The notes below the pieces were generated by a model, which saw nothing but the letters and a program-made list of their open reading frames with translations, ran no database searches and had not been told where the DNA came from. This document shows positions 1 to 64,000 of a DNA stretch of 64,000 bases, in pieces. The position numbers and the translations under genes are program-made. The DNA comes from Vibrio sp. DW001 (GTDB lineage Bacteria; Pseudomonadota; Gammaproteobacteria; Enterobacterales; Vibrionaceae). The stretch's first letter is position 1. Every line of letters starts with the position of its first letter. The stretch covers positions 1,550,001-1,614,000 of the forward strand of contig NZ_CP091976.1 in NCBI RefSeq assembly GCF_029016285.1. Reading direction: 5' to 3'.

Positions 1-168
1 ATTGTAGGTGAGTTGCTTGATGGGTTAGATGACGTTGATGGTTGGCTTAAGATGACCGCCCGAATTGCTGCACAAATAGACGCAAAGTTAAGCGAAAGTC
101 TTTACGTTGGCAACGTGCAGTGGTTTAGTGATTCTGACTACATTGAAAAAGAAATTGAATATCAATAA
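1..168 (+). CDS. C-terminal end of an unidentified protein (partial)
   Basis: The window opens inside a reading frame that stays open from base 1 to a TAA at 166-168, giving the last 55 residues of a protein. The visible part is acidic (it begins IVGELLDGLDDVDGW and ends EIEYQ) and has no cysteine, membrane segment or motif I recognise. The gene starts outside the window, so length and function cannot be judged. It converges on the YkgJ-type gene 30 bases downstream. I see no clear terminator hairpin between the two stops. Confidence 0.6.
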   Translation: MVGELLDGLDDVDGWLKMTARIAAQIDAKLSESLYVGNVQWFSDSDYIEKEIEYQ

Positions 169-198
169 CAAAGATATTGCCATACTAGCATCTTTCTA

Positions 199-597
199 TC
201 AGTAGCTTGGAGGACGACTATCTTGCATCAATAAATCGAGCTTTAATTGTGCTTGTTTCGGCTTCTCCAAGTCTACAACTTCAATCATTTCACATTCATC
301 CCTAATCATTTCAGAAATAAGGCTAGGGTAATGACGACAATCTTCAGGTCTGTCTAAGTAAATACTGCATGTATACTTTTTTGGCGCGAGCGCGTTTTTA
401 TTAGGTACAATTTCAAGAAAAGGGCATCGTTTAAGTCTCATACCAGATTCAGGATCGAACCAAATTTCGTCGTTCTTAACGTATTCGAAAATGTTGGGGT
501 TAAATATTTCCCATAGGTCAATCTCATCTTTTGTCGCCCAAATGTCGCCATCCCCGTATTTGATACAACATTTACCACATTGATTACAATCTTTCAT
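199..597 (-). CDS. YkgJ-family cysteine-cluster protein
   Basis: This 132-residue protein has the N-terminal cluster C4-x2-C7-x2-C10-C11, followed by further cysteines in KRCPF, KYTCS, EDCRH and DECEM. That layout is typical of the YkgJ/UPF0153 family, which is thought to bind a metal ion (zinc or an iron-sulfur cluster) and whose biochemical role is unsettled. There is no signal peptide or membrane segment, so it should be cytoplasmic. The ATG begins directly at MKDCNQCGKCC, as is common in the family. It is transcribed alone and divergently from the acetyltransferase at 763. A second, shorter member of the same family lies at 44179-44481. Confidence 0.85.
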   Translation of the reverse strand: MKDCNQCGKCCIKYGDGDIWATKDEIDLWEIFNPNIFEYVKNDEIWFDPESGMRLKRCPFLEIVPNKNALAPKKYTCSIYLDRPEDCRHYPSLISEMIRDECEMIEVVDLEKPKQAQLKLDLLMQDSRPPSY

Positions 598-762
598 CGT
601 TCGCTATTTAACAGGATGTACACTTTCGTAGTGTACCACTGATGATATTTTTGGAACGTGAATTGTTTTGGTAACAAACAAATAGAGATGGTTTTTGACG
701 CTAGATATGTAATTATTGTGGTTCCAAGCGTGGCACGGATTTTACGGTAAGGTTTTATTGAT

Positions 763-1218
763 ATGGACATCAAAATAGATAACTTGGAAAGCGGTGACGT
801 TATCCAACTTTTACAAGAGCATATGCAAGATATGCTTGCGACATCTCCTGCAGAGAGCGTACATGCCCTAGATGTACCGGCTTTAAAGGCACCTTCTATT
901 ACGTTTTTTAGCGCAAGAGAATGCGGTCAACTACTCGGTTGCGTCGCCATTAAAGAGCTTTCAACGACCAATGCAGAGATCAAGTCCATGCGCACTCATT
1001 CTCATGCGCGTAACAGTGGCGTCGCCTCCACGTTACTTGAGCATGTTTTGGTTGTGGCTAAAAAGAGAGGCTATGAGTCACTGAGTTTAGAGACTGGCTC
1101 AATGGCGTTTTTTAAACCAGCACGAAAGCTATACATAAAGTATGGCTTTACACCTTGCGAACCTTTTTCTAATTATCAGTCTGACCCCAATAACACATTT
1201 ATGTCTATCGATCTTTAA
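763..1218 (+). CDS. GNAT-family N-acetyltransferase
   Basis: The 151-residue protein fits a single GNAT domain. The acetyl-CoA binding motif A is visible as R83-N-S-G-V-A followed by the helix STLLEHVLVVAKKRGY. The last strand carries LSLETGS and the C-terminal part KLYIKYGFTPCEPF is the usual GNAT ending. It transfers an acetyl group from acetyl-CoA to an amine, but the substrate cannot be read from the sequence. The start is supported by a TAAGG ribosome-binding site about ten bases upstream. The HAD phosphatase gene follows 32 bases downstream on the same strand, so the two may be co-transcribed. Confidence 0.88.
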   Translation: MDIKIDNLESGDVIQLLQEHMQDMLATSPAESVHALDVPALKAPSITFFSARECGQLLGCVAIKELSTTNAEIKSMRTHSHARNSGVASTLLEHVLVVAKKRGYESLSLETGSMAFFKPARKLYIKYGFTPCEPFSNYQSDPNNTFMSIDL

Positions 1219-1250
1219 GTAAGAATCTAGAATTTTGATAGGAAATGAAG

Positions 1251-1718
1251 ATGAAAACGTATCTGTTTGATTGGGGTGACACCCTTATGATTGATTATCC
1301 GCACACCTCTGGGAAGATGTGCGATTGGCCACATGTACAAGCGGTTGAGGGTGCACCAGAAACATTGAAGTACCTTTCACAACGGCATCGTATATATGTT
1401 GCGACCAATGCTGCCGAGTCATCTGAAAAAGATATCCGACTCGCCTTTGAGCGGGTGGGGTTGGCGGAATATATTACTGGTTATTTTTGCAAAGCAAATT
1501 TAGGCGTAGGAAAACGATCACCTGAATTCTTCTTAGCGGTACTGAACCAATTAAATCTGCCTGCTGAACAAGTCACGATGGTGGGGGACACCTTAGAAAA
1601 TGATGTTCTTCCAGCTCAACAATTGGGCATAAAGGCTATTTGGTTCAATAAAGAAGCGAAGCCTCATCAATGTGAAGCTTCGATCACTCAAATTTGCAAA
1701 CTCACTGAGTTGTGTTGA
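1251..1718 (+). CDS. HAD-superfamily hydrolase (phosphatase-like)
   Basis: All four HAD motifs are present: the nucleophile motif D7-W-G-D10-T near the N terminus, the VATNAA strand (motif II), the lysine region GVGKRSPEFF (motif III) and VGDTLENDV (motif IV). This points to a magnesium-dependent phosphatase of the subfamily I type; the substrate is unknown. I chose the ATG at 1251 because the AGGA at 1240-1243 sits seven bases before it. The in-frame ATG at 1245 is almost on top of that ribosome-binding site. At about 155 residues it is shorter than most HAD phosphatases, with a small cap region between motifs I and II. Confidence 0.88.
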   Translation: MKTYLFDWGDTLMIDYPHTSGKMCDWPHVQAVEGAPETLKYLSQRHRIYVATNAAESSEKDIRLAFERVGLAEYITGYFCKANLGVGKRSPEFFLAVLNQLNLPAEQVTMVGDTLENDVLPAQQLGIKAIWFNKEAKPHQCEASITQICKLTELC

Positions 1719-1742
1719 CAGGCTGGCCGTATTTTATGGGGC

Positions 1743-2138
1743 CTATCGACGCATATTTTTCCCGGCCGCTTTTTTTGCTTTGTACGAAGACGCCGCTTTA
1801 GCTTGAGAGTCCAATATAGATTCGACAGTGAGTTTCATCGGTTCTCTTGGTGTTATATCGGCCGCGTAGGTGCGCATACGAGGCGGTATTTCTCTTTCTT
1901 CTTCCGTTGGTCGTGGCATTCTTTTAAATCGATTTAGGTAGAATGCCTCTAGCTTCTCTCTCGCCCATTCCGATTTTCGCAGGTATTTTACACTGCTCGC
2001 GACGGACGGGTTGGTATGAAAACAGTTAAACCGCATCGCCGTATCTAATATGTCCCATCCATAAAAATCAACTAGTTCTTTAACCATCTCTTCTAGTTTG
2101 AGGCCATGTAGTGGGTTATTTTGCTGTTCTTCTAACAT
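1743..2138 (-). CDS. VF530-family DNA-binding protein with C-terminal extension
   Basis: Residues about 5-75 match the VF530 family (DUF2132), named after a Vibrio fischeri protein. The diagnostic stretch is NPLHGLKLEEMVKELVDFYG, followed by RFNCFHTNPSVASSVKYLRKS. The family is small, helical and described as DNA-binding. The usual protein is about 75-80 residues; here there are some 55 extra residues, rich in R, K, E and A, ending in a basic tail (KAKKAAGKNMRR) that could add nucleic-acid affinity. It converges on the HAD gene with only 24 bases between the stops. It is a single-gene unit. Confidence 0.85.
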   Translation of the reverse strand: MLEEQQNNPLHGLKLEEMVKELVDFYGWDILDTAMRFNCFHTNPSVASSVKYLRKSEWAREKLEAFYLNRFKRMPRPTEEEREIPPRMRTYAADITPREPMKLTVESILDSQAKAASSYKAKKAAGKNMRR

Positions 2139-2179
2139 TTTTCTGCCTTTAATGCGGTTTACGGAATTAATTTCATTTT

Positions 2180-2200
2180 GATCACGTACACAATGTGATC
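2180..2200. repeat. Short inverted repeat upstream of the VF530 gene
   Basis: GATCAC and GTGATC arms are separated by nine bases, about 40 bases before the start of the minus-strand VF530 gene. It could be an operator. It is not a CRP site, because the half sites face the wrong way. Confidence 0.3.
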
Positions 2201-2326
2201 GGTATTACTGGCTGCATAGTTTGAATAGGTTTGGCCGACTATACAACTTTAATTTGCGACTAATAATCTCGTCGTTCCTACAGGTGATGGCAAGAGTGTT
2301 AACTTTGGTTGAAAATTCTAGTTGAA

Positions 2327-2357
2327 ATGGTGATTTATTGGTCGGTATAATCACCAT
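2327..2357 (+). promoter_or_regulatory. Leader hairpin 1 upstream of the ABC-F gene
   Basis: ATGGTGATT and AATCACCAT form a perfect nine-base-pair inverted repeat around a 13-base loop. It lies about 250 bases upstream of the ABC-F start. Just after it is a GGAG sequence and a minimal reading frame of three codons (ATG AAC AAC TAA, 2385-2396). It may be part of a leader controlling the ABC-F gene. Confidence 0.4.
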
Positions 2358-2551
2358 ATCACTTCTATTGGAGCTAACGCCATAATGAACAACTAATACC
2401 TGATATCCAATTTACCATTATTTATTTGGACACTCGGGGTTAGTGGGCGTTGCTTTTCGTCATCTCTATTCTTGCATTACTGCAAACACTCTTCTTCAGC
2501 TTTAGATTTGTCTATTGCCGTCGTAAGAAAGATAACCAAGCTCGCGTCTTT

Positions 2552-2573
2552 CCAATCTACAGATGTAGATTGG
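2552..2573 (+). promoter_or_regulatory. Leader hairpin 2 (10-bp arms, 2-base spacer)
   Basis: CCAATCTACA-GA-TGTAGATTGG is a perfect palindrome with ten-base arms, ending 36 bases before the ABC-F start codon. The two-base spacer suits a dimeric protein operator better than an RNA loop, although a hairpin with a few open base pairs is possible. There is no T-run after it, so it is not a simple terminator. Confidence 0.45.
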
Positions 2574-2609
2574 TCAACCCCTTTACATATTCAGTAAACG
2601 GAGGTTTTT

Positions 2610-4202
2610 ATGCCTGCAAGTAAATCTGCTATTACGACACACCAATTGTCTTTCCAGCTTGATACCGGGGAATGGTTGTTCAACGATCTCAACCTTAATA
2701 TTAATGAAAAAATCGCTGGTTTAGTCGGACGCAATGGTGTTGGGAAATCAGTATTGATCGCTCTATTAAGTGGGCAACGTATACCCACAAAGGGAAGTGT
2801 TATCACTAAAGGGAAGGTTGGCTATTATTCTCAACGGCCATTTGATTTGATCGATAGTCAACTCACTATCGCCGAGTTTATGGGGGTTTCGAAACAGCTT
2901 TCAGCCTTGAAATCGATTCAGCAAGGGAGCAGCGAACAGAGGGATTTTGATATCATCGCAGAAGATTGGACGATAGAAGACAGAATGGCCTCCGATTTGC
3001 TGTCGCTTCGGATCCCTGCGGATCCTAGTGTACATTGCCGTTGTTTGAGTGGTGGGCAGTTGGCCTTACTGCAACTGCATCGCCTTTTTCAATCTGGTTA
3101 TGAAGTATTACTGCTTGACGAACCCACTAACCATCTCGATAGTATTGGACGAGAATGGTTAATCAAGTGTATGCAACAGTTTGACGGCGTCATTTTATTA
3201 GTAAGTCACGATAGGGCTTTACTCAATCAGGTGGAGGCTATCTATCAGTTGACTCGCCTCGGCGTCGATTATTTTTCTGGGAATTACGACGATTACCTGC
3301 AGCACTCTAGAATTGCAGAGCAAGCACTAAACAAACGGATAGAAGCTCTCAAATCGGAACAGAAAAAATTGATGAAACAAACACAGACAAACAGAGAGAA
3401 AAGAGATCAGCGTGAATCGAAAGGCAAACAGTTGAGAAAGTCAGGCAGTCAGGCGAAAATTCTATTAGATGCGATTAAAAACAAAGCGGAACAGTGCCAA
3501 TCGGCTGGGCTAAGGAATCAACGAAATCAGATGGTTCGAAATCAAAACAAGCTCGCTGATTTGGAAACCCAACAAGAGACGGTCAAACCACAAGCCCTAT
3601 ATGTGCAACAAGCCCAAGAGTTAAAAAAACGCACCTTGCTTAGAGTGACTAACTGCACGCTAGATTACGGTTCAGACAAAGAAATGACCTTTACCGTCTC
3701 TCAAACTGAAAGACTCCATCTCGACGGACCGAATGGCAGCGGTAAGTCGACGTTATTGAAAGCGATCCATGGCAAACAGGGTCACTATAACGGTGAAATT
3801 AAACGATACGCTAAAACCGTTTACATGGATCAAAATTTTGGATTGTTGGAGCCGACAGACTCGGTAATAGAAAGTCTATTGAAGCACAGCGATGGTTTAG
3901 TCGAAGGGACCGCTCGTATTCTTTTAGCGGGTATAGGGTTTAGGCGAGATTCTGTCTACCGCAACGTTGCTCACCTGAGTGGCGGCGAAAAAATGAAACT
4001 CTCTATGTTGTTGGTAAGCCATATAGCCGACGGACCACTACTGCTATTAGATGAACCTGATAACCATTTAGATATAGAATCAAAACAACGTTTAGCCATA
4101 GCACTAAATCAATATAAAGGAGCTTTCATACTCGTAAGTCACGATGCATTTTTTATTGAAGCTGTTGGGATAAACAAAGTGCTGACTTTCTATAATCTCT
4201 AG
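2610..4202 (+). CDS. ABC-F family ATPase (ribosome-acting)
   Basis: The 530-residue protein has two ABC domains and no membrane domain. Domain 1 has Walker A GRNGVGKS (K46), signature LSGGQ and Walker B LLLDEPTNHLD. Domain 2 has Walker A GPNGSGKS (K379), signature LSGGEK and LLLLDEPDNHLD. Between them is a charged helical linker (about residues 230-330), the feature that reaches the peptidyl-transferase centre in ABC-F proteins. Members act on the ribosome, either resolving stalled translation (EttA, Uup and YbiT types) or dislodging antibiotics; I cannot tell which applies. A strong GGAGG precedes the ATG. The second Walker B has DEPD instead of the usual DEPT. The 3' end overlaps the convergent AraC gene by 50 bases. 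Confidence 0.9.
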   Translation: MPASKSAITTHQLSFQLDTGEWLFNDLNLNINEKIAGLVGRNGVGKSVLIALLSGQRIPTKGSVITKGKVGYYSQRPFDLIDSQLTIAEFMGVSKQLSALKSIQQGSSEQRDFDIIAEDWTIEDRMASDLLSLRIPADPSVHCRCLSGGQLALLQLHRLFQSGYEVLLLDEPTNHLDSIGREWLIKCMQQFDGVILLVSHDRALLNQVEAIYQLTRLGVDYFSGNYDDYLQHSRIAEQALNKRIEALKSEQKKLMKQTQTNREKRDQRESKGKQLRKSGSQAKILLDAIKNKAEQCQSAGLRNQRNQMVRNQNKLADLETQQETVKPQALYVQQAQELKKRTLLRVTNCTLDYGSDKEMTFTVSQTERLHLDGPNGSGKSTLLKAIHGKQGHYNGEIKRYAKTVYMDQNFGLLEPTDSVIESLLKHSDGLVEGTARILLAGIGFRRDSVYRNVAHLSGGEKMKLSMLLVSHIADGPLLLLDEPDNHLDIESKQRLAIALNQYKGAFILVSHDAFFIEAVGINKVLTFYNL

Positions 4203-5043
4203 GGTTTTGACCAAATTTGAGCTTAAAACACTTAGAAAAATAATTGCTGTCAGCGTACCCGGCATTGTCGGCTATCTGTTGAATCGAGAGTTCAAGGGAA
4301 CCCATTAAGCTTTCATACGCAAATTGTAACCGTTTATCTTTTAGGTATTGGTTTGGTGATGTTTGCAGATAATCGCGAAATAATCGTTCTAACTGGCGAA
4401 CGCTTACAAATGAGGCGGCGGCGACCTGAAGTGTCTTTAAGTCGTCGCGACGGTAATGCTCTTCAATGTATACCAAGGCTCTACTCAATATCATGGTAGA
4501 GCGATTCATTTGTATGTCATCACCTTGATAGAAGCGGGCGAGAATGATGATAAGTTGTTGAAGCTGGGCATTCAACATCGTTTCGAATCCGTTTGGTGCT
4601 TGGCGGTACTCTTCATCAATGGCGAGCACCAGTTTTTCTACCTCAGCGTACTGTTGAAGGCTTAGGTTAAGCTTGGCTGTGTAGTCGGCTTTTTGTCGCG
4701 CTAACGGTTCGATATTGAATAACGCTTGGTAACCCGGAAGTAATTTAAGTGCAGATGTCTCGAAAAGGGGTGACTGGGATTCAAACATAAGGTTAATTAA
4801 TATCAACTCATCTACATCACTAAAGCCATGTTCCACCTGACCATTTATTACGAACACGTCTCCTTGGGATAGAGGGTAATGGTAATCAGCCACCGTATGC
4901 GTCGCCGTTCCTTTTACGACAATAAAGAGCTCAGAAAAATCGTGGCTGTGCGTAGGGAAATCATGACAATGCTTTCCGTGGGTTACCGCAAATTTCAGAT
5001 GTGGATGTTTTAAGTGTGTATCCAGCGTGTAAATTAAGCTCAT
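4153..5043 (-). CDS. AraC-family transcriptional regulator with cupin sensor domain
   Basis: This is a 296-residue regulator. Residues about 15-90 form an RmlC-like cupin (HGKHCHDFPTHSHDFSELFIVVKG, then GDVFVINGQVEHGF), the usual sugar-binding half. Residues about 185-290 form the two helix-turn-helix motifs (LQVAAASFVSVRQLERLFRD and IQQIADNAGYADSNYFSKCFK with the following FGQNPRDYRKS). It is divergent from the family 3 glycoside hydrolase 264 bases away and most likely controls it in response to a sugar; this is inferred from context. Its last 50 bases overlap the end of the ABC-F gene in the opposite direction. Confidence 0.9.
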   Translation of the reverse strand: MSLIYTLDTHLKHPHLKFAVTHGKHCHDFPTHSHDFSELFIVVKGTATHTVADYHYPLSQGDVFVINGQVEHGFSDVDELILINLMFESQSPLFETSALKLLPGYQALFNIEPLARQKADYTAKLNLSLQQYAEVEKLVLAIDEEYRQAPNGFETMLNAQLQQLIIILARFYQGDDIQMNRSTMILSRALVYIEEHYRRDDLKTLQVAAASFVSVRQLERLFRDYLQTSPNQYLKDKRLQFAYESLMGSLELSIQQIADNAGYADSNYFSKCFKLKFGQNPRDYRKSALCLSQQLQ

Positions 5044-5307
5044 GTCGTAAATTTCCTTATTTTTGTCGTGATATTAGCAGAAAAATACTTGTTATGGTCA
5101 TACTATAAAAAGAGTAAAAGTGGCTAGTACTAAGCTGAATAAGTTTGTGACCAATATAAATGTTATTCGAGAACCACTTAAGAGCTTAGCGATGGCTTTT
5201 ATTGATAAAGATCCGCCCATTAAAGTCCGCTCATTACGTTCATATTGCTGATCAGTTAATTGTCTAGATTGGCATGATTTATTATTTTTAGTTGTTAGGA
5301 AAATACC

Positions 5308-7881
5308 ATGACATCTGAGTTTATTACCCCGTACTTTTCAGATTGGCCGCAGATACAATCTACCATTACCAAAAATGAGGCGATCGAATCCGAGGTCCGA
5401 CGAATAGTGACATTAATGACACTTGAAGAAAAAATCGGCCAGATGATTCAACCGGACATTCGTGGTATTTCCGTCGAAGAAGCGACGACCTATAAAATTG
5501 GTTCAATATTGAATGGTGGCGGAGCATGGCCAAACAATGACAAACATGCGACGGCATTAGATTGGGCGAGTAAATCTGATGAGTATTGGTTTGCAGTAGA
5601 AACTGCGTTTGAAGATCGCCCTTTCCGTATCCCTTTTATGTGGGCAACGGATGCGGTTCATGGCCACAATAATGTATTTGGTGCCACAGTCTTTCCTCAT
5701 AATATTGGGTTAGGTTGCGCGCGTGACCCTGAATTGGTCAAGAAAATTGGCCGTATTACCGCCATTGAGATTACCGCCACAGGTTTAGATTGGACATTTG
5801 CCCCTACGGTTGCCACACCGAGAGATCTGCGCTGGGGCAGAGTGTATGAAGGGTATTCGGAGGACCCAGAGATCGTTTATAATTACGCCGCCAAAATGGT
5901 CGAGGGGTTGCAAGGCACTGCAGAAGACCTAAAAGGCGATAAGCATGTTATCTCAAACGTAAAACATTGGGTGGGTGATGGTGGTACGTTAGTCGGCGTT
6001 GATCGAGGGGTCAATAATTACAGTGAAGATCTTCTACGCAATATTCACGCTATGGGTTATTTCAGTGGACTAAATGCAGGCGCGCAAGTGGTGATGTCTT
6101 CTTTTAATAGCTGGGACAATCCCAACAACTACGACCTAGCACCGGAAATAGACGGGACATACAATCTTAAAATTCATGGCAGTAAATATCTGCTTACCGA
6201 TGTTTTAAAAGAGAAGATGGGATTTGATGGTTTGATCGTTACCGATTGGCATGGTCATTCGGAAGTGAGTAAATGCACGGATGATGACGCCAGTTATGCG
6301 ATCAATGCTGGTAACGATATTCTAATGATTCCCGTCCACAAACACTGGTTGAATGTGTATCAAAAAACCGTTGATGACGTCAACAGAGGCCTCATTGCGT
6401 TATCTCGAATTGACGATGCAGTCACTCGTATTTTGAGGGTGAAAATGCGTGCTGGGTTGTGGAATAAACCACAGCCAACCAAACGGGCTTATGCTGGCGA
6501 CCAAAACTTACTCGGGGCAGACGAACACAGAGAAGTTGCGCGAGAAGCGGTACGAAAATCGCTGGTTTTGTTAAAAAATAACAATGCTATTCTACCGTTA
6601 AATAGGAACCAAAAGGTTTTATTAACGGGAAGTGCGGCGGATGATCTGCAAAAACAATCGGGCGGTTGGAACTTAACGTGGCAGGGAGACGAAAATACGC
6701 TTGCTGACTTCCCAGGTGCGACTACTGTTAAGATGGCTTTAGAAGGAGAACTTGGTCCGGATAGGGTGATGTTTGACCCTGAATTAACCTCAAATTACAC
6801 CAAAGGTGATGTTGCTATCGTCGTATTTGGTGAAGACCCTTATGCCGAAATGATGGGGGATATAAAAGAATGGCAAACATTAGAATTTGCAGCATTAAAA
6901 AGAAGTTATAAAGCTGATTTGGAGATAATCCAAAAATTACACCAAGCGGGTGTGAAAATTATCTCAATCTTTTTCAGTGGCCGACCGCTATACGTGAATG
7001 AAGAGATATCAAAATCGCAAGCCTTTGTCGCCGCGTTTTTGCCGGGTAGCGAAGGCAAAGGGATCACGGATGTTTTGCTTGCCAATGAAGCCGATGAGAA
7101 GCAGATTGATTTTGTTGGTCGATTGTCATTCAGTTGGCCAAACAAAAAACGCAGTACCCGTGTTCACAGAAAGCCTGCACATATTCCAGATTATCAGGTG
7201 CCAGCATACGAGCAAGATCCGATTGGTGAGCATGCCCCGTTGTTTGATTATGGTTATGGTCTTCGTTATAGCGATGAATTGCAGTCGAGATATCTCGATA
7301 ACTTGCCTTTGGATATTGCGCTTAACGAGGCAGAAACGATTGCCGAACACGCAACTCATATGTTTGGTGTTAATGCCACGGTCGGTGACTACCAAATGAA
7401 AATATCAGATTCTTTGCATCCAATTGGAATCGACGTATCTCGTAACAACAACATGCAGCTAACGGATATCAGTACCTCTCCGTTCAACTATCAGCAGCAA
7501 CAAGATGCGGTGCGGGTCGAATTTAATCGATCTCTTGCGTCCATTTACCTGCAAACCAGTAATGGAAGTGCTGAAGACCTGTCTGGTTACGATAACGATA
7601 GCGGGAGTATTTGCTTTGATATTAATGTCGAGAAGGCATCTGATATGCCCGTTTACTTAGCATTACAAGTATTCATGGACCGTGGAGAGCTGGAACGGCT
7701 TTCGCGCATCGACATATCTGACCAACTGCCCAATGTAAATGAAGGTTTTTTGACGGTGTCGATACCTTGCCATCATTTTTCCAATACAGGTCTTGATTTT
7801 CGATATATCGATACCCCGTTTATGTTATTTACCGAAGGTGAATTGACCGCCGTTGTTGCCAACATTCGTTGGGAGATTTAG
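5308..7881 (+). CDS. Glycoside hydrolase family 3, beta-glucosidase/exo-beta-glucanase type
   Basis: The 857-residue protein has the two-domain GH3 core. The TIM-barrel domain includes LMTLEEKIGQM, WATDAVHGHNN, the ligand loop NVKHWVGDG, and the nucleophile motif GFDGLIVTDWHGH with D313 as the predicted nucleophile. The second (beta-sandwich) domain carries RKSLVLLKNNNAILPL and VVFGEDPYAEMMGD with E514 as the likely acid/base. About 150 further C-terminal residues form an extra, probably beta-rich domain. The layout matches exo-1,3/1,4-beta-glucan hydrolases. There is no signal peptide, so I expect a cytoplasmic enzyme acting on imported beta-glucosides. A divergent AraC gene is its probable regulator, and a terminator follows at 7944-7971. 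Confidence 0.93.
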   Translation: MTSEFITPYFSDWPQIQSTITKNEAIESEVRRIVTLMTLEEKIGQMIQPDIRGISVEEATTYKIGSILNGGGAWPNNDKHATALDWASKSDEYWFAVETAFEDRPFRIPFMWATDAVHGHNNVFGATVFPHNIGLGCARDPELVKKIGRITAIEITATGLDWTFAPTVATPRDLRWGRVYEGYSEDPEIVYNYAAKMVEGLQGTAEDLKGDKHVISNVKHWVGDGGTLVGVDRGVNNYSEDLLRNIHAMGYFSGLNAGAQVVMSSFNSWDNPNNYDLAPEIDGTYNLKIHGSKYLLTDVLKEKMGFDGLIVTDWHGHSEVSKCTDDDASYAINAGNDILMIPVHKHWLNVYQKTVDDVNRGLIALSRIDDAVTRILRVKMRAGLWNKPQPTKRAYAGDQNLLGADEHREVAREAVRKSLVLLKNNNAILPLNRNQKVLLTGSAADDLQKQSGGWNLTWQGDENTLADFPGATTVKMALEGELGPDRVMFDPELTSNYTKGDVAIVVFGEDPYAEMMGDIKEWQTLEFAALKRSYKADLEIIQKLHQAGVKIISIFFSGRPLYVNEEISKSQAFVAAFLPGSEGKGITDVLLANEADEKQIDFVGRLSFSWPNKKRSTRVHRKPAHIPDYQVPAYEQDPIGEHAPLFDYGYGLRYSDELQSRYLDNLPLDIALNEAETIAEHATHMFGVNATVGDYQMKISDSLHPIGIDVSRNNNMQLTDISTSPFNYQQQQDAVRVEFNRSLASIYLQTSNGSAEDLSGYDNDSGSICFDINVEKASDMPVYLALQVFMDRGELERLSRIDISDQLPNVNEGFLTVSIPCHHFSNTGLDFRYIDTPFMLFTEGELTAVVANIRWEI

Positions 7882-7919
7882 CCTAAGCCGTCATTGATCG
7901 TGGACGGATACTTATCTTG

Positions 7920-7938
7920 CCGTTTAATGAGTAAACGG
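7920..7938 (+). repeat. Small hairpin after the GH3 gene
   Basis: CCGTTTA and TAAACGG arms around a five-base loop lie 39 bases after the GH3 stop. There is no T-run directly behind it. It is followed at once by the better terminator at 7944-7971, and the two may act together. Confidence 0.4.
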
Positions 7939-7943
7939 TGTAC

Positions 7944-7971
7944 AAAAGCGCACTATTTGGGTGCGTTTTTT
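7944..7971 (+). terminator. Rho-independent terminator of the GH3 gene
   Basis: A run of A, a CGCAC/GTGCG stem with a seven-base loop and then six T residues make a typical intrinsic terminator 62 bases after the GH3 stop. Confidence 0.75.
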
Positions 7972-8249
7972 AGTTTCTGTGAAAAATAAATAAAATAATA
8001 TCACCGTCTAAAATGTGAGATTCAGGATAAATATCCACCATTTTTCAATTTTTCAATTCAAAATTAATGATCAGGATTTAAAAACGTTCAAAAAATGAAC
8101 AACTTAGTAAGTCTTATATGACTAATGCTAATTGTTAAATAACTCAATAAACTGGTTATTCACCAAAAAGCAGTCATTTCATCTAATTTGACGCGTGATG
8201 TATCGCATTCTATGGTTAATTATCACCTCAACCTACAAGGAAGCCGCGC
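7972..8249 (+). other. AT-rich intergenic region before the 71-residue protein
   Basis: This stretch is strongly AT-rich and carries no convincing reading frame. It has repeated TTTTTCAA-like tracts around 8040-8060 and a short GTTCA-N5-TGAAC symmetry near 8090. It must hold the promoter of the small gene at 8250, but I cannot fix the -10 and -35 elements. Confidence 0.3.
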
Positions 8250-8465
8250 ATGAAAAGAAACAGTAAAACCTATCGATTTCAGTTGATCAAAGATACGGCC
8301 GAAAGGCATCAGCGATCTAACAGCGCGGATCCTATGGTTAGGCATATTGGGCATATGCTCTCTGAACAACCCGATTTAGAAGAAAACCTAATGTCGCATC
8401 ATGACTTTGCCGGGCATCACTACGATCAGAATATTGATGGTTGGGTTAGCGATAGATGGTCTTAG
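8250..8465 (+). CDS. Small protein of unknown function (71 aa)
   Basis: A clear AAGGAAG ribosome-binding site nine bases before the ATG supports this short gene. The product is hydrophilic and rich in histidine (MVRHIGHMLS, MSHHDFAGHHYDQ), with a basic N terminus and an acidic to aromatic C terminus ending WVSDRWS. No signal peptide, membrane segment or cysteine is present. I do not recognise the family. It stands alone between two long intergenic regions. The histidines could bind metal, but this is only a suggestion. Confidence 0.6.
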   Translation: MKRNSKTYRFQLIKDTAERHQRSNSADPMVRHIGHMLSEQPDLEENLMSHHDFAGHHYDQNIDGWVSDRWS

Positions 8466-8706
8466 TGACTACTTGTTGTATTGTTAACAATAAAGTCACT
8501 ATAAGATACTGAGTTTTCTGCGCTTTGTTGGAAGCTCAGTCATAAGCACAATGTTTACTTATCCTTTTCATTACTTATTTTACATTCTTAATCTAAACCA
8601 CTAATTCATTGATAAGATGAAAATGGTTATTTATGTACTCCATTCATTGATCCTGAGTCACCCCAACAACGTATAGCGTTAATTATTGGTTAGGAAAGGA
8701 AACCCC

Positions 8707-9513
8707 ATGAAATGGATTCTAGTCACTCTTTCGTTGATATACCCATTTGGTGCTGTAGCCGAAATTGAAAAGTTTGTTCGTTACTACCACGAAGAGCAGG
8801 TGCAATACGGACAATTAGTCGGTGATACCATTCACCCTATTGTTGGTGACCTTTTTGATAACTTTACAGTGTCGAAAAGTCGGCTTCCATTACGTTCTGT
8901 TCAATTGCTCATTCCTACTCAGCCTGAAAAGGTTTTTGCGGTTGGAATGAATTTCGCCAGTCATATGTCTTCACCATCGAATCAACCTCCTCCGTTATTT
9001 CTAAAGCTTCCATCTTCCTTACTACTTTCAGGTAAAGATGTTCATGTCCCAAAAGATGCAAAGAACGTTCATTTCGAAGGAGAACTTGTCGTTGTTATAG
9101 GTAAAGAGGCAAAAAATATTACCGAACGTCAGGCCAAAGATGTGGTCTTTGGTGTATTAGCCGGAAATGATTTAACCGAACGAAGTTGGCAAGGCCGTGA
9201 TCTGCAGTGGATGAGAGCAAAAGCGGCGGATGGGTTTGGTCCGATATCCAGTGCCATCACTCGCGGCATTGATTATCGAAATGTGCTTTTAACCACACGT
9301 TTGAACGGAGAGGTTGTTCAACAAGAAAACACAGGTTCTATGATTCACAGCGTTGATAAAGTTGTCAGTTACTTGAGCCGTTATTTTACATTGAAGCCTG
9401 GTGATCTGATTTTTATGGGTACACCGGGTAAAACCAAAGCCCTTGCGGATAACGATATTGTTTCCGTTACGATAGACGGTGTTGGGGAAGTTAAAAACCA
9501 AATTCGGTTTTGA
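8707..9513 (+). CDS. Fumarylacetoacetate hydrolase-family protein with signal peptide
   Basis: The fold is that of the FAH family. It has KVFAVGMNFASH near the start of the catalytic domain, the metal-binding E-x-E in HFEGELVVVIGKEA, the aspartate of GNDLTERSWQ, and the C-terminal LKPGDLIFMGTPGKT loop. These enzymes cleave or isomerise carbon-carbon bonds of diketo acids with magnesium or calcium. The ATG at 8707 has AGGAAAGGA in front; an upstream TTG at 8686 would place that ribosome-binding site inside the gene. From 8707 the first 18 residues (MKWILVTLSLIYPFGAVA) read as a cleavable Sec signal peptide. That is unusual, as the family is normally cytoplasmic. The gene is monocistronic. Confidence 0.88.
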   Translation: MKWILVTLSLIYPFGAVAEIEKFVRYYHEEQVQYGQLVGDTIHPIVGDLFDNFTVSKSRLPLRSVQLLIPTQPEKVFAVGMNFASHMSSPSNQPPPLFLKLPSSLLLSGKDVHVPKDAKNVHFEGELVVVIGKEAKNITERQAKDVVFGVLAGNDLTERSWQGRDLQWMRAKAADGFGPISSAITRGIDYRNVLLTTRLNGEVVQQENTGSMIHSVDKVVSYLSRYFTLKPGDLIFMGTPGKTKALADNDIVSVTIDGVGEVKNQIRF

Positions 9514-9680
9514 TTTTTTGGTCGAGGAAACTTCGTAATCAACAGAACTTGAAGTGAGAAAAGGTATATTTTGGCTCTTTTTAACCGTTGTTCATCCGTA
9601 CGATAAGGCGTTGATATATTGTCATTTTTCCTCAGGCCCCGTTAGAGTTAACAGTCTAATTTATGGTTGTTTACATTTTA

Positions 9681-9705
9681 AATTCCTTACTAAAAATAAG
9701 GAATT
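9681..9705. repeat. Perfect 9-bp inverted repeat upstream of the operon
   Basis: AATTCCTTA and TAAGGAATT flank a seven-base CTAAAAA spacer. It lies 270 bases before the TolC-like gene. It may be an operator or, on the plus strand, a weak terminator for readthrough from the gene upstream. Confidence 0.45.
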
Positions 9706-9932
9706 AGGCTTAATTTCTCAATTGTTGACTGAAAACTGTCTTTAATTTGAGACAAAAAGAGTGTTTATAGCAATTAAAGGGTTAAAAAGGAACAAAAGGA
9801 TGTTTTCATTTCAGGTGAATGTTAGCAATGTGTTCTACTATTGTTATTGGTAATTTTATTTATAGTAAATAAGAATAAGTCCTTACACAGATATGATGTC
9901 GAGTTCTTAGAACCAGCGGTTCGAACACGTAT

Positions 9933-9948
9933 TTTAGGTAAGCCTAAA
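9933..9948 (+). repeat. Compact hairpin just before the TolC-like gene
   Basis: TTTAGG-TAAG-CCTAAA forms a six-base-pair stem with a four-base loop, 27 bases before the chosen ATG and ahead of the AAGG ribosome-binding site. It would sit in the 5' untranslated region. Confidence 0.35.
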
Positions 9949-9975
9949 TAGAATTTGTTTATTACAAGGTTACAC

Positions 9976-11391
9976 ATGGACGTAATGAAAAAACAACTCA
10001 TAACTATAAAACACAGTGTACTGCTGCTTGGGTTAACGCCATTTTGTCTACAAGCAGAAAACTTGTTGCAGGTTTATCAACAAGCGTTGGAAAATGATCC
10101 CGTGTATCGTGCAGGAATATATCAACATCAAGCCGATATTGAAATCTACGATCAGGCAATGGCAGTTTTGCTACCAACCATAAAGTTTGATGCGAGCCGA
10201 ACAGAAACCAAACAAGAAATTGTCAGTTCTGACAATACAGTTTACAACAAAGGCAGCACGTCTTATCCCACAGACGAACTCAGTCTTTCTCTTACTCAAT
10301 CTTTATATAGTTACAGCAATTGGGCGTATTTTAAGCAAGCCAAAGAAGACGTTAAACGTGTTGCTGCTGAGCTAGAAGACGTGAAGCAAGAGTTGCTAAT
10401 GCGTGTCGCAGAAGCCTATTTTAATGTTCTCAAAAAACGAGATAACTACCTTGGTATCCATGCCGAGGTGACCGCCCTTGAAAAGCATTTTGAATTGGTT
10501 GAATTACAGGTTCGGAATGGTTTAGCTCGAACCACGGATTTACTCGACTCTGAAGCGCGCTTTCTGCAAGCGCAAGCCCGTGAAATTGAGATCAGTAACA
10601 ACCTGCAAGATGCACTGCAAGGTATCCATGAGATCACAGGCTCACTACCTCGCTCATTGGTAACACTCGGCGAAGAAATGGCGATGGCAGAACCTGACCC
10701 CTATCAGGTAGAAGCATGGCTAGAAAATGCACAGAAAAATAATCCTATGATTCTCGCAAAAAGAGGCGCGCTCGCGTCAGCACGACAAGAGATTCGACGT
10801 CAACAAGGTGGTCACTATCCGACCTTCGACTTTGTATTCACACAGAATAACAGTGAAACGGATGGTTCGTTATTTGGTGGCGGCAGCGAAGTGGACACAC
10901 AAACTTTTTTAGTACAGATGACGTTACCGCTATATGCCGGTGGTGCGGTTTCTTCCAAGGTTCGCGAAACGGAAAGTTTATATAACAAGTCCAAAGATGA
11001 CCTTGAACTATCATGGCGTGAAACCAATCGTGAAACGCGATCGGCATTCACTGGTGTAACAAGTGCGATAAGCAAAGTAAATGCATTGAAAAAATCGGTT
11101 GAAGCCTATGATTTGGCGGTTGATGTGAAACAACAATCTTTTGAATCGGGTGTTACCTCCAGTGTCACGGTACTAGATGCGGTAAGAGATCTTTTTATTG
11201 CTCGTACTGAATATTCAGCGGCTCGATATGATTACCTACTAAATAACCTACGCTTAAAGAGAGCAGTGGGTACGCTTAATGAGTTGGATATGCAGCAGAT
11301 AAACTCAGCACTGCTTGGAGAAGATGTGTCAACGGATATAAATGCTATGGAGGAAACGTTAGGAAGCGAGTCATTAGCATTACGTCAATAA
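9976..11391 (+). CDS. TolC-family outer-membrane channel protein
   Basis: The 471-residue product is a TolC/outer-membrane efflux protein. It has a signal peptide (about residues 1-27, ending FCLQA before ENLLQVYQQALENDP), then the two helical hairpin repeats typical of the family (for example RVAEAYFNVLKKRDNYLGIHAE and, in the second half, ETESLYNKSKDDLELSWRET and VTVLDAVRDLFIARTEYSAARYDYL). Trimers form the exit duct of type I secretion and efflux systems. I chose ATG 9976 because AAGG lies seven bases before it; a TTG at 9955 would leave no ribosome-binding site. It is the first gene of the giant-protein operon, so its likely cargo is the LEPR-XLL protein rather than drugs. Confidence 0.92.
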   Translation: MDVMKKQLITIKHSVLLLGLTPFCLQAENLLQVYQQALENDPVYRAGIYQHQADIEIYDQAMAVLLPTIKFDASRTETKQEIVSSDNTVYNKGSTSYPTDELSLSLTQSLYSYSNWAYFKQAKEDVKRVAAELEDVKQELLMRVAEAYFNVLKKRDNYLGIHAEVTALEKHFELVELQVRNGLARTTDLLDSEARFLQAQAREIEISNNLQDALQGIHEITGSLPRSLVTLGEEMAMAEPDPYQVEAWLENAQKNNPMILAKRGALASARQEIRRQQGGHYPTFDFVFTQNNSETDGSLFGGGSEVDTQTFLVQMTLPLYAGGAVSSKVRETESLYNKSKDDLELSWRETNRETRSAFTGVTSAISKVNALKKSVEAYDLAVDVKQQSFESGVTSSVTVLDAVRDLFIARTEYSAARYDYLLNNLRLKRAVGTLNELDMQQINSALLGEDVSTDINAMEETLGSESLALRQ

Positions 11392-11511
11392 TAGATTTTA
11401 AAAAACTGTATTCAAAAAGACAGGACTTATAAAAGACAGAGCTTAAAGAAAACAGTACTCAGGGACTAGAAAAAAATAGTCGTATTAAAACAAAGAGATC
11501 AGGAGTTCGAA

Positions 11512-12291
11512 GTGGCTACACAACTATTAATTTATGGACAAGTAGAAGCAGTAAATAAGCAGCGTCACCTAGATTGGTCAATTAAAGCTGAAAGTCATTA
11601 TGGTTTCGCTAAACAAGTTAACTCGGTACCGTTAATGGCGGTCGAATTTCCAAGTGCAGCAGAAGATTACTCAATCGTATTTGCAGGGGAAGGTGACGAC
11701 TTATTGCCGGTTGTTATCATGGGTGTACGTCAAGACGAAAACCTATATATCGATGACAAGGGCGATTGGACAGCAAACTATATTCCAGCGTTTGTTCGCC
11801 GTTATCCTTTTGTTTTTGCGAGTACTGACGCAGGAAAAACCCTAACGCTCTGTTTAGACGAAGAGTATACGGGATGCAATCAAGAAGGACGTGGTGAACG
11901 TCTGTTTGATGCCGATGGCGAGCAAACACATTATCTTGGTAAAGTCCTAGATTTTCTACAGGATTACCAAACGCACTATCAGCGTACACAGGCTTTCTGT
12001 AAAAAACTTAATGAGCTTGAACTGTTCGAAGACATGGGGGCGAAATTTACGCTACCGAACGGCGAAGAGCGCACTTTGACTGGTTTCAAAGTGATCAGTA
12101 AAGAAAAGCTAAAAGCGCTACCTCAAGATGAACTAATGGCGCTGATGGCGAACGACGGGTTAGAGCTTATCTATACCCATCTCCATTCAATGCGAAATCT
12201 AAACAAAGTTTTACAGCGTTTGCCAAGAGAAAAGAATGATACAGACCAGGCGACGACGCTAGAGATAGAAGAAAGTGTGGAAGTTCATTAA
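11512..12291 (+). CDS. SapC-family protein
   Basis: The 259-residue protein matches the SapC family over most of its length: HYGFAKQVNSVPLMAVEFPSAAEDYSIVF, then YIPAFVRRYPFVFAS, CLDEEYTGC and the LNELELFEDM region. SapC was first described in the Campylobacter fetus sap locus, next to the type I exporter of the S-layer proteins; its biochemical role is unknown. There is no signal peptide or membrane segment, so it is probably cytoplasmic and may act on the cargo before export. The start codon is GTG, preceded by AGGAG. It lies between the TolC-like gene and the giant gene, which supports a role in exporting the giant protein. Confidence 0.9.
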   Translation: MATQLLIYGQVEAVNKQRHLDWSIKAESHYGFAKQVNSVPLMAVEFPSAAEDYSIVFAGEGDDLLPVVIMGVRQDENLYIDDKGDWTANYIPAFVRRYPFVFASTDAGKTLTLCLDEEYTGCNQEGRGERLFDADGEQTHYLGKVLDFLQDYQTHYQRTQAFCKKLNELELFEDMGAKFTLPNGEERTLTGFKVISKEKLKALPQDELMALMANDGLELIYTHLHSMRNLNKVLQRLPREKNDTDQATTLEIEESVEVH

Positions 12292-12341
12292 TACGCGCTT
12301 GGTTCGATCAGGTCTAAGCCAAGCAATGAGTACTTACGCTT

Positions 12342-12383
12342 AAAGCAAATACCGCACAGCTGTAAAGCTGTGCAATTTGCTTT
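12342..12383 (+). promoter_or_regulatory. Two-tier hairpin between sapC-like and giant gene
   Basis: An outer stem AAAGCAAAT/ATTTGCTTT (12342-12350 with 12375-12383) encloses an inner stem GCACAGCT/AGCTGTGC (12354-12361 with 12366-12373) and a GTAA loop. All 17 base pairs are perfect. There is no T-run. It ends 72 bases before the giant start codon. It could be an attenuator, an RNase processing site or an mRNA stabiliser between the sapC-like and giant cistrons. Confidence 0.65.
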
Positions 12384-12455
12384 ATGCAGGTAGGCGGAAT
12401 TATACGTTTTAAGGGGCTTTCTACGTGCCAGAAAGTCACATACAGGGTTACAGTT

Positions 12456-15400
12456 ATGGATAATCAACACCTGAACAGAAGTCGAATTTATAATGGTTCT
12501 CGCAAGAATAAGTTCGCAAAAGGACGCCTACCTCAGTTGAGCCGTTTATTTGAAGGAATAAATAAAGCGGTTAAACCAACGCAAGATGACTCAGCAAAAC
12601 TGCATCTAAACACGTTTGCGTTAGAGCAACTCGAGCCACGTCTATTATTATCGGCTGATCCATTAGCGGTACTGGTCGCGGACGCAAATGTGACGTTACA
12701 AGTCATAGAAAATGCGGCGAATGAACAGTATATACAGTTAATCAATAATGACGTAAATGGCACAATATTGGGTGAGCGTAAGCTCTCTGACATCGCAGTA
12801 GACAGTATTATCACCGTGACAGGCACGAGCGGTGATGAAACTCTGACGATAGACCAATCTTTTCTTGATCTCGGTGAACGTCAATTCGTTCTTCAATTTG
12901 ATGGTGCTGGCGGTACCGACAAAGTAGCAACAGGTACTGATGTTACAGAAAGCACTTGGCAGATCAGCGGGGAGAACTCTGGGTCCATGGGGACCAATGG
13001 AATCGTTGATTTTCTCAATATTGAAGAGCTTGAGGCAACAAACAGTAGTGATTCTCAACATGTCCTTTCCGCAATTAATGACAGCTTCAATTGGAAAATA
13101 AGTGGTCAAGGTGAAGGCGTGTTATCCACGTTGGAAGACGTTGCAGGTTCTATATTAAAACAAGCAACAGACGTAGACGTCTCTTTTCGCGGTTTCGATA
13201 CAATAAGTGGTAGTGGCACGGATTACCTCGATTATAGTGATTATACAAGCGGAGTTTCCGTTGACTTAGAAAATGAAACGACATCTGGTTTTGATAGAGT
13301 TACGGGCATCAGCACTTTAATTGGCTCTACCGAGTATGCCGATACCTTTTTTGGTGATAGTAACGATAATCTGTTTGTTGTTGATTTTATAGACGATATT
13401 GCTAATAGCGATGGGTCTACAGACAGCGTTGATGGGAATGGTGGTTTTGATAGTGTCCTTTACCGTGATATGGGGACGACAGGAACAGATATCCAGGCCT
13501 CTGTTGTTGCTACGGGTGCTGATTTTAAACTGACGCATGGTGACTGGAACAACACGGATAGTCTCTTTACTGCGACAAGCATTACGCTACCCAATACCAC
13601 AACAACGGATCTTACGATCAGCATAGTGGATGTTGATCTTCTCGCGGCGAAAGGTGGTTCGGGTGATAACTACTTTGATTTCTCTACCGCGGATGTATCG
13701 GCTCACTTAGACGGTGGTGCGGGTGCCGATATTCTACTTGGTGGTCTTAAAGACGATATCCTTATTGGTGGCGCTGGCGCAGATAACTTAACTGGCGGTG
13801 ATGGCAGTGATGAGGTTATCGAAGTTCGAGCGGAAAACTTCGAATTAACCACAAACAAGCTTCGCATTGGTTCAAGTGGCGAAGAAGACATCTTGTTAGA
13901 GGTAGAAAGTGTTTACCTTAGAGCGACATCAGAAGATGGCTTAGGCAGAACACTAAATGCTGCGAATGCAGATGATTATCACATTACGTTACAAGGTACG
14001 GATTATGACGACACTATAACGGCTTCTGCTTATGGGGATACGTTAATAGGTGGTCTTGGTGCCGATACGATGACTTCGGGTGCTGGAGTCGATACGGTTA
14101 AAGAAAGTTTTGCGGGACGTGCGACTATCGCTCTACCTGGAAGTGACTATGAACTCGACTTATCTCAAGGCACCAATGAAAAGTGGCTCTTAGATGTCCC
14201 TATAATAACGACGGATAGTGGGTATAAACTCACCATAACGGACACCTTCGGTGACATTATTACTGATGAGATTTCGTGGGATGCGGATGCACGAGATGTC
14301 TCCCGCGCAATCGAAAAAGCATTGAATTTGAACTACGGTCAAATGACCGTAACGCAAGACGGCACGGTTTGGCAAATCGAGTTCACTGGCCTTTATTCAG
14401 GTCAACAGGTAGCAACTAACATTGTGGCCGAACATGGTGTTTCAGCTTCTATTGATCAACAAGGTAGTAATATTGTTGATACTCTCATTGGCTTTGATGC
14501 CAGTGATATTATTTCGATTTCAGGTAGTGAGACTGCGGATATTGTCGATCTTACTGCCTTTGTTGGTCAGTCTGTCATATTCACTTATGGTGGAAGCGAC
14601 GTCATCCGAGGTGCACAAGGCAGTAATGTCATTGATGCAGGTGACGGCAGCGATACGGTATATGTCAGTGGCAGCACCAACGATACCGTGATAGGTGGTC
14701 GTGGTGAAGATATTATCATCGCTGATTTTAGCAGTAATGCGGCGTTGGATTATAATTTTGATTTAGACAACGATCAGTTGGCGATCTCTGATGTCACTGA
14801 CACCGCCGCGGTTGTGCAACTGTCACTGATCTCTTTAACTGGATTTGAATCGTCATCACTTACTGGTGGCGCGCTTACTGACACTTTTGATGCGAGCGGT
14901 TTCTACGGTGTATCTGGAACGACCAGCCTGAGTTTGGTTGAAGGTTGGAATGAAGTCACCGAAACCACGTTACGTATAACCCTTGATGATATTGATAACA
15001 CCATCTTTGACATAGATGTGGCCACTTCAACAACCCTTGATGAACTGATTGCATTAATTAACGCCACAGACGATAGAGAAACAGGGGCGCTTAGCGCAAG
15101 TTATAATCAGGCTTCAGGCAGCGTGTCGCTGTCTGGGTTGAGTTATTTGGGTGTTGCTGGCACTGACCTTTCGTTGCTTGATGTTCTAGGGCTATCTCAA
15201 GGAAGCGTTGCTGGTTCTGTTGTTACTGGAATGAGCTTGAGTTTGCTTGCTTCAATGCAAATGACAACCCAAAAAGGTAATGGGGGTAGCGATACCTTTA
15301 TTGGTTCTGCAGGTATCGATTTCTTTGATATCGATATTGATGATGTTTCGGTCTCCGGTGGCACAGGGTTTGATACCATCTCGGCCACGACGACTTCAGC

Positions 15401-18400
15401 CTATACTCAGTTTGAGCTACTTGATGATGAATTGGTTTGGAAGGGGACAGACCCTGCGGATTCTGCGTTGACTATATCGACTTCAGTCGATTTAGATAGT
15501 GTGGAAAAAGCATCATTAATCGCGGATACAGGTGCCACATTATTAGACGCAAACGCAAGCAGTATGGATGTTATTCTGGACGCTGCGTCAACCAATGCGA
15601 TGTTAATTGGCAGTTCAGCCAATAATGAATTCCGCATTGATGTTAGCGGCCGTACGGATACTAGTACTGATAAAGTAACGATAACGGTGGATGGTACGGC
15701 GGCGACAAACGATGTCGTCTTTTACGGGGGTAGCGACACATTTGATGTGACGGATTTTGATTGGGTAACGATTACTGGCGGTGACTTTTCGTTGGTTAGT
15801 GAAAGCAGTGGTGACCTCAATATTATTAATAATACTTCTGTTGTTGGACAAGATATAGAATTTCGTTCAAAAGGTGGAACGATAACCGTTACTGCTTCGT
15901 TGAGTACTGACAACCTAACGGGATCGGCTGGTAGTATTACCTTTGACGCTAGACACATCATTATTGATGATGGCGCGACGATTTCAGCCCAAGGTTCGTC
16001 ACTGACAAATAGTGGCGACATAACGTTAAATGCTTACGATAAACGCAATGATATCGTTGGGCTCGGTTTTTATAATTTAGATCAGCTCAGCGCATCAATA
16101 ACGGTTAACTCTGCCACGATACAAGGCAAGGATATAATACTGTCTGCACGAGCAGAATCTACTCGAGGTGGAATACCTATCGGTTATAGCGGTGGCCAGA
16201 TGACCGTTAACTCTGAGAAGCTGAAAACCGAACTAGAGAGTCAAAGCCTTATCGCAGGCTATTCACGCACGGAAGTTGACTCAACGATTACCATCTCTGA
16301 AGACGCGATTCTCGATGGAAACAATATTTCGCTTAAAGCACACTCGATTGGCCGAGTGGCATCATCACCTATCTCTGGTGGTTTAGCGATCGCGATAGGC
16401 AGCCTGAAATCGACGGCGAATGTTGATATCAAAGGAACAATATTGGCGAAAGGCGACGTGAGTCTTGCCAGCCAAACAGAGAACTATTTGAATGTGTCAG
16501 CTGAACCACTTGCTGACATAGAAGGGCTTTCTGCGAGTGTCGCAGTGGGTTTATTGGATTCAAACTCGATAGTACTGGTTGATCATACCGCGAATATTGT
16601 AACCGACGGCGATCTTGAGGTTAATGCGAGTACATTTGATTTCACCTATGTTGAAGCATTAAGTGACGCAGGTGGCGAAGGTAAATTGGCCGCAAGTGTT
16701 GCCATTCATATTGAAACTGGAGAAACAGTCGCGACACTAGCGGGAACCATACTAGCGAAAGGCAATGTTACTGTCGATGCGACCCAAGCTCAAGCGAACA
16801 TAAAAGGGAACTCAGGAACCAAAGCTGAGGCTATTGTGGACCGAACGGTCACGATCATCGACAAGTATGTCGATAAGTATAAAAATCAACTCGATAATTC
16901 AAAAACATACAGAAAATTCGTCCCATTTGCGGACACCGCATTGAAAAACGATAATGCCATCGCCCCAACCAAATTTACAGCGGGTATTGCACTGGTTTAT
17001 GCCGACGACACGAACAGAGTTAAATCTCTGATTGGATTGGAAGGACAGGTTAGTGATATTCAAGTGGGCGGGACACTGCAACAACATGCAACAGTAGACA
17101 CTCGTTTACTTACTGAAGTGAATTCCGTTTCAAGTACCCCATCTCAATTGTCTCAAGCATTGGGTTCTGCTGGAACCTCAGGCGCATTCAAACAGGTGCC
17201 ATTTGGTGCCGCTGTTTCCGTTACTATTGCGAGCCTAAATAATGATGCGAAGGCCTATATGCAAGGGTCTACTCAGGTTGACGTATTAGACAAAATCACC
17301 CTCGATGCTCAGGCACAAAACCTGACAGGGTTGATCAGTTCTGATACCACCTTCAAATATGTCAAACCGACACTTATAACGAATGCGATGATCAATACCG
17401 ACTACGTTATCAAGAAAGGCGATCTTATTCGTTTTGAAGGTACTCTAGAAAAAGGGAATTATGATTGGCTACAAACTGGAACCGCACTGAAACCGAGTAC
17501 CGGTTTATTAGGCGCCGTCTACAAATATTTAGGCGACGACATTAACGATCTGCGAATGAATACGGCAGATTTTAGTGACGTAACGTTGTGGGAAAGATTA
17601 GGTAATAAATACAACAGCATTCCTAATCAATTGTTTGGTGGTGATTCGAATGTTTATCTTGTTGATAATTCGGTTAAATCCACCGCCGCTGGCGCAAAAG
17701 TTTCGCTATCGCTTAATTTCGCTTTATTCGATTCAACGCAATCGTCTGATGCGAGAATTAAAGGTCAGGTACAGGTCAATCAACGTACCGATTTGGAAAA
17801 CAGTTTTGATACGTTAACGGATCCAGAAGCGAATATTGCGGCGCAATCGATACTTGATAGCGGGTTGGTACTGAGTGCTCGTGATATCGACATGACTTCT
17901 AAAACGGTCAATAAATCGTTTGATTATATAGGTAATGCGACGTCCACTTCTTCTGGTCTTCCGCTGATCGAAAAACTGAATAAAGCCAAAGGTGCTACAG
18001 ACGCCCTAAACGGGGTTGGTGCAAGCGTTTATATAAATAATGTCACTATGAATAGCCACGCGATTATTGAAGATGGTGCTCATGTTTATGCGGACAAATT
18101 AGGGCTTAAGTCTGATAGCGAACTATTTGCTATTGGGCTTGGTTACGCGAGTGGTTCCGGTAATGGAACATTAGGTGTTGCTGGTCTTTATATGGGCTAC
18201 AACCTAAATAGTACATCAGTCGCGCAGATTCAATCAGGCGCGACTATCGATGTCGGAACGCGTTTAGGTAGCGTGGTCTCGGAAGAAAGGCTGAGCGTTG
18301 TTGCTAATAACCAGGTTGATCTTATCGCAGTGGCCGGAGCGGTGGCATCAGGCGGCGCTATTGGCGTCGGCGGTTCGGTAATAGTGACTGACGTGACGAA

Positions 18401-21400
18401 ACAAACGCTAGCGCTTATCGGAACACAAGGTGACAATGTCACTATTGAGGGTAATGTTAACGTTAATGGTGATGCACGAGTTGGAGCCGATAGTGATGGC
18501 GTTATTATTGGTGCGGCTGTAAGTGCCGCTTCCGCAACCGGTAAAGTTACCCCATCAGGCCAAACAGAACCTCCAGTCGAAAATAGTTCATATGGCATCA
18601 GTATCTCTGGTGCGTTCATTTTTAATACCGTTAATAGCACGACGTCATCTGGCCTATATAACATAGCCAGCTTTAATGCGGATACGCTTAAACTGTCAGC
18701 AAACGAGCGAAGCGGTGTTTATGCATTCCCTATCGCTTATGCAAGCTCCTCGGCACAAAAATTTGCGCTAGCCGCGGCCGGGATCGGTCTTAGAAATGAT
18801 GCAACCTTTATAGTCAGTGCCGGTATTTCAAGGGCAACGAATGTAACGCTCGATCAGCTAACGGTCGAGGCAATAAACAGTAGCACCGTTGTGACAGTTT
18901 CGGCGGCCGTCGCTATGTCAGGGTTAGCAGAAACCTCGGCTGGTACCACGAGTAGTATTGCGCTTGCAGGTAATGTGTCGATTAATAATGTGACATCGGA
19001 CGTGGACGCGTTCTTGATAGATGTTATAGACATGCAGGTTGCGGGTAAAAATGACGCTGGCTTCGCAGTTGATATTGAAGCGAAAGATAAGTCAGAAATT
19101 TATGCGGTTGCGTTAGGTGTTGCGTATGCGGGAAATGGCGCTGTTGGCGTGACTTACGCGGAAAATAATATCAATAGCAATGTTGATGCGCTTATCAGCA
19201 ATACCGATCTGACGAGTGCCACAGGGAAGGTCAGTCATCAGGCAAATAGCAACGCAGACATTGTCTCCATTGCTCTAGGTGCAGCGGTGACCAAAGAAAC
19301 CTCTCCAGGTTTTGATAGCAAGCTTGGCATTTCAGTTGCCGCTGCTATAAGCATGAATAAAGTTCGCATGAATACGCGAGCTAAGATAGAAAACAATAGC
19401 ACCATTACATTACCAACCCATGATTTAGATACATCGCGTTTGGATGTAAAAGCCAACAATGATACGGATATTGTCGGCGTCGTCGTTGCCGCTTCCGTTG
19501 GTATACAAAGTGGCGGAACCAACACGATTTCATTCACTGGCGCTGGCGCGAGTGTCACCAATGAAGTGTATGGCGATACCGAAGCGAAGATCGATGGCTC
19601 TACTGTTAATCAAACATCAACAACAGCAGGTAAATCGTCGGGCACGATTGGTACTTTTGTTCAATCCGATGCAACGGGAGATATCGTTGCTACGGTTGTT
19701 TCCGCAAGTGTCGCTTACGCGAGTTCCACAACTGGCACTGGTGTTTCTGGTTCGATTGGTGTCGCGTTAGCCGAGAATAATATTGGTGGAGACCCAGACA
19801 ACAGCAACAAGGCAAATACCGTTAGTGCACTGATTAATAACTCAGATATCAATATCAGTGGGGTGGTGAATACCCATGCTGAAAGTGCTCAGGATATATC
19901 GTCAACGGTGGTTGCTGCTTCAGTTGCAATCGCACAATCAACATCAGGCAGCGCGGGTGCGTTAAGTGGTGTGGGTGCTTCAACAACCAATAATATCGTT
20001 GTGGACGTCAATTCAGGCATCACAGCGAATGTCGCGAACAAGTCTATTTTAGCCGATTCATTAAGTGTCATAGCAAAAGATAAATCAGTCATCAGTACTT
20101 CGGTGGTCGGTGCGTCTGTGGCTGGTGCGTATTCGCCATCGTCATCCGCTGGCACACTAAGTATCGGGGTTTCACTCGCTGAAAATAATGTAACAACCAA
20201 CGTCTCCGCTCTTGTTAGCGGTGCATCTGTTGGTTCACAAGCTCGCCGTATTGGCGCGGTGAATTTAGTCGCAGCTTCACAGGCAGCGATAACGGCGACC
20301 TCAGTTGCGGCATCAATAGCGGCAAGTTACAGCACATCGGGTTCCATTTCGATCAGTGGTGGTGGTGCAAATTCTATCAACACCGTTAAAGGTTCGACAT
20401 CCGCGAAAATTAAAGGCAGCACCATTCATAGTGATTCTTCTGTGGGTGTAACGGCAACAAATATTTCAACAGTCGATGCTACGGTTGTGGCTATTGCGGT
20501 TGCTGGTGCGGGCGGTAATGGCGGTGGTGTGGGTCTATCTATTGGCGCTGCTGTTGCAGAGAATAGCATTGGTATGAGTGGTGCACGTGTATTGATTGAT
20601 GCTTCTATTGAAGATTCATCTGTCGATACAACGTCAACTATTACTTTGTTAGCCGATGCAGGGATGACTATTAATGCTGGTGTGGGTGCAGGGTCGCTTG
20701 CTATAGCAGGTGGTTCTGGCGGTGGTCTTGCCGGTGCGGGTTCGGGGGTCAGCGCAACCAATGATATTTATTCATCGGTAAATAGTTTCATCGACAATTC
20801 AACTGACTCGACAAAACAGATCAAGACCAGTTCGCTGACCATAACGGCAAATAGTGCCTCGTCGATTACCGCGGATGCTGGAGCGGCGTCTTTAGCCGCT
20901 GGTTTTGGTTCTGGTGGCGGGATTACGGGTTCAATTGGCGTGGCGTTAGCGCGTAACAGGATTGATAGTAATAACAATGCTTATGTTAAGAATGCAACGT
21001 TGGAGTTGGGCAGCTCAACGCTTGATATTAACAGCACGACAAACAACACCATTACAGCAATATCAGTGGCGGCATCAATAGGTATTGCTGTTGGTAGCGG
21101 TGGTGGAATTTCATTGTCAGGTGCTGGTGCAGATTCAAATAATCAGATCTTTGGCGATACCTTAGCGTATCTAGATGGCGTTAATCTGCTTAACGTTGGC
21201 AGTATCGATGCTGATGCAACGAATACTTCTACAATAACCGCAACGGTTGTTGCGGTTGCCGTTTCCGGAGCGGGTGGGTCTGGTGGAGGCGCTGGTCTCG
21301 CTATTGGCGCAGCCTTATCCGCAAATGATATTGGTTCATCTAGTGACCGTTTGATGGTGAAAAGCTATGTGGAAAACAGCGCGATAAACGCAACGGGCGC

Positions 21401-24400
21401 TATCGATCTAACCGCACTAGGTAACTTGACTATTACCGCGGGTGTTGGTGCTGGCGGTGTCGCTATTGCGGGGGGAAGCGGCGGCGGTCTGGCAGGCGCA
21501 GGAAGTGGCGTCAATACGACGAACAAGGTTTATGCTGATGTCGAAAGTTACATCGATAATCTAGCTAATGTCAGTAAAGCGATTACGGCATCGAGTATTA
21601 CTTTAAATTCTTCCAATACGTCGACTATTACCGCGGATGCAGGTGCGGCTTCACTTGGCGCTAGCTTTGGTGCAGGTGGTGGTCTATCGGTAACCATTGG
21701 TGTGGCGTTAGCAAGAAACACGATTGATGTGGATACTAAATCTTATATCGCGAATGCAGATGCAGTGAATACGGGGACAGGCGCCGTTGATCTCAACGCG
21801 ACAACGAATAGTACGATTACTGCGACGTCTGTCGCTGCGTCATTAGCCATTGCTGCTGGTGCAGGAGGAGGTGCTTCGATTTCGGGTGCGGGCGCTGATT
21901 CAAATAATATAATCAAAGGCGAAACAGCGGCATACCTTGACGGTGTTTCTCTTATCAACGTCGGAAATGTGGATGCCGATGCGAGTAATACATCGACGAT
22001 CACGGCAACAGTGGCAGCCGTTGCTGCTTCTGGGGCTGGTGGGGCAGGTGGCGGTGTTGGGCTTGCAATTGGTGCATCGGTTTCAGCCAATGACATTGGT
22101 GAATCAGCCGATCGTTTAGCGGTTAAAAGCTATGTTAAAGACAGTGCGATTAATGCAACAGGGGCCGTTAGGTTAACGACTGTTGGCAACCTAACCATTA
22201 ACGCAGGTGTTGGTGCCGGTGGTGCTGCGATTTCTGGCGGGGCTGGAGGCGGAATTTCTGGTGCGGGTAGTGGTGTTAATACGACGAATACCGTGTATGC
22301 CGATGTAGCAAGTTTTATTGATAACCAAAACGGTATAAATAAAGTGATAACCGCATCGAACTTTGTTTTGAACTCGTCGAATACGTCGAAGATTACAGCC
22401 GATGCGGGCGCGGCGTCCTTAGGTGGTAGTTTTGGTGCAGGTGGCGGTGTTTCAGTTACTATTGGTGTCGCGCTCGCTCGCAACACGATTGACGTGGATA
22501 CCAAGTCTTATATTGCTAACGCGAACTCGGTTAGCACCGGTACCGGTATCGTAGACCTTGATGCAGTGACCAACAATACGATTACCGCGACCTCCATTGC
22601 TGCCTCATTAGCGCTTGCTGGTGGTGCAGGCGGCGGTGCCTCGATTTCAGGCGCGGGTGCGGATTCGAATAATATCGTTAGAGGTGAAACAGCAACGTAT
22701 CTGGACAATGTGTTCCTACTGAATGTGGGCACTGTTGATGCGGATGCAAGTAATATCTCTACAATAACCGCTACGGTTGCCGCTATTGCCGCCTCTGGTG
22801 CGGGTGGCGCGGGTGGGGGTGTTGGACTGGCTATCGGTGCAGCCGTTTCTTCCAATGATATTGGTTCATCAAGCGACCGTTTGACGGTTAATAGCTACAT
22901 TAAAAATAGTGCTATAAATGCATCAGGTACCATTGGGCTAGACACGGTTGGTAATCTAACCGTCAATGCGACGGTTCTAGCGGGTGGCGTTGCGATTGCT
23001 GGTGGTGCTGGTGGCGGTTTAGCGGCGGCGGGTAGTGGTGTTAATACGACGAACACCGTGTATGCCGATGTCGCAAGTTATATCAACAACGCGTTAAACA
23101 GTAACCAATCTATTTCAGCCGCAAACCTTACATTAAGTTCATCAAACATCTCTACGATTACCGCGCTAGCAGGTGCTGCTTCTCTAGGTGGTGCTTTTGG
23201 TGCTGGCGGTGGTGCCACGGTGACTATTGGTGTGGCGTTGGCCCGCAATACGATCGACGTGGATACCAAGTCTTATATTGCTAACGCGAACGCGGTTAAT
23301 TCCGGGTCTGGTGTTGTCGACATTGATGCGATTACGAATAATACGATTAAAGCAACCTCATTTGCGGCGTCGTTAGCCCTTGCGGGTGGCGCGGGTGGTG
23401 GCTTGGCAGTCTCTGGAGCTGGAGCCGATTCTAATAATATTATCAAAGGCGAAACCGCGACGTACTTGCAAAATAGCTCGCTTACTCAAGCAGGTATCGT
23501 TTCATTAAATGCACAAAATATTTCGAAGATTACAACGACAGTCGCGGCAGTAGCTGTAGCTGGCGCGGGTGGCGCGGGTGGTGGCATTGGTGTATCAATC
23601 GGTGCGGGTGTGTCACACAATGAGATAGGAACGTCTAGCGATAGATTAAAGGTTCTTTCTTATGTAGAAAATAGTGCAATCAATGCAAGTGGATCACTGA
23701 GTCTTGACGCGTTAGCGAATATGACTATCAGAGCGGAAGTCATCGCGGTGAGTTTGGCTGTTGCGATTGGCGGTGTTGGTGGTGCTGCTGGCGCAGGGTC
23801 AGGTGTCAGTGCAACCAACGAGATATACGGCCTAGCGAGTAGTTATATAGATAATACTGGCGGCAGTAAAACAGTGACGGCAAGCAGTGTTAACGTGACA
23901 AGCCGCAGTACATCAAGTATTACGGCGACGCTCGTTTCTGCGTCATTAGGTATCGCCGCTGGTGGTGTTGGAGGTCTAAGTATTTCCGTGGGTATCTCAC
24001 TTGCGAACAATACTATTGATATGAATAACTCGGCTTACCTAAAAGGCATCTCATCAATTGGTAGCACGGGTGCATTAACACTTTCAGCAACAACTCGAAG
24101 TAATATTGATGCTATTTCGGTAGCAGCAAGCTCAGCACTTTCTGGTGGAGGCGTTGGAGGCGTTAGTATCAGTGGTGCAGGTGCTAGCGCATCGAACGAT
24201 ATTTTTGGCACAACTCAAGCCTTTATCGAAAATACACAAGTCAGCGGTGCCTCTTCAGTGTCAGTGACGGCATCGGATACATCAGACATTGACGCGACTG
24301 TTGTAGCAGGATCTCTTGCTGGTGCTGGTGGAGGCGCAGGTGCTGGTGGAGGCGCAGGTGGTATTGGGGTAGCGCTTGGTGCTGCCTTTGCTTACAACAA

Positions 24401-27400
24401 TATTGGTAGCAGCAGCAAACGCCAATCAGTTAATGCGTATGTGAAAAACAGCGGAATAAACGCCACTGGATCGCTTACCTTGTTAGCCACAGGGAATATG
24501 ACCATAGATTCTGTTGTTGTGGCCGCGAGTGCAGCAGTGACAGGCGGAGGTGTTGGTGGTATTTCAGGAGCAGGCGCTGGAGTCAATACAACCAATACGG
24601 TCTATAACGAAATCAATACCTATATCGACAACACATCGGCTAGTAGTAAATCTATTAATGTAGGTAGCTTAACGCTAACCAGCAACAATACCTCTAAAAT
24701 CAATGCGGATGCTGTTGGCGCCGCGCTTGCGGCTGCTTTTGGTGGCGTCGGTGGTATATCAGTCTCAGTAGGGGTTTCGCTTGCACGTAATACGATTGAT
24801 AGCAATACGAACAGTTATATTAATCGTGTTAACCAGTTAAACAGCGGCGCTGTACAACTGACGGCAAATGCAAGTAACACGATAAAAGCGACATCTTCTG
24901 CAGCCTCGCTTGCAGCAGCAGGAGGCGGACTGGGTGGGGTTGCCATCAGTGGTGCAGGAGCGGAATCTTCAAACAGAGTCTATGGAGACACTAAAGCCTA
25001 TATTGCAAACAGTCGATTAGGGTCGTCTCTTAATAAAGTGGGCTTGGTGGATGTTAAAGCAAAAAATATCTCTAATATAAACGCAACGGTTGTCGCCGCC
25101 TCGGCAGCCGGTGCCGGTGGCGGAGGTGGTGGTGTCGCGGTATCAATTGGTGCTTCAATTGCCCAAAACGATATAGGCTCTTCTAGTGATCGCCTACGGG
25201 TAGCAAGTTATATAGACAATAGTCAATTGTATTCTAGCGGTACATTAAACGTGGATTCCCGCGCACAAATGATCATTAAAGCAAATCTTGTGGCGGCAAG
25301 TGTTGCGGTAGCTGGTGGTGCCATTGGGATTAGTGGTTCAGGTGCCGGGGTTGGTGTAACGAATAACATCTATGCTGATTTAGATAGTTACATTGAAGAT
25401 AGCGCGACTATCTTGGCTTCAGGCATTACCGTTAAATCTTACAGCGCTTCAGATATTGATGCATTGGCTGTTGCTGCTTCGGTGGCCGCGAGTTTGGCTC
25501 CAATTAGTATTGCTGTGTCTATCGCAGCTTCTGAGATCAACAATAATGTGGATATCAGTATAGATAGTGATGTTCGCAATTCTACCCTAACCAGTATGGG
25601 TAATTTTGCCGTTCTCGCTCAAACCAATGACGATGTTTACGCGGAAGGTTATGCAACCTCCATTGCCGCAGGTATTGGTTTTGCTGGGGCCGGAGTTATC
25701 GTTGATAGCCGAGTGGTGGGCAATGTTAACGCAGGCATTACCGACTCATCTATTACGGTATATGGTACGGGTTCGGTCAAATCTATCGCAAATTCCACGC
25801 AAAGAACCGATGCGTATGGTATTGCTGCAGGCTTCATTGCTGCAGGTGTGGTTATTGCGGATCTCGAAGCTTATATCAATAGCACTGTTGATTTTAATGA
25901 CGTGATATATAACGGTTATGACTTACTTCTTTCGGCATATGGGACAGAAAATAACTATGCAAACGCGGTAGCGGGTAGTGGTGGCGTATTAGCGGGTGCA
26001 GGTGTAGGAGCCAAAACACTCAGCACAAGCAATACGAAGGTTAATGTCAGTGATGAAACCGATATTACGCTTGGCGTGTTAGGTGGCACAGGTATCCTAG
26101 ACGCGAAAGCAGAACACGTTGCCCGTTTTGATGCCAAGATTGTCGCCGCGTCGGGTGGTTTGTTATCTGGCTCAGGTGCTGAACTTGACCACCTTATTAC
26201 TTCCGATGTGATGGTTAACTTAGGTGATAACGGACACAGTGATAATCTTTTGATTAACGCTAAAGACATCAATATTGTCGCGCTTAATCAAATCAAGAAA
26301 GATCAAGGCGGTTATATCAACGCCCTTGCGATTGGTCTAGCGAGTGCCGCAGGCGCAGATAGCCGTACGATTCTCGATATAGAGACCGCTATTAATGTGG
26401 CGAATAATGCCGTTATTAATGCGACAAGCGATGATGAGACTCATGGCATTTCACTGAATGCTCTGAATGTACTTAATATTACAGACAAGGTTATTCTTAA
26501 TGCCTCCGGTGCGTTAGCTTCGACTGGAGCAACGGTCATCGTGAAAGATAATCAGCTATTAGCTAAGGTACGCATTGGCAATAACGCGGTCCTTACCAGC
26601 AGTGGGGATGTTCAAATTTCAGCGCGTGGTAAAGGCACGGTGGTGACGTCAGTAGAAGCCGATTCAAGCGGTGCTGTTTCGGTGACGATAACTAAATCGG
26701 TTGCAAATATTACCCCTGATAATCAGGTGGTATTTGAGAACAATGCGAAAGTTACTGCGTACGGAAATATGAATGTATCCGTTGGTACCGATACCGATTT
26801 CAATAGAGATGCTTATAAAATCCATGCGCTTATCGATGCGTTTGCAGACAGTGCGATTCCTGTCGATGACGCGACAGCCGGTGCAACACTACTGCAAAAT
26901 AATACCATTACGGTTAATAACGGCGCGCACTTAAAAACCGCAAGGCAGATGAATCTGCATGCTGAGCGATTTGGTTTTGCCAATATGGATGCTCAGACCA
27001 AAACGGTAAACTGGGCGTCAGAGCTTGGTGGCACAGCGGATCTAGGCGGTGATGTAACAACAGGTGCTTCAGGTGTAGTGACAAACTACGGTACCTTGGA
27101 AACCGGTATACGCCGTGAGCAATGGGTGACATTTGATTCCCTTAACGATGATGGCTCCGTCAACGGCTACTCAGCCTCAGATGGTGTTACTTTTAGTAGC
27201 AGTATTTCTGCTCTGAGTTCTTCATTGTTTGACAGCCTCGATGATGCAGAAGAGCAACTGAATATTTTCAATGACGGCAATGCGGCAGATACCGATATAG
27301 AAGCCTTCTACAAATCAGAGATAACGCGTTTACAAGGGCTACTTTTGGCAGAAGGTTTGCTAGAAGAAGTTAAGCCGGGTGTATTCGTACAAAATCAGGT

Positions 27401-30400
27401 GAATACGCCGATTATCACTGTAAATGATATTTACGCGGAAGCAGGTCGGATTGATGTTCGCTCCGATTCTTTTAGTAACCTTGGAACAGTAACGACACCA
27501 AGCGATGCGTCTGTTTCGATATTGAATCATACGACGGCATCACTTGTGATTAATAAGATCACGATACCTCAGGAAAACGGGGGGTCGTACCTTAACGGTG
27601 AGCGTTTAAGTGCTGATCCAGTATTCACGCCAACAATCAGTGTCATCAACGATGTTGATTTGGATCTAGCAAAAGCGGAGTTGGCGCTTCGCTTCCCTGG
27701 CAACGACACACCGATCCTCGTGTGGCCTTCTATTTCTATCATTGGTGAAATCACTAACCGTTCAGGAAGCCTTACGCTAAAAAGCTTGAGTGGTGCTATT
27801 CCTCCAAGTGGTATACCAGTGCTAGGCAGTGGTGATATCACCATTCAAGCTGACATTGATGTTGATAGTCAGATAGTGGTGACCAAAGGTACATTGGTGG
27901 TTAGTTTGCCTCCGGGTTCTACCTACTCTGTTGATGGTTCTGAATATGCTAAGTGGAATAATGCAATAGGTAATAACGGGTTAGGGGTGGCAAATAGTAC
28001 GGTAATTGATGATCAGATTAATAGAGATATCGTTGGACCAAGTATTTACGCGAATAATATTTCTATTGACGCTGAATACATCAATATCAACGGTAAGATC
28101 CAAAGTGGCAAAGAGATCTTCGACCTCACTATTACGTCGGCAATGCAGGACACGATGGATGGTTGGCGTGAGGCCGGTCGAACAGGATTGATCAGACTCG
28201 ACGCGGGTAATGAAGATTTCTCGGTCTTTTATGATGCGAGTAATGACCAAATAGTGGTCGGTGACATGCGTGTCAGCGGCGGTTATATCAAACTGGAAGG
28301 ACACATCCTAAATACCAATAGTAATTCAAAGATAGAATTGCTAGGTGGGTATGCCACAATCAACGTGACCAATGAGACCGAGCTGGGAATTAAGATATTA
28401 GGCTTGGACGCATCTCAACGAGGTGAAGGAACGCTGATTATTAGAGATAAAGCAAAAGGCACCAGCGCAAACCCTCTTGAGACCATCTATAAAAAAGATG
28501 AAAACGGTGTTCGCATTATTAGTGCAAGTGGCAGCTCTGCGGGTAGCAACGACATGACCTATACACCGAAAGAAGGGTGGAGGTATTCATGGGCAATGGG
28601 ACAAGAGAGCTTTGAGCGTATATATACGACGAAAGGTACCTCTTCATGGTTAGGAATTGACGCGTTTGCTGCGGACCCTGCTACTGTCTCATTCTCAGGT
28701 ACACCAGAGAAGATAGGTACGCCGCAGTTACGTGGTGAGGGTGCCTATTTTGAATATGCCCCTGGTTCATCATCTGACGAATATATTCCCGGTTATTCAC
28801 AGATAACGTTAAGCGAAGAAGTGTCGTTGGTTAAGAAATGGACGACAAGCACATGGTACGGTAAGAAAACGTATTATTCTAAATTTGTAAAAGAGTCGAA
28901 GGTTCGTGATGTTTACACCCATTCACTGAAAGCAGATTATGGACTTAACATCAAGTTTACCGGTAATGATGCTGGGGAAGTGAACATAACCTCAAACAAT
29001 GGCGGCGATGTCATCATTCAAGGCAGTATCAGTAATGAAACTGGAACGACAACAATCGATACCAATGCATCCATTACCAACGTCAGCAGAGGCAGCGTTG
29101 GCGGTAAAACCATTATCCTTGAGGCAAGAGATATTGGTGGCGTTCCGGTTGTTAATGTCGATGGCAGCTATGACGCGGCATCGATGGCATTACTACTGAA
29201 CCTTTCCAACGTGTCGAACGCAAGTATTTCAGCACGTACAAACGGTGGCTTAATTAATATCGCAGAAATTGATGGCCCACTAGTGGTGAACAACATCACT
29301 TCCGCTTCCAACAGCGATATCTTAAGAGACTCTGGCGGTAAAGTGTTCTTGTCGGCTGTTGGTGGTATACAAGGCGCCGCCGGAACCAGTGCGGTTGTTC
29401 GTGGCGGCATTATCAATATTAATTCAGAAGGGCATGTCGGTAGTGCAACTCAAGCTTTAAATATAGACGGTGGTATTGCGAATAAAGATTATCTTGCTAT
29501 TACGGCGGTTAACGATGTTTTCATTAGTGAAACAGATGGTGATTTGCGTTTGAAATCCATCAGTAGTGGTGCAGGTGATGTGACGGTTACCGTTGCCCAC
29601 GGCTCATTGATTGATGCGAATACAACGGCTATCCGTGATGAACGAACCTACGAAGAACTGAGTACAGGTGTGTGGGAGAGTTTGGGTCTGATTGGCGGTA
29701 GTGACGCTGCTCAGAAAAAAATCGACGATGTTATTGATGCCTATTCTTCTGCTCGAGAACGTGAATACAAAGCGTACTGGGATGTCGTAAATACGCAATC
29801 TGACGGGGTCTACGATTCTACTGTGAATGCGACCATCTCCGCAGGTGAAACGGCCTATTATAGTGATTACTACCGCCAACTTGGTGAAGACCAAGGCAAG
29901 AGCGGCGCGGCGTTAGATACCTTTGTTGATGATGCGATTCAAACGCTAAATAATAAACGAAATGCGGAATACCATTCCTTACACGCGACCTACGGTGGGG
30001 AAGCATTCGACCCAGACTACTCTTATGACCTTTCACCGCAAGAAATTGCAGATCTAACAGGCAGCGTGCATGTTTGGACAGAAGACGAATTGCTTAACCT
30101 TATCAGTGGTAGTTTGCTCAAACCGATCACAGATACGCAAGCCACAATCGAAGATGAAAATATAAACGCAGCAGGAAAAATCACGATAGTGACCTCTGAA
30201 AATATAGGTTCAGCCGAAGGCAGTGTTGAGATAGTGCTTGATGGTGATTACACGGATGAAGAACGTGTGCAATTGGCCGCAGCGGAACGAAATGACGTTT
30301 ACTTTGTTTTCCAAGAACGTGTCGATGTTGTCGTTAACGTTGTCGATGAATCAACGGGTGATGCTTTGGTTCGCAGTAGTGGTAGTTGGGAAGCGGACGG

Positions 30401-33400
30401 TTTTGTTGCCGGAATGCAGATTCGCATCGCCGGTAACAGTGCTGCTGCGAATGATGAAGGTAGTTTCTATGAAATCGCTTCGGTAACCGCGAACAAATTA
30501 ACGCTAACGACAACAGACTTAAACGTTGAAATTTCGGTGAATATGAATGTAGCGGCAATCAGTGGTAGCCCACTGTTTACCACCTTTATTAATACCAATA
30601 ATCAAAACTGGGAAAATGTAGGCCTTACAGAACAAGGGTTTGTTGAAACGAATGGTAAGTTTTATCAAATTCAACGCATTGCAGGCCGAGTGATAGACCT
30701 TAAGAAGGTATCAAGCGACGTTGCCGTTGGTGCATCAATTATTAGCAGTTCTGTTTATCGTATTGCTCAACTTGACAAGGTCATTATTGATCAACGTGAA
30801 GATGTCGATGTTCTTGCTTACGGAACGGTGAATGTTTCGGCCGTGGGCAATCTGTACTTAGGTTCAAACCAAACGTTAAATGTTGAGCATGCCTCCGGTG
30901 ATAATGTACGAATCAAGAGTAAGGCGTCTCTTGTTGATTCCTCAGGATCAGCTGCGGCGGTTTCTGCTTCGTCGAGTTTGATTCTTGAAGCGGGTCAGGG
31001 GGCGATTGGTTCAAGTGCCGCTCGATTTACCATTGACACAGGAGCCGATGCATCGTTCACGGCCCGTGCTAGGGTCGCTATTTTTGTCACCGAGGTAAAC
31101 TCAGATATCAATGTTGCCACCATTTATGCAAGAGAAGGGGTGGTTGACCTTCTTGCTAATAGCGGTTCAATCGTTGATGACTTTGATCATCCTTATGAAA
31201 ACATACGAGCGAACAGCATCGTACTGACTGCAATGGCCGGTAGCATAGGTGAGGCAGGTAATTACCTCGACATCAACCTAACCGGCGGTACGATTACGGC
31301 TAATGCACTAAACAACATTGGTTTAAATGAAACTGAACTCGCTATGAACGTTGACCATATTGAATCAACGCTCGGTAATGTTGATCTGCAAGCGCATATG
31401 GGGATTTTAGATGCCGTAGCGGACAGCATTGATTCCGGTGAAGTAGCGGATATTGTTGGTGCAAGTATCAATCTTATCTCACGTTTCGATACCGTTGGTG
31501 CGATAGCCGCAGATATTGAACTGGATACGGGGTCTCAGGCAGGTCAAAACCTAACCATATCGAGTGCTAAAAATAGCCATGTGATTGAAGCAGTTGGTGA
31601 CCTGTATCTTAATCAGGTATCAACAGGCAGTACGTCGATAGCATTTATTGCTGCGCCGAGCGGACGTATTTTGAATGATAGCTTGTCGGGAGATAATGTC
31701 ATTTCTGGTAAGACGTTTTTATTTGCGTCACAAGATATTGGTTCAGCGAGCAAAGCACTTTCCACCAAAGTGGGTAATATCCAAGGCCAGTCAACAGCGG
31801 GTAGCACCTATGTGACCAACACTGGGGCATTAGGGGTTGGGGGCGTTGTTGCCGGTCTAGACCAAGGTTTATTGGCGGGGGGGAGCGTGACACTGATTAC
31901 GCGTAGTCCGTTGACTATAATTGAAAATATTTTTGCCAAGGGAGATATTGACCTTACCTCAACCGACAATTCAGCTGATGATAATATTGTGGTCAACAGC
32001 GGCATTACATTGACGTCTACCCAAGGCAGTATTAACGTCAACTCAGGTGATGGATTCTTGCTCAATAGCGACGCGCAACTTGATGCCGCTCTAGATATTG
32101 CTATTCAGGTTGACAGTGGAGACACCGGTAACAGTGACAGCATAGGTGCTGTCGTTGATGTTCGAGGTCTGATTGTGTCGGGTAATAGCATTACCATTAA
32201 TGGTAATGACGACGATGATCAAATTATGGTTACGGGCACACTGATGTCCGAAACCATCGTGGTTGATACGGACGACGGTAAAGATAAAATTGAGCTTGCA
32301 GGGACACTGCAAGCGCAACTCGTGGTTATTAATGCTGGAGCGCAAGATGATGAGATATCGCTTATCGGAACCGTTTTAGCACAAACCGTTGGTATTAATG
32401 GTGGTGACGGGGAAGATAGAATACTAATAGATGTTGTTCAGATCGACGGCGATGTCACCGTGAAAGGCGGCAACGACAACGATATTCTGACTGTAAATGA
32501 GTTGCACACACGCAGCGGTAAGTTGCTGTTGGACGGCGAAAGCGGAACCGATCGTTACACCATTAACCGTACAGGCGCAGATGCTGGCTATATCATTGAT
32601 GTAGAAGATTCTGGTAGCGAAGCGTCTGGTGCGGACACATTGACGATTAACGGGACCTCCGCTGAGGATACGTTCTTGCTGCGAGCCAACTTCGTTGCTG
32701 CTATGCACAGCGACGGTAATGGTGGTTACAGCAATACAGTAGAGCGTGTAAATTACGACAGAAATATCAATGCTCGTTTAACCATTAATGGTCATCAAGG
32801 TGCGGATAGTTTTATTAGTGACGACACGAGCTCAATTACAACGTTAGATGGTGGTGCAGGTGCGGATAACTTCCAGATTGGTCAGTTATTTGGTATTGAC
32901 CGCCAATCGTCACTCGGCGCGGTAGCGGCCGGTGATGAGATTGAAACAGTTGAAACCACTTTAGGCTTCTTAAGCCGTGGTAATAGCCTACCAATGGTTA
33001 TCTACGGTGGTGATGGCCACGACAACATCAAAGTTTACTCGAACAAAGCCATCACTAAGCTTTATGGTGAAGATGGCGATGACAGCTTTATTGTTAGAGC
33101 GTTCTTGATTAAAGACAGCGGCCTAAGTAATAACAGCGTTGACGTAGAATTGTTTGGTGGTGATGGTGCCGATACGATTGAATACAGTATTAACTCTGCA
33201 CTGAAAATTGATGGTGGTGCTGGTACGGATTCTGTCATTGTTCTTGGTACAGAAGCGGACGACAGCTTTATGATCACCAAAGACGGTATCTTTGGCGCAG
33301 GGTTGAATGTTGGATTCCAAGGGGTTGAACTGGCTGAGGTGGATGGGCTAGAAGGAAATGACACCTTCTATATCTTGAGCACCAGTAATAAAGTGGAAAC

Positions 33401-36400
33401 CACGATTATTGGCGGACTGGGTGCCGATACTTTTAACATCGCGAGTGATGTAGTGAACCCAATCGTCTCGTATTCTGTAGAAGGTCGCAGCAGCTTTATC
33501 AACCACAGTGTCGAGAGTGATGATGATGCTTACAATGATATCTTCGTCAATGGTGTGTCACTTAATGTCGCGAGCCAAAGTAATGGTGCCGTAACGGTTG
33601 ATACTGGTGGCGCTATGTTGCTAGATGAAGATGGTTTGACCGATAGCTATGATATCGGTATTGGTATTCCGAGCGCGGATGTCTTGGCGGGAACGGTTGC
33701 CTACATTACGGTTTCTGCAGCAAGATCGTCCAGCAGTGATGAAGAGAAAACGGCTAATGAAGCCGCGAGTGTCTTGGTTTCAACTAACAATGTGGACTTT
33801 TATGAGTCACTAGTACTTACCTATACTCAGGGTTTAAATTGGGATGCAAATACACCAATTTTTGTGAAAGCGATAGACGACATCGGCGCAGAAGGTCAAC
33901 GTCAATATGTGATTAATCACAGCATAAGAAGTGATAATCCGGCGTTTGACGGCCTTGATATCAACAACGTTGAACTGACTGTTAATGACAATGATCAAGC
34001 GGACATTATCTTAACCAAAAACGGCTCTACAACCTTGGCTGAAGGGGGTAAAGAGGAGACATTCAATGTTCGCCTTGCAACCATGCCGGAACTGGGTGAG
34101 GAGGTCACGATTAATGTCAACGAGCTGGTGCCTACCGATGGATCGAGTCAATTAACCATTACAGGACCCGCGCTTGTATTTACGCAGGCTAACTGGGATA
34201 AGGCGATAGAGTTTACTGTCGTCGCTACCGATGACAGTGACGTAGAAAATGTGTATCAAGCCAGTGTCGTGTTAAGTGGGACGAGTAACCTGACAGGTAC
34301 TGACTATGACGTTGTTGCCGATACAGAACTGGATCTATTTGTTCTCGATAACGACACGGGTTCCGTTATCGTTACGCCGAGCAACGGTACGACCCTAGTG
34401 AGCCAAACAGCACAGGACGATTATTCACTTGTGTTGAGTAAGAAGCCAACGGCCCCCGTTACCGTTAGCTTATTAAATGATGGGCAAACGCTATTCAGTA
34501 GCAGTGACACACGCTTTAACGCGACAGATAATACCGTTACATTTGGTATCAATGATGGCGATTGGAATAAAGCGATTGTTATGGAATTGTCGGTTAACCC
34601 AGATTATCAAGATGACAGCAATCAACCCGTACAGAAAGCGACGCTTCAACCGCATACACTTAATAACATTCGTGGAAAACTGATCATTGAAGGTGGAGTC
34701 CCAGAAGGGAAAGCTCGTACTCTATCAACGGCCGTGATCTTGCCAACGGAACTCGATGGTCCTTTGCCAATCATTGATATCACCCTAAATGAAAACGAAA
34801 TGACCGATACGCTTAATGTCTTTAACGACGGCAGCGTAGAAAACGATATTGGTCTGTTATCCGATACCGCCATTACGGGGTTAGGAATGACCGCCGGTAA
34901 CGGTATCGAATACCACGATATAGAAGTGGTTGAGCTGCTACTTGGTTCGGGTAATGATGACATCACCGTTTCGAATACCGCAGAAGGTGCCATTACGCTC
35001 ATCCATGGTGGCGGTGGTGATGACACCATGAGTGTCACAGGTAGTGATAGCGAAGGTGTTCTCATACTATTGGGTGATTCTGTTCAAGACGGTTCCACTT
35101 ACAACGCGACCTCGTTGGCGAAAACCGCTAACGGTCGTGAATATAAAGTCGCTGGCAACGACACGATTGATGCCTCAGGAGCTGGAGGTTCCGTTGTTAT
35201 TTATGGTGGCCTAGGTGACGATTCACTGACAGGCAGTAATTTTGGTGACCATATCGCGGGTGGTTCAGGTAATGATGAGATATTCGGCTTGGCTGGTGAT
35301 GACCATATCTACGGTGACGCAGGATTCAACTTTGATACAAGTACACGCCTAGACTTATCGACTCAAGTATTGGAAGTGGTGCTAGATGCTGACAGTGCCA
35401 ACGATAACCTTGATACCTCTGACTCACTTCTTGTCGGTAACGACACGATAGATGGTGGCAGTGACAATGATATTATCTTTGGTGATAAAGGAACGATTGT
35501 ACAGTTTACGGGTACCAACCGAATCTTGAATACTGATATAGATTCTGCCGTCAGAATGACCAACAGCGGTCGAGTATTAGGTGGAGAAGACATCGTCCGT
35601 GGTAACAGTGGTGATGACATTATCTTTGGTGGTGTGGCTAGCGACCGTTTATATGGTGGTAACTCGACATCCGGCAATAATATCACTGGTTCTGATAAAG
35701 ACATTATCCTTGGTGACCTTGGTCAGGTGAACATCACGAATGGTAAAGCGGTTCAGGTCTTTACAACCAATAAAAATATTGGCTCTGGAGATAGTATTCA
35801 AGGTAATCAGGATAATGACATTATTCTGGCAGGGTATGGTAATGACGACGTACAGGGTAACAACGGCGACGATAGTATTATCGGCGACAATGGCCAGATA
35901 ACCTTGATTAACGGCGTGCGTTCCGTACTGTTTAGTACCGATACCACCAATGCAACAGGTGGCGATGATGTTATTTCACTTGGCAACGGCAACGACCAAG
36001 CCATTGCGGGTGTTGGCAATGATACGGTGACCAATCGCTCTGGTGAAACCATCATTATTGGTGATGATGGACGAATCGAAAACGATTCGGCGGGTCGCTA
36101 TCTGGTTGCCTTAACCGGAAACACCGCTATAGGTGGAGACGATAACGTTATTGGTGGTTCAGACAGAGATATTATCTTTGGTGGATATGGTGCAGATAGA
36201 CTAGACGGTCAAGCGGGTAATGACTTAATTGGTGGTGATGGTACGAAAGTAACCCGTAATCCGGGCACCATAGTACTTGAAGCTATCGACTTGTTCCTTG
36301 GGGGTGATGATACCCTTTTAGGCGGCGCAGGCTTCGACCGAATGCAGGGACACTACGGTAGTGACTTATTCTTTGCTAACTTTAGAGAAGATGTATTGGT

Positions 36401-37073
36401 GGGCGAGTATGGTCGATTCACTTTTGATTCTAGTAATACAGATCAAGCCGCAACGTTTATTATCTCGTTAGCACAAGGCAAGCTTGATTTGATACGTCAA
36501 CTTCAAACGAGTTTATTTAGTGGCTACGCGAAACAGGTGTTTGCAGAGTCTAACCTTGGTCAAGCCGCAAGAAGTCGTACGGCGCTAACGACGGTCTTTA
36601 CTGATAGTGCTCAGACCGCAGTCTCCGGACTAGAAGCTGCGTTACAAGCGACAAGTTCAGGTGGTGGTGAAGGGGCAGACTTTGTCATCCCGACTGAGCC
36701 GACCGCCGCTGGTACACCAGAACAAACACCCGATCAAGTAGCGGGTGAAGAAGGTGTATCTGAAACAGGACCGGTAGAGGGTGTTGTCGGTGCAGTAGCC
36801 GGTGAAGTTGAACCTGAAGAGCAAGAGGTTGAACAAGAAGAGTGTGAAGTGAAAGCAGAAGATGGCACTTGCGCACCGACGGCTGAGGAAGTGAATCCAG
36901 AAGAGGCGCAAACGGATGACGTTCAAACCGAGCCAGCAACGGGCGGAGAATCATTGTTAGCTGACTCGACCAACATCGATGTCCACGCAGCATTAGCGGC
37001 GGTAGGGGGTTGGGCGGTAATGAAAGACACCTCTAGTAAAACGAAAGGACGCAATAAACAGAAAGTCGCGTAA
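12456..37073 (+). CDS. Giant LEPR-XLL repeat protein (8,205 aa), predicted secreted adhesin or surface-layer protein
   Basis: This is one uninterrupted reading frame of 24.6 kb. The N terminus is basic and without a signal peptide, then carries the LEPR-XLL motif LEQLEPRLLLSAD at residues 56-68, a mark of very large secreted repeat proteins. RTX-like calcium repeats (GGAGADxLxGG) appear at about 417-453. Residues about 1150-2200 resemble a filamentous-haemagglutinin beta-helix. Residues about 2200-4370 are Gly/Ala/Ser-rich repeats of 60-65 residues. Residues about 7045-7300 look like Calx-beta or SWM-type beta domains, and about 7490-7975 are further RTX repeats (GGSGNDEIFGLAGDDHIYGD). An acidic linker with the only two cysteines I saw (C8130, C8139), a hydrophobic stretch (8176-8189) and a basic tail end the protein. 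I chose ATG 12456; the in-frame ATG at 12384 follows directly on a hairpin and has no ribosome-binding site. Its size (over 800 kDa by estimate) implies that the downstream export genes serve it. Confidence 0.93.
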   Translation: MDNQHLNRSRIYNGSRKNKFAKGRLPQLSRLFEGINKAVKPTQDDSAKLHLNTFALEQLEPRLLLSADPLAVLVADANVTLQVIENAANEQYIQLINNDVNGTILGERKLSDIAVDSIITVTGTSGDETLTIDQSFLDLGERQFVLQFDGAGGTDKVATGTDVTESTWQISGENSGSMGTNGIVDFLNIEELEATNSSDSQHVLSAINDSFNWKISGQGEGVLSTLEDVAGSILKQATDVDVSFRGFDTISGSGTDYLDYSDYTSGVSVDLENETTSGFDRVTGISTLIGSTEYADTFFGDSNDNLFVVDFIDDIANSDGSTDSVDGNGGFDSVLYRDMGTTGTDIQASVVATGADFKLTHGDWNNTDSLFTATSITLPNTTTTDLTISIVDVDLLAAKGGSGDNYFDFSTADVSAHLDGGAGADILLGGLKDDILIGGAGADNLTGGDGSDEVIEVRAENFELTTNKLRIGSSGEEDILLEVESVYLRATSEDGLGRTLNAANADDYHITLQGTDYDDTITASAYGDTLIGGLGADTMTSGAGVDTVKESFAGRATIALPGSDYELDLSQGTNEKWLLDVPIITTDSGYKLTITDTFGDIITDEISWDADARDVSRAIEKALNLNYGQMTVTQDGTVWQIEFTGLYSGQQVATNIVAEHGVSASIDQQGSNIVDTLIGFDASDIISISGSETADIVDLTAFVGQSVIFTYGGSDVIRGAQGSNVIDAGDGSDTVYVSGSTNDTVIGGRGEDIIIADFSSNAALDYNFDLDNDQLAISDVTDTAAVVQLSLISLTGFESSSLTGGALTDTFDASGFYGVSGTTSLSLVEGWNEVTETTLRITLDDIDNTIFDIDVATSTTLDELIALINATDDRETGALSASYNQASGSVSLSGLSYLGVAGTDLSLLDVLGLSQGSVAGSVVTGMSLSLLASMQMTTQKGNGGSDTFIGSAGIDFFDIDIDDVSVSGGTGFDTISATTTSAYTQFELLDDELVWKGTDPADSALTISTSVDLDSVEKASLIADTGATLLDANASSMDVILDAASTNAMLIGSSANNEFRIDVSGRTDTSTDKVTITVDGTAATNDVVFYGGSDTFDVTDFDWVTITGGDFSLVSESSGDLNIINNTSVVGQDIEFRSKGGTITVTASLSTDNLTGSAGSITFDARHIIIDDGATISAQGSSLTNSGDITLNAYDKRNDIVGLGFYNLDQLSASITVNSATIQGKDIILSARAESTRGGIPIGYSGGQMTVNSEKLKTELESQSLIAGYSRTEVDSTITISEDAILDGNNISLKAHSIGRVASSPISGGLAIAIGSLKSTANVDIKGTILAKGDVSLASQTENYLNVSAEPLADIEGLSASVAVGLLDSNSIVLVDHTANIVTDGDLEVNASTFDFTYVEALSDAGGEGKLAASVAIHIETGETVATLAGTILAKGNVTVDATQAQANIKGNSGTKAEAIVDRTVTIIDKYVDKYKNQLDNSKTYRKFVPFADTALKNDNAIAPTKFTAGIALVYADDTNRVKSLIGLEGQVSDIQVGGTLQQHATVDTRLLTEVNSVSSTPSQLSQALGSAGTSGAFKQVPFGAAVSVTIASLNNDAKAYMQGSTQVDVLDKITLDAQAQNLTGLISSDTTFKYVKPTLITNAMINTDYVIKKGDLIRFEGTLEKGNYDWLQTGTALKPSTGLLGAVYKYLGDDINDLRMNTADFSDVTLWERLGNKYNSIPNQLFGGDSNVYLVDNSVKSTAAGAKVSLSLNFALFDSTQSSDARIKGQVQVNQRTDLENSFDTLTDPEANIAAQSILDSGLVLSARDIDMTSKTVNKSFDYIGNATSTSSGLPLIEKLNKAKGATDALNGVGASVYINNVTMNSHAIIEDGAHVYADKLGLKSDSELFAIGLGYASGSGNGTLGVAGLYMGYNLNSTSVAQIQSGATIDVGTRLGSVVSEERLSVVANNQVDLIAVAGAVASGGAIGVGGSVIVTDVTKQTLALIGTQGDNVTIEGNVNVNGDARVGADSDGVIIGAAVSAASATGKVTPSGQTEPPVENSSYGISISGAFIFNTVNSTTSSGLYNIASFNADTLKLSANERSGVYAFPIAYASSSAQKFALAAAGIGLRNDATFIVSAGISRATNVTLDQLTVEAINSSTVVTVSAAVAMSGLAETSAGTTSSIALAGNVSINNVTSDVDAFLIDVIDMQVAGKNDAGFAVDIEAKDKSEIYAVALGVAYAGNGAVGVTYAENNINSNVDALISNTDLTSATGKVSHQANSNADIVSIALGAAVTKETSPGFDSKLGISVAAAISMNKVRMNTRAKIENNSTITLPTHDLDTSRLDVKANNDTDIVGVVVAASVGIQSGGTNTISFTGAGASVTNEVYGDTEAKIDGSTVNQTSTTAGKSSGTIGTFVQSDATGDIVATVVSASVAYASSTTGTGVSGSIGVALAENNIGGDPDNSNKANTVSALINNSDINISGVVNTHAESAQDISSTVVAASVAIAQSTSGSAGALSGVGASTTNNIVVDVNSGITANVANKSILADSLSVIAKDKSVISTSVVGASVAGAYSPSSSAGTLSIGVSLAENNVTTNVSALVSGASVGSQARRIGAVNLVAASQAAITATSVAASIAASYSTSGSISISGGGANSINTVKGSTSAKIKGSTIHSDSSVGVTATNISTVDATVVAIAVAGAGGNGGGVGLSIGAAVAENSIGMSGARVLIDASIEDSSVDTTSTITLLADAGMTINAGVGAGSLAIAGGSGGGLAGAGSGVSATNDIYSSVNSFIDNSTDSTKQIKTSSLTITANSASSITADAGAASLAAGFGSGGGITGSIGVALARNRIDSNNNAYVKNATLELGSSTLDINSTTNNTITAISVAASIGIAVGSGGGISLSGAGADSNNQIFGDTLAYLDGVNLLNVGSIDADATNTSTITATVVAVAVSGAGGSGGGAGLAIGAALSANDIGSSSDRLMVKSYVENSAINATGAIDLTALGNLTITAGVGAGGVAIAGGSGGGLAGAGSGVNTTNKVYADVESYIDNLANVSKAITASSITLNSSNTSTITADAGAASLGASFGAGGGLSVTIGVALARNTIDVDTKSYIANADAVNTGTGAVDLNATTNSTITATSVAASLAIAAGAGGGASISGAGADSNNIIKGETAAYLDGVSLINVGNVDADASNTSTITATVAAVAASGAGGAGGGVGLAIGASVSANDIGESADRLAVKSYVKDSAINATGAVRLTTVGNLTINAGVGAGGAAISGGAGGGISGAGSGVNTTNTVYADVASFIDNQNGINKVITASNFVLNSSNTSKITADAGAASLGGSFGAGGGVSVTIGVALARNTIDVDTKSYIANANSVSTGTGIVDLDAVTNNTITATSIAASLALAGGAGGGASISGAGADSNNIVRGETATYLDNVFLLNVGTVDADASNISTITATVAAIAASGAGGAGGGVGLAIGAAVSSNDIGSSSDRLTVNSYIKNSAINASGTIGLDTVGNLTVNATVLAGGVAIAGGAGGGLAAAGSGVNTTNTVYADVASYINNALNSNQSISAANLTLSSSNISTITALAGAASLGGAFGAGGGATVTIGVALARNTIDVDTKSYIANANAVNSGSGVVDIDAITNNTIKATSFAASLALAGGAGGGLAVSGAGADSNNIIKGETATYLQNSSLTQAGIVSLNAQNISKITTTVAAVAVAGAGGAGGGIGVSIGAGVSHNEIGTSSDRLKVLSYVENSAINASGSLSLDALANMTIRAEVIAVSLAVAIGGVGGAAGAGSGVSATNEIYGLASSYIDNTGGSKTVTASSVNVTSRSTSSITATLVSASLGIAAGGVGGLSISVGISLANNTIDMNNSAYLKGISSIGSTGALTLSATTRSNIDAISVAASSALSGGGVGGVSISGAGASASNDIFGTTQAFIENTQVSGASSVSVTASDTSDIDATVVAGSLAGAGGGAGAGGGAGGIGVALGAAFAYNNIGSSSKRQSVNAYVKNSGINATGSLTLLATGNMTIDSVVVAASAAVTGGGVGGISGAGAGVNTTNTVYNEINTYIDNTSASSKSINVGSLTLTSNNTSKINADAVGAALAAAFGGVGGISVSVGVSLARNTIDSNTNSYINRVNQLNSGAVQLTANASNTIKATSSAASLAAAGGGLGGVAISGAGAESSNRVYGDTKAYIANSRLGSSLNKVGLVDVKAKNISNINATVVAASAAGAGGGGGGVAVSIGASIAQNDIGSSSDRLRVASYIDNSQLYSSGTLNVDSRAQMIIKANLVAASVAVAGGAIGISGSGAGVGVTNNIYADLDSYIEDSATILASGITVKSYSASDIDALAVAASVAASLAPISIAVSIAASEINNNVDISIDSDVRNSTLTSMGNFAVLAQTNDDVYAEGYATSIAAGIGFAGAGVIVDSRVVGNVNAGITDSSITVYGTGSVKSIANSTQRTDAYGIAAGFIAAGVVIADLEAYINSTVDFNDVIYNGYDLLLSAYGTENNYANAVAGSGGVLAGAGVGAKTLSTSNTKVNVSDETDITLGVLGGTGILDAKAEHVARFDAKIVAASGGLLSGSGAELDHLITSDVMVNLGDNGHSDNLLINAKDINIVALNQIKKDQGGYINALAIGLASAAGADSRTILDIETAINVANNAVINATSDDETHGISLNALNVLNITDKVILNASGALASTGATVIVKDNQLLAKVRIGNNAVLTSSGDVQISARGKGTVVTSVEADSSGAVSVTITKSVANITPDNQVVFENNAKVTAYGNMNVSVGTDTDFNRDAYKIHALIDAFADSAIPVDDATAGATLLQNNTITVNNGAHLKTARQMNLHAERFGFANMDAQTKTVNWASELGGTADLGGDVTTGASGVVTNYGTLETGIRREQWVTFDSLNDDGSVNGYSASDGVTFSSSISALSSSLFDSLDDAEEQLNIFNDGNAADTDIEAFYKSEITRLQGLLLAEGLLEEVKPGVFVQNQVNTPIITVNDIYAEAGRIDVRSDSFSNLGTVTTPSDASVSILNHTTASLVINKITIPQENGGSYLNGERLSADPVFTPTISVINDVDLDLAKAELALRFPGNDTPILVWPSISIIGEITNRSGSLTLKSLSGAIPPSGIPVLGSGDITIQADIDVDSQIVVTKGTLVVSLPPGSTYSVDGSEYAKWNNAIGNNGLGVANSTVIDDQINRDIVGPSIYANNISIDAEYININGKIQSGKEIFDLTITSAMQDTMDGWREAGRTGLIRLDAGNEDFSVFYDASNDQIVVGDMRVSGGYIKLEGHILNTNSNSKIELLGGYATINVTNETELGIKILGLDASQRGEGTLIIRDKAKGTSANPLETIYKKDENGVRIISASGSSAGSNDMTYTPKEGWRYSWAMGQESFERIYTTKGTSSWLGIDAFAADPATVSFSGTPEKIGTPQLRGEGAYFEYAPGSSSDEYIPGYSQITLSEEVSLVKKWTTSTWYGKKTYYSKFVKESKVRDVYTHSLKADYGLNIKFTGNDAGEVNITSNNGGDVIIQGSISNETGTTTIDTNASITNVSRGSVGGKTIILEARDIGGVPVVNVDGSYDAASMALLLNLSNVSNASISARTNGGLINIAEIDGPLVVNNITSASNSDILRDSGGKVFLSAVGGIQGAAGTSAVVRGGIININSEGHVGSATQALNIDGGIANKDYLAITAVNDVFISETDGDLRLKSISSGAGDVTVTVAHGSLIDANTTAIRDERTYEELSTGVWESLGLIGGSDAAQKKIDDVIDAYSSAREREYKAYWDVVNTQSDGVYDSTVNATISAGETAYYSDYYRQLGEDQGKSGAALDTFVDDAIQTLNNKRNAEYHSLHATYGGEAFDPDYSYDLSPQEIADLTGSVHVWTEDELLNLISGSLLKPITDTQATIEDENINAAGKITIVTSENIGSAEGSVEIVLDGDYTDEERVQLAAAERNDVYFVFQERVDVVVNVVDESTGDALVRSSGSWEADGFVAGMQIRIAGNSAAANDEGSFYEIASVTANKLTLTTTDLNVEISVNMNVAAISGSPLFTTFINTNNQNWENVGLTEQGFVETNGKFYQIQRIAGRVIDLKKVSSDVAVGASIISSSVYRIAQLDKVIIDQREDVDVLAYGTVNVSAVGNLYLGSNQTLNVEHASGDNVRIKSKASLVDSSGSAAAVSASSSLILEAGQGAIGSSAARFTIDTGADASFTARARVAIFVTEVNSDINVATIYAREGVVDLLANSGSIVDDFDHPYENIRANSIVLTAMAGSIGEAGNYLDINLTGGTITANALNNIGLNETELAMNVDHIESTLGNVDLQAHMGILDAVADSIDSGEVADIVGASINLISRFDTVGAIAADIELDTGSQAGQNLTISSAKNSHVIEAVGDLYLNQVSTGSTSIAFIAAPSGRILNDSLSGDNVISGKTFLFASQDIGSASKALSTKVGNIQGQSTAGSTYVTNTGALGVGGVVAGLDQGLLAGGSVTLITRSPLTIIENIFAKGDIDLTSTDNSADDNIVVNSGITLTSTQGSINVNSGDGFLLNSDAQLDAALDIAIQVDSGDTGNSDSIGAVVDVRGLIVSGNSITINGNDDDDQIMVTGTLMSETIVVDTDDGKDKIELAGTLQAQLVVINAGAQDDEISLIGTVLAQTVGINGGDGEDRILIDVVQIDGDVTVKGGNDNDILTVNELHTRSGKLLLDGESGTDRYTINRTGADAGYIIDVEDSGSEASGADTLTINGTSAEDTFLLRANFVAAMHSDGNGGYSNTVERVNYDRNINARLTINGHQGADSFISDDTSSITTLDGGAGADNFQIGQLFGIDRQSSLGAVAAGDEIETVETTLGFLSRGNSLPMVIYGGDGHDNIKVYSNKAITKLYGEDGDDSFIVRAFLIKDSGLSNNSVDVELFGGDGADTIEYSINSALKIDGGAGTDSVIVLGTEADDSFMITKDGIFGAGLNVGFQGVELAEVDGLEGNDTFYILSTSNKVETTIIGGLGADTFNIASDVVNPIVSYSVEGRSSFINHSVESDDDAYNDIFVNGVSLNVASQSNGAVTVDTGGAMLLDEDGLTDSYDIGIGIPSADVLAGTVAYITVSAARSSSSDEEKTANEAASVLVSTNNVDFYESLVLTYTQGLNWDANTPIFVKAIDDIGAEGQRQYVINHSIRSDNPAFDGLDINNVELTVNDNDQADIILTKNGSTTLAEGGKEETFNVRLATMPELGEEVTINVNELVPTDGSSQLTITGPALVFTQANWDKAIEFTVVATDDSDVENVYQASVVLSGTSNLTGTDYDVVADTELDLFVLDNDTGSVIVTPSNGTTLVSQTAQDDYSLVLSKKPTAPVTVSLLNDGQTLFSSSDTRFNATDNTVTFGINDGDWNKAIVMELSVNPDYQDDSNQPVQKATLQPHTLNNIRGKLIIEGGVPEGKARTLSTAVILPTELDGPLPIIDITLNENEMTDTLNVFNDGSVENDIGLLSDTAITGLGMTAGNGIEYHDIEVVELLLGSGNDDITVSNTAEGAITLIHGGGGDDTMSVTGSDSEGVLILLGDSVQDGSTYNATSLAKTANGREYKVAGNDTIDASGAGGSVVIYGGLGDDSLTGSNFGDHIAGGSGNDEIFGLAGDDHIYGDAGFNFDTSTRLDLSTQVLEVVLDADSANDNLDTSDSLLVGNDTIDGGSDNDIIFGDKGTIVQFTGTNRILNTDIDSAVRMTNSGRVLGGEDIVRGNSGDDIIFGGVASDRLYGGNSTSGNNITGSDKDIILGDLGQVNITNGKAVQVFTTNKNIGSGDSIQGNQDNDIILAGYGNDDVQGNNGDDSIIGDNGQITLINGVRSVLFSTDTTNATGGDDVISLGNGNDQAIAGVGNDTVTNRSGETIIIGDDGRIENDSAGRYLVALTGNTAIGGDDNVIGGSDRDIIFGGYGADRLDGQAGNDLIGGDGTKVTRNPGTIVLEAIDLFLGGDDTLLGGAGFDRMQGHYGSDLFFANFREDVLVGEYGRFTFDSSNTDQAATFIISLAQGKLDLIRQLQTSLFSGYAKQVFAESNLGQAARSRTALTTVFTDSAQTAVSGLEAALQATSSGGGEGADFVIPTEPTAAGTPEQTPDQVAGEEGVSETGPVEGVVGAVAGEVEPEEQEVEQEECEVKAEDGTCAPTAEEVNPEEAQTDDVQTEPATGGESLLADSTNIDVHAALAAVGGWAVMKDTSSKTKGRNKQKVA
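18690..20660 (+). repeat. Divergent Ser/Thr-rich copies of the ~62-residue repeat
   Basis: Within the giant gene this stretch encodes the older-looking copies of the central repeat. The pattern is a hydrophobic VVAASVA strand, then a loop, then G(A/V)GxxxxN and a second strand. The loops here are rich in serine and threonine (SSTTGTGVSGS, STSGSAGALSG), unlike the glycine loops downstream. Boundaries are approximate. Confidence 0.6.
20660..25400 (+). repeat. Tandem super-repeats of about 254-260 codons in the giant gene
   Basis: The marker coding for ALARN or its equivalent starts at 20943, 21705, 22470, 23235, 23997 and 24777. That gives periods of 762, 765, 765, 762 and 780 bases. Each super-repeat has four sub-repeats of about 60-65 residues, each with a hydrophobic strand, a Gly-rich turn (GAGGAGGG) and an Asn-containing strand. 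Neighbouring copies can be identical over long stretches: 36 bases starting at 22491 recur at 23256, exactly 765 bases apart. Such repeats would form a long stiff beta-structure. The outer boundaries are approximate. Confidence 0.8.
24321..24356 (+). repeat. Exact 18-bp tandem duplication inside one super-repeat
   Basis: The 18-base unit GGTGCTGGTGGAGGCGCA occurs twice in a row (24321-24338 and 24339-24356). It adds six residues (GAGGGA) to a glycine turn. It accounts exactly for the one super-repeat that is 780 instead of 762 bases long. Confidence 0.9.
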
Positions 37074-37099
37074 GCATCATTTTATAAGATGTTTACTCT

Positions 37100-37135
37100 A
37101 CGGTATCTATACTACTAATAAGGTATGGATACCGT
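37100..37135 (+). terminator. Hairpin 1 after the giant gene
   Basis: ACGGTATCTATAC pairs with GTATGGATACCGT over 13 positions with one T-G wobble, around a ten-base loop, 27 bases after the giant stop codon. It is followed by a T-rich but broken tract (TTTGGTTATTGTATTT). It could act as a partial terminator or as a 3'-end stabiliser. Confidence 0.5.
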
Positions 37136-37151
37136 TTGGTTATTGTATTTA

Positions 37152-37199
37152 CATAGTGCCTACCCCTCAAACTGGAAAGAATGAGCGGTAGGCACTATG
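37152..37199 (+). repeat. Hairpin 2 after the giant gene (13-bp perfect arms)
   Basis: CATAGTGCCTACC (37152-37164) and GGTAGGCACTATG (37187-37199) are perfectly complementary. The enclosed CTCA/TGAG can extend the stem. There is no T-run behind it (GCTTTAGG), so readthrough into the transport genes is likely. Together with hairpin 1 it could set the ratio of giant protein to export machinery, perhaps as an mRNA processing site. Confidence 0.55.
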
Positions 37200-37345
37200 C
37201 TTTAGGTCAAGTACTGGGTTATAACCGTGGTTAGAAAAAAATAGATAAAACAATCGATTAGTCAGAAGTAGAGAAGATGAAATGAGTTCGACATTTATCT
37301 ACTAGACAACATTCGTATTTACAATGTTAAGGATAATAAATAAAT

Positions 37346-39241
37346 ATGAGAGAACAGGTCGGTACGGCTGAATCTCAGCCGGCATTTTCCGAGCTGCTGA
37401 ATGACCAATTCAGCGTAGTTGAAGACGAATATTATCAACAGTGGCTTTCTGAACACCACAGCGTATTAGATGGACTAAAGTCCGCGTTGGTCATCGTCCC
37501 TATTGATGGCGTGTTGGTCACCGTCGGCACGCTGCACACTCAGTCGCCCTATTTTGAGCCCCTTGTTGCCTTAGCCGATGAGCAAACCTCCAGCCATCAA
37601 CCTCAGGTGGCGACGCTAAACGCGTCTGACCACGGCGAAATGTTTGCGTTGATTTATCCCCTTCGAGACGAAGATAACGAACTCATTGCCCTCATTGCTA
37701 TGGCGGTTGAAGTTAAAAGCCAGACAGAATTACAGAAGGTTTTAACGGCAGTGCAGTGGAGTAGTGCCGGGTTAGAAGTTGTTGAATATCAAAGGCGTCT
37801 TCAGATTGAAAAAGAACATCAATCCGGTATTGCTGAACGTGTAGATATATTGGCACGCGTTCTTGCTGAACCAAATTACTCGAGTGCAGCGGTAAGGCTA
37901 GTGACGGAACTTGCGGTGCTATTTAATTGTGACCGAGTGAGTTTAGGGGAATACAAGAATCATCGTTCTCGATTGAAACATCTTTCTCATAGTGCTCAGT
38001 TTGGTAAACGAATGAACCTAGTGCGCACAATAGAACAGACCATGGACGAGTGTATTGATCAAGGACAGTGCATCCGTTTTCCTCAAAACAACATTTCAGC
38101 AGGGCAAGCATCACCTCCTCCATTCTCGAAAGAGGTGGTGTTAGCACATAGCAAATTATCAGAACAACAAGGCGATGCGTGTGTTATGTCAATACCTGTC
38201 TACGCGGGTGGAGAGATTAAAGGCGCATTAGTTCTAGAGGGTAATCCTGATGTCCCTTGGTCCAGTGTGGAGGCTGATTTATGCCAAAGCATCGCAAGTA
38301 TGGTGATACCCGCTCTTGAGGACAAACGACTTAATGACAGGTGGCTATTACGCAAGATAGCAGATAGCAGTGCTAAGCAACTTGGCCGATTACTTGGTGC
38401 TGGGTATCTTGGTAGGAAGTTGTTTGTTATATCAGTGATCGGCTTGGGTATTTTCTTATATACCGCGGTGGGAACGTATCGACTCTCGGCTGATGCACGC
38501 ATAGAAAGTGCGACACAGCGGGCGATTGTGACTCCCTACGATGGTTACATAAAAGATGCATTTGTTAGAGCGGGTGATCTTGTTAAAGCAGGGCAACAGT
38601 TAGTCTCAATGGATGACAAAGACCTGCGCTTAGAAAGGCTTAAATGGCTAAGTGAAAAGAGCAAACTCAACAGACAATATCAGGAGGCACTTTCGGTAAG
38701 AGATAGGGCAAAAATCAATATAATAAATGCACAGTCTGACCAAGTTCAAGCCCAATTAGAACTGGTTAATAGCCAATTAGAGAGGGGGGATATAACCGCG
38801 CCTTTTGATGGGTTAGTCGTAAGTGGCGATCTTAGCCAACGGCTTGGTAGTGCGGTGTCAAAAGGTGAGAGCCTTTTGGAAGTCGCGCCTGTTGACAGCT
38901 ACCGTATACGTATGTTGATTAAAGAGAGTCGTATCGCAGATATACACCTGCATCAAACTGGGAATCTTTATCTGTCGGCTTTACCAGAAAGCTCGTTTGA
39001 ATTTGAATTGAGTAAAATAACCCCGCTCACTGAGACATTAGATGGTGCAACCTATTTTGTTATCGAAGGTGTGTTAAAAGAAAATGTCGCTATTAACGGT
39101 ACTTCTTCTGGTATTGCTTTGCTACAACCAGGCATGGCAGGGATTGGTAAGATTGTCATAGACGATAGATTGTTGTTCGAAATATGGACGCGTGAAATGC
39201 TAGAGTGGCTTCGCTTACGGATCTGGACTTGGTGGGGGTAG
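37346..39241 (+). CDS. GAF domain fused to a HlyD-type periplasmic adaptor
   Basis: The 631-residue protein has an N-terminal region of about 150 residues I do not recognise, then a GAF-like sensor domain (about 160-330: AAVRLVTELAVLFNCDRVSL, later MSIPVYAGGEIKGALVLEG). One membrane segment follows (about 358-377: KLFVISVIGLGIFLYTAVGTY). After it comes a HlyD/biotinyl-lipoyl adaptor: the half-motif AIVTPYDGYIKDAFVRAGD, a short coiled coil, and the second half GDITAPFDGLVVSGDLSQRLG, then a beta-barrel region. The sensor half would be cytoplasmic and the adaptor half periplasmic. It follows the giant gene by 272 bases and leads the four tightly packed transport genes; only nine bases separate it from the next gene. 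The architecture suggests gating of export by a cytoplasmic signal, which is my inference. Confidence 0.85.
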   Translation: MREQVGTAESQPAFSELLNDQFSVVEDEYYQQWLSEHHSVLDGLKSALVIVPIDGVLVTVGTLHTQSPYFEPLVALADEQTSSHQPQVATLNASDHGEMFALIYPLRDEDNELIALIAMAVEVKSQTELQKVLTAVQWSSAGLEVVEYQRRLQIEKEHQSGIAERVDILARVLAEPNYSSAAVRLVTELAVLFNCDRVSLGEYKNHRSRLKHLSHSAQFGKRMNLVRTIEQTMDECIDQGQCIRFPQNNISAGQASPPPFSKEVVLAHSKLSEQQGDACVMSIPVYAGGEIKGALVLEGNPDVPWSSVEADLCQSIASMVIPALEDKRLNDRWLLRKIADSSAKQLGRLLGAGYLGRKLFVISVIGLGIFLYTAVGTYRLSADARIESATQRAIVTPYDGYIKDAFVRAGDLVKAGQQLVSMDDKDLRLERLKWLSEKSKLNRQYQEALSVRDRAKINIINAQSDQVQAQLELVNSQLERGDITAPFDGLVVSGDLSQRLGSAVSKGESLLEVAPVDSYRIRMLIKESRIADIHLHQTGNLYLSALPESSFEFELSKITPLTETLDGATYFVIEGVLKENVAINGTSSGIALLQPGMAGIGKIVIDDRLLFEIWTREMLEWLRLRIWTWWG

Positions 39242-39250
39242 CGCAACGTT

Positions 39251-41392
39251 ATGTCTGCGACCTTATTTAGTCATTCTTGGTATAAAGTTGCCGACCTAAA
39301 GGTTCGCTTGCGAAAGCATGCGACCATTCACCGACACGTCTATCGTCAAAATGTATTTTATGTTCTGCAAGATCACGCGACGGGTCAATTTCAGCGTTTC
39401 ACCCCTCAAGCCTACCAACTTATCGGCCTGATGGATGGAAAGAACACCCTTCAGCAGATTTGGGATTCAGCTTGTGAAAAGTTAGGTGACGATCTTCCAT
39501 CTCAGGATGAAGTTATTCAGCTAGTTTCTCAGCTTAACAAAGCCAACGTTATTCAAACCAACGCCCTTCCCGATATCGAACAGTTGCAAAGAAGAAGAGA
39601 AAAGCTAGAAAAAGGCAAAATCGTTCAGCAGTTAAAATCGCCACTGAGTATAAAAATCCCACTCGTTGACCCTGAAGCCGTGTTAAACGCGACCTCGTTT
39701 ATCGCTAAGATTATATTTAGTAAATTTGGCGCGCTACTTTGGTTGGTTGTAGTTTTATTTGGAGGATCGTTAGCGATCATCAATTGGCAGGCACTTACAG
39801 AGAACCTAAGTGACAAGGTATTGGGTATCGACAACCTGCTAATTATGGCATTGGTTTACCCCATGGTTAAGCTAGTTCATGAACTTGGGCATGGATATGC
39901 CGTGAAACGATGGGGTGGAGAGGTGCATGAAATGGGGGTTATGTTATTGATCTTTATCCCCGTACCTTACGTGGATGCGTCCGCGGCTTCATCGTTTCGT
40001 AATAAGTATCAACGCATGTTGGTTGGTGCCGTTGGTGTGCTAGGAGAGTTGCTCATGGCCGCTATTGCGATGGTTGTTTGGGTCTCGGTTGAGCCCGGTC
40101 TAGTTCGTGCCATGGCTTATAATGTGATGTTAATTGGTGGTGTTTCTACCTTGTTGTTTAATGGCAACCCACTGCTAAGGTTCGATGCTTATTATGTGTT
40201 GGCTGACTTTCTGGAAATACCAAACTTGGGCAATAGAGGCAACCAGCAAGTCGCCTATTTACTGAAGCGATATGGTTTTGGGATGACAGGGTTAAAAACG
40301 ACGGCGCGTAGTCGAACTGAATCGGCCTGGTTAGTCGGTTACTCATGTTCCGCTTATATATACCGCCTGTTTGTCATGGTGGCTATCTCCCTATTTGTTG
40401 CATCGCAGTATTTTGTAGTTGGTGTGCTGCTTGCTTTTTGGTCCGTCTGGACCAGCTTATTTTCACCTATTATCAAAATGGTCTCTAAGCCTATGACAGA
40501 TCCACAAATGCGTGCAAAACGTACAAGAATATTTACGGTGTCGAGCCTATTTCTCGCCTGTGTTGCTGCTGGATTGTTTTTGGTGCCTTTACCCTATAAA
40601 ACGTATTCTCAAGGGGTGCTTTATGTTCCACAAGAAGCCTTTGTTCGAGTGTCGGTAAGTGGTTTTGTTGATCAGTTATTGGTTGAAGATGGTGCGCAGG
40701 TTTCTAGTCGTCAATCGGTTATTACAATGCGTGCACCCGATCTTTTGTCTCAAGTAAAGGTTCTGTCTGCCCAAGTACATGAGGCACGTACTCGTTATAA
40801 AGCAAGCGTCGGAGATCGGAGTGGTTCCGATATATTGTTACAGGAACTGAGATTTATTGAAAAAGAGCTGCAAAGGGCAAATGAAAGACTATCTGGGTTA
40901 ACGTTGAAGGCGACAGGTTCAGGTGAACTGGTTATTCCTAATAGAGACGGGATTGTTGATCGTTTCTATAGACGAGGTGAGGTACTTGGTTATGTTGTGG
41001 ATTACAAAAACTTGCCACTGACTGTTATGATCTCTGAAGACGACATTGATCGAGTTAGAAACCAGACCCGAGGTGTATCGTTTCGTTTCGTTTCTCAACC
41101 TGATATCGAATATACGGGGTCGATATTGCGCCAAGTTCCCGCGTCAACTCAGCAACTGCCAAGTGCAATTTTGACCATTGAAGGGGGGGGCTCTATCGCA
41201 CTCGACCCTAATAGAGAAAGTGAACTACAAAGCTATCAGAGTTACTTTCGTATCGAATTAGATAGCTCCAATGCCTTAAAAAGACGATTTGATGAAAGGG
41301 TACATGTATTGTTTGTGCATGACCCAGAACCAATTATCTGGCGTTGGGTCCGGAATGTTCGCCGAGTTTTCTTAAGGCAGTTTGATGTATAA
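39251..41392 (+). CDS. PqqD-like / M50 site-2 protease / HlyD fusion membrane protein
   Basis: The 713-residue product has three parts. Residues about 25-110 resemble a PqqD-type peptide-binding winged helix (YVLQDHATGQFQRFTPQAY, then LVSQLNKANVIQTN). A multi-spanning membrane domain contains the metalloprotease motif H210-E211-L-G-H214 and, about 100 residues on, NGNPLLRFDAYY with D312 as the third zinc ligand, as in M50 site-2 proteases. After the last membrane segments a lipoyl/HlyD-like domain starts at about 454 (YVPQEAFVRVSVSGFVDQLL, later KATGSGELVIPNRDGIVDRF). All catalytic residues are present, so it may be an active protease. PqqD-like domains bind leader peptides in peptide-modification systems, so this one may bind the LEPR-XLL region. 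Its stop overlaps the SecA-like start by eight bases. Confidence 0.88.
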   Translation: MSATLFSHSWYKVADLKVRLRKHATIHRHVYRQNVFYVLQDHATGQFQRFTPQAYQLIGLMDGKNTLQQIWDSACEKLGDDLPSQDEVIQLVSQLNKANVIQTNALPDIEQLQRRREKLEKGKIVQQLKSPLSIKIPLVDPEAVLNATSFIAKIIFSKFGALLWLVVVLFGGSLAIINWQALTENLSDKVLGIDNLLIMALVYPMVKLVHELGHGYAVKRWGGEVHEMGVMLLIFIPVPYVDASAASSFRNKYQRMLVGAVGVLGELLMAAIAMVVWVSVEPGLVRAMAYNVMLIGGVSTLLFNGNPLLRFDAYYVLADFLEIPNLGNRGNQQVAYLLKRYGFGMTGLKTTARSRTESAWLVGYSCSAYIYRLFVMVAISLFVASQYFVVGVLLAFWSVWTSLFSPIIKMVSKPMTDPQMRAKRTRIFTVSSLFLACVAAGLFLVPLPYKTYSQGVLYVPQEAFVRVSVSGFVDQLLVEDGAQVSSRQSVITMRAPDLLSQVKVLSAQVHEARTRYKASVGDRSGSDILLQELRFIEKELQRANERLSGLTLKATGSGELVIPNRDGIVDRFYRRGEVLGYVVDYKNLPLTVMISEDDIDRVRNQTRGVSFRFVSQPDIEYTGSILRQVPASTQQLPSAILTIEGGGSIALDPNRESELQSYQSYFRIELDSSNALKRRFDERVHVLFVHDPEPIIWRWVRNVRRVFLRQFDV

Positions 41393-43379
41393 ACGCCCAC
41401 AAAGAATGCCCGCAACGGTGCTAGACAGACCGCAAAAAACAATTGTTCAACAATTATTGATGGTGCGTTGGTGGCGAAAGTTGACCTCTTTTTTTACCCG
41501 ACCAATTCGGTCTTCTGTACTCATTTACCGTCCATTGATGTGGCGTATTAACCGCAGTAAAAATCGATTGTTGATGCTGTCAGAGGAACAATTAACTGAG
41601 GAAATAGTTGATGCCAAATTAGCGCTGCGTAAATATGGGCTGACGAATGCTTTGGTGGTGAAAAGCTTTGCGTTGATCCGAGAGGTTGCCGGGCGAGAAC
41701 TCGGCATGTGGCATTTCGATAGTCAGGTACTCGGCGGTTTAGCTATTCTACATGGCAACATAGGCCAGATGCAGACAGGGGAAGGTAAAACGTTGACCGC
41801 AACATTACCGGTGGCAACAGCAGCCCTTGCCGGCATTCCAACGCATTTGGTCACTGTAAACGACTATCTAACGGCTCGGGACGCGGAATTGATGCTGCCT
41901 GTTTATACAAGGTTAGGTTTATCGGTCGGTGTGATTGTTCAAAACTTAACGGTTGATGAGAGAAAACAGCAGTACGCCTGTGACATCGTTTATTGTACGA
42001 ATAATGAACTGGCGTTTGATTATCTCAAAGACAGCATACAGCTCAAAGGAAAAACAGAAGCATTGCATCTGCATGCTGTCCGTATTCAACCGAATAGAAA
42101 AGAAAAGCCGCTCAATCAGTTGATGCTTCGCGGTCTGCATTTTGCCGTGGTTGATGAGGCCGATGGAGTATTGTTAGATGAAGCGAATACCCCATTGATT
42201 ATTTCTGGTGAAGAGGTGCCGCAAGAAGCTCAACAACAGGTCTATTCTCAGGCTATGGGATTGATTGCAAGTTTGAAGCAGGGCGAACACTACAAAGTGC
42301 TCAAGCAGCAAAGGCAGATAGAAATGACGACAACTGGGGAGAAATTCACCCTGCAACTCACGCAAGATCTTGGTCCGTTATGGAAAGGTAGAGTAAGGCG
42401 TTTGGAATTACTCAGACAAGCTCTCACAGCGTGGCATCTGTTTGAAAAAGATAAACATTACCTTATCCATGATGAAAAAATAGTTATCATTGATGAACAT
42501 ACTGGACGCATGATGCCAGACAGAACATGGGAAAGGGGCCTACATCAATTGATTGAAATTAAAGAAGGTTGTGAGCTTAGCGCACCGAGAGAAACGCTGG
42601 CCAGTGTCAGTTTTCAAAACTTCTTTCGCTATTATCATCACCTTTCGGGTATGACGGGCACGGCTGAAGAGGTAAAAAGTGAGTTATGGCAAGTCTATGA
42701 ACTTCCAGTTGTTGATGTACCAACCCACAAAACGAATCAAAGAAAACTGATACAACGGAAGGTCTATTTTGACGACCATGCAAAATGGCTGGCAATATCG
42801 GAACGAGTTACAGAACTGAAGGCTCAGTTGAGACCCGTGTTGGTTGGAACGCAATCCCTCGCCGCATCGGAATACCTGAGTGATATCCTAACCGGTGAAG
42901 GGATAGAACATCAGGTACTCAATGCGCGGCAAGATGAACAAGAAGCGGAAATTGTTGCACAAGCCGGTGACGCAGGAAAAGTGACTATTGCTACAAGCAT
43001 GGCGGGCCGAGGAACTGATATTAAATTAAGTGAAGAGGTCGATGTGCAAGGTGGACTGCATGTCATTATTACGGGCCTACATGACTCCTCACGAGTAGAT
43101 CGACAGCTAAGAGGCCGTTGTGCGAGGCAGGGAGACAAAGGTAGCTATGAATTTATGTTATCGTTAGAAGACAACGTATTAAGTGACCGATGGGCTTCGG
43201 TGCTACGAAAAACGGTGTATTTGCCTATCCCGCAGCGGCTAAAGAACCGTCTGATGTTATTCGGTATAAGGGTTTGTCAGCGACGGATAGAGCGGGATCA
43301 TGAAAGGGTCCGTAAAGCGTTGCTTCGCAGTGACGAAAGTAAGCAAGATCTTCTCTCATTTACTAATAAAAGGATGTAG
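41385..43379 (+). CDS. Shortened SecA-like translocase ATPase
   Basis: The 664-residue protein is a SecA paralogue. It has Walker A MQTGEGKT (K135), Walker B D257-E-A-D followed by GVLLDEANTPLIISG, the cross-linking domain motif IIDEHTGRMMPDRTWERGLH, SGMTGTA, MAGRGTDI (R542) and the final helicase motif QLRGRCARQGDKGSYEF. Housekeeping SecA has about 300 more residues after this point, carrying most of the helical scaffold with the two-helix finger, the wing domain and the zinc tail. Here only about 65 basic residues follow. The start is ATG 41385, overlapping the M50 gene in ATGTATAA; a TTG lies just before it. It is the only ATPase in the cluster and presumably powers export of the giant protein. 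Confidence 0.92.
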   Translation: MYKRPQRMPATVLDRPQKTIVQQLLMVRWWRKLTSFFTRPIRSSVLIYRPLMWRINRSKNRLLMLSEEQLTEEIVDAKLALRKYGLTNALVVKSFALIREVAGRELGMWHFDSQVLGGLAILHGNIGQMQTGEGKTLTATLPVATAALAGIPTHLVTVNDYLTARDAELMLPVYTRLGLSVGVIVQNLTVDERKQQYACDIVYCTNNELAFDYLKDSIQLKGKTEALHLHAVRIQPNRKEKPLNQLMLRGLHFAVVDEADGVLLDEANTPLIISGEEVPQEAQQQVYSQAMGLIASLKQGEHYKVLKQQRQIEMTTTGEKFTLQLTQDLGPLWKGRVRRLELLRQALTAWHLFEKDKHYLIHDEKIVIIDEHTGRMMPDRTWERGLHQLIEIKEGCELSAPRETLASVSFQNFFRYYHHLSGMTGTAEEVKSELWQVYELPVVDVPTHKTNQRKLIQRKVYFDDHAKWLAISERVTELKAQLRPVLVGTQSLAASEYLSDILTGEGIEHQVLNARQDEQEAEIVAQAGDAGKVTIATSMAGRGTDIKLSEEVDVQGGLHVIITGLHDSSRVDRQLRGRCARQGDKGSYEFMLSLEDNVLSDRWASVLRKTVYLPIPQRLKNRLMLFGIRVCQRRIERDHERVRKALLRSDESKQDLLSFTNKRM

Positions 43380-43384
43380 TCGTT

Positions 43385-44137
43385 ATGACCCATGCGTATG
43401 TATCAAGAAAAATTGTGTTGGCGCTGATATCGCTCGGAATAAGCCATCAAACTTTGGCGATTGATGCAAGCTTATTGGATGAGGCACAATTGAGTTGTTT
43501 GTTAGAACCGAGCATGACGGTAGAATTGAGCAGCTCAGTTCAAGGTGTGATTAAGTCGATAAAACCTCAGCGTGGTGATCAGGTTAAAAAAGGGCAAGTA
43601 GTTATGACATTAGACTCCACGGTAGAACAAGCAGCATTAGATACCGTGATTGCAAGGCTAGAGTTTGCGTCAAGAAAAGTTAAGCGAAATTCAGATCTTA
43701 TCAGAAAAAAACTTATCTCTGAAAACGAACAAGATGAAGTGTTGACTGAACAAAGACTTGCCGTTTTTCAAATGAAAGAAGCAAAAGTTCGGCTAAGTCA
43801 GCGTCGTACGAAAAGCCCTATAGCCGGTGTGGTTGTGGATCGATTAAAAGAGGCGGGTGAGTTTGTAGATGAAACGCCATTTTTGAAAATTGTCAGTCTA
43901 AATCCGATGCATGCTGAGGTGGTATTACCGGCGGAATATTACGGCACGTTACAAAGAGGGGCGTTGGTGACACTCTACACAAATAGTGATGATGGCTTTG
44001 AGGGTAAGATTAAGATCATAGACCCAATTATCGATGCGGCTAGTAATACCTTTGCTGTAACGATTGAACTTGATAATGAAAAACTGAAGTTAGCGGCAGG
44101 ACTCAGATGTAGAGTAACTTTTTCGCAAGATATCTAA
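43385..44137 (+). CDS. HlyD-family periplasmic adaptor (small)
   Basis: The 250-residue product starts with a likely signal peptide or membrane anchor (about residues 1-26, ending HQTLA before IDAS). A biotinyl-lipoyl half-motif (SSVQGVIKSIKPQRGDQVKKGQ), a helical hairpin of about 65 residues and the second half (TKSPIAGVVVDRLKEAGEFV) follow, then a beta-barrel domain (MHAEVVLPAEYYGTLQRGAL). This is the compact adaptor type seen with RND and type I systems. It would bridge the inner-membrane parts to TolC. It begins five bases after the SecA-like stop, with AGGA inside the end of that gene. It is the last gene of the operon and the third protein in it with a HlyD-type domain. Confidence 0.9.
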   Translation: MTHAYVSRKIVLALISLGISHQTLAIDASLLDEAQLSCLLEPSMTVELSSSVQGVIKSIKPQRGDQVKKGQVVMTLDSTVEQAALDTVIARLEFASRKVKRNSDLIRKKLISENEQDEVLTEQRLAVFQMKEAKVRLSQRRTKSPIAGVVVDRLKEAGEFVDETPFLKIVSLNPMHAEVVLPAEYYGTLQRGALVTLYTNSDDGFEGKIKIIDPIIDAASNTFAVTIELDNEKLKLAAGLRCRVTFSQDI

Positions 44138-44178
44138 CAGTTGTCATGTACCTAACTAAGAATTAGGGCTCAGCTAAA

Positions 44179-44481
44179 TTAGACTATTCCGCCTTCCGTA
44201 CGCTCGTCCTGACATTCAAAAGAGCCCATTTCGAACTCACGACAAACCCATGGGCGATTTTCGTAAATTGTGCACATCATGGTCTCTCTGTCTAGTGCCG
44301 AGCACTTACCGTCATCTAATTGGCGCATTGTCTCTGAACCCCAACGATCGACTTTTATATGTTCTTCAGGGACACCCGTATCAGTAAGAATCATGACCTC
44401 TAATCGACAGCAACAGGCTTTACAGTCTGAACAACTGATTGTGGGATCGGGTAAGAATTCAATATCAATGTGAGTGGTCAT
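44179..44481 (-). CDS. YkgJ-family cysteine-cluster protein (second copy)
   Basis: The 100-residue protein has the N-terminal cluster C17-S-D-C20-K-A-C23-C24-C25 and later cysteines in DGKCSAL, MMCTIY, WVCREF and FECQDE. This is the YkgJ/UPF0153 pattern, a probable metal-binding protein of unknown role. The Arg-Pro-Trp-x-Cys ending (NRPWVCREF) is typical. I start at the ATG at 44481; a TTG four codons upstream is possible but less likely. It converges on the secretion operon with 41 bases between stops, where I see no convincing terminator. Confidence 0.85.
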   Translation of the reverse strand: MTTHIDIEFLPDPTISCSDCKACCCRLEVMILTDTGVPEEHIKVDRWGSETMRQLDDGKCSALDRETMMCTIYENRPWVCREFEMGSFECQDERTEGGIV

Positions 44482-44627
44482 AAGAGTCAACAAGTTATAT
44501 GAGGGGGATAGAGTAGTTCAATTGAACTTTGGTGTCGAAACATACCGAGTATTTTTAAATATATACGTTAAAATTGTGCGTTAATCGTAAAGAGAAGTGT
44601 GTAACAGAGAGGGGCTAGTTAAGAAGT

Positions 44628-44674
44628 GTGGAATAAAAATAACATTGTGCGAGCAACGGAAGCCGAGCTCGCAC
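44628..44674 (-). terminator. Terminator of the cold-shock gene
   Basis: On the minus strand, GTGCGAGC and GCTCGCAC form a perfect eight-base-pair stem just after the csp stop. It is followed by AATGTTATTTTTATTCC, a T-rich tail. Confidence 0.7.
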
Positions 44675-44685
44675 GAATCCTAAAC

Positions 44686-44895
44686 TTATAACGGAGTAAC
44701 GTTAGCAGCTTGAGGACCTTTTTGACCTTCTTCAACGTCAAAAGAAACTTTTTGACCTTCAGCAAGAGTTTTGAAACCGTCAGAAACGATTGAACGGAAA
44801 TGTACAAATACGTCTGCACCGCCGTTGTCTTGAGAAATAAAACCGAAACCTTTAGATTCGTTAAACCACTTTACTGAACCAGTTGTCTTTGACAT
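44686..44895 (-). CDS. CspA-family cold-shock protein
   Basis: The 69-residue protein is a single cold-shock domain. It starts [20 protein letters not shown], with RNP1 KGFGFI and RNP2 VFVHF both intact, and ends [10 protein letters not shown]. It binds single-stranded RNA and DNA and melts RNA structure. I chose ATG 44895 because AAGGGTAA precedes it and the protein then has the standard CspA length; an in-frame ATG eight codons upstream would add MNLLKGNN. The region upstream (44896-45187) is AT-rich and empty, which fits the long 5' leader common in cspA-type genes. A terminator follows. Confidence 0.93.
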
Positions 44896-45187
44896 GTTGT
44901 TACCCTTTAATAAATTCATTTTAAATTGCTATTGCACTGAGAGCATAAATTATTCAATGTAATTATGAAGCCAAGAAAAAACAAAGGATATAACATAAAG
45001 GCGATATTCTGAGGATTTACTTTTACTAAACATATTCATCAATAACCCTGTCTGCCAGAGCGACCATTATAATATAGTAGTTATTTTTATTGTAAAGTTT
45101 TACTTTTCTCGATTCTGTATAAACAAATTCGCCGTATTAATGGTGAGATAAGTAATAAAGTTATTGGTGATGAGTGCTTCAACTAAT

Positions 45188-45847
45188 TTAGTTGAACTTT
45201 GAATTAATTTCATTACCAGCATCTCGTATGATTTGAATTGGCGACATTATTACACCTTTGACTGCGCCTTCTGCAGCTTGGCGACTAAGTTGTTCGCTTT
45301 TGTCGACGATTTCATCAATCCTCGCGACAACAACAGGAATTTCTTTACGGAGATGCTGCGACTCTGTCAAGACTGCAGGAATAGTTTTTGTTCGGTATCC
45401 TTTGCTTTCTGCGACGACAACAGGAATTACTGCTGTCCTATAGCTCTCTAACTCAGACAGACTGTTTGGAATAGTTTGATTGTTGATAGTGTCCACTCTT
45501 TGTATTACTTCTGGCACGGTTTGAGTTCGGACAATGGCCACTTCTTTTAAGACCAAAGGAATTTTCTGGTCGACAGAGCGGACTGTTAGGTTTAGATCCT
45601 CCACCGTTTTATTCATTGCCTCTGCTACCAACAGCACCTCAGGAACCAAAACCTCTATACTCTCAGCTACTTTTAACCACTGATCCAATTTTAGTTGCTC
45701 TGCGCTTTTACTAATTTCGCTAACCAACTGTGGGTAAGTGTCAACAACGGTCGAAACGGTATTAGTAAAGGAGTAAATGGTATAACCGAGGTAAAAAATC
45801 GAGGTTGCAAGTAGTGCCTGAATGGCGATTCCAATCCGTGAAAGCAT
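45188..45847 (-). CDS. Membrane-anchored coiled-coil protein with IP(A/V)V repeats, function unknown
   Basis: The 219-residue product has one N-terminal membrane segment (about residues 5-28, IGIAIQALLATSIFYLGYTIY) and a long helical region outside. In the middle a motif repeats at roughly 14-18 residue spacing: TVPEVIQRVDTI, TIPNSLSELESYRT, VIPVVVAESKGYRT, TIPAVLTESQHLRK and EIPVVVARIDEI. Each copy has Ile/Val-Pro followed by a helix with Glu and Ser. The C terminus (VKGVIMSPIQIIRDAGNEI) is amphipathic. I do not recognise the family. A rod-like periplasmic or cytoplasmic spacer is possible. I start at ATG 45847; a TTG four codons upstream is an alternative. Confidence 0.65.
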   Translation of the reverse strand: MLSRIGIAIQALLATSIFYLGYTIYSFTNTVSTVVDTYPQLVSEISKSAEQLKLDQWLKVAESIEVLVPEVLLVAEAMNKTVEDLNLTVRSVDQKIPLVLKEVAIVRTQTVPEVIQRVDTINNQTIPNSLSELESYRTAVIPVVVAESKGYRTKTIPAVLTESQHLRKEIPVVVARIDEIVDKSEQLSRQAAEGAVKGVIMSPIQIIRDAGNEINSKFN

Positions 45848-46040
45848 AGTAATGTCCAATTTATTTTCTGTTAGTCCATTTTAACTTCGCAATCGGCATC
45901 CTTGCCCATTGATGTTTGTTTAGTCGAGCACAATCGAGCTGACAAGTTATTTAATAGTCACAATGTGTTATGACATCATTATCTAGCTAGCAGGAAACGT
46001 CAAGGTACCCAAATCAAACAACAGAGAATTACTGCTTGGC

Positions 46041-47195
46041 TTACATTTCTAATGGATCTTTTACGTACCAATAACCTTTGTTGACCAAAGACTGAATGAG
46101 TCTTACAGAATCGCTATCTAAATTACCGTTCAACTCTTGTACAGAGAGAGTGTCTTGATTACACAACGCAGATGTCAACTGAACCTCATCGTCTGATAAT
46201 TGAAACACTTCCCCGTTGATGTATACGGTTTCTTCATCATTTTGGTGATAAAGCGCGCGAAGACCGGATACCTTTTCAAAAGCGAATCCAGAGTGTAAAT
46301 GGTCCGCGATCTCATCCAATTGCCAGAGAGGTTCTGCTGGGACAATGTTGAGATTGTGTCGTGATTGGCTGAGCATGCAACCCATGAAGTCATCAATCGT
46401 TGGCTTGCTGTATAGCGAGTTCTTCAACATCTCGGTTAAAGAATCTAAATCAGTTGTGGCTATTTCACCAAATCCATTTTGAGTGGTGATTTCTGGCTTG
46501 TGTAGATGAACATCGCCGATATCGTGGGCTAATACATAATCAGCGAAGTTACTGATTAACTCTTGCTCTTTGGGTGAGCGGAATCCCACGGAGTAGCTCA
46601 TCGAAGGTTCTAATGCATACCCATCATGTGGGAATCCGGGCGGGATATAGAGGATATCTCCTGGTTCTAAGATGTCATCTATGATTGAATCGAATGACTC
46701 TATTTGTCTAAGTGCGTTTGCACGGTGGTTCTCTGTATATTGGCCGACATTTTTTGCTCCAACACGCCAATGGCGTGTTCCCATACCTTGAATGATAAAT
46801 ACATCATATTGATCAATATGAGGACCCACTCCACCATCCTTGACTGAATAACTGACCATTAAGTCATCAAATAACCAGTTGGGCATACCTTTAAAGGGTT
46901 CGACAAGTTTAGCCGCATCTGCATGCCAATGATTTGCGGCCTGGAATATAAATGACCAGTGGCTTTCGTTTAGTCCTTCGAACTTCTCTTCATTAAATGG
47001 ACCGTGTTCTGCTATCCATTCGTTATTTAGATTTGAAACAAATCTAGAATCTATCTCTTCTTCCATTGTTAGTCCTGCTAACTCTTCTGGACTGATAGGG
47101 TCTTGAAAGTCTTTAAAGCCACCCTTGATGATAGTGGGTTTTTTTTGCCAGTATTGGTGAAGGAACTCGGTCAGAGAAAAAGAGAGTTTGTACAT
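46041..47195 (-). CDS. roxA: Ribosomal protein uL16 arginine hydroxylase (RoxA/YcfD)
   Basis: The 384-residue protein is a JmjC-type, Fe(II)- and 2-oxoglutarate-dependent oxygenase. The cupin core has GPHIDQYDVFIIQGMGTRHW, with the H-x-D iron ligands, and IPPGFPHDGYALEPSMSYSVG, with the distal histidine. The N-terminal WQKKPTIIKGGF and the C-terminal winged-helix part (LSDDEVQLTSALCNQ) match RoxA/YcfD, which hydroxylates an arginine of ribosomal protein L16. Length agrees with the family (E. coli YcfD is about 370 residues). It is a single gene. Confidence 0.92.
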   Translation of the reverse strand: MYKLSFSLTEFLHQYWQKKPTIIKGGFKDFQDPISPEELAGLTMEEEIDSRFVSNLNNEWIAEHGPFNEEKFEGLNESHWSFIFQAANHWHADAAKLVEPFKGMPNWLFDDLMVSYSVKDGGVGPHIDQYDVFIIQGMGTRHWRVGAKNVGQYTENHRANALRQIESFDSIIDDILEPGDILYIPPGFPHDGYALEPSMSYSVGFRSPKEQELISNFADYVLAHDIGDVHLHKPEITTQNGFGEIATTDLDSLTEMLKNSLYSKPTIDDFMGCMLSQSRHNLNIVPAEPLWQLDEIADHLHSGFAFEKVSGLRALYHQNDEETVYINGEVFQLSDDEVQLTSALCNQDTLSVQELNGNLDSDSVRLIQSLVNKGYWYVKDPLEM

Positions 47196-47288
47196 GAGAT
47201 TACTTTCGTTGCAGGAATAGGGGCCGTATTGTAGCAGCGATTGAAAATGAAAGTGAGTCTAATAACGTATCGATGAACATACTTCACG

Positions 47289-47334
47289 AGACCCATTGTT
47301 GCTGTTTAAGTGACTCAAACAGAACATTGGGTCT
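47289..47334 (-). terminator. Long imperfect hairpin between DUF3466 gene and roxA
   Basis: AGACCCATTGTTGCTGTTT (47289-47307) pairs with AAACAGAACATTGGGTCT (47317-47334) with one mismatch and one bulge around a nine-base loop. It lies directly after the stop of the minus-strand DUF3466 gene and before roxA. It lacks a T-run on the minus strand, so it is a terminator-like or processing hairpin. Confidence 0.5.
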
Positions 47335-47344
47335 AAATAGAAGC

Positions 47345-49453
47345 TTAGAGGTTTGAAAATGGTCTGATTTTTAGCGTACAAGTGAGCATTCTAAGCGGTA
47401 TGATTAGAATCAATAGTGCCAATATAAACCAGTTGATGGATCCGGCGCTTCTTGATGTCGTTGTTGAATCGTCGTCTCGTTCACTAATATCATCACTTGT
47501 AGCACCAGATATAGGAATAAGCTTAACTGCTGTTACGCGCTCGTCACCATTGCCTTCATTACAAAACGCCCAATGATCGGTTGAGTCATATTCAATAGAA
47601 GATGTACTATCTTCATCTGCATAACATTGGGTCGCGGTGGCTGAGATCACTCCTGCGTTATTAATATCTCCCGCGTCTACTATACGAAAATGGTTGTTAC
47701 TTGCGCTGTAGTCACCACCATTGGTGAGGTCATCCAACCACCATGCTTGATTGGATAAACGATTGATCCTGGTAGAATCTGTTCCGGAATCATTATATGG
47801 ATAAATAAATCCACGATGGTCGCGTTGGTCTCCACCAACCTCACCAGCTATTTCTGCATCTACTTGTCCGACTATTTCGTTGTAGTCGTTGATAGCGTTA
47901 GCATTGCCTCCCGCACTACTGAAAAAGATAGTTTCACCTTGTGCGTTAAAAAAACGGGCACTTGGTTCATCGTCGTTAGCATCCGCGATAAACATACGAT
48001 TGTCTGTGACGTTACCAGATGGATAATCACCATCTCTTTTGGCATGCCCAATAACAATCAGGTTGTTGTTGATATCGGTAGCTACGGAGTTGCTGTGGAT
48101 ATAAGAACCATCTACTTTTACGGTGACATCTTCGATGAAAACGGTAGACCACGCGTTCTCTGCGACACTAAAACTGGTTGTGGATTTGGGGATAAAAATG
48201 GCGGCCTGCATCAGGAAGTAGTCATAGTCTTCGTCTATTTCAGTGTTATACCCGACGAGAATAGGTAATGAGTCGTAGGTTCCACCGTTTGCAATGGATG
48301 CGGCTCGTATACTGGCTTGAGCAGAAGCTTCATCATCGTTGTATTCATAGTAGGTGCTGTCTGTATCTGTTTCCCAATCGACTGCGGAGAATCGATTGCT
48401 GGCAGTGTTGGGGCCTGCAACATCTGAAATATTCCAAACAAAGGCCCGCGAAGCAAAACCAAAGTTCTGACATTGAGGATATAAGGCAGGTTCGGCGTAA
48501 TCTAAACATGAAGTGACATCTTCGTCGTCACTGTCAGTTGTATATATTGAATCATAATCCTTATAATTATTTTCATCATCATCTTCATAATAGAAGGTGG
48601 CAACAGAGGCACTTCCCACAATGTAGGTTTCGTTGTCATAAGAAAATGAGTCAAACGCCATGGTTTGTCCCATTTGAGCAATAATATTTTGTTCATCGTC
48701 CGAATCTGCAAGGGTAAGACTGGTATCGGCATCTGGTTCCAATACGGTCTCTACTGACCCACTAGAGTAGTAACCACGTTGCCGGTACATCCTGACATAA
48801 TAACCACCATAATCGTAATATCCGCTACTGGTATTGCCTAAAACATATTCGTCGCCGTCATCGTTGACGATTATTTTATTGATGACTTTATCTTCAGTAT
48901 CTCCGATATAGGTGTAATCGTAGTAAACGTCATCTTCAGTGTCTACTGACGGGGCGTTGCTACCAGAGTCAGGGGTAAAAGTTAGGGTATTTGAGTCATA
49001 AAAAGCGGTGTTGTTGGTTTGGTAAGCTTTCGCCCAATATGCTTCTCGCTCATTCTCTAAGCCACCTATGCCACTATCGACATCTCCATACCAATGGTCA
49101 TACGCCCAATATTCACACGTAGAATAGCCTAATTCCTCGTCACAATAGTCTTCCAAATCGTCGTAATCTAAGTAAAAGAACTGATTATCGGTGGCAAATG
49201 GCACTTCCTCCTTATAAGAAAACCCTTCAGTACCGTTTAGCGTATCTCCAGCCAGTGCGTAAGCACTGTCAGAGCAGGATGTGGAAAAGCAATCAGTACC
49301 AACATTGTCAGGTTCTATGGAGACACCATATGACTCAACGCTGGTTGTAGGAGAGGTGACTTCCGTGACCCTATAGAGAGCAGAATGGGAAATAAAAGGG
49401 GTAAATAATAACGACAGTAACAATGTTGAATTTTGGTTGGACATATTTATCAT
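47345..49453 (-). CDS. DUF3466-family exported acidic protein
   Basis: The 702-residue protein starts with a signal peptide (about residues 4-24, ending FISHSALYRV). The mature part is extremely rich in Asp, Glu, Tyr, Ser and Thr (EDYCDEELGYSTCEYW, DDEDVTSCLDYAEP), and recurring phrases such as NDYNEIVGQ and NNAGVISATA resemble the HAF-type repeats of DUF3466 proteins. The C terminus has SAGSINWFILALLILIIPLR, like a GlyGly-CTERM sorting signal but with the glycines largely replaced and an extra 14-residue tail. Function is unknown. The acidity suggests cation binding at the cell surface. ATG 49444 is an alternative start. Confidence 0.85.
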   Translation of the reverse strand: MINMSNQNSTLLLSLLFTPFISHSALYRVTEVTSPTTSVESYGVSIEPDNVGTDCFSTSCSDSAYALAGDTLNGTEGFSYKEEVPFATDNQFFYLDYDDLEDYCDEELGYSTCEYWAYDHWYGDVDSGIGGLENEREAYWAKAYQTNNTAFYDSNTLTFTPDSGSNAPSVDTEDDVYYDYTYIGDTEDKVINKIIVNDDGDEYVLGNTSSGYYDYGGYYVRMYRQRGYYSSGSVETVLEPDADTSLTLADSDDEQNIIAQMGQTMAFDSFSYDNETYIVGSASVATFYYEDDDENNYKDYDSIYTTDSDDEDVTSCLDYAEPALYPQCQNFGFASRAFVWNISDVAGPNTASNRFSAVDWETDTDSTYYEYNDDEASAQASIRAASIANGGTYDSLPILVGYNTEIDEDYDYFLMQAAIFIPKSTTSFSVAENAWSTVFIEDVTVKVDGSYIHSNSVATDINNNLIVIGHAKRDGDYPSGNVTDNRMFIADANDDEPSARFFNAQGETIFFSSAGGNANAINDYNEIVGQVDAEIAGEVGGDQRDHRGFIYPYNDSGTDSTRINRLSNQAWWLDDLTNGGDYSASNNHFRIVDAGDINNAGVISATATQCYADEDSTSSIEYDSTDHWAFCNEGNGDERVTAVKLIPISGATSDDISERDDDSTTTSRSAGSINWFILALLILIIPLRMLTCTLKIRPFSNL

Positions 49454-49889
49454 GAATAAGTTGCTTTATGGCTTTAGTGGTCAGAGCTTCACGATAATGC
49501 AAAAAAATAAAGTAAATATGGAGAAATTAAGGAGTTGCGGATTAACCATAAACAGTAGGACTCGGATATGTATTATCTATATTTAATACAAATATATAGT
49601 AATTTAAATGATCGACAATACATTTAAATGTGATGATTTTTTATTTTACGAATATAAAAAGCAACATATTATAAAACAACAAGGTGTTAAAGGTATGTAA
49701 AATAAATTGATGGGTTGTCGCTGAAACCATACGCTATAAAAAAGGGCATATGTCTTATATTTTATAATACCAATCACAATTTTTATATAAAGGCTTTCAT
49801 TATTCGAGCCGTGTTCACAGTTAACACCTTTAATCAATGATTGCTTGGCTCAGATCAATTATGTTTCAGTTAACGTCAGGAGGACAATT
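49454..49889. other. AT-rich divergent intergenic region
   Basis: This stretch of 436 bases separates the DUF3466 gene (minus) from the glyoxalase-fold gene (plus). It is very AT-rich, with two ATTTAAATG direct repeats near 49600-49630. I see no supported gene, RNA or consensus regulator site. Promoters for both neighbours should lie here. Confidence 0.3.
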
Positions 49890-50288
49890 ATGATCACGAA
49901 AGATGCAATTTTGCGAGTTGCGAGAATGACCGACAATCTGTCGGCGATTTCGAACATGTATCAAAACGCGCTAGGGTTTGATGTTTTAGCTAAATATGAA
50001 GATGAAGATGGGTTTGATGGAATTGTTCTAGGGCATAAAAATCACAGCTATCACTTAGAATTTACCAACAGACTTGCTGTCGAACCAAGAGAACACCAAG
50101 TAGCCGATACGTATTTGGTGTTCTATATGCCGGATAGTCGAGAGTGGGAATGGGCTTGTCGTTCTATGATAGAAGCGGGATTCAAATTCGTAGAAGCAAG
50201 GAACCCATATTGGAAACGTGTTGGTAAAACGTATGAAGATATCGATGGTTATCGTATCGTCATTCAAAATAGAGATTGGTCAGAATAA
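49890..50288 (+). CDS. VOC-superfamily (glyoxalase-fold) protein
   Basis: The 132-residue protein has one vicinal-oxygen-chelate module pair: ILRVARMTDNLSAISNMYQNALGFDVL, then SYHLEFTNR in the first half, and FYMPDSREWEWACRSMIEAGFKFV with YEDIDGYRIVIQNRDW in the second. These proteins bind a metal ion and act as lyases, dioxygenases or resistance proteins; the substrate cannot be told. I chose ATG 49890 because AGGAGG lies eight bases before it. An ATG 45 bases upstream gives an N-terminal extension without a ribosome-binding site. A terminator follows at 50328-50366. Confidence 0.85.
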   Translation: MITKDAILRVARMTDNLSAISNMYQNALGFDVLAKYEDEDGFDGIVLGHKNHSYHLEFTNRLAVEPREHQVADTYLVFYMPDSREWEWACRSMIEAGFKFVEARNPYWKRVGKTYEDIDGYRIVIQNRDWSE

Positions 50289-50327
50289 AGACGATTGATA
50301 GATATCTCATAAGTGATATTTTTCTTT

Positions 50328-50366
50328 AAGGCCTTAGCTTGCAGTATGAAAAGAAGGTCTTTTTTG
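50328..50366 (+). terminator. Terminator of the glyoxalase-fold gene
   Basis: AAGGCCTT (50328-50335) pairs with AAGGTCTT (50354-50361) allowing one G-U pair. It is followed by a run of T (TCTTTTTTG). Confidence 0.6.
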
Positions 50367-50649
50367 TTATTTACTCTTCAGTTTGGCTAGTGATTACATA
50401 GTATTATCATCACTATCAGGGGCAATATACTACACTAAAGCATACTTATACTGCCCTACACACAATCGAACTAACAGAGATAAACAACGTCTTTGACTCA
50501 TTAAAGAAAGGTGAAAGTATTCGGCCTGCGATTCATTATGATAAGTCCTTTTTTCATAATGCATTTAAACGGATTAGCTCATGAAAAGGGTTACTTGAAA
50601 AATTTGCGTCCTTGGTTGGTTTTGTGGCGCTTGGATAGAGGCACAGTAA
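50367..50649 (+). other. Intergenic region before fghA
   Basis: No supported gene. The class III alcohol dehydrogenase that usually precedes S-formylglutathione hydrolase is not present here. The region must contain the fghA promoter; I could not assign it. Confidence 0.3.
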
Positions 50650-51501
50650 ATGGAATTAGAAAATGTAAGTTCATCAAAAGTTGCAGGTGGATGGCATAAA
50701 CAGTTTTGCTTCGAATCAAAGTCGCTGAATAGCAAGACCCGTTTTGCAATATTTCTACCCCCTAACGCTGCCGAAGATAAACCTGTTCCCGTTATGTATT
50801 GGTTGTCGGGTTTAACGTGCACCGATGAAAACTTCATGCAGAAATCGGGGGCCTTTCAGGTGGCTTCAAGGCTTGGAATTGCCATTGTGGCACCGGATAC
50901 GAGTCCAAGAGGTGATACTGTACCGGACGACGTAGACGGTTCATATGATTTCGGATTGGGTGCCGGTTTCTATGTCAATGCGACACAACCACCTTGGAAT
51001 GTTCATTATCAGATGTATGATTTTGTGGTTGAAGAGCTTCCGAATGTGATTGAACGGCATTTCCCTGTATCAGATAAGAGAGCGATTAGTGGGCACTCAA
51101 TGGGGGGGCATGGGGCGTTAATGATCGCACTGCGTAATCCAGAACGCTATAGTTCAGCGACGGCGTTTTGCCCTATAACCAATCCGACTAAGGTGCCTTG
51201 GGGACAGAAAGCCTTTTCTAATTATCTAGGTAATAATCGAGATGATTGGGAGCAATATGATACCTGTAAATTGATGCGTAATTTTTCCGGTTCGCCCGTA
51301 CCAATGCTTGTTGAACAGGGTGACAAAGATGATTTTTTGCATACCCAACTAAAGCCTGAAAATTTGCTCACATCGGTCAAATATGAAAAGTATCCGCTAG
51401 AATTCCGTATGCAGTCTGGTTATGATCATAGTTATTTTTTTATTGCGACATTTATAGAAGATCATATTCGTTTTCATGCTAAAAATTGGATGACAGGTTA
51501 A
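50650..51501 (+). CDS. fghA: S-formylglutathione hydrolase
   Basis: The 283-residue esterase-D-type alpha/beta hydrolase has the nucleophile elbow GHSMGGHGAL, the acid in EQGDKDDFLHTQLKPEN and the histidine in GYDHSYFFIATFIEDH. Other family marks are VMYWLSGLTCTDENFMQKSG and APDTSPRGDTVPDD. It hydrolyses S-formylglutathione to formate and glutathione, the last step of glutathione-dependent formaldehyde removal. The usual partner, glutathione-dependent formaldehyde dehydrogenase (adhC/frmA), is not adjacent, so it must be elsewhere or missing. The ATG follows a weak AGAGG. Confidence 0.93.
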   Translation: MELENVSSSKVAGGWHKQFCFESKSLNSKTRFAIFLPPNAAEDKPVPVMYWLSGLTCTDENFMQKSGAFQVASRLGIAIVAPDTSPRGDTVPDDVDGSYDFGLGAGFYVNATQPPWNVHYQMYDFVVEELPNVIERHFPVSDKRAISGHSMGGHGALMIALRNPERYSSATAFCPITNPTKVPWGQKAFSNYLGNNRDDWEQYDTCKLMRNFSGSPVPMLVEQGDKDDFLHTQLKPENLLTSVKYEKYPLEFRMQSGYDHSYFFIATFIEDHIRFHAKNWMTG

Positions 51502-51536
51502 CCACTAATCGGTCGTCGAACCGACAAGATACACCA

Positions 51537-51797
51537 CTACGCGATGGCGTTTAAATGTGTGCCTTTATAGGTGTTATTCATGTTTACCAATTTGTCTCCA
51601 GAGAATTGGTAAACAGAGGATGCCTTATTCTGTTGGTTTGTCTGTAACTTATGATAAGAATACGGCTGGTTGTGATTTTTGTCCGAAAATGCAGCCGCTG
51701 GCTTTTGGGCGACTTCAGTAATGAGTTGGTGCCCAGATTTGAATGAGAGTACTGGAATACCCGCGTTGTTCATGCTGATTCTTGAGTTTAGCTGCAT
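51537..51797 (-). CDS. Small protein of unknown function (86 aa)
   Basis: A good ribosome-binding site (GGGAG seven bases before ATG 51797) supports this start; the frame could extend 25 codons further upstream without such support. The product is hydrophilic, rich in Asn, Gln, Ser and Lys (SDKNHNQPYSYHKLQTNQQNK), and has no cysteine, signal peptide or membrane segment. It reads MQLNSRISMNNAGIPVLSF at the N terminus. I do not recognise a family. It converges on fghA. Confidence 0.5.
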   Translation of the reverse strand: MQLNSRISMNNAGIPVLSFKSGHQLITEVAQKPAAAFSDKNHNQPYSYHKLQTNQQNKASSVYQFSGDKLVNMNNTYKGTHLNAIA

Positions 51798-51959
51798 CGT
51801 GTGACTCCCAATATATTTTCGATGCAGGTATGATATGAATGTTGTGCTTTTAATCTGTCTCGTAGATGTCATCTCATGTTAGGGTTTTGTAAATTCTGTA
51901 GGATCACCTATTAAAAACGTTGATACCGTTAAAGTCATTCGCTTATCGCTACTTGACCG

Positions 51960-54053
51960 TTATACAACCAAGGAGCGATCGGCATAGAATTGTAAGGTAC
52001 TACGTAAGTCTTCAATAAGTATTGGTTTGGTAAGTACTTTTGTTATCCCAATTTGTTCAAACACAATATGGTCTTGTTTCAGTGCATCCGCTGTTAATGC
52101 GATTATGGGAACGGTAATATCAACATATTGGCGAATGTATTTTGTTAGTGCGATACCATCCATTACAGGCATCCGAATGTCAGTGATATAAAGATCGTAG
52201 CGATGTCCCTCTGATAGATGTGTTTTTGCTTCCAATCCGTTGGTGAAACTGGTTACTTTACAACCTAGCAATTTCAATTGTCTCGACAGGATTTGTCGAT
52301 TAAATAAATTGTCTTCAACAACAATTATGTTTAACGCTATCGTAGAGTTAAACAATTGAAAATCTTGATTGCCTACCAAGTTGTGCCGCCTGAACACTCG
52401 ACTTTTGAAGTCTATTTTAACCTTAGTACCAACACCAAATTCAGACCTAACAGAGACCGCCCCACCTATAAGATTGACATAACTTTTCGCCACGTTGGCC
52501 CCCAAACCAGAAGAGTCGTTTTGCAGCGTCCCAAACTGACTAAAAGGTTCAGCAAAACGAGACAACTGATCTTTAGACATTCCTATGCCATTGTCTTCGA
52601 TAACAACAGTCACCAGCGCATGTGAATTAGAAATCAACTTTACATTAAAACCGATTTCTATGATGGATTGTAGTTTTGTTGAATCTGAATACTTAATGGA
52701 ATTGCTTACATAATTGAGTATGATTTGCCGTAGTTTTGTTTTGTCTGTCGATATTTCGATATAATCTGAGGTACCAGAAAAAACTAAGTGACAGTTTTTT
52801 CTGTCCACTAAAGGTTTAGTGATACTCTCTATTTGAGCGAAAAACTCATTGGGAGAGAACTGGTCGATATTCACTTCCATCATTCCTGCCTCGATTTTCG
52901 ATAGATCCAAAATGTTGTCTATATGGTTTTTTAGTGAAATAGAAGAGGTGTTCAAGGTCTCGATATACCTTCCTGTTCGATTACATTGACGGCAATTATT
53001 GTCGTCCAACATTAACCCTACAGTGCCAATAATCCCGTTTAAAGGTGTTCTTATTTCATGACTCATTCTGGCCAGGAATTTACTTTTTTGTATACTTTTA
53101 AAGTGTTCCAACTTCTGGTTGTGTTTTGATATTAAGTATTCATTGTAGATAAAGACTATAAACCCAACAACGATGACAAAGAATAGTGTAAGACCTACCA
53201 AGAATTGCTTGGTTGATTTATTATGACTAACTAAATAAAGATATTGTTGAGTATTATTTGAGTCAACAAAATCATCTATTTTTTCGATTAAATAATCTAT
53301 ATTTTGTTGCTTTTTTCTATAAGCAATATGCACTTCAGAGAATAGTCGAAATGAACCATTGTATAAACTAATCTGGATCTTTGTTTTGGATAATAATGAT
53401 ATTAGGGCTTTGTCTTGTGTAACGTGATCTAATTTAGTGAGATTGATATTTGCAAGAGATATGAAATTTGAAAATGAAGTGGCCAAATCTATCTTCTTCT
53501 TGATACCTGCTTCTAATTGAAAGTCACGGTCTGTTTGTCTAGCATCCGCTATGTTGATTGCGAGCTCTTTGGCTATCTCTGAAACGTTTTTGTTGTCACC
53601 TACTGAAGATAGTGAAAAGTCTCGTGTAATTCTTAATGTCGAACTGTATAGTTTCAACGCCCTATCTACCATGTCTTGATGTAATGTATAGTCTTGTTTT
53701 TTGAGTGAGATTAGCGATTTAAATTCATTTACGAGTAGCTTTCGAAATTGCATGTAGGTTTGAATAGACTCATTGATAGAGTCTGTTTCATATTTTATTT
53801 CCAGCTCTTGATTATCGAGTTTTTTAATAATAAATGACGTATCAATATAATTACCAGAATTTAATATTTTTCTGGTGTCGAATATTATTTCATTCAAAGA
53901 CTTGGCTAAAGATAAAGAGTACTGTTGAGTTTCAATTGTGTTTTTTTGGATATAATATATGTTATATAAATACGCCGCAAACGAAGCTGACATAAAAGCA
54001 ATGACAGTAATCGCAATGATATAATAGCTGTGCACTCGATAAATAGTCACCAT
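51960..54053 (-). CDS. Hybrid sensor histidine kinase (periplasmic sensor, HisKA, HATPase, REC)
   Basis: The 697-residue protein has a first membrane segment (about 8-28), a periplasmic helical sensor of about 250 residues, and a second membrane segment (about 284-305, VGLTLFFVIVVGFIVFIYN). The kinase core follows: FLARMSHEIRTPLNG with H332 as phosphorylation site, the N box NYVSNSIKYSD, DNGIGMSKDQ and SGLGANVAKSYVNLIGG. The C-terminal receiver domain has VVEDN, ITDIRMPVMDG with D625 as acceptor, and LTKPI. The long helical sensor resembles the four-helix type seen in TorS-like kinases. It is divergent from the XRE/REC-EAL pair. That REC-EAL protein carries a receiver and a probable Hpt domain, so a phosphorelay between the two is likely. 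Confidence 0.92.
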   Translation of the reverse strand: MVTIYRVHSYYIIAITVIAFMSASFAAYLYNIYYIQKNTIETQQYSLSLAKSLNEIIFDTRKILNSGNYIDTSFIIKKLDNQELEIKYETDSINESIQTYMQFRKLLVNEFKSLISLKKQDYTLHQDMVDRALKLYSSTLRITRDFSLSSVGDNKNVSEIAKELAINIADARQTDRDFQLEAGIKKKIDLATSFSNFISLANINLTKLDHVTQDKALISLLSKTKIQISLYNGSFRLFSEVHIAYRKKQQNIDYLIEKIDDFVDSNNTQQYLYLVSHNKSTKQFLVGLTLFFVIVVGFIVFIYNEYLISKHNQKLEHFKSIQKSKFLARMSHEIRTPLNGIIGTVGLMLDDNNCRQCNRTGRYIETLNTSSISLKNHIDNILDLSKIEAGMMEVNIDQFSPNEFFAQIESITKPLVDRKNCHLVFSGTSDYIEISTDKTKLRQIILNYVSNSIKYSDSTKLQSIIEIGFNVKLISNSHALVTVVIEDNGIGMSKDQLSRFAEPFSQFGTLQNDSSGLGANVAKSYVNLIGGAVSVRSEFGVGTKVKIDFKSRVFRRHNLVGNQDFQLFNSTIALNIIVVEDNLFNRQILSRQLKLLGCKVTSFTNGLEAKTHLSEGHRYDLYITDIRMPVMDGIALTKYIRQYVDITVPIIALTADALKQDHIVFEQIGITKVLTKPILIEDLRSTLQFYADRSLVV

Positions 54054-54230
54054 ATGATTTCTAGATTGGTCCTATTGGCTAACTTGATAGTAGTACTTTA
54101 ACAGCTAATTTTTCACATAGTGTTAGCACTTTAAAATTAAAACTAAGTAGTGTTTGCTATGTTTAATGATATTATCAAGCGTAGAATATGATTATTATTC
54201 TAAATTGAACTATGATGTGGCTGATTAATA
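54054..54230. promoter_or_regulatory. Divergent promoter region of the signalling island
   Basis: 177 very AT-rich bases separate the kinase and the XRE-type regulator, whose starts face away from each other. Both promoters must lie here. The regulator is a natural candidate to bind it. I see no clear long palindrome. Confidence 0.4.
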
Positions 54231-55016
54231 ATGATAGATTTCGGTAGGCTTTTAAAGAGATTTAGAACATCAAACTTTTTAAGTCAAAATGAGTTTGTTG
54301 ATTTGGTAACGAATAAGGATAATAAGCTAGTTGGGTTGGATGTAGTAACTATAAGTCGCTGGGAGAACTGGGTCGTTGTGCCAACGCACCGTCGTCAAAT
54401 CGAGGTTTTTCAAGGGGCCTCTAAGTGTTATTTCGATGTTGTTTTAGCCAACGAAGATTTACTAGTCCATGACTTTAAACCTAAGGTAATTGAAAAGTCA
54501 AATGTTTGGGAAAATACTGAAAATGTTAAAATAGAAGATGTTGTATATAAAGAAATTCAGTCCCAAGATGAACAAGGTAATACGCTGCATTGCATATTGT
54601 ATACAGACAGAAAAGGTATACCTCTGGGGCAAATAACCTATAAATATTTCTCTCAAAATGATCTTTGGCATGCACTAGACAACGTAAATTGTTCATCAGT
54701 CAATGATGAGAACGGTGAGCAATGCCTACAGATTAGCTCAATGTTTTGCTTGTCGAATAAAATATTGCCACACATGCTAGGGTTGGTAACAAGAAAGTTG
54801 TTATTAAAAAAAATCAAAATGGTCGGTTTTACCAGCAAAAATAAAAAGTCCAATCTTAAAAGATTTTTAAGAGCAGTTGGATTTAAAATACATAAAGAGC
54901 AACAAGACAGCACGTCATTAGTTTTAACCTATTATGATGCGCTGTATAACAAAGAATTATTTTATTGTTCAATTTTAGTCGGTTTTCAGGGTGAATTAAA
55001 TGTCAAGAAAGTGTAA
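54231..55016 (+). CDS. XRE-type regulator with C-terminal GNAT-like domain (copy 1)
   Basis: Residues 1-60 form a helix-turn-helix domain (GRLLKRFRTSNFLSQNEFVDLV, then VVTISRWENWVVVPTHRRQIEVF), recognisable from SxxE plus ISRWE. The remaining 200 residues are not a standard domain. From about 170 on, KILPHMLGLVTRKLLLKKIKMVGF and LKRFLRAVGFKIHKE have the helix-loop and R-x-x-G-F rhythm of an acyltransferase fold, so I call it GNAT-like with caution. A paralogue lies at 56925. Its last 17 bases overlap the start of the REC-EAL gene, so the two are translationally coupled. Base composition is markedly AT-rich. It probably controls its own locus. Confidence 0.7.
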   Translation: MIDFGRLLKRFRTSNFLSQNEFVDLVTNKDNKLVGLDVVTISRWENWVVVPTHRRQIEVFQGASKCYFDVVLANEDLLVHDFKPKVIEKSNVWENTENVKIEDVVYKEIQSQDEQGNTLHCILYTDRKGIPLGQITYKYFSQNDLWHALDNVNCSSVNDENGEQCLQISSMFCLSNKILPHMLGLVTRKLLLKKIKMVGFTSKNKKSNLKRFLRAVGFKIHKEQQDSTSLVLTYYDALYNKELFYCSILVGFQGELNVKKV

Positions 55017-56511
55017 AGATATACTAATTGTAGAAGATCAATCTTTTTTTCAAGATATTCTAGAAATAGCCTTGAGAGATATCGTGCCGAAAGAGGCGAA
55101 TATAAGGAAATCGATAAGTGGAAATCGAGCTATTGACTTGCTAAAAAATGAGTTTGATTCAATAGGGTTGATACTCTTAGATATGAAGATGGAAGATGGA
55201 GATGGAATAACGGTATTAAACTACTTGGAGCAAAACGCATTATCTGATATTCCTGTATATATCGTGAGTTCATTAGACAGTGAATTTATCAGTTTTGTTA
55301 TGCAGTCTATTAGCGATCTGGATATACGCCTGGTCGGATTTATTCCTAAGGATACACCAGATTTTGTGATCGATAGAATTTCTGATATTAAGCAGGATAT
55401 TGTATCATTTTTATTAACAGACAAAACAAAAACACACCATGATCCAGTAAAATATGACCCTAAAGATCAAGGCTCTGATATTATAACAAAGCTTGAATCA
55501 GATTTAATCTTATATGTTCAGCCAAAAATCAATATACAAGAAGGTAGTTATATTTCTGGTTATGAAGTCTTGAGTCGATTGTACGACGAGCAGTTAGGCA
55601 TCATTGAACCCAATAACTTTCTCCATTTCATTGATACAATGGAGAAAAAACTCGCTTTTAATTGGCTAGTGATCGAAAAAACATTTAAATTTCTGGAGAA
55701 TAGTATCGAAGTAGGGGCTTATCATAACCTCTCGGTCAATGTTGACCCTGATGTACTTGGTCACAAGGATTTCGTTAATAAGTTTGATGGACTAGCAAAA
55801 AATCATAATGTCGATGTAGGGTTAGTAACTATCGAGTTAACAGAAGATTCTCAAATCGAAAGCAGCAAACTGTATTTTAATATTGCGCAATTAAAGCTAC
55901 TTGGTGTTAGATTTTCGCTAGACGATTTCGGCAAAGGTTACTCCAATTTGGATCGAGTAGATCGCATACCATTTGACGAAGTTAAGATAGATTTAAATTT
56001 GATAGCCAAAGTACATAATAGTGAAAAAGAAAAAGAATTAGTCGTCTCAATACTCCATTATATCAAAGACAAAGGATGTAATGTTGTTGCAGAAGGAGTT
56101 GTAGACAAAGACACAAATGATTTTCTTAAGTTTGTCGGTTTTCATGAAGCGCAAGGTTATTATTATTCCATGCCAAAACCTATATCTGAGATAGATACTA
56201 TTTTTATTAATTTTTTTAAGAATCGAGTTTCATTATTGCTGGGCGATATGAGTTCTGAAAGTTTCTTAGATATATATAACTATTTTCATATAAATGCTGT
56301 TGAAGTTTTAGATAAATATCTCACAAGGGAAGTTAAACTTGAACGAAATGAATTTGTTCACCAAGTAAAAGGAATATTGAAAACGGCAGGGTTGAATGAG
56401 GGACTAAAATTTGTCGAATTGTATAGTAATACTGGTGATGAATTACATATAATTAAGTTAAAAAAATATCTTAATTATTTTAATAAATCATTACTGAAAA
56501 ATATTATTTGA
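55000..56511 (+). CDS. REC-EAL response regulator with probable C-terminal Hpt domain
   Basis: The 503-residue protein has a receiver domain (1-125; IVEDQ, phospho-acceptor D61 in LILLDMKMEDGDG), an EAL domain (about 165-400) and a C-terminal helical domain. In the EAL domain the catalytic set looks complete: E189 in GYEVLSR, the asparagine in LSVNVDPDVL, ELTED, SLDDFGKGYSNLD, KIDLN, VVAEGVV and AQGYYYSMP. It should hydrolyse cyclic di-GMP. The C-terminal stretch FVHQVKGILKTAGLNEGLKF with H454 fits the Hpt consensus (H-x-x-K-G). The gene overlaps the XRE-type gene by 17 bases. The likely partner is the hybrid kinase next door, with phosphate passing through REC and Hpt domains to control c-di-GMP breakdown. 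Confidence 0.88.
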   Translation: MSRKCKDILIVEDQSFFQDILEIALRDIVPKEANIRKSISGNRAIDLLKNEFDSIGLILLDMKMEDGDGITVLNYLEQNALSDIPVYIVSSLDSEFISFVMQSISDLDIRLVGFIPKDTPDFVIDRISDIKQDIVSFLLTDKTKTHHDPVKYDPKDQGSDIITKLESDLILYVQPKINIQEGSYISGYEVLSRLYDEQLGIIEPNNFLHFIDTMEKKLAFNWLVIEKTFKFLENSIEVGAYHNLSVNVDPDVLGHKDFVNKFDGLAKNHNVDVGLVTIELTEDSQIESSKLYFNIAQLKLLGVRFSLDDFGKGYSNLDRVDRIPFDEVKIDLNLIAKVHNSEKEKELVVSILHYIKDKGCNVVAEGVVDKDTNDFLKFVGFHEAQGYYYSMPKPISEIDTIFINFFKNRVSLLLGDMSSESFLDIYNYFHINAVEVLDKYLTREVKLERNEFVHQVKGILKTAGLNEGLKFVELYSNTGDELHIIKLKKYLNYFNKSLLKNII

Positions 56512-56512
56512 C

Positions 56513-56698
56513 TTAGTGGTTTTTTATCAAGTTTTTAATAAAATCCAACTCAGCATCTGTTAACTTAGAACTCTCTACATATAGGTTGTTGAGAGTTCTA
56601 AGTTTTTTTGCTATATATCCTTCAATATGCCTAATTTCATATTTATCTAAATTATCAATTTGAACAATCAAGTCGTCAATTTTACGCGAGCTAATCAT
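56513..56698 (-). CDS. Small protein in the signalling island (61 aa)
   Basis: A GAGGT ribosome-binding site eight bases before ATG 56698 supports this frame. The product is entirely helical-looking and charged: MISSRKIDDLIVQIDNLDKY, then IAKKLRTLNNLYVESSKL and LTDAELDFIKNLIKNH. It has no cysteine or membrane segment. I do not recognise it. Its stop lies one base after the stop of the REC-EAL gene, on the opposite strand. It is probably a small regulatory partner or an antitoxin-like protein, but nothing in the sequence proves that. Confidence 0.6.
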   Translation of the reverse strand: MISSRKIDDLIVQIDNLDKYEIRHIEGYIAKKLRTLNNLYVESSKLTDAELDFIKNLIKNH

Positions 56699-56924
56699 AA
56701 TAGTACCTCAAGGTTTTAATCAATTATATCCTTCTAACAGGGTGATGGTATTGGCAAGCCAATATAATTAATTGTAATTATTTGCCAGTAAGTAATTATA
56801 GTAATCAGTACTGTAATGACAGAAAACACTGCTATAAACATCAGAAAAATCTTATATTTGATATTCTTTTATTTGAGTAAATTAGGGCTCATGAATTATG
56901 AAGCATTTAATACATGAGGCTTAG

Positions 56925-57659
56925 ATGAATATTGTTAATTTCGGCAGATTAATTAAGAAGTTAAGAGGTTTAAATTGTATAACTCAGAATGAGATGGTAG
57001 GTCTTGTCGAGGCATCTACAGGCGGAGATACAGGGATTGATACGGTGTCCATTAGTCGCTGGGAAAACAATGTTATTGTTCCAAGTCACAGAAGACAGGT
57101 TGAAGTAATTAGTAGCTTAGGTCATGATTTTTCAGATTTAGTTGACTCGGAAATGATAACAGTTTCGCAAAAAGAGTTGCAAAACTATTTAGTTAAAAAA
57201 TTGATAGTAGATAGCTATTGGGATTTTTCGGCCCATAACTGTAATGTAGAGAAGTTGGTAAAACGGGAAGTCGTCAACGGTAATATTGTTAACTATTGTT
57301 TTATTGAGGAAAATTGTGATATCCCAGTCGCACTTATTTCATTTCGGTTTGAAAATGATTCTCTTACTAAAGGCGAAAAGTACATGGTCATTGAGTCACT
57401 CTATTGTGTTAATTCGGTTTTGTTACTGAATATTATTGGATTTTTCATGTCTCTTCTTATCAAAAGAGTTATTGATGGTGTCATTTACAAGTCAAAGAAT
57501 AGAAATTCGCCACTAAATAAATTTGTAAAGTCGATTGGTTTTAAAACACTCGACAAAAAAGAGGATACGTACATTAACGTATTGTCCTATTCAGATGTTC
57601 TCTATAACAAAGCTTATTTTAGTTTAGCATCTTGTTATAACCATGGTATCGAATTGTAG
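56925..57659 (+). CDS. XRE-type regulator with C-terminal GNAT-like domain (copy 2)
   Basis: This 244-residue protein is a paralogue of the regulator at 54231. The N-terminal domain FGRLIKKLRGLNCITQNEMV, then VSISRWENNVIVPSHRRQVEV closely follows copy 1. The C-terminal LNKFVKSIGFKTLDKKED and YSDVLYNKAYF match copy 1 (LKRFLRAVGFKIHKEQQD, YYDALYNKELF). The middle is diverged. The fold of the C-terminal part may be acyltransferase-like. It stands alone after the REC-EAL gene, with its own 226-base AT-rich upstream region. Confidence 0.7.
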   Translation: MNIVNFGRLIKKLRGLNCITQNEMVGLVEASTGGDTGIDTVSISRWENNVIVPSHRRQVEVISSLGHDFSDLVDSEMITVSQKELQNYLVKKLIVDSYWDFSAHNCNVEKLVKREVVNGNIVNYCFIEENCDIPVALISFRFENDSLTKGEKYMVIESLYCVNSVLLLNIIGFFMSLLIKRVIDGVIYKSKNRNSPLNKFVKSIGFKTLDKKEDTYINVLSYSDVLYNKAYFSLASCYNHGIEL

Positions 57660-58012
57660 GTATGCACACGTTCATAAACTCTGTTTGACGATTGTGGGTT
57701 GGCAAAAAAAGATAAAATTTAACAAGCGATGCTATTAAATCAATCACAAAAACTAATAATAATACCTTTGCCTCATTGGCGATGTAATTATTTGGGATCT
57801 TTTATTCCACCTATCCTAATTGGATAGGTTTTTTTTAGAGTTGATCTGATTGATGGATATACTACTGGCGATATGCAGTATGGAAGAACTGCGTACTAGT
57901 CAAGATAAATCCATTTGCTACTTTATCACTTACACATTACTTGAATTAATCAATTGTTAATGGGAACTATTCGTAATAAAATGGGAGGGTTTCTCTTAAT
58001 CGGTTTAACAAT
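57660..58012 (+). other. Intergenic region with an isolated terminator
   Basis: 353 bases without a supported gene. The only clear element is the strong intrinsic terminator at 57809-57836, 150 bases after the XRE-type gene. The remaining sequence is AT-rich; a GGGAGGG at 57983 is too far from the TTG start of the next gene to serve as its ribosome-binding site. Confidence 0.4.
57809..57836 (+). terminator. Strong rho-independent terminator
   Basis: ACCTATCC (57809-57816), a five-base loop TAATT, GGATAGGT (57822-57829) and a run of eight T form a perfect intrinsic terminator on the plus strand. Confidence 0.88.
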
Positions 58013-58402
58013 TTGAAAAAGTGGTTTTTGATTTTTATTGGGTGGTTAGCGACTGGACTCGGGTTTTTAGGCGTATTTCTTCCCATCCTTCCTACCGTAC
58101 CGTTTATTCTGCTTGCTATGCTCTGCTTTAGTAAGAGTTCACCTCGCTTTCAACTTTGGTTACAAAATAACAGATACCTTGGTCCCACCGTTACTCGAAT
58201 TAAACGTAAGCAGGGCCTGACAGTAACTGAAAAGAAGAAAATTCTACTCTACAGTTGGTTGTCTATCGTGATGACAATTTATTTCCTGTTGGAGCGTATC
58301 GAGTTGCAAGTGCTATTAAGCATTATTCTACTCATTGAGACTTGGTTCATTATCCGCTATAAGACCTTTCAATCGACTAAAATTAGGTCTAGTTCTCGCT
58401 AA
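58013..58402 (+). CDS. DUF454 (YbaN-type) inner-membrane protein
   Basis: The 129-residue protein has the DUF454 pattern. A first hydrophobic hairpin is FLIFIGWLATGLGFLGVFLPILPTVPFILLAM in outline, with the family's GxxLPxxPTxPF core. The cytoplasmic stretch CFSKSSPRFQLWLQNNRYLGP follows, and then two further membrane segments near the C terminus. Function is unknown. The start is uncertain: the frame has only a TTG at 58013 near the expected N terminus and no ribosome-binding site at proper distance. The 3' end overlaps the convergent patatin gene by 14 bases. Confidence 0.85.
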   Translation: MKKWFLIFIGWLATGLGFLGVFLPILPTVPFILLAMLCFSKSSPRFQLWLQNNRYLGPTVTRIKRKQGLTVTEKKKILLYSWLSIVMTIYFLLERIELQVLLSIILLIETWFIIRYKTFQSTKIRSSSR

Positions 58403-59255
58403 ATGCCTTTCTTGCAGCGTCATAACCATATTGAATCATCTCTTCTGCTCGGTCAAATTCAAATGTACCACAGATGTTTTGAGGGATTTCTATTGCTTTA
58501 TCTGGTGGGTAGGCCGCCAGTTTTTGTCGCGCAATTGTACTTTGCATGGCATCAAAAGCTTGGTTTGCAATGTCATAGGCCTCGAAATTGATATTGATTG
58601 AACCAATGACAGAATCTTGTAATTTGTCGACGTAGTGGCTTATTTTTTGTTGGATCGATCCTTTGACCTGGCTAGGAATGACCTCGATTTTTTCTGGCAG
58701 TTTAATAATGTCACCGCCGAGATTAACGGCTAAGGTTAAATCGGTTTTGTCTCCAAATGTCGGCGCGATTGGTACGGGATTAAGTACGCCACCATCTATC
58801 AACGATTCTCCATCTATTTCAAACGGTGTAAAAAAAAGTGGCAGAGAAATAGAAGCTCTTATCGCATCAAAAAGAGGACCAGAGTTTAACCATACCTCTT
58901 TTTCTTCACGTACATTAGCAGCGATAGCAGTAAATTTGATATCAAGATCTTCAATTTGAGTGTCGCCAATAAGATCGACCAATGTATTAATAATTCGGTC
59001 ACCTTTAAACAGGCCACTAGATTGCCAGGAGATATCTAGTAATTTAGCCATTGATACTTTGTCGATAGCCGTAACCCACTCTACGAATGGATCAAGCTTT
59101 CCTGCCGCGTATATCCCACCAATAAGTGCACCAGCAGAACACCCAGCTATAGATTGAATTTTGTAATTATTTTCTATTAACCAATGAATGACGCCTATAT
59201 GAGTCAATCCTCTTGCTCCACCGCTACCTAGGACAAGAGATACTGTCTTTGTCAT
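58389..59255 (-). CDS. Patatin-like phospholipase (RssA type)
   Basis: The 288-residue protein has the oxyanion loop GSGGARGLTHIGVI, the nucleophile motif GCSAG and the catalytic aspartate in LIDGGVLNPVP, the Ser-Asp dyad of patatin phospholipases. The spacing and the length match the small bacterial RssA/YchK group. It hydrolyses acyl esters of lipids; the natural substrate in this group is unknown. No signal peptide is present. It overlaps the end of the DUF454 gene by 14 bases and is divergent from the small gene at 59447 with a CRP site between them. Confidence 0.9.
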   Translation of the reverse strand: MTKTVSLVLGSGGARGLTHIGVIHWLIENNYKIQSIAGCSAGALIGGIYAAGKLDPFVEWVTAIDKVSMAKLLDISWQSSGLFKGDRIINTLVDLIGDTQIEDLDIKFTAIAANVREEKEVWLNSGPLFDAIRASISLPLFFTPFEIDGESLIDGGVLNPVPIAPTFGDKTDLTLAVNLGGDIIKLPEKIEVIPSQVKGSIQQKISHYVDKLQDSVIGSININFEAYDIANQAFDAMQSTIARQKLAAYPPDKAIEIPQNICGTFEFDRAEEMIQYGYDAARKAFSEN

Positions 59256-59383
59256 GAATGTCTACCTATCTGATGTAATGCATTAACTATACACTCACCA
59301 CTGTAGGATAAGCGAGTAACATTCGATGTTTGTGTAATTATATTACTAAAAAATGTAATTAAGGTCTTGTTAGTTGGTTTTAA

Positions 59384-59399
59384 TGTGATTACAATCACA
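59384..59399. promoter_or_regulatory. crp site: Consensus CRP (cAMP receptor protein) binding site
   Basis: TGTGA-TTACAA-TCACA has both half sites exactly as in the CRP consensus, and the palindrome extends to nine-base arms (59382-59401). A TACATT about 20 bases downstream could be the -10 element of the plus-strand gene at 59447, which would put the site near -38, a class II activating position. It could also act on the divergent patatin gene. Confidence 0.8.
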
Positions 59400-59446
59400 T
59401 TAAATAGAAAGTTTGTTACATTTTGGGATTGAAAGGGGAATATATT

Positions 59447-59581
59447 ATGGGACATGATCTCGGTGCAGCATATTTGAGTCAAATTATCGCTAAGCAGATG
59501 GTAGAAGAAGCAATTTACGGTAAGCCAACGCCAAAAAGAAAATCTCGCATTAAAGCGTTGATTAAAAAAATGATTAAATAA
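59447..59581 (+). CDS. Small basic protein of unknown function (44 aa)
   Basis: A short frame with a strong AAGGGG ribosome-binding site nine bases before the ATG, an upstream CRP site and a terminator right behind it. The product starts MGHDLGAAYLSQIIAKQMVE and ends in a very basic helix (KPTPKRKSRIKALIKKMIK). It could bind nucleic acid or membranes. I know no named family. The flanking signals make a real gene likely despite the size. Confidence 0.7.
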   Translation: MGHDLGAAYLSQIIAKQMVEEAIYGKPTPKRKSRIKALIKKMIK

Positions 59582-59585
59582 TAAT

Positions 59586-59622
59586 TGCCCCTCACATTAA
59601 TACTTAGGGGCATTTATCTTTA
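59586..59622 (+). terminator. Terminator after the 44-residue protein
   Basis: TGCCCCT (59586-59592) and AGGGGCA (59606-59612) form a seven-base-pair stem, followed by a T-rich tail (TTTATCTTTATC). It starts four bases after the stop. It may work in both directions, as the convergent glutaredoxin gene ends at 59653. Confidence 0.75.
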
Positions 59623-59652
59623 TCTAAAAATGAAACAGAGTTGCTTATAACA

Positions 59653-60222
59653 TTAGAGTTTTGTGTCGTTTAATGCTGCCTCTAAACGATCTGCGCCACC
59701 GACATATTGGCTGTCTAGCCATATCTGAGGTACGGTGACTGGTGTTTTTGCCCCAATGATCGCTTTAACTTCAGGAATCATTCGGTACAGTGCTGCACTG
59801 TCTTTGACAACATCAAAATAGCGGTATTCGATTTCAGCGTTATCGAGCATCTGTTTTGCCTTCACGCAATAAGGGCATGTTGCTTTCCCAAATACAATAT
59901 TTCCTTTCAATTCGTCGCGTTGACTCCACTGCTTTATTACTGATTGAACGAGTACACCCCGGTTAAGGGCTTCACCTTGGCTGATGACTTTTCCTTCTAC
60001 AACAAGTATTGGCGCGTGCCACGCTCCAAGTTTAAGCGGTTCCCACCAATGAGAAAGCCAATCTTTTACTTCTAGTTCAACCGGTACATCTTTCAGTTCA
60101 TTTGCAAACGTGTCGCTAAGTATATCTTTGGTTAGGGTGCATTCGCCACAGGGAATCTTGACACTGAATGGTCCCCATTTTCCACCCCAACGATATAACG
60201 TAATTTTTACCGGCTGTACCAT
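59653..60222 (-). CDS. Glutaredoxin-family protein with N-terminal thioredoxin-fold domain
   Basis: The 189-residue protein has two parts. Residues about 1-90 begin KITLYRWGGKWGPFSVKIPC and carry C-G-E-C and the ligand loop WHAPILVVEGKVISQGEALNRG. Residues about 105-189 form a glutaredoxin with active site ATCPYCVKAK, the cis-proline loop VTVPQIWLDSQYVGGADRLE and the glutathione-binding GG. It reduces disulfides or glutathionylated proteins in the cytoplasm. I chose ATG 60222; a GTG six codons upstream would contain the ribosome-binding site AAGGAA itself. Confidence 0.88.
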   Translation of the reverse strand: MVQPVKITLYRWGGKWGPFSVKIPCGECTLTKDILSDTFANELKDVPVELEVKDWLSHWWEPLKLGAWHAPILVVEGKVISQGEALNRGVLVQSVIKQWSQRDELKGNIVFGKATCPYCVKAKQMLDNAEIEYRYFDVVKDSAALYRMIPEVKAIIGAKTPVTVPQIWLDSQYVGGADRLEAALNDTKL

Positions 60223-60377
60223 ACAATTATTTTCCTTCACTAAACTTGTCTATTAGATAAGAAAGGGACAAAGCAAAAAAAATTTCATTGAGTTAAAGTT
60301 ACTGCTCATATTAATTAAGGTATTAGCACGAAATCAGTTTTGCTATTCGCTCAATATGCCTGCATTTGATTTGAATT

Positions 60378-60432
60378 AGGGGACTATGCAGTTAAGGGCC
60401 AAACTTGTTATTGGACCTCACTACAGTCCCCT
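60378..60432 (-). repeat. Inverted repeat after the porin gene
   Basis: AGGGGACT (60378-60385) and AGTCCCCT (60425-60432) are perfectly complementary, just after the porin stop, with a 39-base spacer that can form smaller pairings. It may be part of the porin transcription end. No T-run is evident. Confidence 0.35.
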
Positions 60433-60444
60433 TGTCGTTGTGGA

Positions 60445-61371
60445 CTAGAAGTCGTAACGGATGCCAGCTTGTAGTTGGTTGTCTAGGTTGTCCATCTGCT
60501 CAAATTTATATCCTGCGTAGGTTCTTAAATTACTGTTGAATTTGTATACCCCCTCAATTGCGATGTTATCAGCTTCACTTGATTTTTTACTCGCTGCATC
60601 GAATTCGCTTTTATTGAATACCCCTATAAATACCATTTTACCCATCGTGTATATTGCCGACATTTCGAATGCGGTTGCATCATCATCGGCTGCTTCACCA
60701 AAAGCCAAAAGTGCACCAAATGTAAAGTCAACAATCGTTAGGTTACCTGCTAAGTTGAGTTGATAATCATCATCTGTAGCAACGAAACCGGCACCTACAT
60801 CAATGGATTCTAGGGAATAGATGCCTGCAATACCAAAACTCTCATCGCTATCATCTGCTTTTTGAGCGGCTAAGTAGTTGGCTTTTACTGTAAAATCGGC
60901 AAAATGACCCGTATATAAGAAGTTGGCGTCACGCTTGTCTTTGTTTCCATCAGTAAGGTCTGCGGCGTCGGCACCAAATGTGGCCATAGTATCGGTAATA
61001 TCCGTCAGCATTACTTGCGCGGAGTCTTGCTTACCGTAAGAGAAATCACCAGCGGTTGAAGCTATTCCAGCAAAAACATAGCGATTATTAATGGTACTTG
61101 AATCACTGGTATTAAATTCCGCTTCATATTTACCAAACCCTTCTAAAGATTCGCTTATCTGGGTTCTCCCAACGACGTTAATACGAGCGCGTGATTTATC
61201 ATCGAAGCTGCTAGATGATGCGGTTTTGTTGTTGTCTGAAATGTTAAATCGGGCTTCAGCACGCCCACCTATCATTAATTCGGCAGTATCGCTTTCGTAT
61301 ACCGTTGCAGCCAAAGAAGATCCTGAGGCTAACGTTGTGACTATAGCGATTGCTAGTATTGAAATTTTCAT
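60445..61371 (-). CDS. Outer-membrane porin (OmpU/OmpC-like)
   Basis: The 308-residue product starts with a clear signal peptide (MKISILAIAIVTTLASGSSLAA, cut before TVYES) and continues with alternating beta strands and acidic loops (RAEARFNISDNN, RINVVGRTQISESLEGFGKYEAEF, YVFAGIASTAGDFSYGKQDS). It ends in a terminal phenylalanine (LQAGIRYDF), the mark of outer-membrane barrels. This is a general trimeric porin of the gram-negative type, close to Vibrio OmpU in layout though shorter. The ATG at 61371 has AGGA nine bases upstream; the frame runs 46 codons further up but that part is not signal-like. Confidence 0.9.
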   Translation of the reverse strand: MKISILAIAIVTTLASGSSLAATVYESDTAELMIGGRAEARFNISDNNKTASSSSFDDKSRARINVVGRTQISESLEGFGKYEAEFNTSDSSTINNRYVFAGIASTAGDFSYGKQDSAQVMLTDITDTMATFGADAADLTDGNKDKRDANFLYTGHFADFTVKANYLAAQKADDSDESFGIAGIYSLESIDVGAGFVATDDDYQLNLAGNLTIVDFTFGALLAFGEAADDDATAFEMSAIYTMGKMVFIGVFNKSEFDAASKKSSEADNIAIEGVYKFNSNLRTYAGYKFEQMDNLDNQLQAGIRYDF

Positions 61372-61826
61372 CTGACATATCCTATGTAGAAAATATTGGG
61401 TATTCGCCCCCTCAAATATTTTCGAATAATCTAAACCATGGAATTGCAGTTTGTTATGGCAACTAGTTTTATAATTATTAGCATTTGTAATTTTTATTGA
61501 ATTCCTCACTTAAAATTATGTCTAAGGGGAAGGATTTGTCCAAATTATTTATCAAGTGTGGCTAGCTAAGGGTAGGTTAAATGATGGCTAGCGATTGTTG
61601 ACAGGGACTATAGTCGGCATTGATGAAAACGCAAAATAAATGGGGAATCTTCAAGGTTTTGATAATTCAGTTGGACACAGTGTCGGATTAAATTGTTGCT
61701 AATGTGAAATTATCTTGAAAATAAGAACGTTCATAAACTTTAAGAGTCGATGATTTGATTCATAGCTATATCAACGTGCGAGGTGTTTGAATATTCTCTC
61801 ACTTGCTTTCTTTCTGGAGGAGGTGG
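61372..61826. other. Upstream region of the porin gene
   Basis: 455 bases without a supported gene between the divergent porin and AraC genes. Two direct copies of TGGCTAGC start 26 bases apart (61559 and 61585), each containing the palindrome GCTAGC, and could be regulator sites. The region holds both promoters, which I cannot place. Confidence 0.35.
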
Positions 61827-61946
61827 ATGATAAAGTACTTTTTTATTTTATCAGAAACTGATTTTGAAAAACTCCCCATATCTACACCCATCATTGACAA
61901 TCAATCAGCCTCCATCGGACGTTTTTATGAACTTCGATGCATTTAG
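61827..61946 (+). CDS. 39-codon upstream reading frame overlapping the AraC gene
   Basis: The best ribosome-binding site in the area (GGAGGAGG) lies four to five bases before ATG 61827. This frame reads MIKYFFILSETDFEKLPIST and stops at 61946, after the AraC frame has begun. Either it is a leader peptide coupled to the AraC gene, or it is the original N terminus of the AraC gene cut off by a +1 frameshift. Confidence 0.4.
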   Translation: MIKYFFILSETDFEKLPISTPIIDNQSASIGRFYELRCI

Positions 61947-62649
61947 AGAAAATACCGAGACTCGACTACACGCACATAAATGGGGCCAATTACAGATTGT
62001 TACTGGTGGTTCGCTAGAGATTGTAGCTGAAAAAACTCGATTTATCGCGCCTCCGCACCTAGCTGTTTGGGTTCCAGCTGAAGCCATGCATCACAGCTTT
62101 AATAGAAGGCCATTGCGTTACTGCTCGATTAATATTGAATCAAGCAAATCGCAATATATGCCAAGCCATACCTGCTTAGTTAGCCTTACGCCGATTGTCT
62201 CCGCAATTATAGAGGACTTTAGACTTCGTTCGATTAATGTGGCGAGCACCATTCCAGATCAAAGGTTAGTTAATGTACTGTTGGATCAGCTGTATCTTAG
62301 TGAAGAACAAAGCCATTTTTTACCCAATAGCCACCATAAGTTATTACAACCTATATTATCTACACTGGAACAAAATCCGACGGATGACACGTCACTTAAT
62401 GAGTGGGCTAGCCGGGTGCATACTACAGAACGTACACTCGCAAGATACTGTCAAATAGAGTTGGGTATGAGCTTTACAGAATGGCGCATAAGATCAAAGT
62501 ATCTGCATTCAATGACGTTATTAAAATCAGGGATGTCAGTGAAAGAGGTTGCGTTGACACTGGGTTATCATCAAGCAAGCCCTTTTATAGCGATGTTTAA
62601 AAAATACGCCAGTGAGACCCCTGATCAATACAAAACGAGGTTGGCCTAG
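61864..62649 (+). CDS. AraC-family transcriptional regulator (cupin sensor, start uncertain)
   Basis: The protein has a cupin-like N-terminal half (TRLHAHKWGQLQIVTGGSLE, then FIAPPHLAVWVPAEAMHHSF) and a C-terminal AraC DNA-binding half with both helix-turn-helix motifs (LNEWASRVHTTERTLARYCQ and VKEVALTLGYHQASPFIAMFKK). This resembles single-gene regulators controlling efflux or catabolic genes. The signal it senses is unknown. Neither TTG 61864 nor the inner ATG 61927 has a ribosome-binding site, while a strong one stands before the overlapping out-of-frame ATG 61827. It converges on pyrC across a strong hairpin at 62660-62695. Confidence 0.85.
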   Translation: MKNSPYLHPSLTINQPPSDVFMNFDAFRENTETRLHAHKWGQLQIVTGGSLEIVAEKTRFIAPPHLAVWVPAEAMHHSFNRRPLRYCSINIESSKSQYMPSHTCLVSLTPIVSAIIEDFRLRSINVASTIPDQRLVNVLLDQLYLSEEQSHFLPNSHHKLLQPILSTLEQNPTDDTSLNEWASRVHTTERTLARYCQIELGMSFTEWRIRSKYLHSMTLLKSGMSVKEVALTLGYHQASPFIAMFKKYASETPDQYKTRLA

Positions 62650-62659
62650 GGTTGTGATA

Positions 62660-62695
62660 GTATTTATGGCTCATATTTTTAGGAGCCATAAATAC
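62660..62695. terminator. Bidirectional hairpin between araC-type gene and pyrC
   Basis: GTATTTATGGCTC and GAGCCATAAATAC form a perfect 13-base-pair stem with a ten-base loop. It lies between two convergent stops (62649 and 62712). The weak outer A-T pairs supply A and T tracts on both strands, so it should end transcription from both sides. Confidence 0.75.
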
Positions 62696-62711
62696 ATATA
62701 GAACGAGCGCT

Positions 62712-63740
62712 TTACTTCACCTTCCAGTATATCTGCTCATCCGCACGGATAGGTATGACAGTGTCTGTTCCAAAAGGCATTGTTTTGTCTACGTGCCAGC
62801 TTTCTTTCGTTAAGGTGATGTTGTCACTATTTCTAGGTATGCCATAAAAATCAGGCCCATTGTGACTGGTAAATGCTTCTAAGTTTTCCAGCTTGTTTTC
62901 TTTTTCAAAGACTTCGGCGTATAACTCTATAGCGGCATGAGCGGTATAAGAACCAGCACAGCCACAACTGTTCTCCTTTTTATCTTGTGAATGTGGTGCG
63001 GAATCAGTACCAATAAAGAATTTTTTGTTTCCACTGGTTGCCGCTTCTATTAGTGCTTTTTGGTGAATATTTCGCTTAAGAATAGGCAGACAAAATAAGT
63101 GAGGGCGTATGCCGCCGACAAGCATATGATTACGGTTGAACAGTAGGTGATGTACTGTGATCGTAGCGGCTACATTATCTCGCGCATTGTTGACAAATGC
63201 CACCGCTTCAGAGGTTGTAATATGTTCAACAACGATCTTCAGCGTAGTAAACTTCGCCACTATTGGTGCAAGAATCGTGTCCAAAAATATTTTTTCTCGG
63301 TCGAAAATATCGACTTCTGCTGTTGTCACTTCGCCATGAATTAGTAGCAGCATTCCAACTTTGTCCATCGCTTCAAGAACGGGGTAAAGTGCTTTTATCG
63401 ATGTAACTCCAGAATCCGAGTTGGTGGTGGCTCCTGCAGGGTAAAGTTTTGCCGCGACGATTTTACCTGACGCTTTTGCATTTATAATATCTTCTGGTGT
63501 GGTGTTATCTGTTAGGTAAAGTGTCATTAATGGCTTGAAATGATCACACTCAATGTGTTCATTGATGCGTGTATAATAAGCCATTGCTAATTCAGTGTTA
63601 GTTATCGGTGGAATAGTATTGGGCATTATGATCGCACGCCCGTTATAGCGGCTTATGTCGCGAACGGTATCCGCTAAAACAGCCCCATCACGTAAGTGGA
63701 CATGCCAGTCGTCTGGACGAGTAATGGTGAGAGTAGTCAT
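62712..63740 (-). CDS. pyrC: Dihydroorotase
   Basis: The 342-residue protein is a class II dihydroorotase. Zinc ligands and catalytic residues are visible: WHVHLRDG (H-x-H), the carboxylated lysine in [31 protein letters not shown] and the aspartate in FIGTDSAPH. Length matches E. coli PyrC (348). It converts carbamoyl aspartate to dihydroorotate, the third step of pyrimidine synthesis, in the cytoplasm. GGAG nine bases before the ATG supports the start. It is divergent from the MOSC-domain gene and converges on the AraC-type gene. Confidence 0.96.
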
Positions 63741-63940
63741 GATTAGTTTGCTCCACTTTTAGAACTGATAAGTATCGATGCCGCTACTGAACTAGAACAA
63801 TGAATTAGAAAAGTTATGGCGTCGGGATAATATTAGAAAAAGTGTTGTATTTCATCAATTTTTTATGAGTAAATGGTTTTAAAAGAAAACGTTTGCGCAA
63901 TTTGTCACGACGTAAGCAAATAACCTTATAAGGAAATCCG

Positions 63941-64000
63941 ATGTCTAACTTGTCTTTGTCCCTTCTTTCCCAAATTAATGTCTACCCAATTAAGTCAATT
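63941..64000 (+). CDS. Start of a MOSC-domain protein (partial, YcbX-like)
   Basis: The first 20 codons are visible, with AAGGAAA upstream of the ATG. The sequence MSNLSLSLLSQINVYPIKSI matches the start of MOSC N-terminal beta-barrel domains, in which a beta strand is followed by (Y/H)P(I/V)KS. E. coli YcbX, which detoxifies N-hydroxylated bases with molybdenum cofactor, starts in the same way. The rest of the gene lies outside the window, so the identification is limited. Confidence 0.65.
   Translation, partial: MSNLSLSLLSQINVYPIKSI

Follow-up and report, generated by a model that had tools for sequence, protein, structure and literature searches.

In type I secretion, an ABC exporter is combined with an HlyD-type adaptor and a TolC-family outer-membrane channel, as described for LapEBC, which exports the adhesin LapA, a repeat protein of great length that carries RTX repeats at its C-terminus (PMC8277102). 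The transporters of TolC-dependent export named by the same review are of the ABC, RND and MFS types. In the accessory Sec system (SecA2/SecY2/Asp), described for the serine-rich repeat adhesins of Gram-positive bacteria, a dedicated SecA paralogue stands beside a large repetitive surface protein (PMC6973325). RiPP maturation, as in the daptide and YydH/LiaK families, involves leader binding by PqqD/RRE domains and M50 proteases. In addition, a LEPR-XLL/RTX protein of about 8,000 aa has been reported from Vibrio sp. VB16; the main text of that report, judged by term counts, names neither SecA, HlyD nor TolC, and it likens its giant to pore-forming cytotoxins (PMC10868602).

Here we characterise a locus of Vibrio sp. 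DW001, located in a stretch of 64,000 nucleotides (contig NZ_CP091976.1, positions 1,550,001 to 1,614,000; hereafter the window), which encodes a giant protein with the same N-terminal motif and size as the VB16 protein. The locus shares a TolC-family channel and HlyD-type adaptors with type I secretion, and its giant resembles LapA-type substrates in its length, repeats and C-terminal RTX repeats. However, it has a SecA-like ATPase in place of an ABC exporter, an N-terminal LEPR-XLL motif on the giant, and three HlyD-type proteins, one fused to an M50 protease and one to a GAF domain. As in accessory Sec, a dedicated SecA paralogue accompanies a large repetitive protein, but TolC/HlyD parts are present and a second SecY is missing from all eight genomes searched. 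The M50-HlyD protein is akin to the daptide family NF041824 and has a PqqD-like N-terminus, but it falls below the cut-off of that family, is fused to HlyD and has a presumed substrate of thousands of residues. We conclude that this is a conserved, apparently undescribed gene set, each part of which comes from a known family, and that its most likely role is the dedicated export of giant proteins. An initial sequence-only reading of the window had known of no experimental description of such a system, and we likewise found none in the open-access literature as judged by title, abstract start and term counts.

Gene content and layout of the locus

Seven genes lie on the forward strand between positions 9976 and 44137 of the window, and frame and domain scans recovered all of them with the content, orientation and order given by the sequence-only reading. 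The TolC-family outer-membrane channel (9976..11391; PF02321; TIGR01844 297.7 bits, cut-off 225.15) has a frame that opens at a TTG at 9955, with its first ATG at 9976. It is followed by a SapC-family protein (11512..12291; PF07277, 250.7 bits) and by the giant LEPR-XLL protein (12456..37073), which measures 8205 aa from a conserved ATG and 8229 aa from 12384; comparison with relatives suggests that 12456 is the more likely start. Downstream are a GAF-HlyD adaptor (37346..39241; PF01590, PF16576, PF13437), a protein combining a PqqD-like N-terminus, a membrane M50 (site-2-type) protease and an HlyD domain (39251..41392), a SecA-like ATPase of 664 aa from its ATG (41385..43379; SecA_DEAD, PP_bind, P-loop_SecA), and a short HlyD-family adaptor (43385..44137; TIGR01730 134.5 bits, cut-off 94.9). 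The tight packing reported for these four transport genes was borne out, with gaps of +9 (39241/39251), -8 (the SecA-like ATG is at 41385 and the M50 stop ends at 41392) and +5 (43379/43385).

The set had been read as a single operon, which our analysis does not support. A terminator-like hairpin lies in the gap between sapC and the giant gene (12354..12373, forward strand, with an overlapping stem also on the reverse strand), and seven sites of this type occur within 9400-12600 against a shuffle mean of 2.7 (sd 1.8). A further terminator-like hairpin follows the giant gene at 37100-37135, in a scan whose hairpin count was not above shuffles, and in an Endozoicomonas locus (L039) the giant is divergent to the cassette. 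The two hairpins and the divergent layout point to two or three transcripts, and suggest that TolC, SapC and the giant make up one module and the four-gene cassette another. A promoter scan of the four-gene cassette gave no excess (11 versus 14.2 in shuffles). Downstream of the set, on the reverse strand, the window also carries a JmjC/ROXA-like oxygenase gene (46041-47195), probably encoding a ribosomal oxygenase.

Conservation in related loci

The M50-HlyD alignment was scanned over named genomes and the best 80 of 585 confirmed stretches were analysed; because these loci are the nearest relatives, the sample is biased. Among these best 80 of 585, a SecA-like gene or piece adjoins the M50-HlyD gene on the same strand in 79 loci (73 full-length frames and six partial or weak ones, five of the latter under 400 aa). 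The loci come from Proteobacteria, Desulfobacterota and Rokubacteria, and the one exception is an Omnitrophota contig (L084), whose genome encodes a SecA-like frame of 666 aa at another site. For both M50-HlyD and the SecA-like protein of the window, the nearest named relatives are from Vibrio algarum. Within the same best 80 of 585, GAF-HlyD lies directly upstream in 72 of the 75 loci with room by a distance rule (the three that fail the rule also show GAF-HlyD), an HlyD gene comes next after the SecA-like gene in 62 of the 71 loci with room (two of the nine misses, L058 and L076, have an HlyD frame on the opposite strand), and in 44/80 the 1.3 kb upstream of the cassette contain the end of a giant-type frame of 600 aa or more. 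An LEPR-like giant follows the cassette in three more loci (L084, L087 and L110). SapC is present in 14 of these best 80 of 585 and lies, in six of them, between the M50-HlyD and SecA-like genes. At one locus (L049:4403-7007) SapC is separated from TolC by three genes, and the product of one of them contains a CxxxCxxC stretch, which we take to be as in radical SAM enzymes.

Co-occurrence in a class-wide sample

A sample of 369 Gammaproteobacteria was chosen independently of the system. LEPR-XLL was detected in 29 of these genomes and M50-HlyD (E<=1e-30, three candidates scored per genome) in 54, 30 of which have a strong form (>480 bits). M50-HlyD was present in 27/29 LEPR-positive genomes versus 27/340 others (p 1e-23 by Fisher tests, which ignore the kinship of genomes), and its strong form in 23/29 versus 7/340. 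Two LEPR-positive genomes (G136 and G272) have no M50-HlyD at all. Four of the seven strong-M50 genomes lacking an LEPR match carry a variant of the motif (G154, G316, G322 and G418), in a frame that follows either the M50 gene or the C-terminal piece of that gene, and in the remaining three (G068, G238 and G323) no giant start was found on the short contigs examined.

An unselected search, which scored at most three candidates per genome and missed G113, G361 and G424, found the SecA-like protein in at least 21 genomes, all 21 within the strong-M50 set. All candidates were then scored in the 35 LEPR- or strong-M50-positive genomes other than that of the window, and individual loci were inspected; counting the window genome, the SecA-like protein was found in 24 of these 36: 24/30 with strong M50-HlyD and 0/6 without it. 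Full scoring covered genomes selected by LEPR or strong M50, so the presence of strong M50-HlyD in all genomes with the SecA-like protein (24/24) is partly by choice, and the unselected figure is 21/21. The SecA-like protein was not found in six strong-M50 genomes (G112, G154, G249, G265, G348 and G408), all of them many-contig drafts; G249 nevertheless has a 7,543-residue giant frame. Co-occurrence of the parts, which the sequence-only reading had put forward as a check, is supported by 79/80 related loci and across the class, except that the SecA-like gene is not universal. M50-HlyD with its PqqD-like domain is a more constant partner of the giant than the SecA-like gene.

A layout in which GAF-HlyD, M50-HlyD and HlyD are followed by an LEPR-XLL giant, with no adjacent SecA-like gene, recurs (L144, L145, L146, L163 and L133); the genomes concerned are G249 (with one extra gene in between), G265, G348, G408 and, for one copy, G401, where another M50 copy has a SecA-like gene beside it. 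In a quick tree, four SecA-less M50 copies from four families (one from G401) nest inside SecA-bearing ones and the others fall outside or on long branches, which suggests that the SecA-like part was probably lost at times. A divergent M50-HlyD family (214-363 bits; L126, L154 and L155) occurs in genomes whose giants start with LEPRLLFDGAA-, LEDRILLDANP- or LEERVLFSANP-like motifs, and no SecA-like gene was found in these genomes. The L133 locus also has a PAS-GGDEF-EAL protein (L133:1021-4146) encoded between the HlyD gene and the giant gene, so that in some genomes the giant may be under c-di-GMP control. An EAL response regulator is encoded in the window at 55000-56511.

A SecA-family ATPase without wing and finger

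The SecA-like protein keeps the DEAD motor (PF07517), the preprotein cross-linking domain (PF01043) and the second motor (PF21090), and thus retains the motor and clamp domains. PF07516, which covers the wing and the scaffold with the two-helix finger, is complete in 4/4 canonical SecA proteins and in 0/6 SecA-like proteins, one of which has a 31-residue piece. The structural match of the SecA-like protein ends at residue 615 of 6itc, and structure-match chain ranges place its end near E. coli SecA residue 662, so that the wing and the two-helix finger are missing. The window's SecA-like protein scores below the cut-offs of the NCBIfam SecA models. Motor residues G133-T137 and D258/E259 are invariant in 36 rows, and in a quick tree with some long branches the SecA-like proteins form a separate group apart from canonical SecA (25 canonical rows representing 20 distinct genes). 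A degraded or locally duplicated SecA is rejected by this long-separated group and its invariant motor residues. Canonical SecA is also present in the window genome, and both forms occur in 11 genomes examined, the Rokubacteria one having only a 211-aa piece read as canonical.

The C. difficile SecA2 is described as keeping the wing and finger (PMC7503281), both of which the window's protein lacks. A closer likeness is SecA-N68 (5k9t), reported as a laboratory truncation of E. coli SecA with motor and clamp but no C-terminal helical domains (PMC5603524); the SecA-like proteins, however, are a natural family in several phyla, end at about residue 662 and keep the long scaffold helix.

The M50-HlyD protein and the adaptors

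M50-HlyD is apparently, from its sequence and model, the sole inner-membrane member of the set with many membrane helices. PF02163 (M50) was matched in 31/31 proteins at E<=0.1, the window's own match being 25.4 bits (cut-off 27.2), and the HExxH residues H210, E211 and H214 and the downstream zinc ligand D312 are invariant across 31 rows. NF041824 (daptide_HExxH) gave 142.7 bits against a family cut-off of 300. The PqqD domain ascribed to this protein is weak on the window protein alone (E 0.0075 for the whole protein; E 0.0004, under the curated cut-off, for the first 110 residues), but the profile matches the N-terminal piece of 19/21 relatives at E<=0.1. In structure searches with a modest-quality model, the 50 matches listed were of the HlyD, biotinyl/lipoyl and N-terminal winged-helix types, and none of these was an M50 structure. 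GAF-HlyD is predicted to be membrane-anchored with its GAF domain in the cytosol, and the short HlyD-family adaptor is probably periplasmic.

The giant protein and its candidate signals

The LEPR-XLL motif of the giant (LEPRLLLSADPLA...; 12615..12680, forward strand) is matched near the N-terminus by LEPR-8K NF012209 (residues 78-99; 28.8 bits, over the curated cut-off of 17). LktA_tand_53 repeats span residues about 2250-5000, RTX repeats (PF00353) occur near both ends, more strongly at the C-terminus, and a script count gave the protein three cysteines and -554 as its net charge. The PqqD-like domain at the start of M50-HlyD suggests that LEPR-XLL is a leader signal read by that protein. Hydropathy was examined in 34 loci, five of which were unmatched by the pattern and one too short; in 28/28 measured, no 12-residue stretch upstream of the motif reaches a mean of 2.0, a value that TolC and HlyD of the same genome do reach. 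In the window's giant, however, the motif itself has a value of 2.09, and a hydrophobic stretch after a hydrophilic N-terminus may conceivably be read, on sequence grounds, as a very unusual signal-peptide-like element.

At the other end, an 'AALAAVGGW..' motif with a basic tail (36996..37073, forward strand) is a proposed second sorting signal. The pattern 'AG..GW' was found in 31/45 giant tails versus 7.3 expected from shuffling, a count that includes some likely chance matches (e.g. L067, L093, L095 and L109), and the motif is absent from most alphaproteobacterial tails in the list of 45. Our guess is that it holds or releases the chain end. One single-contig genome of 1.9 Mb (G113; L121-L124) has one cassette and two LEPR-XLL giants close to each other, with frames of 13848 and 3186 aa.

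Searches for type I ABC exporters and a second SecY

No type I ABC exporter was found among the 27 domain-scanned genes of the window. The only ABC-domain gene among them encodes a two-ATPase protein (2610-4202) with no Pfam membrane domain, which is no exporter and is provisionally labelled ABC-F. Likewise, none was found beside the set in the examined stretches, many of them short, of the best 80 of 585 loci, in which the best score of a single type I ABC query near the set was 94 bits (237 aa). With no ABC exporter found in the set across these stretches, an ordinary type I system was rejected. Elsewhere in the window genome, a single type I ABC exporter exceeds the cut-off (C2:770598-772685; TIGR03375 961 bits), far from the set, and there is a weaker match at C1:506599; exporters were also found in G015, G022, G025 and G036. 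With up to 27 candidates scored per genome, a type I ABC exporter was found over the cut-off in 8/28 genomes with the SecA-like protein or a close giant, and at E<=1e-100 in 16/28; in the other 12, including the single-contig G113 and G166, none was found anywhere at E<=1e-100. The arrangement named beforehand as refuting the sequence-only reading, a giant that routinely sits next to a type I exporter with the SecA-like and M50 genes absent, was not found. One SecY per genome, and no second SecY, was found in all eight genomes searched.

Discussion

Gene content, co-occurrence, loss of domains and similarity of fold are established here, while export, leader binding, cleavage and motor action are inferred. 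We consider the chances about even that the set serves as a machine dedicated to the export of giant LEPR-XLL proteins. On this reading, the PqqD-like domain of M50-HlyD would bind the LEPR-XLL leader in the cytosol, as its fold suggests, and the SecA-like ATPase would clamp the unfolded chain and drive it forward by ATP hydrolysis. The 'Sec-type pushing' of the sequence-only reading, if taken as the action of canonical SecA, is not supported, with wing and finger missing and one SecY in 8/8 genomes; given that the finger is gone and that no second SecY was found, the ATPase may instead dock on M50-HlyD rather than insert a finger into SecY. The M50 site, with its invariant active-site residues, would cut the giant at its leader or close to it. 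A periplasmic adaptor tube leading to TolC would be built from GAF-HlyD, the short HlyD and the HlyD domain of M50-HlyD, letting the chain exit in one step, and the RTX repeats would fold on Ca2+ outside the cell, as would fit what is known of these families.

An accessory Sec route coupled to a TolC duct is unlikely: in it, the SecA-like ATPase would work with housekeeping SecYEG, and HlyD and TolC would serve the periplasmic side only. With one SecY per genome in 8/8 genomes, a SecA-type motor has one SecY to use, and the SecA-like chain ends near residue 662; fragments between N643 and N669 are described as critical for functional interaction with SecYEG-SecDF-YajC (PMC5456053). Against this, the two-helix finger that is reported to insert into SecY (PMC6599042) is missing, and no stretch upstream of the LEPR motif reaches a hydropathy of 2.0, even though the motif of the window's giant does. 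We regard as distinctly unlikely a scheme in which M50-HlyD and the adaptors are by themselves the transporter or processing core and the SecA-like protein, acting as an unfoldase, chaperone or gate, makes export more efficient but is dispensable. It draws on the recurring SecA-less layout, beside which a screen covering SecA and ABC recognised no other ATPase; these variants, whose remaining parts may be powered by canonical SecA or by some other source, are the strongest result against a motor role. Such a scheme is harder to reconcile with a SecA-like gene that adjoins M50-HlyD in 79 of the best 80 of 585 loci and has invariant motor residues, and we know of no M50 protease that acts as a transporter.

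Least probable, and by our estimate very much so, is that the type I ABC exporter encoded elsewhere (C2:770598-772685) exports the giant, the role of the set being confined to its processing or anchoring. C-terminal RTX repeats like those of the giant are common to many type I substrates, and exporters occur in the window genome and in 16/28 genomes overall; but 12/28 have none at E<=1e-100, two of them single-contig, none was found near the set in the examined stretches of the 80 loci, and the dedicated TolC and three HlyD-type proteins would be left without an obvious job.

The set departs from type I secretion and from accessory Sec in a defining feature of each, and for this reason a new category is proposed. 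In our judgement it is evenly balanced whether the set is a separate secretion type, present in several phyla, with a TolC/HlyD duct, a wingless and fingerless SecA-family motor, and a membrane protease whose PqqD/RRE domain recognises giant proteins by their N-terminal LEPR-XLL leader. If so, proteins with frames as long as about 14,000 residues would leave the cell by a SecA-type motor and no ABC exporter, and TolC-dependent export would gain a further energy source. The family would then test which SecA parts chain movement needs and would link RiPP-style leader reading to protein secretion, and the LEPR-XLL motif, for which we found no assigned job in the literature, would become a testable export signal.
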